Shown in pieces: positions 1 to 64,000 of a DNA stretch of 64,000 nucleotides. The translations under genes and the position numbers were made by a program. The notes beneath the pieces were generated by a model. It ran no database searches, was not told where the DNA came from, and saw nothing but the letters and a program-made list of their open reading frames with translations. This stretch comes from Bactericera cockerelli (taxonomy: Eukaryota > Arthropoda > Insecta > Hemiptera > Triozidae): assembly GCA_024516035.1 (NCBI GenBank), contig CM044958.1:43394436-43458435 (forward strand). The letters are read 5' to 3'. Numbering within the stretch: position 1 is the first letter of the stretch; each line of letters starts with the position of its first letter.

Positions 1-2138
1 ACTTTTCTTTCAAACTTTATTCCTGTATCCATTGCTGTCACTCTTCTTATTGCTTTTTCTAGTATTATGTTGAACAGTAACGGGGATAAGCAGTCCCCTT
101 GTTTTAAGCCTGTTTTAACTTCAAAACTTTCGGATAATTTTCCATTTATTCGGACTTTGCATTGTGATCTCATCATACATGCCTTTGTGAGTTGGATGAG
201 TTTTTTTGGGAATCTTTGGTGGTTCATTTCCTTCCAGATTTCACTTTTAATTATGCTATCATACGCTTTACGGAAGTCGATCAGGAGGCAGTGTAAGTCT
301 TTGTTAAATTCATGACACTTTGATAGTATTTGTCTTACATTGTGTATCTGGTCGATAGTAGACCGATTTCCCCTGAAACCTGCTTGCTCCGGTCCCATTA
401 TTCTTTCGCTGTAACTGGTCAGTCGTTTCAGAAGTATCATGCTTAAAACTTTGTAAGTCACACTTAAGAGTGCAATGCCTCGATAATTTGAGCATTGCAT
501 TACGTCGCCTTTCTTTAAAATTGGGCAAACAATTGCATTAGTCCATTCTTCGGGTATCTTTTCATTTGTCCAGATCATTTTGATGAGGTTGTATAGTTTC
601 CAGTGTAGTACTTCACCTCCTATTTTGAGAATTTCTGCAGGGATCCTATCATCACCAGCTGCTTTACCCGATTTCAATTTATGTACAGCCCCTTTGATTT
701 CTTGTAGTGTGGGAATCTCTATCTCTTCTTCATTCAGATAGGTAATTGGGTCTTCATCCAAGTTTTCTCTGTCTCTATCACAATTCAGAAGATTTTCAAA
801 ATACCTCTTCCATTCTTCAAGTGCAGTGGTTTCGTCAGATATTATATTTCCATCGCTATCTTTTATTATGTCAATTCGTGGACTGTAGCCTTTCTTAAAA
901 AATCTGGTCACTCTGTAAAATTCTCTTGTGTTATTGTTAGACCTATCTTGTTCCGCTTGTTTAATTTTGTTTTCCAGGTACTGTCTCTTTTTCTTCCTCA
1001 TAGTCTTTTTCACTTCTTTGCACATGTCTTTATACATAGATAGTTTTTCTTGGTTATTTTTGTTTGCCAGCCATTGGTTTTTGGTATCTTTTCTTTTTTT
1101 CAGTATGTCTTCACATTCTTTATCGAACCAGTGTTTTGTTTTCTTAACTGGTCTATCTGGTTTCAATATGTCTTTCATTGCTTCAGTTATAGTGTTTTTT
1201 ATAAATGTCCATTCTTCATCTACTTCTCTTTCTTCATCGTTATCCTGTAGTGCTTCAAACTTATTGTTAAGGGCTAACTTAAATTCATTCCTCACATCAC
1301 TATCTTTAAGCTTTTCTATATCAATCTCCCGTCCATCTTTCTTGTTCTTTTCATGGGTACATGATATTCTTTGTCTCATCTTTGCTCTAACTAGAAAGTG
1401 ATCCGAGCCAATTTCTGCTCCTCTAACCGTTCTTACATCTTCTATGCATCCACTGTGTCGTGTATCTATTAGTATATGATCAATTTGGTTGGCAGTTATG
1501 TGATTTGGTGACTTCCATGTGGCTTTATGTATTCTCTTGTGGGGGAACATGGTGCTCATTACTTTTAGGTTCTTTGATGTTGCAAAACTGATTAATCTGA
1601 CTCCATTTTCATTAGATGTTTCGTGTAGACTGTAATTTCCAATATGTGGTTTCCAAATGCTTTCTCTTCCAACTTTTGCGTTTGCATCTCCCATCAGCAG
1701 TTTTGTGTCATAGGATGGTATTTCGTCATATAGAGACTCTAGCTCTTCATAGTATTTATCCTTAATGTCATCATCCTTATCCTCCGTTGGTGCATGGAAA
1801 GTCAGAACACTGATGCTGTTGAACTTGGCTTTTATTCTTATGGAACACATTCTTTCATTTACAGGATTGAATTTTTGAACATTTCCTCTGATTTTATTTG
1901 ATATAGCTATAGCTACTCCTAGTCGATGGTGGCCATCCTCACATCCACTGTAGAAGTATGTGTAGTTTTTCTCTATTATAGTTCCTTGTCCAGGCCATCT
2001 TGTTTCCTGTAGTGCCACGACGTCCATTCTGTACTTGTTCAATTCATTGTCTAGTATTCTGGTAGCACCTGGTGCGTATAATGATCTGACATTCCATGTA
2101 CCACAATATATTCCATTTGTCCATAATCGATTATCCAT
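1..2138 (-). CDS. RTE-like LINE ORF (APE endonuclease + reverse transcriptase), runs off left edge
   Basis: An unbroken reading frame starts at an ATG at 2138 and continues to base 1 with no stop (about 712 codons). I checked every codon in this frame. The N-terminus carries the APE-type endonuclease: GTWNVRSLYAPG, then QETRWPGQG, a GDANAK block and SDHFLV near residue 240. The centre is charged (KKRKDTKNQW). The reverse transcriptase follows with KKGDVMQCSNYRGIALL, AGFRGNRSTIDQI, LLIDFRKAYDS (first catalytic Asp) and GLKQGDCLSPLLFN. The window ends just before the expected YADD box. It is a retrotransposon protein that nicks target DNA and reverse-transcribes its own RNA. No RNase H is visible, but the C-terminus is missing. 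Assignment to an RTE-like clade is inference from motif style. It lies in the upstream region of Dis3 exon 2908-3061, antisense to that gene. Confidence 0.9.
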   Translation of the reverse strand, partial: MDNRLWTNGIYCGTWNVRSLYAPGATRILDNELNKYRMDVVALQETRWPGQGTIIEKNYTYFYSGCEDGHHRLGVAIAISNKIRGNVQKFNPVNERMCSIRIKAKFNSISVLTFHAPTEDKDDDIKDKYYEELESLYDEIPSYDTKLLMGDANAKVGRESIWKPHIGNYSLHETSNENGVRLISFATSKNLKVMSTMFPHKRIHKATWKSPNHITANQIDHILIDTRHSGCIEDVRTVRGAEIGSDHFLVRAKMRQRISCTHEKNKKDGREIDIEKLKDSDVRNEFKLALNNKFEALQDNDEEREVDEEWTFIKNTITEAMKDILKPDRPVKKTKHWFDKECEDILKKRKDTKNQWLANKNNQEKLSMYKDMCKEVKKTMRKKKRQYLENKIKQAEQDRSNNNTREFYRVTRFFKKGYSPRIDIIKDSDGNIISDETTALEEWKRYFENLLNCDRDRENLDEDPITYLNEEEIEIPTLQEIKGAVHKLKSGKAAGDDRIPAEILKIGGEVLHWKLYNLIKMIWTNEKIPEEWTNAIVCPILKKGDVMQCSNYRGIALLSVTYKVLSMILLKRLTSYSERIMGPEQAGFRGNRSTIDQIHNVRQILSKCHEFNKDLHCLLIDFRKAYDSIIKSEIWKEMNHQRFPKKLIQLTKACMMRSQCKVRINGKLSESFEVKTGLKQGDCLSPLLFNIILEKAIRRVTAMDTGIKFERK

Positions 2139-2420
2139 ATTCCGGGCGTAGTTCAAATCCGTTTGTGACAGTCCAGTTGATTCCGAGGCTAGTATTCGAC
2201 GATTCGTAACCGATACCTTTTTTCTGATATAGGGGGGTTGGCCCTATGATCAACCCCCAACCTGGAGGACCAGTCCATTGATTTTGTCCAATGGCAGATG
2301 GTTTCGACTTTTACAACTTTAGCTCCCTCAACAGCGCCATTCCCGCGTGGAGAGGGGTTCCCGTCTTGCACTACGGGGAAGTATTGTAAAAGTCTTGGCT
2401 CGGCCTTCACTTCCACATCG
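1..2420 (-). mobile_element. RTE-like LINE with 5' leader
   Basis: This contains the ORF above plus a leader upstream of its ATG. The stretch at about 2219-2300 (on the - strand CAATGGACTGGTCCTCCAGG, then TTGGGGGTTGATCAT) is almost identical to the leader of the distantly related LINE at 21345-21420, so it belongs to the element. The outer 5' boundary is not clear. Sequence from 2430 to 2535 ends in a polyA-like AATAAAGCTTAAAAATAAAA on the + strand and may be a separate retro-element tail. Confidence 0.75.
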
Positions 2421-2568
2421 CTGGGTGAGGCAGCATTGATGCTTCAGCTACTGAGTAGAGAAGGGAACTCTACCAGGCTCTGCCCATCGGCAAGACTTTG
2501 TCCTCCTAATAAAGCTTAAAAATAAAATAAAAATTAAGATGCATATATTTTTGCTAAAAATCCTCCCC

Positions 2569-2641
2569 CGCTGGGAATCGAACCCAGGTCACCATGGGTG
2601 CAATGCCTAGCGCGCTAACTCGCTCTGCCACAGTGACTACT
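2569..2641 (-). mobile_element. SINE-B (tRNA-derived) head fragment
   Basis: The - strand reads as a tRNA-like pol III head: GTGGCAGAGCGAGTTAGCGC (A-box region) and GGTTCGATTCC (B box). It matches the heads at 6847-6925 (+) and 51240-51312 (-). Only the tRNA-like part is recognisable. Confidence 0.6.
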
Positions 2642-2907
2642 TAGTGATAAAACGCTTGCATACGAGTCTGCAACCATTGGGACATTTTCATCTTTACTAT
2701 TCAAGGTCTAAAACTTAACTGACCAAATTTCGTATTGTGCGCATGACACATACTTTTTCTCTTCTCTCTTTTTATAATTTAATATTTCGTTACATAATTT
2801 CGTTACATAATTTTGGTTATGTGCCAGAGCAAAGACATGAAAATGTCAATAAATTAACACAAATATGATAACTTTTTTTTACTGTAACTCATGTGCTTTC
2901 CACCCAG

Positions 2908-3061
2908 GTGGGAGTCCACATCGCGGATGTCTCCCACTTCATCAAGCCCGGCACTGCTCTGGACGACGAGGCAGCCCTCAGAGCCACCACTGTCTACCTG
3001 GTGGACAAGAGAATAGACATGGTGCCTGGCCTGCTCAGCGGGAACCTCTGCTCCCTGCGAG
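2908..3061 (+). CDS. Dis3: Dis3 exon a (RNB domain)
   Basis: Acceptor CCACCCAG|GTGG and donor GCGAG|GTCAGTG. It encodes [11 protein letters not shown]...[13 protein letters not shown]...LCSLR and ends in phase 1. It has no homology to the surrounding repeats and higher GC than its flanks. Confidence 0.93.
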
Positions 3062-6000
3062 GTCAGTGACCTTTCACTTGAGAGAAGAAAAACAGAGCGC
3101 GCGATTTGCTCAGTGGTTAAGTGCTCTGTCCCGGTAGCTCAGTGGTAAAGGCGGCACTCTATGAATCCAGAGATTCCAGGGGTCGCGGGTTCGAGACCCA
3201 GGCGGGACATGACAAGTTATCCTCCCATTTGGGATTTTTACCACATAATAATATGTCTTGGGCGTACTGCTGGAATAATGGGGCTTAATATTCCTAATTG
3301 GGCAGTATAAATGAAGCCATATTATTATTATTACTCGCTTGCCCTGCGGAAGGTCTCGGGTTCGATCTCCCGTGCCGACATGAAATATGTATTCTTAATT
3401 TGGTTACAATTGTTTGTAAGGGATACCTTTTGTTCCGGATACGAAACTACTCACATTTCCTCATGAGTTAGTTATGCGTGGATCCCAAAGAAAAGTATTT
3501 TGTCAATGAAAATTGTATTATACACCAATTTAATTGATACTTATTTAGTTTTACCTATGAGAGTACATGAAAGGATTTATTAGTCTCATTTTTGCAAGAT
3601 AAATGTATTATGACATATTCAATTTGCTCTTTTTTACTGAGACGAAAACAACAACAACATGTTGAAGTCTTCTATGATGAAGCATACTCGCACTTCAAAA
3701 CTATTACATCCGAAAGAAACACGAGGTAAAGTTGTTTCAAATGTCACTCTCTTTTTTTTTTTTTTTTTTAATAAGATTTTAATGTTGCGTTCAGAATAAA
3801 ATTAACATCTTTTCAGCAACTAGGTGATTGATAAATGACTAAAGATTTTAAGATGAATAGTAGTGCACTGTATGCTAGATACTAATGTTGGTTTGAATAG
3901 TATTGATGGTTAGCTAGGTTGGTGAAAAGATGTACATAGTACATAAATAAGTGTTGATTTACTAACTAAAGTAAGTTAATAGTAAACAAATAGAATAAAA
4001 CCTAATGACCTAACCTAGACTATCATCAGACTCCTCATCTGATGAAAGTGATGACAGGAGCTCTTGAGGGAGTTTTCTTTTCAGCCTGGTGATCCCTCGT
4101 TTCCTACCCAGCTTGTAGAAGTTATCAGACTCACGTAGTCTGGTGAAACACTTTGTTGATATTTTCTCGAGGAATTGAGGTACAGTTTCAATATTTAGTT
4201 CGTGATGGATTTGAGAGTTCCTGATATACCATGGAGCGTTGATAGATATTCTTAATACTTTATTCTGGAAGACTTGAAGTTTCTTGATGAGGGAAGGGGC
4301 GGCTGCACACCAGGCGGGACAGGCGTAGGTGAACATTGGGCGTAAAATGGTTTTGTATAGGAGGAGTGTTGTTTCCGTTTTCAAGGAAGATTTTCTGTTG
4401 ATGAGAGGGTATAGTACACCTAGTCTTTGGTAGGACTGTTTAATTTTGATGTTTATATGGGACTTCCAAGAGAGCTTTTTGTCGAGTTGAACGCCTAGAT
4501 ATTTTACAGATTCATCGCATGGACTCCATGGAATAGGACTGTTGCTGATATTAATAGGCTCGGGGTCATTATATTTCCGTCGCAGTGTGAATATTTTGCA
4601 AACGGTTTTTCTGGCATTTAGCTGGATTTTCCACTGGGATAGCCAGGAGGACAGTCTATCACTTGCGTGTTGGAGAGTGGTTTTTGCAGCTTCGATGTTG
4701 GCATTTTGTACAATGATTGCGGTGTCGTCTGCAAACATGGCGTATTCTACTCCTTCAGTTTGAGGCATGTCGGCGGCATATAGGTTGAATAGCATCGGGG
4801 CTAGCACCGATCCTTGGGCCAATCCCGCTTTAATGGGCTTTGGAGTTGACATTGATGTATGTCACTCTCTAAAATCATGCAAAATTGAAAGCAATAACAT
4901 CTGGAGTATTTTATGTACCATATAACTTATAAAAAAATAGGCGTTCATTAAAGTTAAAATGGTTGGAAGTTACATTTATACTTTTATTATTATTTCCAGG
5001 CAGATACATTTTTTTTTTTTTTTTTTTGCTTCTACACTAAGCAAAACAAAATAGGGGCCACCTGTATTTTCTAAGATCATCGTGTATAGTACACCTTGGA
5101 TTGAAAGTTTATTCTTGTTATCTTACTTATCTTGTTTATTAGACGCTCAGGTATGAATTGTGACCCGAATTTGTATAGATGGCATGAGGTAAATATCATT
5201 ATTTGAGATAATAATCAAAACAGTTAATATTCCAATCTCGAACGGTTTGGTTGATTACCTTAATATTTTTTCTTAAAAACTTTTCCTCTTGATTGAAAGT
5301 CATTTTTAGTGTTTCTTATCGACATGCCGAGGGTTCGACACCATTTAGGTCAAGAATTGCGTATCAGAGCCGTAACTCTACTTAAAGAGGGCCTTTCTCA
5401 GCGGAGTGTGGCCAACAGGCTCTAAGTGTCACGGCGAGCCATTCAAAATCTATGGAGTCGTTACCAAAAGACTGGAAATGCATCAAGAAGACCAGGAAGT
5501 GGAAGACAGCGCTCAACCACTGGGAGAGAAGACCGATTTATAGCCAGGACAGCCCTGCAGGAACGGTTCACATCCGGCCCCCGCGTACAAATGGACCTCC
5601 AGGAGTACTCGAACACAGTTGTAAGTGTTCAAACTATTCACAATAGATTGAGAGAGGTACAAATTCGCTCTAGGACAAAAGTTCGTAAACCTAAACTTAG
5701 TTCTGGACACCGCGCTGCAAGATTAAGGTGGGCTAGAGAACACCTGCACTGGACTGATGAGGAATGGAATTGTGTGCTCTTCTCGGATGAATGTAAAGTG
5801 AAATTTGAAAGCGACGATAGACGTATTTGAGTGTTCCGACGCATAAGAGAAAGGTTTCAGAGCTCTTGTAATCATGAAGCAGATCCTCATGGGGGACCAA
5901 GTGTCATGGTGTGGGGTGGCATCAGTAGCAGAGGGAAAACCGATCTGGTTTTCCTTGTTGACGAAACGGTAACCTCTCAACTTTGTGTGGATAATGTCAT

Positions 6001-9000
6001 CGTTCCCCATATGCTTCCATTTAGCAAATGAACCGGGCCCAACTTTATCTTCATGCATGATAATGCCCGCCCCCATACGGCAGGAGCTACTGTTGAGGTA
6101 TTACAAGCAGCGGGAATCAGAGTTCTCGGCTGGCTAGCGATAAGCCCAGACTTCAACCCTATTGAACATGCATGGGATTACCTTAAGAGGGAGATTAAAA
6201 CCCTAAAAGACCAGATCCTGACTCAAGATCAGCTCATGGAGGCAGTAACAGCTGCATGGAACAGGATTCCGGAAGAGCGCATCCATGTACTCATCCAAAG
6301 CATGCCAAGAAGACTCTAGTCATGTGTAACAGATCGTGGAGGTCACCCTCGGTACTAAGAAGCCGATAAATTTCAATTCCTTCTTGGTATGCTGTTGTGA
6401 TGGTTCAACGAGCGTCTTAACTTTTATTCTCAAGTTTGTTCTAAAATGACCATTTTCAAAAAATAAATAAAAATCTTGAATCTTTTTAATGAAAACTTGT
6501 TTGTTTTTATCTCAATAGTTAGAGAAGAATGTATTGGAGTAATTTCAACCTTTTATTTCATATTTAAACCTATACATTTGAAGTAGTAGGTCCGAATCTC
6601 TAAAAATACTTGTGGCCCTTATTTTGTTTTGCTTAGTGTAAGTTAATAGTGAGGAGACATTTCAGTCTATCTCACTTTATTATTATTATTATTATTAAGA
6701 TCTTTATTGGTTTATTGCATATGTACAATTGTACATAACACAAACAAGATACATATTTACAATTTTAATTGAGTAAGTAAAGACCCAAGGGCGAGGTTAG
6801 CTTTTTCTTCCACCTAACACCAATACTCATAAACTCTACTGTTTTGTAGTCACCGTGGCAGAGTGAGTTAACGCGCTAGGCATTGAACGCATGGTGACCT
6901 GGGTTCGATTCCCAGCGGGGCAGGAATTTTTCTGCTCTGTACTTGGATGTTCGGGGTCCACTCATACCTCGTGAGGAAAAATGAGTAGTTACTTGTACGA
7001 GTAACGAACAGTGGCGGCATCACCAGAGTAAAAAGAAATGAATGTAATAGAATTATTCGACAAAGTAAAGGAGGCTCTTAGTAATGCTGCGCTACCCACA
7101 AAAATTGTGAAGAGGCCTTGTGCTTCACCACAAATAAATTAATACATACAATGTTGTAATTTAAATTAATACATACACAAACAAGATACATATTTACCAT
7201 TTTAATTGACTAAGTAATGACCCAAGGGCGAGGTTAGCTTTTTCAAGAAGGAAAAAAAGAGAGAAATGTCCTACCTAAAAGGCAGGGTTATTGCCTATGG
7301 CAACCTCTTCCACCTAACCCTTATGTGTGATGTTTCTGACGTGTGAGCAGGGAATGAGGAGCGGCTCGCGTTCTCCGTGCTCTGGGAGCTGGACGCGGAG
7401 GCCCGCCAGGTGGCCCCGCCCACCTTCACCAAGTCCGTCATCCGGTCCCGCGCCGCCCTCACCTACGAGCAAGCGCAGCTCATCATAGACGACGCGAGCC
7501 AGACGGGCGCCATCGCGGTCAGCCTGCGGGGACTCAACCGGCTGGCCAAGGTGCTCAAGAGGCGGCGCCTCGACAACGGCGCTCTGGTGCTCGCCTCACC
7601 CGAGATTCGGTTCCACATCGACAGCGAGACACACGACCCCATCGAGGTGAGACACACGACCCTATCGAGGTGAGACACACGACCCTATCGAGGTGAGACA
7701 CACGACCCCATCGAGGTGAGACACACGACCCTATCGAGGTGAGACACACGACCCTATCGAGGTGAGACACACGACCCTATCGAGGTGAGACACACGACCC
7801 TATTGAGGTGAGACACACGACCCCATCGAGGTGAGACACACGACCCCATCGAGGTGAGACACACGACCCTATAGAGGTGAGACACACGACCCTATCGAGG
7901 TGAGATACACGACCCCATCGAGGTGAGACACACGACCCTATCGAGGTGAGACACACGACCCCATCGAGGTGAGGGCTCCTAAGTAAAGTATAATTATGTA
8001 TGACACACGACCCTATCGAGATAAGGGCTCCTAAGTAAAGTATAATTATGTATGACACACGACCCTATCGAGGTAAGGGCTCCTAAGTAAAGTATAATTA
8101 TGTATGACACACGACCCTATCGAGGTAAGGGCTCCCAAGTAAAGTATAATAATAATAATAATATCGCCTTATTTATACTGCCCGATTAGGACTATTAAAG
8201 TCCCATTATTCCAGCAGTAAGCTCAAGACATATTATTATGTGGTAAAAATCCCAATTGGGAGGATAACATGTCATGTCCCAGGTGGGTTTCGAACCCACG
8301 ACCTCTGGAGTCTTTGGATTCACAGAGTGCCGCCTTTACCACTGAGCTCCTAAGTAAAGTATAATTATGTATGACACACGACCCTATCGAGGTGAGGGCT
8401 CCTAAGTAAAGTATATATTATGTATGACACACGACCCTATCGAGGTGAGACACACGACCCTATCGAGGTGAGACACACGACCCTATCGAGGTGAGACACA
8501 CGACCCTATCGAGGTGAGACACACGACCCTATCGAGGTGAGACACACGACCCTATCGAGGTGAGACACACGACCCTATCGAGGTGAGACACACGACCCTA
8601 TCGAGGTGAGACACACGACCCTATCGAGGTGAGACACACGATCCTATCGAGGTGAGACACACGACCCCATCGAGGTGAGACACACGACCCTATCGAGGTG
8701 AGACACACGACCCTATCGAGGTGAGACACACGACCCTATCGAGGTGAGACACACGACCCTATCGAGGTGAGACAACGACCCTATCGAGGTGAGACACACG
8801 ACCCTATCGACAGCGAGACACACGACCCTATCGAGGTGAGACACACGACCCTAGCGAGGTAAGGGCTCCTAAGTAAAGTATAATTATGTATGACACACGA
8901 CCCTATCGAGGTAAGGGCTCCTAAGTAAAGTATAATATTATGTATGACACACGACCCCATCGAGGTAAGGGCTCCTAAGTAAAGTATAATTATGTATGAC

Positions 9001-10526
9001 ACACGACCCCATCGAGGTATGTCTGGCTGGGGGACGTTAAACAGGAAGAAGATCAGTGTCTCGCTAGAGGACCATAAACAGAAAACAGACTAGCCAACCC
9101 TTACAAGCCAGGCTAGCTTGCAGTTTCCTAACGGTTTAATGGCTTGTACAGAAAAGTCCAAGTCCTCATGATGGTTGATCGCACATAGAAATTTGTGGTT
9201 CAGGACGAGCCAACTTTGAAATAAAGTTGGCTGGAGACCATCACTCACCCCTCCAGCTGTAGCCAAGCTGGCTACAACAACAACAACAACCCTATTGAGG
9301 TGAGGGCTCCTAAGTACCTACTCCCAAAGTATATGTATGACAGTCGAACCTATATAATACTACATAGAAACCAATATAATAGGAGCGCGCGATTAGCTCA
9401 GTGGTTAAGCACTCGCTTGCCATGCCAACAAAAATTTGTATTCTTAATTTGGTTAAAATATTGTTTGTAAGGGATACCTTCCGGTGCGCTCGTGTTGACC
9501 CAGTACCTAAATGGGAAGTATTGTGTCACTTCTCGCCCATCAGAGGGGAGGCATACTACGGGATGGGCAGGCTACAACACAGACCACAAGCGTCTACAGT
9601 AGCTCCTCTTTCATGGCTACGAAATAAAATATAATGATCTTCAAACGATATAATATATTTCATTCAACGATTCGTCTTTCTTCAGTGTGCTCATTACTGA
9701 TGCCACATTCCCTCTTTGTACCGAAATAAAATAGGCTGTGAAACACTCTTCTTTAAAAAATATATATATCTATTTTTTTCTCTGTCTTTTCCCGCTTAGG
9801 CAGGGTCGACGTTGCTTCTCTATACTTCTCGGTCTTGTGCCTCATTTATTCTCACATATTTTTCTTTCATATCTTCTTCCACATTGTTTCTCTACGTCTT
9901 CTTAGGTGTTCCTTGTCCTCTGTATCTTGGCACCTGTATGTTACTTACTTTATTTCCCACGTATTCATTCATCTTCGCTCCTCTCTATATGTCCTAACCA
10001 TTGTCATCTTCTTTCCTGCATTTTCTTTGATATTTCAATTACCTTCACTTTTTCTCTGATGATATCGCTTCTAATTCTGTCCACCTTTGTCTTTCCACAC
10101 ATCCAACTCAACATCTCCATTTCAGTCACTTAAGTATTTTTCTGTTGTTAGCTGTATAAAAAATGATATAATTCTGTCGGTTTATGTTCAGTCAATTTTC
10201 CACGTGATTCTCCTCTTGACTTCTTTTCTACCTACATGTACATATATTTCTCAAAAAACATTAATGCCCTTCTTCGTGGCGCTCACTTTGAAATATTAAC
10301 ATGGAATAAGTAACATTGGTCTAGCGGTAGCATGTTCGACCTGCCCTCCAGGTGACAGGTTTGAATCCCGGCGGGCTCGGATTTTTTTCGGCTCTGTACT
10401 TTAAATGTCAGGGCTTACCCTAGCCTCGGCATTACGAGATTGATAATGTCAACGTCGACCTTGCTTGATCGGGATAGACACAGTAAAAGAAGAAATATTA
10501 GTTTTCTTATATTATATTGTTGAATC

Positions 10527-10560
<34 letters not shown>

Positions 10561-13500
10561 CGTAGAATAAGAAGGAATGTGCTCTTTTCTATCATCTCTG
10601 TGAAAATGAAGGAGAAATACCCCTTAAAAGTATATTTTTTTTCTCGATTTTAAAGTGGGGGAAGCATACTCATTAGCATGATAATAACACTCTTATATTT
10701 GCTTTCCTGAAAAGTCGATTTTCGACATTCCTGGTTCTTCTACTCCACCCATTCATTTGTTGAATTTATCCAAGGAAATTGCATAGAACATTCAACAACA
10801 CATAAAAATTGTATATATTATTAAGAGCTAGTCATCTGTGTTATTATGTCAGACTTTTTAGTGGGTAGCATCAACAATATAATATAGGAAAACTAATATT
10901 TCTTCTTTTACTGTGTCTTATCCCGCTCAAGCAAGTCGACGTTGTTCAACTTCATGGTCGAGGTTGGTTGGTTTTGGCACATTTTTACAGCTGGATGCCC
11001 TTTCTAACACCAACTGTCCCCCCGTCTCGCCTCCTAGGTGGTGGCCAAGCAGCTGCGCGACACCAACTCCATGGTGGAGGAGTTCATGCTCCTCGCCAAC
11101 ATCTCCGTGGCGGAGAAGATCCACCGCGAGTTCCCGGACAACGCGCTGCTGCGCCGCCACCCCGTGCCTCCGCCGGCCAACTTCGAGCCTCTGCTGCACG
11201 CGGCCCGGCGGCAAGGCTTCGAGCTCGCCGTGGCCAGCGGCAAGGAGTTGGCCGCCTCGCTGGACGCGGCCGTCAAGCCCGAGAACCCCTACTTCAACAC
11301 CATGCTCCGGATCATTGCCACGCGCTGCATGCTGCAGGTAAGTTAAATGATTTAGTTAGCCAGCGTCGATGGCATGTTGAATACACCGTTTCCCTCCAGA
11401 ACACCGAAGTTAAGCGACATCCAGCGAGGTTAAGACTTGTATGGGTGACCATTCAAATTCTAATTCTCGTGACGCTGGCTTTTCCCGGCCCCACTCAGGC
11501 TGGGTGAGGTCAATGTGAGTAGCAGGTTTGTGAGTTTCTCACACGATGGAGGGTAAAACCCCCGTCGTGATATGACCATGGCAGTTGAAAGCGACGTTAA
11601 AACCCCACTTAAAAAAAAAAAATGATTTAGACAGAGGCGCAATATATCTTCGTCCCTCTGGTGTATGAAACACTGGGGCCCTGGTCTGTCGAAACTAAAA
11701 AGTTCTTAAATGTTGTGGGTGACAATTTGATCCGTGCCACTGGCACTCAAAGTGCCAAAGAATTCTTGCTGCAGAGATTAACCATAGCGATTCAACGCGG
11801 CAATGCAGCCTGCATTCTTGGTACTCTACCACATGTCAGTGGCATGGACCATATATACAACCTGAAATAGATGTGATAGTGTGATAGTTCATTTTCCGTC
11901 CATTTAGACAGTGGTGTATGATTGAAATATTACCTAGCTAGAAAGTGAAAATAATACAAGTAACTGTGATGGTTAAGTAAATAATAATAATAGTAAAATT
12001 TTAATGGTGGAAATAATGATAACAACAATCATCATAGGCGATGATGTTGATGTTAATGGAAATTGATTATTTCATACAAAAAGAAATTATTTTATACAAA
12101 AAGAAATAGAAATATAAAGGATAGTAGTTATAATTTGCACAAAAACTAGAACAAGGCTGCATCCCACGACACAAGGACCATACTTCATAGGTGTGGCCCT
12201 TAGTGTGAGATGACGACAGCCAAAAGAAACTAGCATAAGTTCAATTAAAAATATTATGCATTCGTTTGTTTACTTTTGCAGTGTATGTCACGCGAAAATT
12301 CGCTCCTCAAATTTAATATTTTTTTGAAGTTTAAAAGCATTTTTTGATTGTTTCCTTTAACAAAAGTGCTAATTTAGACTTTCTCTTCCTTTTGAGTGCA
12401 TTTGTTCTTTGTGGGAAGTTCTTATTACACCTTTTTACTGTGTTTTTTATAATGAAAACTGAACTTTTTCCTGTGATAACAAGATGGTTGCCATAGAAAC
12501 CTTTCAACCCCTCTCCTCCTATCCATGATCAACTGAATATTTCTTGCTTCGTCTCACCCGCTTGAAATTTTCCAAAATTTCAGCCAGTTAATAAAAAAAT
12601 TATAATCACCACTTTGTAATTTTCTCCGTTTTCCCATTACCCACCATGACCTCCAGTAAACCTCTCTCTTTTTCTTCTGTTCTCAACGGCAATAGTCGAC
12701 GTAACTCTCCTTTCTTCCCGAAGAGCGCAGCTCCGTCCTCATTTAGCGCGTCTTTCTCCCGGGTGGTTCAAAGTAAAACGGTGAACGATTCTCTCCTGCT
12801 CCCCTTGGAATGCGCGTTCTATCTCCCTTATCATGAGTCCATTTCTCATGACAAATATTTTATCACTATTGGGGAAATGGTTGGCTTTCAAAATATTATT
12901 TATGGTGGAAAAAATGGACTAAGAATGGTAATGCACCTTGCGTCCCAACAGATAGTTGATGATTTTGTTTTGAAAAATGATACAATCCTGATTGATGACA
13001 AAGTGTTGCCGGTTAAAAAGCTTATAGATCCAGGTTTGGTGCTTTACCTACATAATACGGTTCCTCATCTACCAAATACAGTGATAGAAGAAGAGCTCAA
13101 AAAACACGTCCGACTCTTGTCAGAAATAAAGCTATCGAACTATGGTATGAAAGATCCTCGTCTGAGGCATGTACTAGCCTACAAGAGGCAAGTCCAGATT
13201 CCTTCGGAAGAAAAAAGCAAAGTTCCTATGCAAATAACGGTTACATGGAAAAATATTCCTTATTCTATTCCACTTCTATTTGATGCCCCCCGATGCTACA
13301 ATTGCGGTAAAGAAGGACACATTTCAAAAAATTGTTCTGAAACTACCAATACTCCTGCCCAAAAAAGGCTAGGTGACATCATGCTGTCGACATCTTCATC
13401 CCCCATGGTTGCCGCAGTTCCAACTGTTGACTTTGGTACTCCCCCTCCTGCCATCAGTACTGTTGAGTTAAGAACCTCAGTCCCGGAGGAAAATATTGCT

Positions 13501-16500
13501 ATCGTCTGTCCAACCGCTGATTCACATACGGAAATAGAAGATTCGGAATTTATGTCCCAAAGCTCTATCTCCAGCTCCAGCCTAGGTGAACCTCGTGAGA
13601 TTGAGCAAGATCTCATCCCAAAGTTCGCCATCCGCCGATCGTCATCCTCGCCGCTCCTCAATGAAGATAAGAAAACTGATTTCCCATCTCTCCCTTCCCC
13701 TCCTTCTGTCCTGAGTCAGGAAAACAAAATGAAAAGAAATCTATCCCCTGCTGAAAATACTACAGAGAAAAAAGTTAAAACTCACAACTCTTCTACAGAT
13801 CCCGAGATGACGGAAGGATTCAAATGTTTGGTTCAGAAAATATTAGTGGAAAATCAAGAATCCGCTTTCACCTGTGAAGATTTCTGCAGTCTCATGGCCA
13901 ACCTGAGGAGCTCCCAGAAAAAGCAGGAAATACTTCTCCAATCTGGTTTTCCTCTTGAGAACATAGAAAAAGTTCTGTCAGCTATTCTTACTTCCTCAGA
14001 TGTTACACCTAATATTAGGGCGCGCGTCACACGCTTGCTCAAATGCAATTTATTTGAGCAAATGGAAACTTAGTATCAATGTTAAACATACTATAATTTT
14101 TTTTTCTTCTTATTTTTACTTATTTACATTATCATGCCATTTACTATCGTTCCACTGTATTATGTATATTCTCACTTTTTTCGAGTGTGCAAACTTTTAA
14201 CCCTGTTTTTTAGCAGTCATCTGATGATTTTTCTATTAATTTATTATCTGTTATGTTGAAATTATTTATATTTACATTTCTTACATTTTTTATCTTATTT
14301 ATTATGAATAACTTTTCTCTTTTACAATGGAATGTTAATGGCTACTTCAAACGTCTCCCCCATATACAAAAGATGTTATGTGATAAAACTCCACTTGTAG
14401 CGTGTTTTCAAGAGACAAATTTCAAACCAAATTATCTACCTTCAATTTCAAACTACAACATCTTCCGGAAAGACCGTGACCCCACTGACGCTTTGTCTGC
14501 TAGTGGCGGAGTTGCTACTTTAATTCACAAAACAGTCCGATCTAAACAATGTATGATCATCTCAGACCTTGAAGTTGTTGTAGTAGAAATTTTGTTAAAT
14601 AAGAAAATTCAAATTTGTAACATATATTTACCATCTGACAGGAGATTTACTGCTCAAGATCTGGAGAACATTACAAACCAGCTCTCCCCCCCATTCATTA
14701 TACTTGGTGATTGGAACAGTCATCATATGTTGTGGGGTTCAACTCTCACTAACAGTAGAGGAAGAGAAATAGAAAAATGGATACAAAATAATAATATCTA
14801 TCTCTTAAATGATGGCAGTCATACCTATACCAGTATGTCGTATAATTCGACATCTGCTATTGATGTTACTTTCTGCTCGAATGACCTTAGTCTTTATCTC
14901 TTATGGAACGTAGATACGTACCTAAACGATTCTGATCATTTCCCCATACATGTGACTTCCCATCAGAGAGAAGATACAAACCAGTACTCTGATTTTTCCA
15001 AGTGGCACTATAACAGAGCGGACTGGGGAGGATTTGCGGCTCAACTACATCAAAAACATGAAAATCTGACACTAGATCCTGACACAAATAAGGCTGTAAA
15101 AGCTTTCACTGATGACATTATAGCAGCATGCGAAACACATATCCCAAAATCGAATCCTAAAAACTCGAAGCCGCGTATTCCCTGGTGGACGGAAGATTGC
15201 TACAAGGCCATCAAGGAAAAAAATAAATATTATAGAAAATACAAAAGAACTCAATTGTTGGAAGATTTTATTTTGTTCAAAAAATTTCGTGCAATTAGTC
15301 GAAAAACGGTTTGGCAAGCTAAGCAAGATTCATGGAGAAAATTTACTGGTTCAATTAACTTTGGCACATCCACTAAAGAAGCCTGGAATAAAGTTAAAAG
15401 AGTACTTGGTAAAAAGAAAGATCAAATTGGCATCCCTTCCCTAAAGATTGATTCGGGTTTTACTACCGATAAGAAAGAAATTTCCGATCTTCTTGTACAT
15501 AAATTTTATCAAAACTCCGACCTTACACAACATAATTCTGAGTTTCTTTTGAACAAAGAAAATTCAGAGAGATTTCCTTTTAACTTTGATAGGAGAAATG
15601 TTGGATCATATAATGCACCTATAACTCTAAAAGAAATTGAGAGAGTCCTGATTAAAAGGAAAGATACAGCACCAGGAAAAGATCAAATATCGTATGTGAT
15701 GCTCAAGAACCTCCCTTCATCTTCTTTGAAATTACTAAACAAATTATACAACCGTATCTGGTACTCCGGCGTTATACCACTCACCTGGAAAGAATTTATT
15801 TTATCCCCTATTCCAAAACCAAATAAGAATCCTGAACTTGCTGAGAACTACAGGCCTATCACCCTCGCTTCTTGCCTCTTCAAAATACTCGAGAAAATTA
15901 TAAATGATCGACTTTTTTGTACCCTGGACTCTCAAAACTTTTTTAACAAAGTTCAGTGTGGTTTCAGAAAGCTCCATAGTACTACTGACGCACTAGTTCA
16001 TCTCGAGACAAACATTCGAGATGCTTTTGCTAATCAAGAACATTGTGTGGCTGTGAGTCTTGACATCTTACGGGCGTATGAAACAACCTGGATTTATCGC
16101 ATTTTGTCCATATTAAAAAATAATAATATTCAAGGAAATATGCTATGTTTCATTAAAAACCTGCACGAAGAAAGAAAATTCCGAGTGCGAGTCGGCTCTG
16201 TACTATCAGATTTTAGAGAGCAAAAAAATGGCATATGTCAAGGCCTTTCCATCAGCTGTACTCTTTTTCTTATTGCCATAAATGATATTGCCGACAACAT
16301 TCATCCAAAAGTAGATACCTGTATTTTTGCGGACGACTGCACTCTATTTATGCGCTCAAAATACCTGTGCGAGATAGAATCATGTCTACAATTTTCACTT
16401 AACAATCTCTCTGAATGGTCAAACTCGTCTGGTTTCATGTTTTCCCCTCAAAAATGTCAAGCTATCCATTTCTGTAGAAAGCGGAAAGCTCACAATAATC

Positions 16501-18524
16501 CTGAGTTATCAATAGCAAACCACAGTTTATTATTTGTGACCAACATGAGGCTCCTGGGTCTTCATTTTGATACTAAGCTCAATTTTAAAAATAATTTAAC
16601 ACTCCTCAAAAATGATTGTTTAAAACGATTAAATCTAATGAAAATCTTCTGCAATAATAAGTGGGGTGCAGATTATAAATCCTTACTTCTTCTCTACCGC
16701 GGATACATACGTTCCAAGCTAGATTTTGGCTGTGTTGTCTACGGATCCGCCACTGAATCATCACTGAGAACTCTGGATACTATACATCACCAAGGTGTCA
16801 GACTAGCTCTAGGTGCCTTCAAAAGCTCTCCGATTAAAAGCATTTTATCCGAAGCCGGGGAGCCACCTTTGTTATTGCGCCGTGAAATTCTCGCATGCAA
16901 TTATCTCTTCAACACCCAAAGAGACAAAAGGCACATCCACCACTCGACTCTTCTTAACAACACGGACAACCAAATTTATGAATCTAGATCTCATTTAGAA
17001 AAACCATTCAGGCTAAGAGCTAAGAATCTTTTAGATAAATATGGTGAAAGTGCTAATGCCATAAATAGTATTACTTCTTTAAAACATTCTGCTCCCTGGA
17101 TAATCCCATCTCCGCCCATCTGCTATGATCTAAGAAAATACGATAAGAAAAATAACAACCACCTAGAAATTTGTTCTGCTTTCAACATGCTTATTGCAAC
17201 ATCATACTCTCAATCGAAAGTTTTTTACACTGATGCTTCAAAAAGTGAAAACGGTACATCAGCTGCTTTTTGGTCCTCAAACGGCACCTTTGGTGTCAGA
17301 CTAAACCCTATTCTATCTATATGTAATGCTGAACTCATGGCTATAATGTATACTATATACTTCATTCTTTCCAATTGTATCTCTCATTCGGTGAATGAAA
17401 TCTTTCTTATCTGCTCTGATTCTCTTAGCGCACTTCAATCACTTCAAGACGTTTTCTCATCAAATCCCATTGCCACTAAAATAAGAACTTTACTAATTGA
17501 AAATAAAAATATAACTATCAGTTTTCTATGGATACCTTCTCATGTAGGTATCAAGGGTAACGAAGAGGCTGATAAAATTGCTAAAGATAATATATCCGAT
17601 GGTTCTCCCCTGATTAGTGATATTCCGATCCAAGACTACAAACACTTACTAAAAAGGAAAATAATTTCAAAATGGAACGAAGAATGGAAAAACCTTACAG
17701 GAAACAAGCTCCGGGAGTTAAAAAATGAAAATAAACCCTGGCATCCTCCCTCCTCGTTCACCCGTAGAGACCAAGTTTCAATCACCCGGCTCCGGATAGG
17801 TCACACTAACCTCACGCATGTTTACCTAATGAAAAAAGAGAATCCACCTGTTTGTGATACCTGTCAGTGTAGATTAACGGTAAAACATATATTGAAAGAA
17901 TGTATCAAATATCAGAATGCAAGAAACCCTAATGACCTATTTGTTTGTCTTTCATATGACCCCATTTCTGTTTTGAACTTCATAAATAAAAATTATTTGA
18001 AAATGTAATTTTTTATACTTCATAGTGTATATAACATAATTGTATGTTTGCACACTCTAATAAATTTAAATAAAAAATAAAAAAATATTATGAATTATGT
18101 AAACTGTCATTGATATTTAGTGGCCCTTAGTGTGAGATGACGACAGCCAAAAGAAACTAGCATACGTTCAATTAAAAATATTATGAATTATGTAAACTGT
18201 CATTGATATTTGAACCATTTACCTACTTGTCATGTATTAAATAAATAAAAAAAGCCCCTGAAGTCTCCAATACATATTCCCACTTTCCAATACTCTTCCG
18301 ATTTTTTTTTTATTTTCTCGTCGAGGAGCTTCGTCAAGCTGGCCGCGCTACTTTACCCACAAAATTTGGTAGCTAGCTCATTGGTAGCTAATTTTTTTGA
18401 CCATATAATATCAAGCAACATTGAGCCAGTCTAGAATTTTGATGAAAACTTATTTTCGGCATAGAAGCTGCAGCTTTTGTTCAATCGAGCTGAAATGTTC
18501 AGGGTATGTTCCTTACATGCTTGG

Positions 18525-18564
<40 letters not shown>

Positions 18565-21500
18565 AAGGACTTGATAATAATAATAATAGTTTATTTATTT
18601 ATTTTCTTTATAAATAAACATTTATACAAAGGTACTTCTCCTAAGCTTTGAAGAGCTTCTAAGAGCTGCACATGAAAGCTCTTGTTACGTGCTTTCAAGA
18701 TATTTAATCCTTCTCAAAGACCGCTTTTGAGAATTGAAGTGTCCAAGTTCACACTGGTTAAGTGTGATGCTGTCCAGATCATTCAGAGGACGGCTCAATC
18801 GGATTTCAAGGGTAAAATTGAGCTCAATCGGATTTCAAGGGTACCCTTGAGGGTCGATTTACTGGGATTTCAAGAAGACGTTATACTTTCGCACTGAAAA
18901 GACATAGAAACGTAAAATTTCGCACAGACATGCATTTTAACCATCCAAATTTATATAAGCAATTAAAAAAAAATTAAAACCTTAACGAATAGATGATAAT
19001 CCAACATTAAATAATTCAAACGTCTTGGGCGTCTTCCGCTATTTATATATCACCTAAAATTCCGTGCTGGTTCACTCAGTCAGCTTAGCCGAGTCGTTTA
19101 AGGCGCTTGCTAGCTGAGCATGTAAAGTTCAGAAGTCCTGAGTTCTAATCTCACTGCGAGCAAAGTTTTTCACAATTTTTTTTTTCTCCGATTGAGTTAA
19201 AATTTTTGTCTAAATTTCATACATGGTTAAAATTTGCTGTAATTTTTTGACCATATAATATCAAGCAACATTGAGCTAGTCTAGAATTTTGATGAAAACT
19301 TATTTTCGGCATAGAAGCTGCAGCTTTTGTTCAATCGAGCTGAAATGTTCAAGGTATGTTCCTTACTTGCTTGGCAATTAGTACTTACTACATTTATGTA
19401 TAAAATATATTTAAAATTGTATAGTGAACAAAACCCTTTGTGGGTATTTTAACGCACTCTTAACCAATTTTTTCATTGTTCTTTTTTTTTGTTGTTGTAC
19501 ATATTCAATACTGTGTCCACCATCTTTCCAAAGTCCCCCTCTCGCCCCTTAGGCCACATTTACTACATTTATGTATAAAATATATTTAAAATTGTATAGT
19601 GAACAAAACCCTTTATGGGTATTTTAACGCACTCTTAACCAATTATCCCCACCTTCAGCACAAGATTTTTTATCTTTTGAAGGTGGGTATACCCTCATTG
19701 TTTGTAGAAGATATTTGTGTAAAAAATAAATAAATGGAAATAAAACAAAAAAAAATTCATTGTTCTTCTTTTTTTGTTGTTGTACATATTCAATACTGTG
19801 TCCACCATGTTTCCAAAGTCCCCCTCTCGCCCCCCCTCAGGCTGTCTACTTCTCGAGCGGGCTCGTGCAGGAAGCAGACTTCCGCCACTACGGCCTCGCC
19901 TCGCCCATCTACACCCACTTCACCTCGCCCATCCGCCGCTACGCCGACATCATCGTGCACCGGCTCCTGGCGGCCTGCATCGGCGCCGGAGCCACCTACC
20001 CGGCGCTGCTAGACAAGAAGGCGACGGGCGCCCTGTGTCACAACCTCAACTATCGCAACCGCCAGGCCCAGTACGCGGGCCGAGCCTCGGTGGCTCTGCA
20101 CACCCATCTCTTCTTCAGGTAAAAAGCTCTGCACACCCATCTCTTCTTCAGGTAAAAAGCTCTGCACACCCATCTCTTCTTCAGGTAAAAAGCACTGCAC
20201 ACCCATCTCTTCTTCAGGTAAAAAGCTCTGCACACCCATCTCTTCTTCAGGTAAAAAGCTCTGCACACCCATCTCTTCTTCAGGTAAAAAGCTCTGCACA
20301 CCCATCTCTTCTTCAGGTAAAAAGCTGTGCACACCCATCTCTTCTTCAGGTAAAAAGCTCTGCACACCCATCTCTTCTTCAGGTAAAAAGCTCTGCACAC
20401 CCATCTCTTCTTCAGGTAAAAAGCTCTGCACACCCATCTCTTCTTCAGGTAAAAAGCTCTGCACACCCATGTCTTCTTCAGGTGGGCGACTCTTCTAAGT
20501 CGTATTTTTCTTTCTAACTAAAAAAAAATTTCCTGGTTAGGTTTTTTCCAAATATTTCCATTTTATTCCAAGGTCATTCGTGAAAGAAAAATGCGTTTGG
20601 TTACTTTTAAAGATAAACAATGGACTTAAACTATAAAAGAACTGGAAGCAAGAATTTTCTACTTCCACTTTGGTTAACTTTGGAAGTGGAAATTTTTCCT
20701 CTTCCAAAAGAAAAATGACTTGCTTCCAGTTTGGTTCATTTTATTCCCGTTTGGTTAACTTTGGTTAGAAAGAAAAATACGGCATTTGAATGGATTAGGG
20801 CCAAAAAGCTTTCTGACTTTCATAATCCTCTAATCTCTCTTTCAACTGCTTAACAACACAGACACTATCATTGGTTTTTAAAGAAAGATTTGGGTATTTT
20901 GAGAGTGCTTTTTGGAATAAGACCCTGATAAATAAATAAAGCGGAAGTCTATCCTCTACTATATTATATTGTTTGCTTACTTTGCTTGAAAAAATAAACA
21001 CTTTAAAAACTACAGAGATTTAGTTCCTGAGAAAGTATTGTGATCGATTATTCAGACTATTGAGGTTGTAATGTTTAGACTTATCATAGCGTATATTTGT
21101 ATAGTACATTGGATGTATGAAATCGGATTGCTTGTCACTCTCTGTTGTACAGTCGACACTGGATATAATAGAAACCTGAACGATTTCCAGGTCAAATGTA
21201 CGGAAAAAGAACCTCTTTATAAGAGAAACCTGGAAGAAAAAGAGAGCAGTCCCTTTTCAGTTCTCTTATATCCAGGTGGGGGGCTTCACACACCAGAATT
21301 GGTGTGTGAAGAATACCACATTATGTATGTCCCAGCAGTCATCTCTGCCATTGAAGAAAATCAATGGACTGGTCCTCCAGGTTGGGGGTTGATCATGGGG
21401 CTAACTACCTCATATCACAAAAAACTACAGTTGCGAATCCTCATAACCCGCCTCGGAATTCTGGACTGTCAAATTTGGATCTGAACTGGAATACTAACAT

Positions 21501-24500
21501 GGACACGATTTTAGGATCACGGAATAAACATGACAAATCGGATTTTAAACTTGCAACGTGGAATGTAAGAACCCTACTCCAACCTGGGAAAATGGAAGAA
21601 GTAGCCTCAGAAATGTTGAAACAAAAAATTGATATAATGGCTATTCAAGAAATAAGATGGCATGGTCAGGGCAAAATCTAAAAAAGAAATTACAGCTTTA
21701 TATACAGTGGACCCAGCAAACGAACAGGACAACTTGGAACTGGATTTATCATCAACAACAAAGTCAAAGCAAGCATCATGGATTATAAATACATAAATGA
21801 AAGGATTTGTAAAATGAGAATCAAAGGAAAATTTCGAAATACCACAATAATCTCAGCACATGCACCCACTGAAGAGAAAACAGAAGAAGAAAAAGAAACA
21901 TTTTATGATCAACTAAGTAAGGAAGTATCTTTAACTCAAAAATATGACATGCTGCTTATACTTGGCGACTTTAACGCTAAAATAGGATACAATGAAGATC
22001 AGATTGATGTAGCAGGAAAATACACATTACATGAATATAACAATAAAAATGGAGATTACCTTGTAAATTTTGCAGCACAACACGGACTATACATTAAGAG
22101 TACATCATTCCAACACAAAAAAATACACCTGGGGGCTTGGAAAATACCTGGAAGAGAAGAAGTAAACCAGATAGATCATGTTATGGTGACAAAAAGACAC
22201 TTTACTTCTATCATTGATGTTAGGGCACATAGAGGTCCAAATTGTGATTCTGATCACTATATGGTGAAAACCACTATCAGAGATAAGATGGCCAAAATAA
22301 ATACAATCGCCAGAATAAAACAATGGGATACACAGAAATTAAAAGAAGATAAAGAATGCCAAAGCAACTACCAAAGAATATTAGAAGAAAAATTGAAAGA
22401 AATCAAGGACAACGAACCATTAGAAGACAAATGGGAGAAGATCAAAGAAACAATTACACTCTCGGCACAAGAAACAATAAAAGAAAAGGAAATCAGGAGA
22501 AATAGTGGATGGTTTGACGAGGAGTGTAAAAATCTTATTGAACTCAAAAACTATGCGAGGAAGAAAATGTTGAATAGGAATACCAGAAGAAATAGTGAAC
22601 AATACAAGAACTTACGTAGAAGATGTAAACAATTAATGAAAAGAAAAAAGAAAGAAAGTCTTGATCACGAAATTCAAGAGATAGAAAATTTAAATGAACT
22701 AGGAGAGACCAGAAAGTTTTACGCTGCCACCAAGAGACTAACTAAAGATTTTCAACCTAATATTACAGGGTGCAAAAGTAGAAACGGAGCAATCATTACA
22801 GATGAAAGAGAAACACTTAAAATATGGGAACAGTATTTCGATAACCTCCTAAACATGCATCAAGTAAATGAAGAAGCATCATATGATGCAACCCAACAAA
22901 GAGACGAGGGACCAGACGGAAACAATATTGAAGAGGACAACACACCAACTAGGAAAGAGATCCAAGATGCAATAAAAACAATCAAGAACAATAAAGCTCT
23001 TGGAGAGGATACCATAGTAGGTGAGCTTATAAAATATGGAGGACTGGCACTAGAATCAGCAATACTTGATTTAATCAAAGACATATGGAGAACAGAAACA
23101 ATGCCAAGAAGTTGGAATATAGGAATAATTTGCCCAATACACAAAAAAGGTGATAAATCAGACTGTGCCAACTACAGAGGAATTACATTATTAAACACCA
23201 CTTATAAGATCCTCACAACCATACTCAATCAAAGAATCAAAGAAATATCCAACAAAAAGATCGGAGAATATCAATGTGGATTTAGGGAATCACGCGGCAC
23301 AGCTGATCAATTGTTCATCGTTCGGCAAATCATGGAAAAGTTTTATGAACACAATACAGGGTGGGGCAAAAGTCTGGAAACCCCTGAATAACTTTCGAAA
23401 TGCTTCTTTGGTAAAATTAAAAATTTGTAAGGTAAACCGGGCTAATAAGACCTTCTTTTAGAGTGGGGTCGATTTTTGTTACCGGCCCCCATGTCGGGGC
23501 CAGGGGGGCCAACTTCATTTTTTTAAATACGAACCCCCAGCTTGCGATACATTTTTGGAAAGGTCTTCAAATAAGAAATACATTGGTGCAAATTTTATTT
23601 TTTCAATATTAACTGTTTGCAAATGGCGTCCAACTTTGTGTATGCAGTAAAGTCTGGAAACCCCTGAATATCTTTTGAAAGGGATTTCTCAGTAAATTTA
23701 AAATTGTGCACGGTAAGTCGGGGTAATTAGACCTTTCCAAAAATGTATCTCAAGGTGGGGTTTCGTATTTTAAGAAATGAAATTGGCCTCCCTGGCCCCG
23801 ACATGGGGGCCGGTAAAAAAAATCGGTCCCATTCTAATATAAGGTCTTATTACCAAGGATTACCGTACACAATTTTAAATTTACTGAGAAAGCCCTTTCG
23901 AAAGATATTCAGGGGTTTCCAGACTTTACTGCATACACTAAGTTGGACGCCATTTGCAAACAGTTAATAATAAAAATATAAAATTTGCACCAATGTATTT
24001 CTTATTTAAAGACCTTTTCAAAAATGTATCGCAAGGTGGGGGTTCGTATTTAAAAAAATGAAGTTGGCCACCCTGGCCCCAACATGGGGGCCGGTAACAA
24101 AAATCGACCCCACTCTAAAAGAAGGTCTTATTAGCCCGGTTTACCGTACAAAATTTTAATTTTACCGAAGAAGCCATTCGAAAGTTATTCAGGGGTTTCC
24201 AGACTTTTGCCCCACCCTGTATAGACTTATATATACTCGCCATAGATTTCAAACAAGCCTTTGATAGCGTAAAACGTGACAAACTAAAACAGTCAATGCA
24301 GGACATGGAGATTCCCCTAAAACTCATAAATATGGCTATGATGACTATGGAAAAATCTTGTGCTAGAGTAAGAATTGATGGGAAACTAAGTGATAGTTTT
24401 AACATCACATCTGGAGTTAAACAAGGGGATAGTCTTTCAAGTACTCTCTTTATAATCCTACTACACAAAGCAATTAAAGAACTAGATCAGAGAGGTACCA

Positions 24501-27283
24501 TATTCAATAAATCAACCCAGATCTGCGCATATGCCGATGATGTTGCAATAATAGCAAGAAGTAAACAAAGACTGATAGAACTTTTTAAAGAAATTGAAAA
24601 TAAATGTAAACTTGGCCTAACAATAAATGAGAGTAAAACTGTTTATATGATAATGTCCGCATCAGAAGATTGTAGGAAAGTGGAAGACCTGAAAATAGAA
24701 GAAAATTGTTTTAAAGGTGTCGATAAGCTCAAATATCTTGGAGAATTGATCAACAATGATGCAAAACCGAGCACTGCCATCCAAGAAAGAATTAAAACCG
24801 GCAACAAGGCCTACTTTGCTAATATAAAACTGCTCCGAAACAAATTAATAACTAGAAGAACAAAATTAAAAATATATAAAACTCTCATAAGACCAGTCAT
24901 AACATAGGGTAGTGAATGCTGGGTAATAACACAACAAGACCAGGAAAAATTAAGAAGATTCGAAAGGAAAATAGTAAGGAAAATCTATGGAGGCATTCAA
25001 ATCAATGAAACAGACTGGAGAATCCGCAACAACCAGGAAATCAATGACATTCTAAATAATGAAGATATCGTCAAATTCATCAAAGCCCAGAGACTCAGAT
25101 GGTTTGGCCACATCCAATGAATGGAAGAAGAAAGAATGCCCAAAAAAATATTAAATGCCAAATTATACAACCCAAGGAAAAAAGGAAGACCACGCCTTAG
25201 ATGGATGGACCAAGTTCAAAGTGACCTGAAAACAATGAAAGTGAAAGGATGGGGAAATTTGGTGAAGGACAGACTTGTTTGGAGGCGTATTGTTGAGGAG
25301 GCCAAGGCTCACATCGGGCTGTAGTGCCACTTGGTAAGAGGTATATCCAGGTTCGACTGTATTTCGTTTATTTGTATCAGCTTTTTACTCGTGAGTTTTT
25401 AATGTCCCCTAGAAATCGAATTCAAGATGAAGACGGCTATGTGTTGTACGTGCGGAAGAACGCCCTTCAGATCTTGATCCCCAAGTACGGGCTGGAGGGG
25501 ACCCTGTTCCTGCGCAGTGACGCCCCTGGGGTGTCATGGAGCTACAATGAGAAGGAGTTGACGCAGACCTGTGGGCCGGTGGTGTTCCATAGCTTCGACC
25601 CTGTCACGGTGAGTCACAAGAATAGCCACCTTAATGTTGAACAAAGAAACAACTTTTGAAAGTGGTTTTTAGTTCATCAGCATTTGTTTTTGATATTATA
25701 CACTTGAATAATGTATGAATACTTCAAAGAAAAAAAAAATAAAGAAAAGAAACGGAAAAAATATCAATAATAAGAAGAAAAAAAATATGTAATCTTGGAT
25801 GGATACGATCTCTTATTAAAGTCCCCATTAATTAATGCCATGTACAGTTGTACACATACAACAATATGAATGAGAAACCTGATCTCTCTTAGTCTCATTC
25901 AAGAATAACGCAAATATCCTGTCAAGTATTGCTTTCTTCGGAAAACCTTTTTCTGTTGGAAGTGTAGACAGTTGCTATAAAAAAATTATTGATTGTTATA
26001 CTGTGTTTTTTGGCAACTCTCTATTATGAGAGCAGTTCTTAAAATATATTTATTTTATTGTCTCTCTCTTCGAAGATAATTTTTAATCATCTTAACTATG
26101 CATCTTCTCTTTATCTAAATGAGAAATGTGGACGGACTTTGTGTCTTTCTGTGTCCGAATTATTTAGACGAATTTTTAAGATATAGGCAAAGAAATGATG
26201 AGAGATGACCCCAAGTAAAAGTGTCGTACTATTTCAGGAAATCTTTCAAAAGTCCGAAATTCCAAAGAGTCTTTGATTTCTGACCTTTTTCAAGTATCGC
26301 CATGAGGAAGGCTCTGTTTTCCGAACTAAATGACATTTTTCCTCGAAATTTGTAGTGAAGACCTATGAGCTCAAAGCTAGAAAGTTTTAGGCAAGGGTTT
26401 GAGCTTTCATTTGACAAATCGATTGAGAAATTCTGATGAGCCGTTCTTGAGCTACGTCGAGTAAGGACAAAAAATGGATGGGTAACACAAAAAATATTCA
26501 CGTTTTTCGACTTAAATGACATTTTGTGTGTGTCTGTGGAGTGATGGCTTAGCGAAGCAGGTGCAGCCCGCTACTAGGTACATAATTTTAAAAACAGCTG
26601 ATTTGTTCCAGGTAAAAAAGAAATAGTGTGTTCGAGGAAGATGAGTATAAAATGAGATCTTGAATTTTGTGTGTTATGTCACTTCGATAATGGTATCATT
26701 ACCTCGAAAAGAGTGATGATCTATTTTAATAAGATCGAACCCGAAAAATAATAATAATAATAATAATATCGCCTTATTTATACTGCCCGATTAAGACTAA
26801 AGTCACATTATTCCAGCAGTAAGCCCAAGACATATTATTAAAAGTGGTAAAAATCCCAAATGGGGGGATAACTTGTCATGTCCCGACTGGGTTTCGAACC
26901 CACGACATCTGGAATCTCTGGATTCACTGAGGGCCGCCTTTACCACTGAGCTACCGGGACAGACAAAAAATAACTCTTTGAAACATATATTTCCAACACC
27001 TCTCTATCAAGACTATTTTGTTGGACTGGTTTTGTTTTCTTGTGAAACTAACAAATATTTGAACTGTCCTCTACAGGTTCAGCTAAGTTTGGATCGAAGC
27101 AATGTGCAACACGAGAGGCTACAAGTGAGGCTCGTATTGCCTAGGATTGAAGGATTCAGTGTTCCTTCTTCACCCGAGGGGGGAGAGAAGACGATAGAGG
27201 AGGGAGAGAAGGAGAAGGAAGAGGAAGCGGGAGCTCAACCCCCCGAGGCGAAGAAAAGGAAGAAGAAAGGAAAGAAGAAGTAG
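2908..27283 (+). CDS. Dis3: Dis3/Rrp44 exosome 3'-5' exoribonuclease, C-terminal half (six exons)
   Basis: join(2908-3061, 7351-7646, 11038-11337, 19841-20118, 25413-25608, 27077-27283). Exon phases fit exactly (154+296, 300, 278+196, 207 nt) and give 476 residues to a TAG stop. Motifs follow the Dis3 order: [102 protein letters not shown] (S1 domain) and a Glu-rich then Lys-rich tail ([10 protein letters not shown]). The PIN, cold-shock and early RNB exons, including the DxxxxxDDA active-site block, lie left of the window. Dis3 is the catalytic RNase of the nuclear and cytoplasmic exosome, degrading RNA 3' to 5'. DIS3L and DIS3L2 fit less well (KRIDMVP and the [11 protein letters not shown] context favour Dis3). 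The introns are packed with transposons. Confidence 0.95.
3096..3434 (+). mobile_element. SINE-A copy split by a SINE-C insertion
   Basis: The head GCGCGCGATTTGCTCAGTGG stops at 3128. It resumes at 3334 with CTCGCTTGCCCTGCGG, a B box (GGGTTCGATCTCC) and the body GGTTACAATTGTTTGTAAGG. A complete SINE-C occupies 3129-3333. The 3' half of SINE-A is missing. Confidence 0.7.
3129..3333 (+). mobile_element. SINE-C (tRNA-derived, ATT-repeat tail)
   Basis: tRNA-like head with A box TAGCTCAGTGG and B box GGTTCGAGACC, flanked by TCCCGG and CGGGACA that could pair as an acceptor stem. The body is TTATCCTCCCATTTGGGATT and the end CAGTATAAAT, then an (ATT)n tail. The same family lies at 8147-8346, 26749-26962 and 28715-29017 on the other strand. 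Confidence 0.75.
3753..4858 (-). mobile_element. 5'-truncated Jockey-type LINE with 12-bp target-site duplication
   Basis: The element lies between direct repeats ATGTCACTCTCT at 3741-3752 and 4859-4870. On the - strand it ends in a poly(A) run (T tract at 3752-3770), as expected for target-primed reverse transcription. The 5' end is cut inside the RT domain. It sits in the Dis3 intron 3062-7350, antisense. Confidence 0.85.
4010..4852 (-). pseudogene. Jockey-type reverse transcriptase C-terminal part (5'-truncated)
   Basis: 280 codons open from within the RT palm: [17 protein letters not shown], then MFADDTAII (catalytic FADD), [12 protein letters not shown] and [16 protein letters not shown], ending with an acidic tail. 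Endonuclease and RT fingers are absent because of 5' truncation, so the protein cannot be functional alone. The frame has no internal stop, which suggests a recent insertion. The in-frame ATG at 4852 is incidental. Confidence 0.85.
5035..6638 (+). mobile_element. Tc1-type DNA transposon, near-complete
   Basis: A 1604-bp element is bounded by TA dinucleotides at 5033-5034 and 6639-6640. The inverted ends are CACTAAGCAAAACAAAATAG on the left and CACTAAGCAAAACAAAATAA on the right read in reverse, followed on both by GGGCCAC. It contains a DD34E transposase frame (5324-6319). Tc1 elements move by cut-and-paste into TA sites. Confidence 0.93.
5324..6319 (+). pseudogene. Tc1 DD34E transposase, three in-frame stops
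   Basis: A single frame from the ATG at 5324 to the stop at 6317-6319 would give about 331 residues, the usual Tc1 size. Stops interrupt it at 5423-5425 (TAA), 5828-5830 (TGA, likely from CGA) and 6029-6031 (TGA). There is no frameshift. An N-terminal helix-turn-helix ([17 protein letters not shown]) precedes the catalytic residues: VLFSDECKV (D1), FMHDNARPH (D2) and FNPIEHAWD (E), with 34 residues between D2 and E. The VWGG motif is also present. The copy looks recently dead. Confidence 0.9.
6690..7325. repeat. Repeat patch: duplicated retro-element tail and SINE-B
   Basis: A block ACACAAACAAGATACATATT plus GACCCAAGGGCGAGGTTAGC occurs at about 6740-6802 and again at 7176-7239. Between them is a + strand SINE-B (from 6847). 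The second block ends in a hairpin, GGTTATTGCCTATGGCAACC (7278-7297), a motif shared with tails at 28870, 33125 and 50800. Confidence 0.55.
6847..7140 (+). mobile_element. SINE-B (tRNA-derived)
   Basis: tRNA-like head GTGGCAGAGTGAGTTAACGC with B box GGTTCGATTCC. The body is GCTCTGTACTTGGATGTTCG and CCACTCATACCTCGTGAGG, recurring at 53880-54002. The 3' end is approximate. Confidence 0.6.
7351..7646 (+). CDS. Dis3: Dis3 exon b (RNB domain)
   Basis: Acceptor GTGAGCAG|GGAATG. It encodes [14 protein letters not shown]...[18 protein letters not shown]...SETHDPIE and ends in phase 0 at ATCGAG|GTGAG. The last 23 bases of this exon/donor are the seed of the long tandem array that follows. Confidence 0.93.
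7624..9016 (+). repeat. 23-bp/52-bp minisatellite built from the exon b 5' splice site
   Basis: The unit is GACACACGACCCYATCGAG|GTGA (23 bp; bar = splice junction). Fifteen exon-end copies fall in perfect 23-bp register from 7646 to 7968. Then come 52-53-bp units with GGGCTCCTAAGTAAAGTATA added, a SINE-C (8147-8346), about 16 more 23-bp units (8444-8788), a few variants and more 52-bp units to 9016. There are roughly 40 copies of the exon end, nearly all still followed by GTRAG. One unit (about 8799-8817) contains ATCGACAGCGAG, the exon sequence just upstream. In the Dis3 frame the first unit beyond the true donor leads to TGA. Confidence 0.95.
8147..8346 (-). mobile_element. SINE-C inserted into the minisatellite
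   Basis: Starts on the + strand with the (AAT)n tail complement and ATCGCCTTATTTATACTGCC, and ends with the tRNA-like head (TTTACCACTGAGCT). It is flanked by GCTCCCAAGTAAAGTATAAT and GCTCCTAAGTAAAGTATAAT. This could be a target-site duplication, but the array itself repeats that string. Confidence 0.75.
9018..9291 (+). mobile_element. Unclassified retro-element ending in (CAA)n, inside the array
   Basis: Unrelated sequence interrupts a minisatellite unit, which resumes afterwards as CCCTATTGAGGTGAGGGCTC. It starts near GTCTGGCTGGGGGACGTTAA and ends CTACAACAACAACAACAAC. This microsatellite end is typical of some LINE/SINE 3' ends. I cannot name the family. Confidence 0.5.
9385..9632 (+). mobile_element. 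SINE-A lacking its B box
   Basis: Head GCGCGCGATTAGCTCAGTGG is followed directly by the body, with a deletion removing the B-box part after CTTGCCATGC. The remainder is full length: AAGGGATACCTTCCGGTGCG, TTGACCCAGTACCTAAATGG and the end TTTCATGGCTACGAAATAAA. Confidence 0.75.
9633..10311. other. Intron, no gene seen
   Basis: AT-rich Dis3 intron. A short piece near 9785-9812 (CCCGCTTAGGCAGGGTCGAC) resembles the tail of the SINE at 10312. Short ORFs here are low-complexity pyrimidine-rich translations. Confidence 0.5.
10312..10490 (+). mobile_element. tRNA-like SINE with CGTCGAC tail motif
   Basis: Head ATTGGTCTAGCGGTAGCATG and B box GGTTTGAATCCCGG, resembling a tRNA-Gly-type head. The body is GGCTCTGTACTTTAAATGTC and the tail CAACGTCGACCTTGCTTGAT. 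The tail is mirrored at 10890-10943. Confidence 0.6.
10448..10943. repeat. Inverted repeat formed by two SINE tails
   Basis: Left arm 10448-10511 and right arm 10889-10943 are inverted copies. The stretch GACACAGTAAAAGAAGAAAT plus ATTAGTTTTC matches base for base in reverse on the right. The spacer is about 380 bp with a long T tract (10530-10560). It lies just upstream of Dis3 exon c. Confidence 0.75.
11038..11337 (+). CDS. Dis3: Dis3 exon c (RNB domain)
   Basis: Acceptor CTCCTAG|GTGG and donor CTGCAG|GTAAGT, 100 codons, phase 0 at both ends. Encodes [27 protein letters not shown] and [15 protein letters not shown]. High GC, and one base-perfect frame. Confidence 0.94.
11359..11622 (+). mobile_element. 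5S rRNA-derived SINE (SINE3-type)
   Basis: The head aligns with 5S rRNA along its length: TGAATACACC, then ACACCGAAGTTAAGCGACAT and TATGGGTGACC, the conserved box C area. The body is GGTAAAACCCCCGTCGTGAT and the element ends in poly(A). Flanking AAATGATTTAG at about 11345-11355 and 11620-11630 is a target-site duplication. It is pol III transcribed from an internal 5S-type promoter by family analogy. Confidence 0.88.
11632..12246. other. Dis3 intron; processed-looking fragment, no supported gene
   Basis: A short open stretch (11661-11870) has no recognisable motif. It continues into AT-rich intron. At 12193-12258 begins a block (TGGCCCTTAGTGTGAGATGA...) that is repeated at 18121-18184 on the far side of the LINE. 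Confidence 0.4.
12646..14073 (+). CDS. LINE ORF1 (gag-like, CCHC zinc knuckle)
   Basis: 475 residues. The N-terminus is Ser/Phe-rich. One zinc knuckle [14 protein letters not shown] (C-X2-C-X4-H-X4-C) lies at residues 217-230. A long Ser/Pro-rich linker and a helical C-terminus follow. ORF1 proteins of I-type LINEs bind element RNA and form the ribonucleoprotein. The start is the ATG in CCACCATGACC. It ends 179 bp before ORF2. I see no disabling mutation. Confidence 0.9.
   Translation: MTSSKPLSFSSVLNGNSRRNSPFFPKSAAPSSFSASFSRVVQSKTVNDSLLLPLECAFYLPYHESISHDKYFITIGEMVGFQNIIYGGKNGLRMVMHLASQQIVDDFVLKNDTILIDDKVLPVKKLIDPGLVLYLHNTVPHLPNTVIEEELKKHVRLLSEIKLSNYGMKDPRLRHVLAYKRQVQIPSEEKSKVPMQITVTWKNIPYSIPLLFDAPRCYNCGKEGHISKNCSETTNTPAQKRLGDIMLSTSSSPMVAAVPTVDFGTPPPAISTVELRTSVPEENIAIVCPTADSHTEIEDSEFMSQSSISSSSLGEPREIEQDLIPKFAIRRSSSSPLLNEDKKTDFPSLPSPPSVLSQENKMKRNLSPAENTTEKKVKTHNSSTDPEMTEGFKCLVQKILVENQESAFTCEDFCSLMANLRSSQKKQEILLQSGFPLENIEKVLSAILTSSDVTPNIRARVTRLLKCNLFEQMET
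14253..18008 (+). CDS. LINE ORF2: endonuclease, reverse transcriptase, RNase H
   Basis: 1251 codons from 14253. A second ATG at 14304 ([13 protein letters not shown]) is the more likely start, since the first 17 residues are only hydrophobic. The APE endonuclease has [23 protein letters not shown] and SDHFPIH, so all catalytic positions are present. [29 protein letters not shown] (first Asp), [13 protein letters not shown] and [10 protein letters not shown] (about residue 690). RNase [23 protein letters not shown] and [10 protein letters not shown], giving a complete D-E-D-D set from about residue 990. The C-terminus has a CDTC...HILKEC zinc-like motif. The AYE in place of the usual AYD after the first RT Asp is a small oddity. 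RNase H puts it in the I group. Confidence 0.93.
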   Translation: MLKLFIFTFLTFFILFIMNNFSLLQWNVNGYFKRLPHIQKMLCDKTPLVACFQETNFKPNYLPSISNYNIFRKDRDPTDALSASGGVATLIHKTVRSKQCMIISDLEVVVVEILLNKKIQICNIYLPSDRRFTAQDLENITNQLSPPFIILGDWNSHHMLWGSTLTNSRGREIEKWIQNNNIYLLNDGSHTYTSMSYNSTSAIDVTFCSNDLSLYLLWNVDTYLNDSDHFPIHVTSHQREDTNQYSDFSKWHYNRADWGGFAAQLHQKHENLTLDPDTNKAVKAFTDDIIAACETHIPKSNPKNSKPRIPWWTEDCYKAIKEKNKYYRKYKRTQLLEDFILFKKFRAISRKTVWQAKQDSWRKFTGSINFGTSTKEAWNKVKRVLGKKKDQIGIPSLKIDSGFTTDKKEISDLLVHKFYQNSDLTQHNSEFLLNKENSERFPFNFDRRNVGSYNAPITLKEIERVLIKRKDTAPGKDQISYVMLKNLPSSSLKLLNKLYNRIWYSGVIPLTWKEFILSPIPKPNKNPELAENYRPITLASCLFKILEKIINDRLFCTLDSQNFFNKVQCGFRKLHSTTDALVHLETNIRDAFANQEHCVAVSLDILRAYETTWIYRILSILKNNNIQGNMLCFIKNLHEERKFRVRVGSVLSDFREQKNGICQGLSISCTLFLIAINDIADNIHPKVDTCIFADDCTLFMRSKYLCEIESCLQFSLNNLSEWSNSSGFMFSPQKCQAIHFCRKRKAHNNPELSIANHSLLFVTNMRLLGLHFDTKLNFKNNLTLLKNDCLKRLNLMKIFCNNKWGADYKSLLLLYRGYIRSKLDFGCVVYGSATESSLRTLDTIHHQGVRLALGAFKSSPIKSILSEAGEPPLLLRREILACNYLFNTQRDKRHIHHSTLLNNTDNQIYESRSHLEKPFRLRAKNLLDKYGESANAINSITSLKHSAPWIIPSPPICYDLRKYDKKNNNHLEICSAFNMLIATSYSQSKVFYTDASKSENGTSAAFWSSNGTFGVRLNPILSICNAELMAIMYTIYFILSNCISHSVNEIFLICSDSLSALQSLQDVFSSNPIATKIRTLLIENKNITISFLWIPSHVGIKGNEEADKIAKDNISDGSPLISDIPIQDYKHLLKRKIISKWNEEWKNLTGNKLRELKNENKPWHPPSSFTRRDQVSITRLRIGHTNLTHVYLMKKENPPVCDTCQCRLTVKHILKECIKYQNARNPNDLFVCLSYDPISVLNFINKNYLKM
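18081..18212 (+). repeat. Short tandem duplication at the LINE insertion site
   Basis: TATTATGAATTATGTAAACT plus GTCATTGATATTT occurs at about 18086-18118 and 18178-18210. The preceding block (TGGCCCTTAG...) occurs at 12193 and 18121. Together these show that a roughly 90-bp tandem duplicate existed before the LINE inserted into its first unit. Confidence 0.65.
18397..19378 (+). repeat. Direct repeats of about 130 bp flanking a tRNA-like element
   Basis: TTGACCATATAATATCAAGC through CGGCATAGAAGCTGCAGC is found at 18397-18530 and again at 19247-19378 with few differences. Between them are a poly(T) tract (18530-18562) and a tRNA-like head at 19084-19165 (AGCTTAGCCGAGTCGTTTAA; B box GAGTTCTAATCTC), probably one SINE family. 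Confidence 0.6.
19383..19644 (+). repeat. Direct repeat with duplicated 3' splice-site region
   Basis: The block TACATTTATGTATAAAATAT to GCACTCTTAACCAATT occurs at 19383-19468 and 19559-19644. Between them, 19469-19553 is a copy of the polypyrimidine/acceptor region of exon d (19755-19840), including CCCCCTCTCGCCCCTTAG. This is a decoy acceptor about 290 bp upstream of the real one. Confidence 0.8.
19841..20118 (+). CDS. Dis3: Dis3 exon d (RNB domain, catalytic-side helix)
   Basis: Acceptor CCCCCTCAG|GCTGTC and donor TTCTTCAG|GTAAAA. Encodes [58 protein letters not shown] and HTHLFFR, the strongly conserved RNB core. It ends in phase 2. The 3' end of the exon is repeated 11 more times downstream. 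Confidence 0.95.
20089..20485 (+). repeat. 33-bp minisatellite built from the exon d 5' splice site (12 copies)
   Basis: The unit is CTCTGCACACCCATCTCTTC then TTCAG|GTAAAAAG (33 bp). Exon-end copies occur at 20118 and every 33 bases to 20481, 12 in all. Eleven are followed by GTAAAAAG and the last by GTGGGC. Because 33 is a multiple of 3, frames stay open through the array and yield spurious 11-residue-repeat ORFs on both strands. In the Dis3 frame each added unit carries TAA. Confidence 0.96.
20498..20780 (+). repeat. Dispersed repeat, inverted copy at 62405-62530
   Basis: CTAAAAAAAAATTTCCTGGT, TATTCCAAGGTCATTCGTGA and GGTTACTTTTAAAGATAAAC recur in reverse at 62405-62530. Inside it, TTCTTTCTAAC and GTTAGAAAGAA form inverted ends (20505-20525 and 20762-20780), suggesting a small foldback element. 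Confidence 0.55.
21499..25323 (+). pseudogene. RTE-like endonuclease/reverse transcriptase, broken
   Basis: One frame throughout: [21 protein letters not shown], a stop TAA at 21679-21681, [16 protein letters not shown] and DSDHYMV (endonuclease), [30 protein letters not shown], then the MITE. After removing it and one TA the frame resumes as [27 protein letters not shown] and CAYADDVAI. Further stops are TAG at 24905-24907 and TGA at 25118-25120. The tail [14 protein letters not shown]...RWFGHIQ is typical of this RTE-like group. The three point stops and no frameshift imply fairly recent loss. Confidence 0.88.
23357..24219. mobile_element. 863-bp foldback MITE, TA target
   Basis: Ends CAGGGTGGGGCAAAAGTCTG and its inverse extend as long near-perfect terminal inverted repeats of more than 150 bp. 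The interior contains a second inverted pair, AGTCTGGAAACCCCTGAATA and its complement. Flanking TA at 23355-23356 and 24220-24221. Deleting the element plus one TA restores the LINE frame. No ORF of its own. Mariner-type by target and end sequence. Confidence 0.92.
25413..25608 (+). CDS. Dis3: Dis3 exon e (S1 domain)
   Basis: Acceptor TCCCCTAG|AAATCG and donor TCACG|GTGAGT. Encodes [32 protein letters not shown] and [10 protein letters not shown]. Phase 2 at the start joins exon d (AG+A = Arg). It corresponds to the start of the C-terminal S1 RNA-binding domain. Confidence 0.94.
26100..26577 (+). mobile_element. Old Helitron-like copy, related to 44920-45975
   Basis: Shares the internal segment TTTGAGCTTTCATTTGAC, GATGAGCCGTTCTTGAGCTA and the end region AGCGAAGCAGGTGCAGCCCG then CTACTAG with the Helitron in copy 2. 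Ends are degraded, so the left boundary is uncertain. Present in both copies of the region (41015-41492). Confidence 0.6.
26749..26962 (-). mobile_element. SINE-C
   Basis: (AAT)n then ATCGCCTTATTTATACTGCC at the left and the tRNA-like head with CGGGACA end at the right. B box complement GGGTTTCGAACCC. Second copy at 41664-41877. Confidence 0.78.
27077..27283 (+). CDS. Dis3: Dis3 terminal exon f (S1 end and charged tail)
   Basis: Acceptor CTCTACAG|GTTCAG. Encodes [28 protein letters not shown], then a Glu-rich stretch and a Lys/Arg cluster [10 protein letters not shown] (nuclear-localisation-like) and TAG. Human Dis3 ends in a similar basic tail. Confidence 0.93.
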   Translation, partial: VQLSLDRSNVQHERLQVRLVLPRIEGFSVPSSPEGGEKTIEEGEKEKEEEAGAQPPEAKKRKKKGKKK

Positions 27284-27684
27284 GCAAGGATCTGGTTACG
27301 AAAGTAAGAGGAACACAGCCCGCATGATTAGAAATGCCTCCTTTGCAGGTCGTACCGGACATCGAACTCGAGATCGGTTGTAAAATCGATTTTTTAAAAA
27401 ATTGTATAAAAGTACCTACACTTCTGTGTTGTAAAATGTAAGCACAAAAGCAATGACTGGTACTTGTTGCTGTATCTGGGTAGTAGTGGGTAGTTATTAT
27501 CAAGGATTAGCTGTAGGAACTCGAAATTTTACTTTCTTGATGAATTTGTTACAAAGGCCAGTTAGATTATCTACCCAAATGTCGATCCCTTAGTTGGTGC
27601 TTGGATTTTGTCGTGCAGAGTGCATCTTAATCATGAGGGTCTGTTCGCATTACTTTAACTTTGTAAAGTGTTTAAAATTTGGAT

Positions 27685-27690
27685 AATAAA
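27685..27690 (+). terminator. Candidate Dis3 polyadenylation signal
   Basis: AATAAA 402 bp after the Dis3 stop, the clearest hexamer before the converging annexin gene. In the second copy it lies at 42855-42860, beyond a Helitron inserted in the 3'UTR. Confidence 0.45.
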
Positions 27691-28443
27691 AAGTTTTGAT
27701 AAATACTTTTATAAGGTAATGCAGTTCTTATTCGAAAAAATATTTTTATTTTGTACATGAAATCTTAAGTATAAAGTAGAACTACCGATATAAATAAATT
27801 GATTAATATTAATTTATTCTGAGAGCATGGAAAATTAATAAATATAGCATAGGAAAAAAGAGAATAAAAATTTAGGGAGTAAAAATTATCTTGTGAATTA
27901 CATTTGATTATTTATCGTCCAGAATATAGCTTTTTAAGTGACAGGTACAGTATGGGATTTGAAAGTACGTAAGTTAATAGGTTTTCTTCATCACTTTGAA
28001 ATGTTATCTTATCGATATTTTCATTATCAAGATAATTTCTTGATATGACCATGCAGTTGAAAGCAACGATGTACCCAAAATTAAAAAAAAAAAACTTAAA
28101 TAGTTCAAATCTATTTTTTTAGACTATTAGTCAAATCTATTAGTCTATTATTTATGTACAAGCATTATCATCATAAAAAAGCTTGGCCAATTTTAGATTT
28201 AAACAATTAATTAACTTAAAAAAGAAATTCATTAATAATAATTATGATGGTAACAGGTAACCACATTGGTTGAGATGAATACATACTTGTACAAACCCCT
28301 AATTGGGAAGATTAAAGGACCCTAGTAAACTGGAGCAGAATAGAGTTACTGAGATATTATATACAATGATGGAGAGTTTTGTATACATATACTTCACCCC
28401 CTCCATATGAAGGAACAGCTTATAAATAATGATAAGCACCAAT

Positions 28444-31400
28444 TTATCCCACCAAAGCCAGAAGCAATCTCTTGTAATCCCCAGAGCAGTCATCCTGTAA
28501 CAGAAAAAGAATATTATAAGTGGTCCATTATTCCCAAAGAACCTCGCACAAACCTTAAGGCAAAAGTGGTTTCTGTACAGGTGTGATTTTTTATGTGCAT
28601 AATTTGGACAAAAGTTTTCATATTGCAAAAACGACTAAAGAAGTTCAATATTATTTCGTAGTTGGTTATTTTGGAATATAAAATAAAAGTTTGACTTGTG
28701 TACGAGAGAATAATAATAATAATATCGCCTTATTTATACTGTCCAATTCAGCAGTATTATTATTTTATATTATTTTATAAACAACACAAAAATTATAAAT
28801 TAAAATACAATATAATAGAAGAAAAAAATAAATAAATATATACATAATATGTGTCCTAACTAAAGGGCGGGGTTATTGCCTTTGGCAATCTGTTCCACCC
28901 AACCCTTGTGGTCAAAATCCCGAATAGGATGGTAACTTGTCATGTCCCGGCTGGATTTTGAACCCGCGACCTCTGAATTACCAGTCAGACGCCTTGACCA
29001 CTGAGCTACCGGGACAGACATAGTATGTTCTTGACAATCCATTTTGACATATTGTGACTTTACAAACTATACCGCATACTTTTTTTTTATAATGGAAGGC
29101 AGGAAAAAATGTTTCAAAGACACCCAGATCCATCCTAACCTGGGGTGTGGGATTTCCACCCACTAAAAACCCACATTCTCTAAAAGCTAACCCCACTTGA
29201 AAAATATCATTACTTCAAGTGCGGCGCTATAGGGCACCTACTGATTTCGTTGTAGTGCCCTCCCATCTTTCTCTTTTATAACTATTATCTCTCTCACCAT
29301 TTTCTCTATACTGTACACTCCCAATTCTCTTTATACCGCATACTGAACTAAATTATTACTCTACCTACTTCTATTTTCCCCCAAATTACCTTGATGTACT
29401 CCTCCAAGGTTTTGCCGTAGAGTTTCAAGAAGTTCTGCTTAATGTCCCCCAGATCAATCTCAGATCTCGTCACTATGATTCGGATGAGAGTTTTGTCGTC
29501 CGTGCCAATCCCTGCCATAGCGTCCTTCAGTCTCCTGGCGAGATAGGAGCTCTTGTCCTTCACACATTGCACTGAAACAGGGAAGTCCATTGTTATTATG
29601 TAATACTTTATTGGAAAACTACATAAGTACATATTGCGACACTGGACATGAAATACAAGTAATAGAATTCAATAGAGTGCATAAAAATCTAGAATCATAG
29701 ATAGGATGACTATGTTTTATACATTTCTATAAATGTCGAATAAACAATAAATTATAAATTCTAAAAAAAAAAATTTCTATGTAGTGCATCAAGGGGCTAG
29801 GTTAATGTTTTGGCTTTCTCTTCCACCGAACCCCAAATATGCTTTACATTTCTCTCTAATTCCTACGAAGTTACCTAGAAATAGCACATTGGTTGAAAAA
29901 AAAAGATACTTCTACATAACGTTCCTAAAGTTAGATAGCATCTCCGAGTCAACCATAGGGCCTTTCCTATCCGATCTGATCGCACGATCGTGGTTTTTCG
30001 AGTGAGAATATTTCGCTCAAATGCCATTCAACCCTGACCTGAAAATCAGATCATTCTGATCTCTACTTGTAGTAAACTTGTGGTAAGGTAGTGGCTTCAA
30101 AAGGGTTAATTAAATAGTTCGCCATAGTTTCTCTTGGTTTGCTCAGGTTTAGTGCTTTATAGCATAAGGTTATGTGAGTAATGAAGGGATTGGTCCATCA
30201 TTATATTACCAATAGACAGGAATCCATCCTTGACTCCCCCCGACATCTCCCCCTTGATAGCCTCCTCTATGTCGTGTCCTGCCAGGTCTTCGTACTCCTT
30301 GAATGTCCTCCTCAGCTGCTGGTAGGAGCGAGTTACTAGGATGGAGTTGAATGTCGACTCATCTGTGCCCCATTTCTTCACACCTAGCAATGAGATGATT
30401 CTGATGATTAGTTGATAGTTTTGTTGTAATTTGAGCTAATGCTAATAAAATAAATAAATTTTATTTATTTTATACTAGCCGTTTGTCCGTGCTTTGCAAC
30501 GGGACTAAATTTCAAATTTACTAAGGCATGGCCGTACTGCTGGACAGTAATGCCTTTTTGAACTTTTTATAATTTTTCTGGACAAAGCGATAATGGTTTT
30601 GGGGGGGTCAATTCTAAGACATTTTTCGCTATCTCTTACCGTTTTGGCTAAACAACTCCGGACAAACAAACATAGGTAGTCCTTTTTTCTGTTTTATATA
30701 TAGAGATAAACTTTGTTTACCGCTCTATGTACGAGTATATAAGTTATTATATTGTTGTATACCGTCAGTTTGATTCTTTTTTGCTGCCATATCGTTGAAA
30801 TTTTGAAAAATATTAGTGAAATGAACACCATAGGGGTAGGTCATTAGTTTCGATAACAGTTTTACTTTCACTGGTTGTCACACGTACATCATGCTTGTTC
30901 TCAGAATCGTGACAGGACATGACCTTTCGTTGTAAATTTGTGAAAAAATATGCTGTAAGATTGACAGTGGACTTGAAGCTTGTATAGATGCATTATAGAA
31001 GTTTAACAGTTATTATATTTGTGTTAATCACCATCACTCTTCTTCTTCACACAATCACAACTTCTCAATTTTCTATTTATAGTGATTAAAATAGAGAGGT
31101 TAGTTGATGGCATGGATATTCAGAACTATCACTTGCTGATGAGAGCAAATAAGCTCGAAACAGCTGTCCAGATATATGTTCTGATATTTATGTACATCTA
31201 ATACAACTTCTCAGCAATTTCCTTTTAAACTGATTATACTGACTCAAACTCGCTTTACAAAATCCTTGCTAAACTAAAGGGACTCGAACCACCGACCTCC
31301 AGATTACAAGACCGCCGCCTTATCGATCAAGTCACTGATGTCGGTAAGAAGTTCAACAGCTTTTTTTTTTTTTTTCTTTTCAAAATGAGTGTTTCACAGC

Positions 31401-34400
31401 ATTTTTTATTTCGTAGCCATGAAACAGGAGCTACTGTAGACGCTTTTGGTCTGTGTTGTAGCCTACCCATCCCGTAGTATGCCTCTCCTTGATGGGCGAG
31501 AAGTGACACAATACTTCCCATTTAGGTGCTGGGTCAACACGAGCGCACCGGAAGGTATCCCTTACAAACAATTGTAACCAAATTAAGAATACAAATTTTT
31601 GTCGGCACGGGGGATCGAACCCGGGACATTCCGCATGGCAAGCGAGTGCTTAACCACTGAGCTAATCGTGCGCTCATAGTTTCGTGCTTTCAGTAGTTTA
31701 CCTGCGTCCAGTAAAGCCTGTGCGTCTGCCCGCGCTACTTGGGCGTCCACCTCCACACTTTCGTCTCTGTTGGCCTGAAATTTAAAAAATCTGGTGTAAA
31801 CATCACACGACTTTCCTTATCATATTACGAATGGGGACAGGACCAAAAGCCACTGGTGACTCAAAGGTAACGGTTAGCTAAAAATGAAAGCCAAATTCGT
31901 AATCAGCACCAATCATTGGATTTGATATGTCACAATGGCAATCTAAGATGAATAATAAAAAAGTTAGTCAAAGCGGGTCCCCCCCAAAATACCGGTAAAT
32001 TGGGCCGAGGTCCAAAAAGTTCAAGATATCAAAAAAATGATCAGAAGAGACCCCTATTATTTTTTTAATCTAAGAAAATGTTGTTCTCTAACTTTTTTTG
32101 TATCTTTAACCAATTCATAGAAGCGGTGCTTGCGGCCAATATTTGCGGCCCTGCATTTTGCGGCCGATTTCAACCAAAAGTTTCGTGGTTCGTCTGGTGT
32201 ATAAAATTGATTTGCATACCAAATTTCAAGTCTCTAGCTCTTACCGTTCTTGAGATATCCTGTTCACAGACAGACAGACGCACGGACCAATGACTGAAAA
32301 CAACTTTTTTGGTATCCTGAAGCTATGATTTGTCCAGAAATGTGAAAAACTGGGTAGGTCAAATTTTCGACGAATACAATACCTACTCTCCTTATTATAG
32401 GATAAGGAAAGTAAAAAGAAACTTTATTCCTTCATATTTCCTGAAATAGGAATACATTATCATTCATTCTAGACCTCACTTGCAATCTACATATTTTTGG
32501 GGGGGGACAAGCCATGTTGATCGTATTGCTCATCAACTTGAACAGGTTTCATGACTCAGTATGAATTGACATCTTACGTATGATGTGTAACTCTCAGAAT
32601 GATTGTTATTACTGTCGATTGTTAAATACTATCAGATTGACCGACTTATGAAAAAAGTCTTTTTTATTACATATTTGATTAAATCAGTATAAACAAAAAA
32701 AGTGAGAAGTTGTACTAGATGTACATGAATATCAGAACATACCTGGACAGCTGTTTCGAGCTTATTTGCTCTCATCAGCAGGTAATGGTTCTGAATATCC
32801 AATTATCCATGCCATCAACTAACCTCTCTATTTTAATCAGTATAGGTAAACAGAAAAGTGAGAAGTTGTACTAGATTGTACTAGAATAAAATTCTATCGT
32901 CATAATGTTTTTATTATTATTATTTGTGTTGATCATAATTGAATTACTTAAACTCGCTTCACTAAATATTTGCTTGATTTGGGACTTGAAACACCGACCT
33001 CCGATTACAAGTCAACATTAATGCCCAAATTATGAAACAGGATTTGTTAATCTTTGTAAACATTATCCCTAACTTTCACCTTGACAACAACTGTTGTCAG
33101 GGTTTGCGTGGAAGAGATTGCCACAGGCAATAACCCCGCCCTTTAGGTAGGACATTTCTCTCTTTTTTTTCCTTCTTGTATATTTGTTTAATCTTTTTGT
33201 TTTAGTTTATATTTCATTGTGTTCTACTGTATATATTTTTTGTTCTACCTAATAAAGCTTTAAAAAAAAAAAAACTGTATAGATCTTATTCAAGCCGGGC
33301 TTTGTAGCTGTATTCTGTGGCCAGGCCTTCGTGGCGGAAAATCTTATTTTAGAATACCTATCGGTCATCTGATAAAATGTAAGGGTCGGCTTAAATTTAC
33401 CAATCCTGTTTAATAATACGGCCTTAAAAAGCTTTACCTGGGACAAGGAAACCAGAAGACGTTTGAAGTGTCCCGAAGTGTCACCTTTGATGTCTTTCTC
33501 CAAACTAGTTTTGTATGCTGAAATTAATAAAATGAAATTTACTGTGAAGCTATAAATTACATGAGTATATCTGACGGGTCAATAAGGTAATTTGATAGTT
33601 ACGATAACTAGTTAGAATAATTTATTAGAGTACCTTATCTCTTCTAGTAGTATGATGTGTCCTTGTGAGAGGTATAGATAGCAACATGAGCAATGGAAAA
33701 GAAAATTTGTTGTAAATAATGGAATGTTGTTTGCATGATGACTGCTCTACAGCAGATTCGTGCATCCAGGCAAATACAGAAAAATGTTTCCCTTTACATT
33801 CTTCTTTCCTTTGTTAACTGACCTGTTTGTAGACTTCCAGGAGAAACTCCTCACAATTAACACTGCGACCTAATGAGACCACCCAACAATATTTTTGTTT
33901 ATGCCGAATATTTTTTTCGAAAGGTTTTTATTTCTTTTAGTCATATTTATTTATTACTTTTTACAATCTGATTTATTTTTGGAAAATTCTATAAAAAAGT
34001 TTGGGTAATAGAAAGTCGTGTGATGTTCACACCAGTTAATCTTGTTTAAACTCAATTTAGATACAAAGTAGGATCAATTTAGATAGGAATATTCTATTTG
34101 CGTAATTGCAACATTAATTGTTGCGTGCAAACGGAATTAAAAAAAAAAAAAAAAAAAAAAAAAACCGTCTGTCCCCCTCTCCTCTCTTACCATTCTCATA
34201 GACCTGGGTGATAATCTCCCCTCCCCCTCTCTTACCATTCTCATAGACCTGGGTGATGGTCTCCCCCTCCTCTCTTACCATTCTCATAGACCTGGGTGAT
34301 GGTGCGGATACCGAAGTTGCTCAGTGTTGTGAGGATCTCCACCAGAGCCTTCTCGTCGGTGCCTATGCCGGAGATGGCTTTGTGCAGCTCCTTGGCGTAC

Positions 34401-34483
34401 AGGTCGGGTAGGGGCGTCATGAGAGCCACCACCGCGTCCTCGAAGTTCCCGCTCAGCTCACTCTTCAGTTCCCGGATGAGATC
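28444..34483 (-). CDS. AnxB9: Annexin exons 8-3, copy 1 (duplicate of 43615-50708)
   Basis: complement of 34279-34483, 33438-33517, 31702-31774, 30210-30383, 29390-29571 and 28444-28494 (TAA stop). All phases match those of the copy 2 exons described at 43615-59419. Exons 1 and 2 are not in this copy because a 100-N gap follows exon 3. Intron 6 is 638 bp here against 1694 bp in copy 2, which carries a Helitron. I infer this is the other haplotype of the same gene, not a second annexin. Confidence 0.9.
28715..29017 (-). mobile_element. SINE-C with rearranged interior
   Basis: The left end ATCGCCTTATTTATACTGTC and the right-end head CCACTGAGCTACCGGGACA are both present. The middle holds unrelated AT-rich sequence and a retro-tail hairpin block (GGTTATTGCCTTTGGCAATC). 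Second copy at 43884-44188. Confidence 0.65.
30475..30706 (-). mobile_element. Short non-autonomous Helitron (232 bp)
   Basis: On the - strand it starts TCTCTATATATAAAACAGAA and ends in a hairpin (CCGTT...AACGG) followed by CTAG, inserted between A (30474) and T (30707). It is related to 50921-51139. Second copy at 46703-46934. Confidence 0.82.
31056..31213 (+). ncRNA. Hammerhead ribozyme motif in a short tandem-unit repeat
   Basis: The core CTGATGA (31136-31142), stem II GAGC/GCTC around AAATAA, GAAA (31157-31160), stem III CAG/CTG and GTC give a type I hammerhead with predicted cleavage after 31168. A distal stem I pairs TCAGAAC (31120-31126) with GTTCTGA (31178-31184). The segment is bounded by two copies of ACAACTTCTCA about 146 bp apart, so it looks like a 1-plus-partial unit. 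Stem I next to the core is partly mismatched. Second copy at about 47284-47441. Confidence 0.75.
31221..31345 (-). mobile_element. SINE-F (tRNA-derived)
   Basis: The - strand head TGACTTGATCGATAAGGCGG and GGTGGTTCGAGTCCC, with the body AAGCGAGTTTGAGTCAGTAT. Same family as 51786-51905 and 56522-56662. Confidence 0.6.
31361..31674 (-). mobile_element. Full-length SINE-A
   Basis: On the - strand: head AGCGCACGATTAGCTCAGTG, B box GGTTCGATCCCC, body TTGACCCAGCACCTAAATGG, end TTTCATGGCTACGAAATAAA and an A-rich tail. It lies in annexin intron 5 in the sense orientation. Second copy at about 47589-47903. Confidence 0.85.
31810..32412. mobile_element. Possible TIR element in annexin intron 4
   Basis: Perfect 12-bp inverted ends ACTTTCCTTATC (31810-31821) and GATAAGGAAAGT (32401-32412). 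No clear target duplication. The GTGTGATGT-like sequence next to such ends recurs at 34015 and 57535, so the family boundary may be longer. Confidence 0.4.
32701..32870 (-). ncRNA. Hammerhead ribozyme motif, opposite orientation
   Basis: On the - strand: CTGATGA (32778-32772), GAGC-AAATAA-GCTC, GAAA, CAGCTGTC, with cleavage predicted between 32746 and 32745. Stem I is better formed than in the 31136 copy: CCTG/CAGG next to the core, an internal loop, then TCAGAAC/GTTCTGA. Flanked by GAGAAGTTGTACTAGAT copies about 156 bp apart. It is in the sense orientation in annexin intron 4. Second copy at about 48928-49098. Confidence 0.8.
33105..33274 (+). mobile_element. Retro-element 3' tail with hairpin and poly(A)
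   Basis: ATTGCCACAGGCAATAACCC forms a hairpin. Then come CCCTTTAGGTAGGACATTT, a T-rich segment, CTAATAAAGCTTT and poly(A). It is the most complete member of a tail family seen at 7278, 28870, 50800 and 55400. Confidence 0.55.
34189..34310 (-). repeat. Annexin exon 3 splice donor triplicated
   Basis: On the - strand ATCACCCAGGTCTATGAGAA then TG|GTAAGAGAGG occurs three times, with exon ends at 34279, 34236 and 34191 (spacing 43 and 45 bp). The first follows the coding exon; the other two lie in the intron. The copy 2 triplet ends at 50504, 50461 and 50416. Confidence 0.93.
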
Positions 34484-34573
34484 CTGTAGGAAGAGAACGG
34501 CTTAGCTCACCTAACCTGGTTGTAGGGTTTCCAGTGAAACCCTTACAACTAACACTGCGACCTATTATTATTA

Positions 34574-34673
34574 NNNNNNNNNNNNNNNNNNNNNNNNNNN
34601 NNNNNNNNNNNNNNNNNNNNNNNNNNNNNNNNNNNNNNNNNNNNNNNNNNNNNNNNNNNNNNNNNNNNNNNNN
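34574..34673. other. Assembly gap of 100 N
   Basis: Exactly 100 N, the conventional size for a gap of unknown length. It separates the end of one copy of the 15-kb segment from the start of the other. Confidence 0.99.
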
Positions 34674-34750
34674 CATTGTTCTTTTTTTTTTGTACATATT
34701 CAATACTGTGTCCACCATGTTTCCAAAGTCCCCCTCTCGCCCCCCCTCAG

Positions 34751-37700
34751 GCTGTCTACTTCTCGAGCGGGCTCGTGCAGGAAGCAGACTTCCGCCACTA
34801 CGGGCTCGCCTCGCCCATCTACACCCACTTCACCTCGCCCATCCGCCGCTACGCCGACATCATCGTGCACCGGCTCCTGGCGGCCTGCATCGGCGCCGGA
34901 GCCACCTACCCGGCGCTGCTAGACAAGAAGGCGACGGGCGCCCTGTGTCACAACCTCAACTATCGCAACCGCCAGGCCCAGTACGCGGGCCGAGCCTCGG
35001 TGGCTCTGCACACCCATCTCTTCTTCAGGTAAAAAGCTCTGCACACCCATCTCTTCTTCAGGTAAAAAGCTCTGCACACCCATCTCTTCTTCAGGTAAAA
35101 AGCACTGCACACCCATCTCTTCTTCAGGTAAAAAGCTCTGCACACCCATCTCTTCTTCAGGTAAAAAGCTCTGCACACCCATCTCTTCTTCAGGTAAAAA
35201 GCTCTGCACACCCATCTCTTCTTCAGGTAAAAAGCTGTGCACACCCATCTCTTCTTCAGGTAAAAAGCTCTGCACACCCATCTCTTCTTCAGGTAAAAAG
35301 CTCTGCACACCCATCTCTTCTTCAGGTAAAAAGCTCTGCACACCCATCTCTTCTTCAGGTAAAAAGCTCTGCACACCCATGTCTTCTTCAGGTGGGCGAC
35401 TCTTCTAAGTCGTATTTTTCTTTCTAACTAAAAAAAAATTTCCTGGTTAGGTTTTTTCCAAATATTTCCATTTTATTCCAAGGTCATTCGTGAAAGAAAA
35501 ATGCGTTTGGTTACTTTTAAAGATAAACAATGGACTTAAACTATAAAAGAACTGGAAGCAAGAATTTTCTACTTCCACTTTGGTTAACTTTGGAAGTGGA
35601 AATTTTTCCTCTTCCAAAAGAAAAATGACTTGCTTCCAGTTTGGTTCATTTTATTCCCGTTTGGTTAACTTTGGTTAGAAAGAAAAATACGGCATTTGAA
35701 TGGATTAGGGCCAAAAAGCTTTCTGACTTTCATAATCCTCTAATCTCTCTTTCAACTGCTTAACAACACAGACACTATCATTGGTTTTTAAAGAAAGATT
35801 TGGGTATTTTGAGAGTGCTTTTTGGAATAAGACCCTGATAAATAAATAAAGCGGAAGTCTATCCTCTACTATATTATATTGTTTGCTTACTTTGCTTGAA
35901 AAAATAAACACTTTAAAAACTACAGAGATTTAGTTCCTGAGAAAGTATTGTGATCGATTATTCAGACTATTGAGGTTGTAATGTTTAGACTTATCATAGC
36001 GTATATTTGTATAGTACATTGGATGTATGAAATCGGATTGCTTGTCACTCTCTGTTGTACAGTCGACACTGGATATAATAGAAACCTGAACGATTTCCAG
36101 GTCAAATGTACGGAAAAAGAACCTCTTTATAAGAGAAACCTGGAAGAAAAAGAGAGCAGTCCCTTTTCAGTTCTCTTATATCCAGGTGGGGGGCTTCACA
36201 CACCAGAATTGGTGTGTGAAGAATACCACATTATGTATGTCCCAGCAGTCATCTCTGCCATTGAAGAAAATCAATGGACTGGTCCTCCAGGTTGGGGGTT
36301 GATCATGGGGCTAACTACCTCATATCACAAAAAACTACAGTTGCGAATCCTCATAACCCGCCTCGGAATTCTGGACTGTCAAATTTGGATCTGAACTGGA
36401 ATACTAACATGGACACGATTTTAGGATCACGGAATAAACATGACAAATCGGATTTTAAACTTGCAACGTGGAATGTAAGAACCCTACTCCAACCTGGGAA
36501 AATGGAAGAAGTAGCCTCAGAAATGTTGAAACAAAAAATTGATATAATGGCTATTCAAGAAATAAGATGGCATGGTCAGGGCAAAATCTAAAAAAGAAAT
36601 TACAGCTTTATATACAGTGGACCCAGCAAACGAACAGGACAACTTGGAACTGGATTTATCATCAACAACAAAGTCAAAGCAAGCATCATGGATTATAAAT
36701 ACATAAATGAAAGGATTTGTAAAATGAGAATCAAAGGAAAATTTCGAAATACCACAATAATCTCAGCACATGCACCCACTGAAGAGAAAACAGAAGAAGA
36801 AAAAGAAACATTTTATGATCAACTAAGTAAGGAAGTATCTTTAACTCAAAAATATGACATGCTGCTTATACTTGGCGACTTTAACGCTAAAATAGGATAC
36901 AATGAAGATCAGATTGATGTAGCAGGAAAATACACATTACATGAATATAACAATAAAAATGGAGATTACCTTGTAAATTTTGCAGCACAACACGGACTAT
37001 ACATTAAGAGTACATCATTCCAACACAAAAAAATACACCTGGGGGCTTGGAAAATACCTGGAAGAGAAGAAGTAAACCAGATAGATCATGTTATGGTGAC
37101 AAAAAGACACTTTACTTCTATCATTGATGTTAGGGCACATAGAGGTCCAAATTGTGATTCTGATCACTATATGGTGAAAACCACTATCAGAGATAAGATG
37201 GCCAAAATAAATACAATCGCCAGAATAAAACAACCAAAATGGGATACACAGAAATTAAAAGAAGATAAAGAATGCCAAAGCAACTACCAAAGAATATTAG
37301 AAGAAAAATTGAAAGAAATCAAGGACAACGAACCATTAGAAGACAAATGGGAGAAGATCAAAGAAACAATTACACTCTCGGCACAAGAAACAATAAAAGA
37401 AAAGGAAATCAGGAGAAATAGTGGATGGTTTGACGAGGAGTGTAAAAATCTTATTGAACTCAAAAACTATGCGAGGAAGAAAATGTTGAATAGGAATACC
37501 AGAAGAAATAGTGAACAATACAAGAACTTACGTAGAAGATGTAAACAATTAATGAAAAGAAAAAAGAAAGAAAGTCTTGATCACGAAATTCAAGAGATAG
37601 AAAATTTAAATGAACTAGGAGAGACCAGAAAGTTTTACGCTGCCACCAAGAGACTAACTAAAGATTTTCAACCTAATATTACAGGGTGCAAAAGTAGAAA

Positions 37701-40700
37701 CGGAGCAATCATTACAGATGAAAGAGAAACACTTAAAATATGGGAACAGTATTTCGATAACCTCCTAAACATGCATCAAGTAAATGAAGAAGCATCATAT
37801 GATGCAACCCAACAAAGAGACGAGGGACCAGACGGAAACAATATTGAAGAGGACAACACACCAACTAGGAAAGAGATCCAAGATGCAATAAAAACAATCA
37901 AGAACAATAAAGCTCTTGGAGAGGATACCATAGTAGGTGAGCTTATAAAATATGGAGGACTGGCACTAGAATCAGCAATACTTGATTTAATCAAAGACAT
38001 ATGGAGAACAGAAACAATGCCAAGAAGTTGGAATATAGGAATAATTTGCCCAATACACAAAAAAGGTGATAAATCAGACTGTGCCAACTACAGAGGAATT
38101 ACATTATTAAACACCACTTATAAGATCCTCACAACCATACTCAATCAAAGAATCAAAGAAATATCCAACAAAAAGATCGGAGAATATCAATGTGGATTTA
38201 GGGAATCACGCGGCACAGCTGATCAATTGTTCATCGTTCGGCAAATCATGGAAAAGTTTTATGAACACAATACAGGGTGGGGCAAAAGTCTGGAAACCCC
38301 TGAATAACTTTCGAAATGCTTCTTTGGTAAAATTAAAAATTTGTAAGGTAAACCGGGCTAATAAGACCTTCTTTTAGAGTGGGGTCGATTTTTGTTACCG
38401 GCCCCCATGTCGGGGCCAGGGGGGCCAACTTCATTTTTTTAAATACGAACCCCCAGCTTGCGATACATTTTTGGAAAGGTCTTCAAATAAGAAATACATT
38501 GGTGCAAATTTTATTTTTTCAATATTAACTGTTTGCAAATGGCGTCCAACTTTGTGTATGCAGTAAAGTCTGGAAACCCCTGAATATCTTTTGAAAGGGA
38601 TTTCTCAGTAAATTTAAAATTGTGCACGGTAAGTCGGGGTAATTAGACCTTTCCAAAAATGTATCTCAAGGTGGGGTTTCGTATTTTAAGAAATGAAATT
38701 GGCCTCCCTGGCCCCGACATGGGGGCCGGTAAAAAAAATCGGTCCCATTCTAATATAAGGTCTTATTACCAAGGATTACCGTACACAATTTTAAATTTAC
38801 TGAGAAAGCCCTTTCGAAAGATATTCAGGGGTTTCCAGACTTTACTGCATACACTAAGTTGGACGCCATTTGCAAACAGTTAATAATAAAAATATAAAAT
38901 TTGCACCAATGTATTTCTTATTTAAAGACCTTTTCAAAAATGTATCGCAAGGTGGGGGTTCGTATTTAAAAAAATGAAGTTGGCCACCCTGGCCCCAACA
39001 TGGGGGCCGGTAACAAAAATCGACCCCACTCTAAAAGAAGGTCTTATTAGCCCGGTTTACCGTACAAAATTTTAATTTTACCGAAGAAGCCATTCGAAAG
39101 TTATTCAGGGGTTTCCAGACTTTTGCCCCACCCTGTATAGACTTATATATACTCGCCATAGATTTCAAACAAGCCTTTGATAGCGTAAAACGTGACAAAC
39201 TAAAACAGTCAATGCAGGACATGGAGATTCCCCTAAAACTCATAAATATGGCTATGATGACTATGGAAAAATCTTGTGCTAGAGTAAGAATTGATGGGAA
39301 ACTAAGTGATAGTTTTAACATCACATCTGGAGTTAAACAAGGGGATAGTCTTTCAAGTACTCTCTTTATAATCCTACTACACAAAGCAATTAAAGAACTA
39401 GATCAGAGAGGTACCATATTCAATAAATCAACCCAGATCTGCGCATATGCCGATGATGTTGCAATAATAGCAAGAAGTAAACAAAGACTGATAGAACTTT
39501 TTAAAGAAATTGAAAATAAATGTAAACTTGGCCTAACAATAAATGAGAGTAAAACTGTTTATATGATAATGTCCGCATCAGAAGATTGTAGGAAAGTGGA
39601 AGACCTGAAAATAGAAGAAAATTGTTTTAAAGGTGTCGATAAGCTCAAATATCTTGGAGAATTGATCAACAATGATGCAAAACCGAGCACTGCCATCCAA
39701 GAAAGAATTAAAACCGGCAACAAGGCCTACTTTGCTAATATAAAACTGCTCCGAAACAAATTAATAACTAGAAGAACAAAATTAAAAATATATAAAACTC
39801 TCATAAGACCAGTCATAACATAGGGTAGTGAATGCTGGGTAATAACACAACAAGACCAGGAAAAATTAAGAAGATTCGAAAGGAAAATAGTAAGGAAAAT
39901 CTATGGAGGCATTCAAATCAATGAAACAGACTGGAGAATCCGCAACAACCAGGAAATCAATGACATTCTAAATAATGAAGATATCGTCAAATTCATCAAA
40001 GCCCAGAGACTCAGATGGTTTGGCCACATCCAATGAATGGAAGAAGAAAGAATGCCCAAAAAAATATTAAATGCCAAATTATACAACCCAAGGAAAAAAG
40101 GAAGACCACGCCTTAGATGGATGGACCAAGTTCAAAGTGACCTGAAAACAATGAAAGTGAAAGGATGGGGAAATTTGGTGAAGGACAGACTTGTTTGGAG
40201 GCGTATTGTTGAGGAGGCCAAGGCTCACATCGGGCTGTAGTGCCACTTGGTAAGAGGTATATCCAGGTTCGACTGTATTTCGTTTATTTGTATCAGCTTT
40301 TTACTCGTGAGTTTTTAATGTCCCCTAGAAATCGAATTCAAGATGAAGACGGCTATGTGTTGTACGTGCGGAAGAACGCCCTTCAGATCTTGATCCCCAA
40401 GTACGGGCTGGAGGGGACCCTGTTCCTGCGCAGTGACGCCCCTGGGGTGTCATGGAGCTACAATGAGAAGGAGTTGACGCAGACCTGTGGGCCGGTGGTG
40501 TTCCATAGCTTCGACCCTGTCACGGTGAGTCACAAGAATAGCCACCTTAATGTTGAACAAAGAAACAACTTTTGAAAGTGGTTTTTAGTTCATCAGCATT
40601 TGTTTTTGATATTATACACTTGAATAATGTATGAATACTTCAAAGAAAAAAAAAATAAAGAAAAGAAACGGAAAAAATATCAATAATAAGAAGAAAAAAA

Positions 40701-42198
40701 ATATGTAATCTTGGATGGATACGATCTCTTATTAAAGTCCCCATTAATTAATGCCATGTACAGTTGTACACATACAACAATATGAATGAGAAACCTGATC
40801 TCTCTTAGTCTCATTCAAGAATAACGCAAATATCCTGTCAAGTATTGCTTTCTTCGGAAAACCTTTTTCTGTTGGAAGTGTAGACAGTTGCTATAAAAAA
40901 ATTATTGATTGTTATACTGTGTTTTTTGGCAACTCTCTATTATGAGAGCAGTTCTTAAAATATATTTATTTTATTGTCTCTCTCTTCGAAGATAATTTTT
41001 AATCATCTTAACTATGCATCTTCTCTTTATCTAAATGAGAAATGTGGACGGACTTTGTGTCTTTCTGTGTCCGAATTATTTAGACGAATTTTTAAGATAT
41101 AGGCAAAGAAATGATGAGAGATGACCCCAAGTAAAAGTGTCGTACTATTTCAGGAAATCTTTCAAAAGTCCGAAATTCCAAAGAGTCTTTGATTTCTGAC
41201 CTTTTTCAAGTATCGCCATGAGGAAGGCTCTGTTTTCCGAACTAAATGACATTTTTCCTCGAAATTTGTAGTGAAGACCTATGAGCTCAAAGCTAGAAAG
41301 TTTTAGGCAAGGGTTTGAGCTTTCATTTGACAAATCGATTGAGAAATTCTGATGAGCCGTTCTTGAGCTACGTCGAGTAAGGACAAAAAATGGATGGGTA
41401 ACACAAAAAATATTCACGTTTTTCGACTTAAATGACATTTTGTGTGTGTCTGTGGAGTGATGGCTTAGCGAAGCAGGTGCAGCCCGCTACTAGGTACATA
41501 ATTTTAAAAACAGCTGATTTGTTCCAGGTAAAAAGAAATAGTGTGTTCGAGGAAGATGAGTATAAAATGAGATCTTGAATTTTGTGTGTTATGTCACTTC
41601 GATAATGGTATCATTACCTCGAAAAGAGTGATGATCTATTTTAATAAGATCGAACCCGAAAAATAATAATAATAATAATAATATCGCCTTATTTATACTG
41701 CCCGATTAAGACTAAAGTCACATTATTCCAGCAGTAAGCCCAAGACATATTATTAAAAGTGGTAAAAATCCCAAATGGGGGGATAACTTGTCATGTCCCG
41801 ACTGGGTTTCGAACCCACGACATCTGGAATCTCTGGATTCACTGAGGGCCGCCTTTACCACTGAGCTACCGGGACAGACAAAAAATAACTCTTTGAAACA
41901 TATATTTCCAACACCTCTCTATCAAGACTATTTTGTTGGACTGGTTTTGTTTTCTTGTGAAACTAACAAATATTTGAACTGTCCTCTACAGGTTCAGCTA
42001 AGTTTGGATCGAAGCAATGTGCAACACGAGAGGCTACAAGTGAGGCTCGTATTGCCTAGGATTGAAGGATTCAGTGTTCCTTCTTCACCCGAGGGGGGAG
42101 AGAAGACGATAGAGGAGGGAGAGAAGGAGAAGGAAGAGGAAGCGGGAGCTCAACCCCCCGAGGCGAAGAAAAGGAAGAAGAAAGGAAAGAAGAAGTAG
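34751..42198 (+). CDS. Dis3: Dis3 exons d-f, second copy
   Basis: join(34751-35028, 40329-40524, 41992-42198) repeats exons d, e and f with intact splice sites. One silent change is visible in exon d (GGC/GGG in HYGLAS). It has no exons a-c, so if taken literally it would be a truncated gene. The N gap immediately upstream makes an unmerged allele more likely. Confidence 0.88.
34999..35395 (+). repeat. 33-bp splice-donor minisatellite, second copy (12 units)
   Basis: Same 12 units as at 20089-20485, including the variant units (GCACTGC in unit 4, GCTGTGC in unit 8, ATGTC in the last), showing no copy-number change between the two copies. Confidence 0.95.
36409..40239 (+). pseudogene. RTE-like endonuclease/RT, second copy
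   Basis: Same structure and the same three stops as 21499-25323 (first stop at 36589-36591), with the foldback MITE at 38273-39135. It differs by CAACCA added at the IKQ(PK)WDTQ position, so the encoded protein has two more residues. Confidence 0.88.
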
Positions 42199-42421
42199 GC
42201 AAGGATCTGGTTACGAAAGTAAGAGGAACACAGCCCGCATGATTAGAAATGCCTCCTTTGCAGGTCGTACCGGACATCGAACTCGAGATCGGTTGTAAAA
42301 TCGATTTTTTAAAAAATTGTATAAAAGTACCTACACTTCTGTGTTGTAAAATGTAAGCACAAAAGCAATGACTGGTACTTGTTGCTGTATCTGGGTAGTA
42401 GTGGGTAGTTATTATCAAGGA

Positions 42422-42676
42422 CTAGCGGGCTGTCGCCCGCTTTGCGGGCCGAGGCATGGCCGTGAAAGCAAAAAATCCTTTTTCGCCAATGGCAGGTGTT
42501 GTAGTGGGAGTTTCGAAAAATCCCGTCTTATTGCACATCTAGACTATAAGACAAAGCTACCTACCAAATTTCAGCTTCCTAGGACTTACGGTTTGGGCTG
42601 TAGAGCGATGATCAGTCAGTGGTCAGTGGTCAGTGGTCAGTGGTCAGTGAGTGTCTTTGACATTTATATATTAAGA
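42422..42676 (-). mobile_element. Non-autonomous Helitron, 255 bp, in the Dis3 3'UTR
   Basis: Present here and absent at the matching site in copy 1 (27506), so the borders are exact. On the - strand it starts TCTTAATATATAAATG and ends with the hairpin GCGGGC-GACA-GCCCGC then TAG. It is inserted between A (42421) and T (42677) without target duplication, which is the Helitron signature. A TCAGTGGTCAGTGGTCAG tandem repeat lies near its 5' end. Confidence 0.94.
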
Positions 42677-43614
42677 TTAGCTGTAGGAACTCGAAATTTT
42701 ACTTTCTTGATGAATTTGTTACAAAGGCCAGTTAGATTATCTACCCAAATGTCGATCCCTTAGTTGGTGCTTGGATTTTGTCGTGCAGAGTGCATCTTAA
42801 TCATGAGGGTCTGTTCGCATTACTTTAACTTTGTAAAGTGTTTAAAATTTGGATAATAAAAAGTTTTGATAAATACTTTTATAAGGTAATGCAGTTCTTA
42901 TTCGAAAAAATATTTTTATTTTGTACATGAAATCTTAAGTATAAAGTAGAACTACCGATATAAATAAATTGATTAATATTAATTTATTCTGAGAGCATGG
43001 AAAATTAATAAATATAGCATAGGAAAAAAGAGAATAAAAATTTAGGGAGTAAAAATTATCTTGTGAATTACATTTGATTATTTATCGTCCAGAATATAGC
43101 TTTTTAAGTGACAGGTACAGTATGGGATTTGAAAGTACGTAAGTTAATAGGTTTTCTTCATCACTTTGAAATGTTATCTTATCGATATTTTCATTATCAA
43201 GATAATTTCTTGATATGACCATGCAGTTGAAAGCAACGATGTACCCAAAATAAAAAAAAAAAAAACTTAAATAGTTCAAATCTATTTTTTTAGACTATTA
43301 GTCAAATCTATTAGTCTATTATTTATGTACAAGCATTATCATCATAAAAAAGCTTGGCCAATTTTAGATTTAAACAATTAATTAACTTAAAAAAGAAATT
43401 CATTAATAATAATTATGATGGTAACAGGTAACCACATTGGTTGAGATGAATACATACTTGTACAAACCCCTAATTGGGAAGATTAAAGGACCCTAGTAAA
43501 CTGGAGCAGAATAGAGTTACTGAGATATTATATACAATGATGGAGAGTTTTGTATACATATACTTCACCCCCTCCATATGAAGGAACAGCTTATAAATAA
43601 TGATAAGCACCAAT

Positions 43615-43665
43615 TTATCCCACCAAAGCCAGAAGCAATCTCTTGTAATCCCCAGAGCAGTCATC
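43615..43665 (-). CDS. AnxB9: Annexin exon 8 (C-terminus)
   Basis: Acceptor TGTTACAG|GATGAC; encodes [16 protein letters not shown] and TAA. It is only 17 codons and easily missed. Its phase matches exon 7 (ends ATCAAG). Flies use alternative last exons for AnxB9; no alternative was found here. Confidence 0.88.
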   Translation of the reverse strand, partial: DDCSGDYKRLLLALVG

Positions 43666-45754
43666 CTGTAACAGAAAAAGAATATTATAAGTGGTCCATT
43701 ATTCCCAAAGAACCTCGCACAAACCTTAAGGCAAAAGTGGTTTCTGTACAGGTGTGATTTTTTATGTGCATAATTTGGACAAAAGTTTTCATATTGCAAA
43801 AACGACTAAAGAAGTTCAATATTATTTCGTAGTTGGTTATTTTGGAATATAAAATAAAAGTTTGACTTGTGTACGAGAGAATAATAATAATAATATCGCC
43901 TTATTTATACTGTCCAATTCAGCAGTATTATTATTTTATATTATTTTATAAACAACACAAATAATTATAAATTAAAATACAATATAATAGAAGAAAAAAA
44001 TAAATAAATATATACATAATATGTGTCCTAACTAAAGGGCGGGGTTATTGCCTTTGGCAATCTGTTCCACCCAACCCTTGTGGTCAAAATCCCGAATAGG
44101 ATGGTAACTTGTCATGTCCCGGCTGGATTTTGAACCCGCGACCTCTGAATTACCAGTCAGACGCCTTGACCACTGAGCTACCGGGACAGACATAGTATGT
44201 TCTTGACAATCCATTTTGACATATTGTGACTTTACAAACTATACCGCATACTTTTTTTTTATAATGGAAGGCAGGAAAAAATGTTTCAAAGACACCCAGA
44301 TCCATCCTAACCTGGGGTGTGGGATTTCCACCCACTAAAAACCCACATTCTCTAAAAGCTAACCCCACTTGAAAAATATCATTACTTCAAGTGCGGCGCT
44401 ATAGGGCACCTACTGATTTCGTTGTAGTGCCCTCCCATCTTTCTCTTTTATAACTATTATCTCTCTCACCATTTTCTCTATACTGTACACTCCCAATTCT
44501 CTTTATACCGCATACTGAACTAAATTATTACTCTACCTACTTCTATTTTCCCCCAAATTACCTTGATGTACTCCTCCAAGGTTTTGCCGTAGAGTTTCAA
44601 GAAGTTCTGCTTAATGTCCCCCAGATCAATCTCAGATCTCGTCACTATGATTCGGATGAGAGTTTTGTCGTCCGTGCCAATCCCTGCCATAGCGTCCTTC
44701 AGTCTCCTGGCGAGATAGGAGCTCTTGTCCTTCACACATTGCACTGAAACAGGGAAGTCCATTGTTATTATGTAATACTTTATTGGAAAACTACATAAGT
44801 ACATATTGCGACACTGGACATGAAATACAAGTAATAGAATTCAATAGAGTGCATAAAAATCTAGAATCATAGATAGGATGACTATGTTTTATACATTTCT
44901 ATAAATGTCGAATAAACAATCTATATCTATAAAAGAAAGCTGTCTGTATGTATGTGTGTGTGTGTGTATGTATGTATGTTCTTTATACAAATCCACACCG
45001 TTTGACCGAGAAACCTGAAATTTTGCACATAGGTCCGCTTGGATCAGGAAATTCTTCTAGGCTAGATTATATCTCCCTGAGGTTAAGCTACAATGAGTAA
45101 GGATAAAAAATAGATGGGTGACGCAAAAAAAATGCACGTTTTTTGACATAAATGACATTTTTTCTCGAAATTTGTCGCGACGACCTATCAACTCAAAGCG
45201 AGAAAGTTTTAGGCAAGGGCTTGAGTTTTCAATTGACATATCGATCGCGAATTTCTGATGAGCCGTTCTTGAGCTACGCCGGGTAAGGTAAAAAAATGGA
45301 TGGGTAACATGTAAAATATTCACGTTTTTTGACCTAAATGACATTTTTTCTCGAAATTTGAAGTGACGACCTATCAACTCAGAGCGAGAAAGTTTTAGGC
45401 AAGGGTTTAGGCTTTCATTTGACATATTGATCGCGAAATTCTGATGAGCCATTCTTGAGCTACGCCGGGGAAGGCCAGAAAATAGATGGGCGACAAAAAA
45501 TATTCAGGTTTTTTTTCAAACCTAAATGACATTTTGTGTGTGTGTGTGTGGTGTGTGTGTGTGTGGTGTGTGTGGTGTTGTGGTGTGTGTGGTGTGTGTG
45601 TGTGTGTGTGTGGTGTGGTGTTGTGTGTTGTGTGTGTGTGTGGTGTGTGTGTGGTGTGTTTTGTGTGTGGGGTGTGTGTGGTGTGTGTGTGGTGTGTGTG
45701 TGGTGTGTGTGTGGTGGTGTGTGTGTGTGGTGTGTGTGTGTGTGGTGTGTGTGT

Positions 45755-45793
<39 letters not shown>

Positions 45794-48700
45794 TGTGGTG
45801 GTGTGTGTGTGTGTGTGGTGTGTGGTGTGTGTGGTGTGTGTGTGTGTGTGGTGTGTGTGGTGTGTGTGTGGTGTGTGTATGTGGATGTGTGTGGTGTGGT
45901 GTGTGTGGGTGTGTGTGTGTGTGCGTTGTGTGTGTGTGTTGATGGGCTGGCGAAGCGGCGGGTGTAACCCGCTAGTAAATTATAAATTCTAAAAAAAAAA
46001 AATTCTATGTAGTGCATCAAGGGGCTAGGTTAATGTTTTGGCTTTCTCTTCCACCGAACCCCAAATATGCTTTACATTTCTCTCTAATTCCTACGAAGTT
46101 ACCTAGAAATAGCACATTGGTTGAAAAAAAAAGATACTTCTACATAACGTTCCTAAAGTTAGATAGCATCTCCGAGTCAACCATAGGGCCTTTCCTATCC
46201 GATCTGATCGCACGATCGTGGTTTTTCGAGTGAGAATATTTCGCTCAAATGCCATTCAACCCTGACCTGAAAATCAGATCATTCTGATCTCTACTTGTAG
46301 TAAACTTGTGGTAAGGTAGTGGCTTCAAAAGGGTTAATTAAATAGTTCGCCATAGTTTCTCTTGGTTTGCTCAGGTTTAGTGCTTTATAGCATAAGGTTA
46401 TGTGAGTAATGAAGGGATTGGTCCATCATTATATTACCAATAGACAGGAATCCATCCTTGACTCCCCCCGACATCTCCCCCTTGATAGCCTCCTCTATGT
46501 CGTGTCCTGCCAGGTCTTCGTACTCCTTGAATGTCCTCCTCAGCTGCTGGTAGGAGCGAGTTACTAGGATGGAGTTGAATGTCGACTCATCTGTGCCCCA
46601 TTTCTTCACACCTAGCAATGAGATGATTCTGATGATTAGTTGATAGTTTTGTTGTAATTTGAGCTAATGCTAATAAAATAAATAAATTTTATTTATTTTA
46701 TACTAGCCGTTTGTCCGTGCTTTGCAACGGGACTAAATTTCAAATTTACTAAGGCATGGCCGTACTGCTGGACAGTAATGCCTTTTTGAACTTTTTATAA
46801 TTTTTCTGGACAAAGCGATAATGGTTTTGGGGGGGTCAATTCTAAGACATTTTTCGCTATCTCTTACCGTTTTGGCTAAACAACTCCGGACAAACAAACA
46901 TAGGTAGTCCTTTTTTCTGTTTTATATATAGAGATAAACTTTGTTTACCGCTCTATGTACGAGTATATAAGTTATTATATTGTTGTATACCGTCAGTTTG
47001 ATTCTTTTTTGCTGCCATATCGTTGAAATTTTGAAAAATATTAGTGAAATGAACACCATAGGGGTAGGTCATTAGTTTCGATAACAGTTTTACTTTCACT
47101 GGTTGTCACACGTACATCATGCTTGTTCTCAGAATCGTGACAGGACATGACCTTTCGTTGTAAATTTGTGAAAAAATATGCTGTAAGATTGACAGTGGAC
47201 TTGAAGCTTGTATAGATGCATTATAGAAGTTTAACAGTTATTATATTTGTGTTAATCACCATCACTCTTCTTCTTCACACAATCACAACTTCTCAATTTT
47301 CTATTTATAGTGATTAAAATAGAGAGGTTAGTTGATGGCATGGATATTCAGAACTATCACTTGCTGATGAGAGCAAATAAGCTCGAAACAGCTGTCCAGA
47401 TATATGTTCTGATATTTATGTACATCTAATACAACTTCTCAGCAATTTCCTTTTAAACTGATTATACTGACTCAAACTCGCTTTACAAAATCCTTGCTAA
47501 ACTAAAGGGACTCGAACCACCGACCTCCAGATTACAAGACCGCCGCCTTATCGATCAAGTCACTGATGTCGGTAAGAAGTTCAACAGCTTTTTTTTTTTT
47601 TTTCTTTTCAAAATGAGTGTTTCACAGCATTTTTTATTTCGTAGCCATGAAACAGGAGCTACTGTAGACGCTTTTGGTCTGTGTTGTAGCCTACCCATCC
47701 CGTAGTATGCCTCTCCTCTGATGGGCGAGAAGTGACACAATACTTCCCATTTAGGTGCTGGGTCAACACGAGCGCACCGGAAGGTATCCCTTACAAACAA
47801 TTGTAACCAAATTAAGAATACAAATTTTTGTCGGCACGGGGGATCGAACCCGGGACATTCCGCATGGCAAGCGAGTGCTTAACCACTGAGCTAATCGTGC
47901 GCTCATAGTTTCGTGCTTTCAGTAGTTTACCTGCGTCCAGTAAAGCCTGTGCGTCTGCCCGCGCTACTTGGGCGTCCACCTCCACACTTTCGTCTCTGTT
48001 GGCCTGAAATTTAAAAAATCTGGTGTAAACATCACACGACTTTCCTTATCATATTACGAATGGGGACAGGACCAAAAGCCACTGGTGACTCAAAGGTAAC
48101 GGTTAGCTAAAAATGAAAGCCAAATTCGTAATCAGCACCAATCATTGGATTTGATATGTCACAATGGCAATCTAAGATGAATAATAAAAAAGTTAGTCAA
48201 AGCGGGTCCCCCCCAAAATACCGGTAAATTGGGCCGAGGTCCAAAAAGTTCAAGATATCAAAAAAATGATCAGAAGAGACCCCTATTATTTTTTTAATCT
48301 AAGAAAATGTTGTTCTCTAACTTTTTTTGTATCTTTAACCAATTCATAGAAGCGGTGCTTGCGGCCAATATTTGCGGCCCTGCATTTTGCGGCCGATTTC
48401 AACCAAAAGTTTCGTGGTTCGTCTGGTGTATAAAATTGATTTGCATACCAAATTTCAAGTCTCTAGCTCTTACCGTTCTTGAGATATCCTGTTCACAGAC
48501 AGACAGACGCACGGACCAATGACTGAAAACAACTTTTTTGGTATCCTGAAGCTATGATTTGTCCAGAAATGTGAAAAACTGGGTAGGTCAAATTTTCGAC
48601 GAATACAATACCTACTCTCCTTATTATAGGATAAGGAAAGTAAAAAGAAACTTTATTCCTTCATATTTTCCTGAAATAGGAATACATTATCATTCATTCT

Positions 48701-51700
48701 AGACCTCACTTGCAATCTACATATTTTTGGGGGGGACAAGCCATGTTGATCGTATTGCTCATCAACTTGAACAGGTTTCATGACTCAGTATGAATTGACA
48801 TCTTACGTATGATGTGTAACTCTCAGAATGATTGTTATTACTGTCGATTGTTAAATACTATCAGATTGACCGACTTATGAAAAAAGTCTTTTTTATTACA
48901 TATTTGATTAAATCAGTATAAACAAAAAAGTGAGAAGTTGTACTAGATGTACATGAATATCAGAACATACCTGGACAGCTGTTTCGAGCTTATTTGCTCT
49001 CATCAGCAGGTAATGGTTCTGAATATCCAATTATCCATGCCATCAACTAACCTCTCTATTTTAATCAGTATAGGTAAACAGAAAAGTGAGAAGTTGTACT
49101 AGATTGTACTAGAATAAAATTCTATCGTCATAATGTTTTTATTATTATTATTTGTGTTGATCATAATTGAATTACTTAAACTCGCTTCACTAAATATTTG
49201 CTTGATTTGGGACTTGAAACACCGACCTCCGATTACAAGTCAACATTAATGCCCAAATTATGAAACAGGATTTGTTAATCTTTGTAAACATTATCCCTAA
49301 CTTTCACCTTGACAACAACTGTTGTCAGGGTTTGCGTGGAAGAGATTGCCACAGGCAATAACCCCGCCCTTTAGGTAGGACATTTCTCTCTTTTTTTTCC
49401 TTCTTGTATATTTGTTTAATCTTTTTGTTTTAGTTTATATTTCATTGTGTTCTACTGTATATATTTTTTGTTCTACCTAATAAAGCTTTAAAAAAAAAAA
49501 ACTGTATAGATCTTATTCAAGCCGGGCTTTGTAGCTGTATTCTGTGGCCAGGCCTTCGTGGCGGAAAATCTTATTTTAGAATACCTATCGGTCATCTGAT
49601 AAAATGTAAGGGTCGGCTTAAATTTACCAATCCTGTTTAATAATATGGCCTTAAAAAGCTTTACCTGGGACAAGGAAACCAGAAGACGTTTGAAGTGTCC
49701 CGAAGTGTCACCTTTGATGTCTTTCTCCAAACTAGTTTTGTATGCTGAAATTAATAAAATGAAATTTACTGTGAAGCTATAAATTACATGAGTATATCTG
49801 ACGGGTCAATAAGGTAATTTGATAGTTACGATAACTAGTTAGAATAATTTATTAGAGTACCTTATCTCTTCTAGTAGTATGATGTGTCCTTGTGAGAGGT
49901 ATAGATAGCAACATGAGCAATGGAAAAGAAAATTTGTTGTAAATAATGGAATGTTGTTTGCATGATGACTGCTCTACAGCAGATTCGTGCATCCAGGCAA
50001 ATACAGAAAAATGTTTCCCTTTACATTCTTCTTTCCTTTGTTAACTGACCTGTTTGTAGACTTCCAGGAGAAACTCCTCACAATTAACACTGCGACCTAA
50101 TGAGACCACCCAACAATATTTTTGTTTTTGCCGAATATTTTTTTCGAAAGGTTTTTATTTCTTTTAGTCATATTTATTTATTACTTTTTACAATCTGATT
50201 TATTTTTGGAAAATTCTATAAAAAAGTTTGGGTAATAGAAAGTCGTGTGATGTTCACACCAGTTAATCTTGTTTAAACTCAATTTAGATACAAAGTAGGA
50301 TCAATTTAGATAGGAATATTCTATTTGCGTAATTGCAACATTAATTGTTGCGTGCAAACGGAATTAAAAAAAAAAAAAAAAAAAAAAAACCGTCTGTCCC
50401 CCTCTCCTCTCTTACCATTCTCATAGACCTGGGTGATAATCTCCCCTCCCCCTCTCTTACCATTCTCATAGACCTGGGTGATGGTCTCCCCCTCCTCTCT
50501 TACCATTCTCATAGACCTGGGTGATGGTGCGGATACCGAAGTTGCTCAGTGTTGTGAGGATCTCCACCAGAGCCTTCTCGTCGGTGCCTATGCCGGAGAT
50601 GGCTTTGTGCAGCTCCTTGGCGTACAGGTCGGGTAGGGGCGTCATGAGAGCCACCACCGCGTCCTCGAAGTTCCCGCTCAGCTCACTCTTCAGTTCCCGG
50701 ATGAGATCCTGCAGGAAGAGAACGGCTTATTAAACATGTTGGCTGAAGTTTTATTTACAATAAAGTAGGTACATAGAAATTGAAATAAAACAAAACTTGA
50801 TCAAGGGCGGTGCTAATGCCAATGGCATTTTCTTCCATTGGCTTAGCTTACCTAACCTGGTTGTAGGGTTTTCAGTGAAACCCTTACAACTAACACTGCG
50901 ACCTTTTTATTATTATTGAATCGCACCTATATAAAACAGAAAAAGACTACTATGTTGTTTGTGTGTCGGAGTGTTATAGCCAAACGGTAGAGATACAAAA
51001 ATGGGCTGCAGAATTGACCCCCCAAACCATTATTGCTTTGTCAAAAAAATTATAAAATTTCAAAGGCATTGCTGTCCAGCATACAGCCATGCTTAGTAAT
51101 TCGAAATTTAGTCCGTTGCAAGCACGGCAAAACGGCTAGTAGTATATACAATTTACAGGAAACAAAGTTGAAATTATTAAACAAAACTTGATCAAGGGCG
51201 ATGCTAATTTTTGTTGATTCTATTTCCTCATTTTTTTCTGCTCTGATGGCGATCGAACCCAGGTCACCGTGCGTGCAAGCCCAGTGATGTACCCCACTCG
51301 ACCACAGTAACATACTATCTTTTGTTTATTTACAATCCAGAAAAAAAATTAAAATTACATTTTTTTTACAATGAACATTAAACATAACACAGATTCTGGA
51401 TTATACACGATGTCTGATGAAGGGTACTGCTCAGCTCATGCTATGACATTCTCTTCTACACTTCTCCTTCCTTCTTTTTTGGATGTCCTGGTTTGAGATA
51501 GTCATGCTGGACGATGGTTTTACCCTCCACTCTCTAGGAATCGTACCAGCTACCCATATTAACCTCACCCAAACTGGGTTGGGAGGAAAATGCCAGCCAC
51601 AGTGCCTCACGTGTTAGGAGATAACAGAATTTTCTGTTGAAAAATTCTGCCCCCAACCTGGAATCGCACTCAAGATCTCTGGACTACGGGCTGTAGTCAC

Positions 51701-54700
51701 AACCGTTACACCATGGAGAGAACGGCATAACTATACTTTATTTGTTACCTAAAAGAGGTGAACATTAGAATTATCAAAGGTTTTAACCGACCTCAGTAGC
51801 TTAATCAACAAGTTAACGGATTTGTAACTCGGAGGTCCAGTGACAAGTAAACATTTAGCAGTGTGAGTAGTGACATCACGATAATGATTAATACAAATAA
51901 TATGAAATAAATAAAATAGATGTTTTAGATTTAATTCTCCCAAAGTTTGACTCGTATCCAGAATGGTTCGCATTAATGTACGCGTAGGTACGATGTTTTA
52001 ACCTGTGAGTACACGCGCTAAAAATCCGAACGTCTGTACACGCGCGATGAAAAAAATTCTCACACCTGGTTTTGCTTTGTATTTCGTTCTGCTTGAAGAA
52101 TTATGTAATATTTTTAAGATAGATTAAGTTGACTAATGCATTTAAACTATATTTAAAGTAGTTTTAGCAACTTTTTTTTCCAAATGGTTGCAGTTCGAAC
52201 CCCTGATTTGACATTTTTCTTATTTTCCAAAATTTGTTCACCGTTAGCCATACTGACATAAGTTTTTAGGGCAATTCACAGTATATCTTATAATCAAGAA
52301 TATTATGTTATTATGTTTGTTTAGGTACTTCTAAAAGCTAAAAACAGAAACGATAAAAATATAAATGTACTTAGATCGTACCAGGAGGTAGGTAGGTAGG
52401 TAGGTACCCATTATAATAGGTGGAGAAAGATTACAAAGAATACTAATTATTTCAGTATCTAGCAAAAAAAGTGTAGGGAGGTACCTAACTACCTAATATT
52501 ATTACAAAGAAATTTTATTAATGTTAGTTAAAAATTTCTATTTTGTTAGTTAAAAATCATTATAATAATTATTATAACAATAGTGAACAATCACGGATTA
52601 GGTAGGTAAACACACTAATTTTCTTTAAAAAATATATTATTTTCATTTAAAACAATTGTTATTATTATATTAATTAATTATTAAAACTAATTATTATAAA
52701 TATTTAATTAAATTAAACTAAACAGTTAGAAACAGAAAAAAAAACTCTCAAAAAAAAGTTACGTCTGTACACGCGCGATGAAAAAAATTCTCACATTTCA
52801 GACCGATATGAACTTTTCGCCACGTCACGGGCAATAGAAATTGAAAATAGCTCAAGGCTCAAGGGGCTGTGGATACATCTAGATAAACATATTATCAACA
52901 GCTACTCTAGGTCCCTACAGGTTAGGACCAATATTGATCAAGTTCTAGCGTTTTTTCCGAGCGTGTGAGAATTTTTCCCTATGTGCGTGTACTCACGGGT
53001 TAATTGTTGTGTGGTAAATCACAAGAAAGATGACAAAATTACTCAACCTCACTTTCCTGAAATTCGGCTTTCTTGAGACCCTGAACAAGGCACTGCCTGT
53101 ACAAGCCTTTTGGTAGGTACGATTTTTTTTGACATTCTCAAATCAAATGCTTTGGATTGCGAACTTTCTGCGCTAGCCACTCAACTGAGTTTGTGTGTTC
53201 TTTTTTTTTTTTTTTTAAGTGGGGTTTAACGTCGCTTTCAACTGCCATGGTCATATCACGACGGGGGTTTTACCCTCCATTCGCAGGAAACTCACAAACC
53301 TGCTACTCACATTGACCTCACCCAGCCTGAGTGGGGCCGGGAAAAGCCAGCGTCACGAGAATTAGAATTTGAATGGTCACCCATCCAAGTCTTAACCTCG
53401 CTGGATGTTGTGTGTTCTTTTTTATCTGTCTAAAATTCAAATTTCCTATGTAGCAAAGAAAATATATAAGACCGGCGAAAAAAATGTACGTGAGTGCCAA
53501 ACTCCCGCTGAGATAATATTAGAGAAGAGCGAGGGCAGAGATAAGAGAGCAATAATCACATTGTGTTTATGTTTTGGCAACTGTGTCGTGTTGTGAGTGG
53601 TGATTCATAAGCTCAGTACACTCAACTATGGATTTCTTGGATTTTAATTTCACAAAAAAAAAACGATGGGTGTGGTTCAAAGAGCGGAATTTTGAAACTG
53701 TCCTTATTAAAATATCCCTTAGCTTCAAAATAAAATATTAACTAAGAAAAAAATCTAGGAGTAATAGAGGTCGTTGTGATGATTGGGGCTTCACTTAGGA
53801 ACTCCAACCAGTCTATAATTATAAAAAGTAATTCATCTTTCGTCGTAAAACTATGTTTTTATTTTGGTTATTTCCCTAGGCCTGCACGCACGGTAATCTG
53901 GGTTCGAATTCCAACGGGGTCGGAATTTTTTGGCTCTGTCGTTACTGTGTCCACTCATACCTTGTGAGGGAAAAAGAGTAGCTGTTTTAATGTGAGCAAC
54001 GTCCAGTTCAAAAAAAGATTTTAGAATATTTGCTCTACCCTCTTGAATTGTGATATAATAACACTTAGGGCGGAATTAATAGACAACATCAATAACTTAA
54101 GTGGTTGGTAAGTGTCGGTTTTTCGTATCTTACCCAGTACACAATCCGTGACTTAGCGCCACAGAGGTATTACAAAAACGTCTATTAGTTTTGCCCTTAG
54201 AAACACATTTTTTTATTTTGATATATTTGTTTTTCTCGAACTAATTTTGCTTTAGGAGCCTCTCCAGGAATCGAACCACCGAACCTCAAGTTGACTTTCT
54301 CGTCTAGGAAGATATTCATCAATCCAATTGTTGTTATCTATCAATTTTATCATATTTATGATGATTTAAGTGTTTTACTTCCGTGCATTTCAGAAGTTTT
54401 TTTTTGTGTCAAAGAATAAAATCCAAGTGTTGCATATTTTTATTTATTTACACCCACCTTTCCATACAGGGTTTTGAAAGCGTCCGTAATTTCCATGCGC
54501 TGCACGATGGACCGTTTGGCCAGAATGTCAATGATAGCTTTCTCATCCGTTCCCAAACCTTTCATGGCGGCCCGCAATGCCTCAGCGTCGGCTTTAGCAT
54601 TGAAGTTAGGGGCAGGGGTCACGGTTGGGGTACACTGCTGAAATCAGAGTTAAAAAAAGTTAAAGCTACAGTGTAAGTCGCTGAGTTTTAAATGTGTAAC

Positions 54701-57700
54701 TTTTTTCTCTAGCGTTGTACATATAGAAGAAATTCATGCATGTTAAGCGACAATTAAAAACCATCAATAAAATTGAAGAAAAAAAAAACAATAGTCATTC
54801 GTTGATAATAGGGCCAGGGTTTATACGAGAGGGGGTACTGGGACAGGTTATGTTGATAGAAGACCAGATATTTTGGAAATTGAGAGTTGATGCCTATTTA
54901 TTTTATAAACATAATATTAGGGTTTTTCTTAAGACACAAATATTATGTTAATTCAAAATATTTAAATGTCTTTCTCAATTATATCTATATGTCTAATATG
55001 ATTTCATATGACTTATGCTTTAAGCTTTAAGTGTATGTTAGTAATTCAAGAATCACCAATATGGCCATTCCAGTGTCGCTTCACCAGACATGAGATAACG
55101 CCTGATATGAAAACAGAAATAATTACCTACCTAATCAGAAGTCAGAACTCAAATACAGCCTTAATGAGTGAGTCACTGCCTGAACATAATAGCTCGATGC
55201 CTGCGACTCTCTGCTTATTATCGACTGCAGTACCGAGTTACCTTACTTTACAAGGACGTATGCTGATAATAATATGAGAAAATCTTCTCATAGGAGTATT
55301 TTTTTACTATTATTATTTAACGCTTTATTGGTCAACCCGTCAACTACATGATACATTCAACAAAATAGGACATGAAAAAAAAAGAACACAATAGAATATA
55401 ATTATACTGAACCAAGGGGCGAGGTTAAGACCTGTGGCTTTCTCTTCCACCCAACCTATCAACGAATCCAACGGGGATTTGTAATCATAGAAAGAAAAAA
55501 TTGATTGCCTCTGCAGGGAAAGTTGGGACAATAATCACAATAGTTCTAATTGGGAGAATTTCAGCAAAATAGATACTTAATAGATACCTACTGCACTTAC
55601 CACCCAAATTTCAACCTCTCAAGTAGACATATACAGGGTATCCCACGACTATATACAAATATTTTAAGGGTAGGTTTAGCCCCCCTGGACTATCATATAA
55701 GATGAAGTTGCAGTGGGGCTTTTTGCTTCGTTAAAGAGTTATGGCCAAATTACTTAAGCATTTTATTTGTCTTGATTGTTTTTTACGAATATTTTTATAA
55801 AAAGAGGTCTAGGTATAACATTCAGAGTCATTACCCCTGATTGTTTTTACTAGGTAGTTACTATTTAGTTCAACCTTGCGTTCAGCGTAAAACAGAGATC
55901 AATGCAAAACGCAAATCCTCTTTTAAAATTCTACCTTTAAATGTTCGTTATAGGTTGAAACTTTTGTAACCTCAAACATCCCCGGAAATGCTAAATGTCC
56001 GGAGAAAGTTTTTACTTGTACAGGCGAATTTAAAAAAGAAAGAGGTAGAAACACCACCGGGGTTCGTACTTTCCCTCTCTAGCACCTTCCTCACCCGTGT
56101 AATATGAGAGCCATTGACCCACTGATTGGAATGACCCGGATAACGTACTTACGTATATAGTGCTTTATTTATATAGATTGTATAGCGACGTCAAAGAACC
56201 TCATTACGTGTGGTGTTTGATATTGATCTGTCTCTGGCTGTTAGGGCGTAAGGTCCTGACTCTCGCCCCCGCAGAACTCAGGAGAACACGCAACTTTTGC
56301 ATACTGTTGTTGTTGCTTCTTTCATGGCAATGTTTTTAATTACCTAACATTCCTGTGCTGGGTGGGTCCCCATTGTTAGATGGTGACAGGTATAATTTGT
56401 TACATAATACGTCTGGATCTGTGAATTCGAGGTACATGAGCAAAACAAACCTCGAATTTAATACATTCATTTATTCGAACGAAGGATTTATTCCGTCCAT
56501 CGTTTACCGTATTTGAATGATACCGACCTCAGTAGCTTGATCGATAAGGTGGTGGACTTGTAACCTGGAGGTCGGTGGTTCAAGTCCCGCTTTCAGCGTA
56601 GATTTGGTAAAGCAAGTTTGAGTAGTTGTGATATCACGAAAGTGTTTAACACAAACATGATAACTTAAAACTAACTTATTTGAATGATACCATTTTTGTC
56701 ATGATAGGAGCATTTATGTAAATAAATTCCCACGTTATGATGCATGCCAGCCTCCGTGGCGTAACGGTTGTAAGTACTGCCCGTCGTCCAGATACGAGAT
56801 ACTAAAATCGTATAGTATCACCCCGGACTTGGGTTCCTTATTCCCATTAGCAGCTTAGTAAGGCAAGGGTCTATCAAGTATAGTATAGTATAGTAGTGCT
56901 TTATTTAGACTGTCGGCTCGAGACAAGAAGTCCCATTACGCTAACAGTTTAATATAGCACCTCTTTATTTATAGTGTTGTTTGTGTTTTTATAACTGGGA
57001 CAGACTATGCTAGTGTATCTATAAGTTAAGAAATTTCAATAATCAATCTCTTGTTGACTCTGTAAGTACGCACTATAACCTGACTGCAGAGAAGAGGTAA
57101 AACTATTTACATCTATACTATCAGCTAAACTTAATGTTGACTAACTCAAAGCTGCCAAGGTTTTTACTCAGCCATGACTCATAGGTCACATATTTGAGCG
57201 AGATGAACATTGTGTATGACTGTATGTCAGTATGTACCTACTATGTATACCTATTTACTTATACATTCTCCATATGTAGGTATGTAGGTATGTACGAGTA
57301 CCTCTATCGAATATAATATATTTTGTACCTCTCGAGTAGGTATTGTAGAGAGGTAAATTGGATCGGAAAATTCTCTACAGATATAGAATCGGTTAAAAAC
57401 TTTTGGAGATACAATTAATGGGAAGTCTATGAAAATTTATTTCCAAGTGTATACATAATTATACAATTTTAGCCTATACTGTTATCGTTGAGTCACTAGT
57501 GGCGAAATTTGATTTATTTTCAAGTGATAAGGAAAGTTGTGTGGTGTCACACCAGTTTATTTACTTAGCCATGAAACAGCAGCTACTGTTAGACGCTTGT
57601 GGTTTATGTTGTAGCTTACTAAGGGATGGGCATCTCTTAGTAGTGACACAATACTTTCCATTAACTCTTTGACTGCCATGGCACAACTCGAGTTGTGCCA

Positions 57701-59419
57701 GTACACTTTCCCCCCCGGCCATGGCACAACTCGGAGTTGTGCTGAAAATGCAATCTTTAGGTCGATGTCGCAACTAGAGTTGTGTCACTACAGATTTCTT
57801 TTAAGTATATCCAGAAAGCCTGTGTCTTGAGGATTCCAGAACTGTTTTTAAATCTATTGTGCCATGGCCTGTGAGGAAGCAAATTTACAAAACACACACC
57901 TCCAGGGCCACGGCACAACTCGAGTTGTGTCAGACTAGATTACATTTGGCCGGTGCGGAAGTGTACAGTGTGTACCTACACGTATTTGGCTTGGCCGGGT
58001 AGGAAACAATATGTCAAGATTAGCTCTGGCAGTCAAAGAGTTAAGGTGCTGGGTCAACACGAGCGCACCAGAAGATATCCCTTTCCCTTTCAAATAAATT
58101 TAACCAAATTTTGAATAATTTTTTTGTCAGCTCTGGTATTCGAACGCGGGACCTTCCACATGGCAAGCAAGTACCTTATCACCGAACTGATAATGTGTAA
58201 TGCAGATACCATTAGTATAGAAGCTTGATTTTTAATATTGCTCGTATATTTTTTTCAAAAAAGTTCATACTTAGGTTTTCACTGTAGAGTCATTTGGCTT
58301 GAGGTAACTGATTTTTAATTATTTGCCTGAGTTGGAACTTTTTCTGGGTGAAATAGTAGTATACTCCACCCTTGTAAGAAATAAATAAATAAATAAATAA
58401 AAAATTTAGATTTTTTTCATAGTATCGAAGTATTGAACATGAAGAATATGGACGCCATGTTAACCTGCATTCCCACTCTTTCAGCATAAATAAGCTACAC
58501 TTTGACCTCCGGTACAATGTCAAATTCCAGCAGACTGTGTGGTTCCTATAGGAAGGTCTCTAGCAGGCGCGGATCCCAGGGGACAGACTGACTATGGTTA
58601 TTTACCATTATTCTAAATACCCAACAACAAGAAATATTCTACTTTCTATTTATGCATTCAGAAAAATTACCTACTTAATTCAAGCAGAAGGGTCTCCATA
58701 ATACTACTTAGGTAGTAGGTACGTTTTACCTAGAAAGTCTGTCCCTATACTAAATGTTGCTTGAACTCCCGCATTGGTGTTAGAGTAGTGGGACTCCCCT
58801 GTCTCGAGCCGGCATTGTAAATAAAGCACTACCTACTACGTATATTACTTATACTATATTAATTATAGATAGAAGGAACCAACCTATACAGTATTCACAA
58901 AATATCTCATATTATGAAAAATGTATAACACTGACCTAATACACTTAACTGTGAATAGGACGACCTATTAAGATTTATACCTAGCTCATCAGTGAGCACA
59001 CTAGTTCATTAGGAGTTTTGCCTGGTCCTGTCGCACAGACCAAGATCAGCGAGTGGTTTTTTAGTTTGGTCACAAGGCCACTAACATTAGGTTAGTAGGT
59101 AGAGGAAGGTCATGATTCTGGGTAGTTCATAACGTTCTATTGTACCTATATTATTTAAAAATAATGGCTAGTTAATAGGTACCCTTAGAATTGCTCCATT
59201 TTAATATTTATCAATTGAAAAAATTAATTTAATAAGATCTTTTTGGTGCCTGCCTACCAAAAGAAAATACCCTATTTTAACATGCAGAATAACTTGGATT
59301 CCTAAGGATTGACAATAGGTACTTATTTTGCGATTATATAATCTGGGTTTTTTCAATAATCAAAATTTAAATGTAGATACAGGTGATATACTCACTTTGG
59401 TGGGGTAATAATTCGCCAT
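43615..59419 (-). CDS. AnxB9: Annexin B9-like calcium-dependent phospholipid-binding protein (8 exons)
   Basis: complement(join(43615-43665, 44562-44743, 46438-46611, 47931-48003, 49665-49744, 50504-50708, 54458-54637, 59396-59419)) totals 969 nt, 322 residues plus TAA, the usual annexin length. The N-terminus is [14 protein letters not shown]. Four annexin repeats carry the type II calcium loops [27 protein letters not shown] and GIGTDDKTL. Other landmarks are [42 protein letters not shown] and the end [13 protein letters not shown]. All phases close. Annexins bind acidic membranes with calcium and act in trafficking and the cortical cytoskeleton. The pattern fits fly AnxB9 best; B10/B11 remain possible. 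It converges with Dis3, about 1.2 kb between stops. Confidence 0.93.
44562..44743 (-). CDS. AnxB9: Annexin exon 7 (repeat 4)
   Basis: Acceptor TTTCAG|TGCAAT, donor ATCAAG|GTAATT. Encodes [20 protein letters not shown] and [20 protein letters not shown]. Confidence 0.93.
44920..45975 (+). mobile_element. Helitron, 1056 bp, with (GT)n-rich interior, in annexin intron 6
   Basis: Absent from copy 1 (empty site ACAATAAATT at 29748). It starts TCTATATCTATAAAAG and ends with the hairpin GCGGGTGTAACCCGC then TAG, between A (44919) and T (45976), no target duplication. The interior has about 187-bp repeats ([13 protein letters not shown] translations) at 45084-45530, then a 400-bp GTGTG/GTGGTGT tract (45535-45935). 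No Rep/helicase ORF, so non-autonomous. Confidence 0.94.
45535..45935 (+). repeat. (GT)n / GGTGT low-complexity tract
   Basis: About 400 bp of GT repeats broken irregularly by GTGGTGT and TTGTG. It yields long Cys/Val-only and His/Thr-only ORFs that are not genes. It lies wholly within the Helitron. Confidence 0.97.
46438..46611 (-). CDS. AnxB9: Annexin exon 6 (repeat 3)
   Basis: Acceptor TTGCTAG|GTGTGA, donor CTATTG|GTAATA. Encodes [20 protein letters not shown] and [19 protein letters not shown]. Confidence 0.93.
46703..46934 (-). mobile_element. Short Helitron, second copy
   Basis: Same as 30475-30706, present in both copies, so it predates their divergence. Confidence 0.8.
47931..48003 (-). 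CDS. AnxB9: Annexin exon 5 (linker)
   Basis: 73-nt exon, ATTTCAG|GCCAAC to GACGCAG|GTAAAC. Encodes [20 protein letters not shown] and LLDA. It is flanked in introns 4 and 5 by inverted hammerhead-bearing repeats. Confidence 0.92.
49665..49744 (-). CDS. AnxB9: Annexin exon 4
   Basis: Acceptor ATTTCAG|CATACA, donor TCCCAG|GTAAAG. Encodes [19 protein letters not shown] and LLVSLSQ. Confidence 0.92.
50504..50708 (-). CDS. AnxB9: Annexin exon 3 (end of repeat 1, repeat 2)
   Basis: Acceptor CTGCAG|GATCTC, donor GAATG|GTAAGA. Encodes [39 protein letters not shown] and [19 protein letters not shown]. Its donor end is repeated twice more in the intron (ends 50461 and 50416). Confidence 0.93.
50730..50845 (-). 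mobile_element. 116-bp insertion absent from copy 1
   Basis: Flanked by GGCTTA at 50724-50729 and 50840-50845; copy 1 has a single GGCTTA. It contains the hairpin tail motif GCTAATGCCAATGGCATTTT found in the retro-tail family, so it is probably a short retrotransposed tail. Confidence 0.7.
50921..51139 (+). mobile_element. Short Helitron (219 bp)
   Basis: Starts TCGCACCTATATAAAACAGA after A (50920) and ends with hairpin CCGTT...AACGG then CTAG before T (51140). Same family as 30475-30706, opposite orientation. Confidence 0.78.
51240..51312 (-). mobile_element. SINE-B head fragment
   Basis: The - strand contains CACTGGGCTTGCACGCACGG and GGTGACCTGGGTTCGATCGC, matching the SINE-B heads. Confidence 0.5.
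51520..51722 (-). mobile_element. Two SINE fragments (5S-SINE-like body; tRNA-like SINE-E)
   Basis: 51520-51605 matches the body of the 5S-derived SINE in reverse (TTTTACCCTCCA, ACCTCACCCA). 51640-51722 on the - strand is a tRNA-like head CCATGGTGTAACGGTTGTGA with CTTGAGTGCGATTCCAGG. A related head is at 56752-56830. Confidence 0.5.
51786..51905 (+). mobile_element. SINE-F
   Basis: CCGACCTCAGTAGCTTAATC head and GTGAGTAGTGACATCACGAT body, shared with 56522-56662. Confidence 0.6.
51998..53003. mobile_element. piggyBac-type MITE, about 1 kb
   Basis: TTAA at both ends (51998-52001, 53000-53003) with inverted ends CCTGTGAGTACACGC and CCCGTGAGTACACGC. A subterminal repeat, GTCTGTACACGCGCGATGAA, occurs at about 52031 and 52765. 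No transposase ORF, AT-rich interior. It lies in annexin intron 2. Confidence 0.85.
53205..53404 (-). mobile_element. 5S rRNA-derived SINE, 5'-truncated
   Basis: On the - strand: CATCCAGCGAGGTTAAGACT, GGATGGGTGACC, the body as at 11359-11622, then poly(A) (T run at 53200-53216). The flanks TTGTGTGTTCTTTT at 53191 and 53408 form a target-site duplication. Confidence 0.87.
53880..54002 (+). mobile_element. SINE-B fragment
   Basis: CACGGTAATCTGGGTTCGAA, TTTTTGGCTCTGTCGTTACT and CCACTCATACCTTGTGAGGG match the SINE-B copy at 6847. Confidence 0.55.
54066..54203. mobile_element. MITE with GGGCGGAATTAATAGAC ends
   Basis: Inverted ends TTAGGGCGGAATTAATAGAC and GTCTATTAGTTTTGCCCTTAG. The interior includes AACATCAATAACTTAAGT and CGCCACAGAGGTATTACAAA. 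Three relatives lie at 62268, 62557 and 63420. A TTA/TAA target would suit a Harbinger-like family (inference). Confidence 0.75.
54458..54637 (-). CDS. AnxB9: Annexin exon 2 (repeat 1)
   Basis: Acceptor ATTTCAG|CAGTGT, donor GGAAAG|GTGGGT. Encodes [40 protein letters not shown] and [20 protein letters not shown]. 60 codons, phase 0. Present only once in the window. Confidence 0.94.
54700..56520. other. Annexin intron 1, no gene seen
   Basis: AT-rich. It contains a retro-tail block with the CCAAGGGGCGAGGTTAAGAC motif (55320-55460) and a TACAGGGTATCCCACGAC string (55632) that resembles a mariner-type end. Short ORFs here show no motif. Confidence 0.45.
56522..56662 (+). mobile_element. SINE-F (best head)
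   Basis: CCGACCTCAGTAGCTTGATC, AGGTCGGTGGTTCAAGTCCC (B box), GCAAGTTTGAGTAGTTGTGA. tRNA-like head followed by the family body. Confidence 0.65.
56752..56970 (+). mobile_element. SINE-E head and a GTGCTTTATTTAGACTGTC repeat
   Basis: CCTCCGTGGCGTAACGGTTG is tRNA-like (related to 51640-51722). It is followed at 56888 by GTGCTTTATTTAGACTGTCG and AGTCCCATTA, repeated at 60419-60500 (+) and in reverse at about 58780-58830. Confidence 0.5.
57000..57555. other. Annexin intron 1, no feature recognised
   Basis: AT-rich with scattered GTAGGTAC strings. No ORF or repeat I can name. Confidence 0.4.
57556..58195 (-). mobile_element. SINE-A split by a piggyBac-type MITE
   Basis: On the - strand the 3' half (CATGAAACAGCAGCTACTGT complement, 57565-57660) and 5' half (GTGCTGGGTCAACACGAGCG onward, 58045-58195, with B box and head) are continuous once 57665-58044 is removed. 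Confidence 0.82.
57661..58044. mobile_element. piggyBac-type MITE carrying repeated palindromes
   Basis: TTAA at 57661-57664 and 58041-58044 with perfect 14-bp inverted ends CTCTTTGACTGCCA. Inside, the palindrome GGCACAACTCGAGTTGTGCC or close variants occurs four times (about 57680, 57722, 57769, 57905). No ORF. Confidence 0.9.
58196..59395. other. Annexin intron 1, mostly unannotated
   Basis: AT-rich intron with (AAAT)n near 58380 and an inverted copy of the TTATTTAGACTGTC repeat near 58800. I see no exon. Confidence 0.4.
59396..59419 (-). CDS. AnxB9: Annexin exon 1 (start codon)
   Basis: ATG GCG AAT TAT TAC CCC ACC AAA then [14 protein letters not shown], an 8-codon first coding exon. The (S)A(E)YYP start is typical of insect annexin B9. 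The 5'UTR, and any upstream non-coding exon, is not identified. Confidence 0.85.
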
Positions 59420-60764
59420 GATAATAGTTTCAAGGGTGATAATGCGCTTGCGAATCTAGTCCACACTATCAGCAAATCCAACAATTAAGTAATATGATGA
59501 AGACTATAAATAACAGTTATCAGTGTTATCACCAACGCAAAAAAATAATAAAGATCGGGAAATTTTAAGAATATTTTCGATGTATACTCGGAAGTAAAAT
59601 AATAATAATTCACCAATTTATTTAATAATTCAACTAAATTTCAACTTTAAATCCGTTTCAAACAAAAATGAAAGTGCAAATGAATCTAAAAACATGAAAG
59701 AAACGATATGTGTACAGAATTATTCAGCTTTATTATTTATTCTTATAAACACAACAGACGAATTAATGAGTAGGTAATTTTATAACGTAAAATTACTGAT
59801 AAGAACCGTATTAAATTAGCATAGGATTTTTTTTAACGTCTAGCGTATGTTTCAGTATATCGCGATGAGATTTTAGATCATAAGACGATGTAATTTTGCA
59901 TAGAAAATTTAAAATATATTTTACTTTATTTTAAATATTTTTATATTTTTTTTTACAATTCATGAATTTTCTGTTGTTGGGGAATGAATGAATTTAATAG
60001 TCCGATATCGACGGAATAAGAACAGATCTTATATGACGGTCACTGACGGAGACGTGTGTTCTTGATATCTTGAAATGAAAATGAATTAATGAACAGAATT
60101 GCTCAGAGAAAGAGAGAGAAGAGATCTGTTGAGGTCACGCCAAAAAGTTATCCGTCAGTAGTTCCCAAAACCAATTATTAGGACGAAATTATAGAGTAGA
60201 GAAGTAAGAAGTTAATTATGAGACTTTTGAATGACCATATGACTATTAATTCATACATTAAGCCTTAAGAAGCATTTGGAGTTGAACTGTTGAGCTCAGA
60301 CTGGCCGTATGATGTGTATGTTCTGGACTAAATTACCTAACTAGCAAATGTACACAAATATTATTAATTAAAATAAAAACAATAATATATCTACGTATGT
60401 ATAAGTATAAGTATGAGTAGTGCTTTATTTAGACTGTCAGCGCAAGACAGGTAGTCCCATTATGCCAACAGTTTTGGCATAATGGGACGTCTGTAATGTT
60501 ACGTCTGAAATTCAGATCAAGGATTTAAATAAAAGTTGCATATTAGTCTATTTATTTTATATTATGTTGTCATTATATTCATTTAATGTGATCACAATTA
60601 CTCAAACCAGCCTTATCAAAGTTTACCATACTCGGGGGACTCCAGCATGTTTCGAGTTCGCTAAGTTATTCAGCTCTGCAGGTATAACTAGTCTGTTTGA
60701 ATTATCTTGGTATAGGTACCAGCTTTAAATAAAGTATTTTATTAGGATGTAGGTAAGATATTAA
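59420..60764. other. Upstream of annexin; probable promoter-side sequence
   Basis: AT-rich, no ORF. 60419-60500 holds the GTGCTTTATTTAGACTGTC repeat with a hairpin TGCCAACAGTTTTGGCA. No TATA or initiator can be placed with confidence. Confidence 0.4.
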
Positions 60765-61070
60765 GCGCACGAATAGCTCAGTGGTTAAGCACTCGCTTGC
60801 CATACGGAAGGTCCCGGGTTCGAACCCCCGCGCCGACAAAAAATTGTATTCAAAATTTGGTTACACTTGTTTGTAAGGGATACCTTCCGGTGCGCTCGTG
60901 TTGACCCAGCACCTAATTGGGAAGTATTATGTCACTTCTCGCCCATCAGAGGGTGGCATACTACGGGATGGGCAGGCTACAACACAGACCACAAGCGTCT
61001 ACAGTAGCTCCTGTTTCATGGCTACGAAATAAAAAAGGTCGTGAAACACTCATCTTTTTTTAAAAAAAAT
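60765..61070 (+). mobile_element. Full-length SINE-A (reference copy)
   Basis: Head GCGCACGAATAGCTCAGTGG (A box), CTTGCC at the anticodon position, GGGTTCGAACCC (B box), body AAGGGATACCTTCCGGTGCG, TTGACCCAGCACCTAATTGG, end TTTCATGGCTACGAAATAAA and a tail to 61070. The tRNA head resembles tRNA-Gly(GCC) (inference). Confidence 0.9.
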
Positions 61071-61362
61071 GTAACGCAACTGAATTAGGTATACGACGCG
61101 GCCTCTGTTCACTGTGGTTTTTACTTTATTTTATCTTAATATTTATGATTAGTCTAATAGTTACATTATGAAAGATAGATTGACGAAAAATGTGGAAGTA
61201 GGAGCGCCAGAACCTAACAAACAGTGTGTTTGTCATGAGGGAAGAACGTTGACGTTCTTCAAAGACTTTGAACCATGCCGACCCCAAGTAGGTTTGGGAA
61301 GAGACAAAGTGAAAGAAGAAGTATGATTATCCTGGCGCCTGACGGTGAAGATGGAATGTAAG

Positions 61363-61540
61363 CTACTGTAGACGCTTGTGGTCTGTGTTGTAGCCTGCCC
61401 ATCCCGTAGTATGCCTCCCCTCTGATGGGCGAGAAGTGACACAATACTTCCCATTTAGGTGCTGGGTCAACACGAGCGAACCGGAAGGTATCCCTTACAA
61501 ACAACTGTAACCAAATTTTTAATACAAATTTTTGTCGGCA
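61363..61540 (-). mobile_element. SINE-A, head missing
   Basis: On the - strand from TGCCGACAAAAATTTGTATT to ACACAGACCACAAGCGTCTA. tRNA-like head absent. Confidence 0.8.
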
Positions 61541-62267
61541 ATTTTTGGCGCTCATGAAGCATCGTGTTTCAACTGAGACCGCCACGTGTCTCGACCTTTT
61601 ACCATCCATGATCAACGTTTCGAGGTCTTCAGTGATCTAGCATAAACTAATGGTATCAAAAAAATATCTCTTTACAAAAGGGTAAAATAAAGTAGGTAAT
61701 GTTTTTTGTAGCTTGTAGTTGGTTATTTTTTGGATTTGACAGAAGATTTCGAGCAAGAAGTTATATTTAACACTGTTTGGAGACCACCACCCCATACGTT
61801 TACGTCATGACTAATACTCGTACATACTGAACTCCGTGTAGGTAAATAGAGGCCTGTATTATTTAGTTATACATATTCGAGGAATACTAAAATGAAATCA
61901 TGGCTGAATGTTACCTCATGCTTAAAAATAGAAGTCAAGCTTATGTTACCCAGTTGATATCCTGGCTCTCTATCTTTAAAATATTAAATTTATTGTTACA
62001 CGCCGCGCCGATGAGTCTACCCACCTTATGATTCTCAAGGATCACCGGAATGACGTCAGTAGGGATTGTAAATTTCCAATCAGAAATTTGTACTATCTAT
62101 CCTGAAATTTATTAAAAATAGCATACATGGAATATACAGTGTGAAGTTAGCAAATTTCGACACATAGAAGGTTCGAAGGTTAACCTTTTACGGTCCAGTG
62201 CATGTCCCACATGCAACCATAGAAACGCCGGCGCCGCTACACTCCAGTATAAAATTCACTAGAACGT
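61541..62267. other. Intergenic, nothing recognised
   Basis: AT-rich sequence with no ORF of note and no repeat shared with the rest of the window that I can see. Confidence 0.4.
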
Positions 62268-62410
62268 TCTAAGGGCGGAATTAATAGACAACATCAATAA
62301 CTTAAGTCGTTGGTAAGTGTCGATTTTCCCTATCTTACACAGTACGCAATCCGTGACTTGGCGCCACAGAGGTAAGTTATTGATGTTGTCTATTAATTCC
62401 GCCCTAAGTC
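62268..62410. mobile_element. MITE, GGGCGGAATTAATAGAC family (foldback form)
   Basis: TAAGGGCGGAATTAATAGAC to GTCTATTAATTCCGCCCTAA. The arms continue inward as AACATCAATAACTTA, so this copy is a longer hairpin than its relatives. Confidence 0.82.
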
Positions 62411-62530
62411 TATTGTTTATCTTTAAAAGTAACCAAACGCATTTTTCTTTCACGAATGACCTTGGAATAAGATGGAAATATTTGGAAAAAACCTAACCAG
62501 GAAATTTTTTTTAGTTAGAAAGAAAAATAC
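62411..62530 (-). repeat. Inverted copy of the 20498-20625 repeat
   Basis: TTTATCTTTAAAAGTAACCA through GTTAGAAAGAAAAATACGAC, the reverse complement of the sequence after the Dis3 exon d array. Confidence 0.65.
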
Positions 62531-62556
62531 GACTCAGCTAAACTCACTGTTGAGTA

Positions 62557-62700
62557 GGGACGCAATTAATATACGTTTTTGTAATACCTCTGTGGCGCTA
62601 AGTTTCGGATTACGTACTGTACAAGACAGGAAAAACCGATGCTGAGCAATGACTTAAGTTATAAATTTTGTCTATTAATTTTTAATTTCGCCTTAAAATT
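62557..62700. mobile_element. MITE, same family, diverged
   Basis: CGCAATTAATATACGTTTTT, CCTCTGTGGCGCTAAG and TTGTCTATTAATTTTTAATT match the family interior and end with several changes. Confidence 0.65.
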
Positions 62701-63419
62701 TGTTTCCGAAAATTTCCCGTACTTTGGAAGTTTGTGATTGAGCCGCCAAAAAATTTTTTCCGCAATTTCAAAAACCCCGATACCTCTGTCTGTGGCCAGC
62801 GCCAAATTTTTAAAATACTCATCAAAATTTAACATGCTGATTAGAATTTTATAAAAAAAATAGCACTGAGATCATAGAATACCCAATTACCCGCTATTAA
62901 GTAAATAAGTAATACAGGTATCCATACTTTGAATAGAAAATCATTCTTGTTTGAATTCTTTTCAAGCCCAATGGAATTGTGATGTGAAATGATTTTTTTG
63001 TAGAATAAAATCTGGAAAAGTTGTGGACACAAGTTACTACTTACTAATAAAATAAATTATAAAACAGATAAATAGGTACCTACCCATAAATTTTTACTCA
63101 TCAGTCTTCTCCACTGATACCCATCAAAATGGACTCAAACTGTTTCCAAGTTCCCTGGTATTCCATGTGAGTTCTCTATTTCATCTTATTATTATATTTA
63201 TCTTATTATTGTATATTTTATTTACAAAATGTACCAATTTATTCTTATACAACAGTTTTTCACAATAAATCGGTAGATTTTGTAAATAAAATATACAAAA
63301 CCTATGAAAGACCAATTCTTGATTTTAATGGCCCTATCTGGTCCCCACATTTAAAAAAGAACATTAATGCTATAGAGCAAATCCAGAGAAAAATTACCTA
63401 AGTTCCACCAAGTCTTAAA
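62701..63419. other. Intergenic, short RT-like remnant possible
   Basis: Around 63300-63415, YERPILDFNGPIWSPHLKK-like and EQIQRKIT-like residues can be read on the + strand. These resemble the thumb region of a Jockey-type RT (YKTIVRP...W). Too short and eroded to call firmly. Confidence 0.35.
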
Positions 63420-63556
63420 ACTAAGGGCGAAATTAATAGACGTTTTTGTAATACCTCTGTGGCGTTAAGTCACAGATTGCGTACTGTGTAAGATAGGGAA
63501 AACCGACACTTACCAACGACTTAAGTTATTGATGTTGTCTATTAATTCTGCCCTTA
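63420..63556. mobile_element. MITE, GGGCGGAATTAATAGAC family
   Basis: TAAGGGCGAAATTAATAGAC to GTCTATTAATTCTGCCCTTA with the same interior as 54066-54203, in reverse orientation. Confidence 0.8.
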
Positions 63557-64000
63557 ACCTAACTTCATTAGAAACTAAACGTGAACGTGGTGTAGCGTGC
63601 GCCATGATTGCCGTGTTATACTAAGTGCTGTCTTTTCATGTTTGTTAAATAATGTACAGAACTTCTCACTTTTACATTTCTCTACATTGTAATGAGTACC
63701 CAAACCAAAATATTATTAGGTAACTTTTAATCTTATTCTGAAACTAAAATCTATATACAAATATAATTCTAAATCAATATCTCATATCAGTATTCAAATC
63801 TAAACAGTGCCTTCTCCTTCCAACTCACTACCCTCTACAGTGGTGACCTTATTTACTCATACATTATTTTAAATGATAAAGTCAGTGTTGACCTTAAATA
63901 CATGTTCACATTAAATAATTCAAGTAGAACCAGAGGTCATTCTAAAAAAATATTTAAAGAAAGAAATAAAAAAGATGATAGAAATTTTTTTTTTAGTAAC

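Follow-up and report, generated by a model that had tools for sequence, protein, structure and literature searches.

Tandem arrays across 5′ splice sites of Dis3 and annexin exons in the psyllid Bactericera cockerelli: a probable insect case of exon stuttering

Donor-spanning arrays in two neighboring genes

The window analyzed here is a stretch of 64,000 nucleotides from the Bactericera cockerelli genome (GCA_024516035.1, contig CM044958.1, positions 43,394,436 to 43,458,435), in which exons of a Dis3 gene and of an annexin gene lie on opposite strands (Table 1). An earlier note on this DNA had placed tandem arrays at the 5′ splice sites of Dis3 exon b, Dis3 exon d and annexin exon 3; TRF and the limits of the exons confirm all three, and in each of them the repeat unit crosses the exon/intron junction. 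Array b has 40 donor copies (GAGGT, counted up to position 9300) in units of two sizes, the 23-bp unit consisting of 21 exonic and 2 intronic nucleotides and the 52-bp unit of 19 and 33. Array d has 12 donor copies (CAGGT), and its unit joins 26 exonic to 7 intronic nucleotides, while that of annexin exon 3 joins 22 to 21. The units had been said to end within about 20 bases of the intron, which does not hold for the 52-bp unit. The copies match the donor consensus at 6–7 of 9 positions, and the joints show microhomology of 3–4 bp in array b and 1 bp in array d. The protein encoded by exon b aligns without gaps across the junction with human DIS3 and two psyllid DIS3 proteins. In array b one unit, at 8789-8835, carries extra upstream exon sequence, and the 267-bp insert at 9019-9285 has no further copies within the window. 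No array is present at exon c, a GC-rich exon whose donor is the strongest in the window; this exon serves as a useful negative.

Table 1. Positions of exons, arrays and related features in the window
Feature	Position	Strand	Remarks	Basis
Dis3 exon b	7351..7646	+	the repeat takes in its last 21 nt (its last 19 in the case of the 52-bp unit)	
Array b	7626..9019	+	23-bp and 52-bp units; real donor 7646/7647	TRF and unit table
SINE-like insert within array b	8151..8345		90% copies at 3332-3139 and 26756-26949 of the same window	
Diverged, older copy of the 52-bp unit	9287..9350	+	past the second insert (9019-9285)	
Dis3 exon c	11038..11337	+	GC3 0.96; donor 9/9, best of the window	
Dis3 exon d	19841..20118	+	frame intact into exon e	
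Array d	20093..20483	+	33-bp unit, 11.8 copies; real donor 20118/20119	TRF
Annexin exon 3 (A3)	34483-34279	-		
Annexin exon 3 array	34174..34300	-	43-45-bp unit, 3 donor copies	TRF
100-N gap	34574..34673		between the two copies of block 19763-34504 / 34676-50729	
Array d, second copy	35003..35393	+	inside the duplicated block	
Annexin exon 3 array, second copy	50399..50525	-	inside the duplicated block	

Arrays d and annexin 3 are seen twice in the window because block 19763-34504 recurs at 34676-50729 with 99.7–99.8% identity and some indels; the two arrays are letter-for-letter identical in both block copies. The repeated block looks like two uncollapsed haplotypes, not additional events. 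Among the annexins, the protein of the window groups with a single C. melanoneura protein, and D. citri and two other sequences are grouped apart.

Reading frames and splicing

Computed splicing from the first donor of exon b, exon d and annexin exon 3 keeps the frame and gives a full-length product, and each of the later donors tested (six in b, six in d and both in annexin 3) leads to a premature stop. The acceptors are located past the arrays: exon c begins at 11038 and array b ends by about 9350, and the situation is alike for d and A3. Judging from the frames, the upstream-most donor is probably the one in use, and the later copies would be mere intron. The exonic parts of the units encode conserved protein, and therefore the exon is the source of the copies.

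Donors and acceptors within the window

Three of the 11 non-redundant TRF arrays (unit at least 15; repeats present only in the second block copy left out) cover one of the 11 donors in the window, and none of the 13 acceptors is covered (Fisher P = 0.08 for donors versus acceptors). Under random placement, three covered donors are reached in 212 of 47,843 rigid shifts of whole arrays (P = 0.005); for the seed unit, P = 3e-5. These values are post hoc, the window having been selected because of the pattern. The published screen for exon stuttering by blastn-short (13 exons and 11 introns on the plus strand, hits of at least 20 nt and more than 42.1 bits) flagged 3 of the 11 introns, all of them proximal, in which hits above 42.1 bits number 1/28, 11/11 and 2/2. 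The source ranges stop at the final base of the exon in all three (296/296 in b, 278/278 in d, 205/205 in A3); the screen of the window returned no distal hits, and one shuffle gave zero.

A sample of conserved exons

The sample comprised 88 donors and 88 acceptors from conserved exons of 23 genes, picked regardless of repeats, with intron positions (n = 704) and random positions (n = 1330) as comparison sets. A donor was scored by a 20-mer centered on it that recurs nearby (threshold 16/20), by which the script counted 7/88. L040 and L090 were rejected as donor cases, as their GT had been misplaced and the true donors score 11/20 and 14/20. After reading, 5/88 donors have an exon-spanning tandem copy, namely one CCT exon (L050) and four kinesin exons (L085, L087, L088, and L112), and a single kinesin gene accounts for two of the five. 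Two of the 88 acceptors (L067 and L089) also have such a copy, and both were read as genuine.

In uncollapsed coverage, donors (7/88 or 5/88) equal introns (38/704; P = 0.33 and 0.81, respectively) and do not differ from random positions (71/1330). In this raw comparison, random coverage counts every copy of an array and each donor is counted once. When arrays are collapsed to one unit each, the random background is 1.5% (bootstrap 1.0–2.05%), and that in introns beside the sampled exons is 0.5%. Against 1.5%, the five donors give P = 0.011 (P = 0.035 at the upper bootstrap bound) and the two acceptors P = 0.38, with the reservation that collapsing rests on a rough period estimate and that the donor excess is visible only after it. 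The comparison of donors, acceptors and introns proposed in the earlier note, carried out here in small form, gave a donor excess in its collapsed version and none in its uncollapsed one. Counted by gene, 4 of 23 genes are affected versus 1.28 expected (P = 0.035), and the direct contrast of donors with acceptors, 5 to 2, gives P = 0.44. Exon middles are free of arrays (0/88 versus 38/704 in introns, P = 0.016).

Three further arrays (L045, L074, and L090) begin at the first intron bases, without an exonic copy. They are uncounted; with them donors would reach 8/88, but the 1.5% background was measured under a stricter rule. Clustering within genes (at least one gene holding 3 of the 6, P = 0.038) includes the sub-threshold L090 and is suggestive at most. 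A cruder position test on the 48 CCT exons hit 3/48 donors, one of them with a wrong GT, and 2/48 acceptors; arrays within 25 bp of the hit end number three on the donor side and three on the acceptor side.

Pattern across the genome

The assembly of 565 Mb is rich in minisatellites: 5–6% of random positions are within a tandem array and 44 arrays occur in 200 kb, while tandem coverage in the 60 kb around the window is 1.7%. Triplets of the donor motif AGGTRAG number 19,631 genome-wide versus 4,266 for the backward pattern (4.6-fold), and those of the acceptor motif TTTCAGR 1,493 versus 1,756 for the control (0.85), that is, without a genome-wide excess; in both tallies, larger arrays weigh more. 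As a single motif, AGGTRAG does not outnumber its reverse (42 versus 52 in 200 kb). Coding exon ends with donor arrays are found elsewhere, for example, in an AREL1-like HECT exon (L025) and a PCI-domain exon (L026), and a random locus (L017) has an exon-like ORF whose end bears such an array. Two of the six motif arrays that were read (L027 and L028) have no coding sign upstream. The contig of the window is 50.9 Mb long, with the window at 43.4 Mb, and other cases are on C1, C3, C8, and C11, contigs of 29–65 Mb. The earlier suggestion of a process in this lineage that repeatedly duplicates exon-end and donor DNA gains from this recurrence outside the window and loses from the raw coverage, which lacks a donor excess, and from the affected acceptors.

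GC content

The window is AT-rich (GC 0.38). In GC3, the exons with arrays (b, d, and annexin 3) rank 2–4 of 11, and exon c is the highest. Of the window-specific amino-acid changes in Dis3 b–d, 20 increase codon GC and none decreases it, versus 3 up and 4 down in e–f; private changes of Dis3 are 2 up and 5 down in D. citri and 6 up and 7 down in C. melanoneura. If an outgroup majority is required, the changes in b–d shrink to 6 up and 0 down. Introns adjoining b–d mostly have a GC of 0.2–0.54 in 50-bp bins, the exception being the 50 bp directly upstream of c and of d. In the sample, GC is higher in the eight exons whose donor is touched by an array than in the remaining ones (P = 0.016), and the strict five do not differ (P = 0.14).

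Related repeats in other organisms

The kind of repeat is already known. Exon or sequence stuttering was reported in 2026 from chicken dot chromosomes: according to the part of that report available to us, a lateral part of a coding exon is copied together with its splice site tandemly into the adjacent intron, the source lies at most 1 base from the exon border in more than 90% of cases, and the coding exon stays intact (PMC12954441). Units are tens of bases long and number up to 44, stuttering confined to introns occurs alongside, length varies extensively between individuals, most cases are on dot microchromosomes, and the authors tie the phenomenon to GC-rich coding sequence; in the same part, donor or acceptor copies are mentioned without a bias (PMC12954441). 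The psyllid arrays share with it the proximal partial exon copies, the source at the exon border and the unaltered coding exon, and the claim that the phenomenon is undescribed was too strong, since this anatomy is identical. They differ in the psyllid host, the AT-rich window and the large contigs, and in the suggested donor excess. As to length, arrays d and A3 do not differ between the two copies of the block, which resemble haplotypes.

Single human loci are similar. Intron 7 of factor VII (F7) has a variable number of 37-bp repeats, the first of which holds the real 5′ splice site, and normally the most upstream 5′ splice site alone is used, as far as the portion consulted goes (PMC6627357); splicing is reported for that one locus, whereas use of the first donor in the psyllid would follow from reading frames. 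A 31-bp VNTR at exon 13–intron 13 of CBS (PMC1395315), a single polymorphic locus, likewise appears as a minisatellite straddling the exon–intron border. Internal tandem repeats in human genes, with minisatellite units averaging 30 bp, are described in the accessible text as altering exon–intron boundaries (PMC2812944); those belong to genes of recent segmental duplications and are said to form novel introns, in which the psyllid arrays differ. In the Rogers model, as outlined in the part seen, an intron is gained via tandem duplication of an AGGT-containing exon (PMC4974935). The duplication carries the donor there too, and the fission-yeast 24-bp repeats cited look similar; the new intron lies between copies, whereas the psyllid acceptor is far past the array. 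Stwintrons, as presented in the material consulted, are unrelated to the psyllid arrays, and the available part of a report on earthworm metallothionein has minisatellites in an intron and none across a donor. A limited literature search found no insect case of exon stuttering; the insect host appears to be new, as does the probable donor bias.

Origin of the arrays

We regard it as somewhat probable that the arrays are minisatellites anchored at donors (“exon stuttering”), in a psyllid genome in which minisatellites abound. About 20–100 bp straddling an exon end would be duplicated head-to-tail, in array b with microhomology at the joint. The duplication would be tolerated, as the first copy keeps the exon, the frame and, presumably, the working donor, and duplications within exons would be purged by selection. 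Copies may then multiply via slippage or unequal exchange and later acquire transposons; growth of this kind is suggested because array b has unit variants, nested 23/52-bp units and a re-entrant exon piece. Donors seemed to seed arrays about four times more often than random sequence (5/88 versus 1.5%), acceptors (2/88) are indistinguishable from background, and stuttering in the psyllid may favor intron starts over intron ends. As a first guess, tolerance and a local proneness of some genes would explain most of this, without a dedicated donor-targeting machine.

Chance followed by selection is the possible alternative to which we give most room, though we do not favor it: arrays of a genome with such minisatellite coverage would happen to fall on splice sites and be removed from exons, with no preference for donors. 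The array density, the equal raw coverage, the genuine acceptor copies and the empty exon middles agree with it, but the collapsed donor excess, the motif triplets and the low coverage around the window do not. That GC-biased conversion and recombination destabilize GC-rich exons, with arrays at their borders, as proposed for chicken in the part of the report available, appears unlikely here: the GC3 ranks, the one-sided changes in b–d and the eight GC-richer exons speak for it, and they are countered by the mostly low GC of the adjoining introns, the strict five, the shrinkage under the outgroup majority and exon c.

Mutation directed at donors, in which co-transcriptional R-loops, U1-associated breaks or slippage at the donor motif would duplicate exon-end DNA repeatedly, is rather improbable. 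It would fit the triplet excess of donors alone, the window units with only the donor in common and the arrays starting at the first intron bases, but exon c has escaped despite its donor, several cases in one kinesin gene point to regional causes, and acceptor cases occur. It is very improbable that the arrays are functional and that decoy donors lower or time Dis3 and annexin splicing via nonsense-mediated decay. Premature stops from every later donor tested and the retained consensus matches would suit such decoys, but unit sequences and lengths are unrelated, homogenization would keep the copies anyway and the pattern is common to unrelated genes. An artefact of assembly is hardly credible: the window has a likely false duplication across the 100-N gap, but the arrays of both block copies agree, array b holds inserted elements and unrelated genes have matching anatomy.

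Implications

Exon stuttering is the reading we prefer. A bolder extension, that a lineage-wide process hits 5′ far more than 3′ splice sites and seeds minisatellites from exon ends, leaving several per cent of all introns with a donor array of their own at the start, is doubtful at present. Setting donors beside acceptors allows mutational bias to be told apart from tolerance, and it renders the sites of minisatellite origin testable. Gene finders may face dozens of near-perfect decoy donors in such a genome. If about 6% of insect introns bear donor arrays, stuttering would extend beyond the dot chromosomes of birds and some genes of gerbils, and, if true genome-wide, its cause would become open to study in a genome with large chromosomes.

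Donor-Spanning Arrays in Dis3 and Annexin

The window (C4:43394436-43458435, on a 50.9-Mb contig of an assembly with 1032 contigs totaling 565,017,811 bases) includes exons a–f of Dis3/RRP44, its 3′ half, on the plus strand and exons 2–8 of an annexin B9-like gene on the minus strand. The closest annexin is that of the psyllid Cacopsylla melanoneura (96%), and the top two DIS3 proteins are those of Diaphorina citri (87%) and C. melanoneura (84%). At three exon ends, the 5′ splice site (donor) lies in a tandem array, and since the exonic parts of the units encode conserved protein, the exon is the source of each array. Array b has 40 counted GAGGT copies and is interrupted by two inserts, one of 267 bp and one SINE-like, to which other copies in the window are 90% identical. 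It further includes an outer copy that has diverged and one unit into which exon sequence from farther upstream has been brought back. The array has kept evolving and did not arise in one event. Microhomology at the inferred joints amounts to 3 bp for its 23-bp unit, 4 bp for its 52-bp unit, and 1 bp for array d. Three of the 11 donors mapped in the window are in arrays and none of the 13 acceptors (3′ splice sites) is, any significance figure from the window being post hoc. The 30 kb upstream hold four further Dis3 exons and no array, so that 3 of 15 donors are in arrays in the extended locus; another part of Dis3 was not found in these 30 kb.

Features of the window and of loci elsewhere in the assembly (window coordinates unless a contig is named)
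Feature	Position	Strand	Description
Array b, unit 1	7626-9019 (exon b, 7351-7646)	+	3′ end of Dis3 exon b; GAGACACACGACCCTATCGAG-GT repeated, exon/intron junction before GT
Array b, unit 2		+	52-bp unit headed by the same exon b end, 33 nt into the intron
Array d	20093-20483 (exon d, 19841-20118)	+	33-bp unit at Dis3 exon d end, 12 CAGGT copies
Annexin array	34300-34174 (exon 3, 34483-34279)	-	43-45-bp unit at annexin exon 3 end, 3 copies
Duplicated block	19763-34504 and 34676-50729		15 kb, 100-N gap between copies
Segment of second block copy	44921-45975		About 1 kb; 186-bp tandem repeat and 400-bp TG-rich microsatellite
Annexin exon 2, two copies	54458-54637; C4 about 43470795-43470977		Near-identical, second about 22 kb farther
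5S rRNA match	11359-11480		52 bits; in the intron that follows Dis3 exon c, about 20 bases from its start
Dis3 introns	5300-6320, 14214-18005, 21682-24904		Stop-containing sequence and long ORFs, presumably transposase-like and reverse-transcriptase-like, respectively
Kinesin gene L087-L090	C1:63234161-63240267		Exon-spanning arrays at 2 of 4 sampled donors
Kinesin exon L112	C11:8013534-8014107		97-bp tandem copy of exon end in following intron
CCT exon L067	C5:13183362-13183960		Exon start and acceptor twice in tandem, 88 bp apart

When the upstream-most donor of each array is used, the frame stays open to the end, over 476 codons in the Dis3 part and 314 codons in the annexin part. All later donors tested, namely donors 2–6 and the last one of arrays b and d and both of the annexin array, lead to a premature stop; thus, the arrays would be harmless only given use of the upstream-most donor. 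Both psyllid DIS3 proteins cross both Dis3 array junctions without an insert. In human factor VII, the upstream-most of the repeated donors is reported to be the one used (PMC6627357), and the same choice would be needed here for harmless arrays.

The two copies of the duplicated block are 99.7–99.8% identical, with indels. They are probably two haplotypes placed side by side, uncollapsed, and would make exons of Dis3 and annexin appear falsely duplicated. Array d and the annexin array are identical in both copies, which argues against random assembly error, and show no sign of length variation between them. The segment confined to the second copy is a large haplotype difference within an annexin intron, and the second annexin exon 2 is perhaps another haplotype duplicate. 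The 5S rRNA match is perhaps a 5S-derived SINE or a pseudogene.

Recurrence at Splice Sites in an Exon Sample

To avoid choosing by repeats, exons matched by PF00118 (68 hits) and PF00225 (85 hits) were taken, and apparent haplotype duplicates, last exons, domain ends, and some others were dropped, leaving 48 + 40 stretches, i.e., 88 exons of 23 genes. A site was scored as recurrent when the 20-mer centered on it was found again within 110 bp at a threshold of 16 of 20. Recurrence was found at 7/88 donors, 2/88 acceptors, 38/704 intron positions, 71/1330 random positions, and none of the 88 exon middles. On reading, two donor cases were rejected because the wrong GT had been chosen (L040 and L090; true donors 11/20 and 14/20, below 16), and five stand (L050, L085, L087, L088, and L112; 5/88). 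The L087 unit is 52 bp long and includes the end of an exon that probably encodes the first part of the P-loop of kinesin. Both acceptor cases (L067 and L089) are genuine exon-spanning copies, and the tandem copy at L067 means that stuttering occurs at 3′ splice sites, too. At L045, L074, and L090, the array contains no exonic copy and begins where the intron does. Less refined tests, limited to the 48 CCT exons, gave no difference, with three donors (one a wrong GT) and two acceptors contained in arrays, and with three arrays on either side within 25 bp of hit ends.

The kinesin gene L087–L090 has, besides its exon-spanning arrays, an array starting at a third donor and a tandem copy across one acceptor, and stuttering may cluster in particular genes. 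In the intron after kinesin exon L112, the 97-bp copy is followed by a fragment of the exon's middle.

The earlier note proposed that donors are repeatedly amplified in this lineage. Arrays at donors are indeed real and recurrent, being found across the genome in several unrelated genes; the donor enrichment that the note suggested is borne out in part. In raw coverage, donors are no different from introns or random sequence (against introns, P = 0.33 for 7/88 and P = 0.81 for 5/88). Because every copy of an array is counted at random and intron positions while a donor is one ancestral site, arrays were collapsed to one unit. The collapsed random background, from 14 loci, is 2024/134,650 positions (1.5%, bootstrap 1.0–2.05%), against which donors give P = 0.011 for 5/88 (0.035 at the upper bound) and P = 0.0004 for 7/88, and acceptors P = 0.38 for 2/88. 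When the background is instead taken from the introns adjoining the sampled exons, minus arrays that extend to the exon side (0.5%), P is 0.0001 for 5/88 donors and 0.08 for two acceptors. Counted once per gene, 4/23 genes are hit vs. 1.28 expected (P = 0.035). A donor excess over random sequence is likely but not settled: the collapsed background and motif triplets speak for it, whereas the equal raw coverage and the donor–acceptor comparison inside the sample (P = 0.44) do not. The asymmetry between donors and acceptors rests mainly on motif counts.

Motif Triplets Across the Genome

Genome-wide, three AGGTRAG motifs at a spacing of 19–49 gave 9069 + 10562 matches vs. 2320 + 1946 for the backward pattern, and three TTTCAGR motifs gave 577 + 916 vs. 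847 + 909, totals counted per match so that larger arrays weigh more. As single motifs in 200 kb, AGGTRAG occurs 42 times vs. 52 for its reverse, and TTTCAGR 95 times vs. 61 for RGACTTT. Of the many donor triplets, the approximately 100 listed first group by eye into 7 arrays in a 4.6-Mb stretch of contig C1; the acceptor triplets listed, also approximately 100, group into 20 arrays in 46 Mb. Flanking sequence was read for six of the seven donor arrays: two lie behind exons, one with a PCI domain (Pfam, E = 1.7e-13) and one similar to AREL1 (PDB, E = 2e-5); two, at loci related to each other, lie behind the same exon-like sequence; and two have no coding sign upstream. Furthermore, TRF found 44 arrays in 200 kb, one of which has AGGTRAG in its unit; this array, at random locus L017, follows an exon-like ORF without a Pfam match. 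Tandem arrays cover 5–6% of random positions in 14 random 10-kb loci (L009–L022) vs. 1.7% in 60 kb around the window. Minisatellites are abundant in this genome, but unevenly spread.

GC Content of Array Exons

The array exons of the window rank second, third, and fourth of 11 in GC3, and Dis3 exons b–d have a GC3 of 0.88–0.96. Compared with the two psyllids, window-specific replacements take codon GC up 20 times and never down in b–d (7351-20118), and up 3 times and down 4 times in e–f; private DIS3 changes are 2 up and 5 down in D. citri, and 6 up and 7 down in C. melanoneura. Of the 27 window-specific sites in b–d, the relative P0123 has the psyllid residue at 17 and the window residue at 2. 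When an outgroup majority is required, b–d retain six up and none down, and f one up. The introns flanking b–d are mostly AT-rich, which gives no support to conversion tracts that would extend into introns. In the 88-exon sample, GC is higher in the eight exons whose arrays touch the donor (P = 0.016), and no different in the strict five donor-array exons (P = 0.14).

Probable Origin and Likeness to Exon Stuttering

The units straddle the junction, and among the donors tested only the upstream-most keeps the frame. Probably, the initial duplication arose through microhomology or slippage, the array would have grown through unequal exchange, and it may have survived through use of the first donor. 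Tolerance accounts for the deficit in exons, and by itself not for the excess over introns. An exonic copy, unable to drift, would keep an array detectable for longer, which by a rough estimate could give up to about a two-fold excess; the remainder would be a seeding bias, either local or donor-specific.

Arrays of this kind are already known from chicken: exon stuttering is reported there for 115 genes and 236 introns, 190 of these introns being on dot chromosomes; more than 90% of the sources are within one base of the exon border, and the phenomenon is linked to coding sequence rich in GC (PMC12954441). The chicken screen, applied to the window (13 exons, 11 introns), flagged only the three array introns. 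Host and chromosome context differ from those described for chicken, and the psyllid arrays represent exon stuttering in an insect form, in which donors are probably hit more often than expected.
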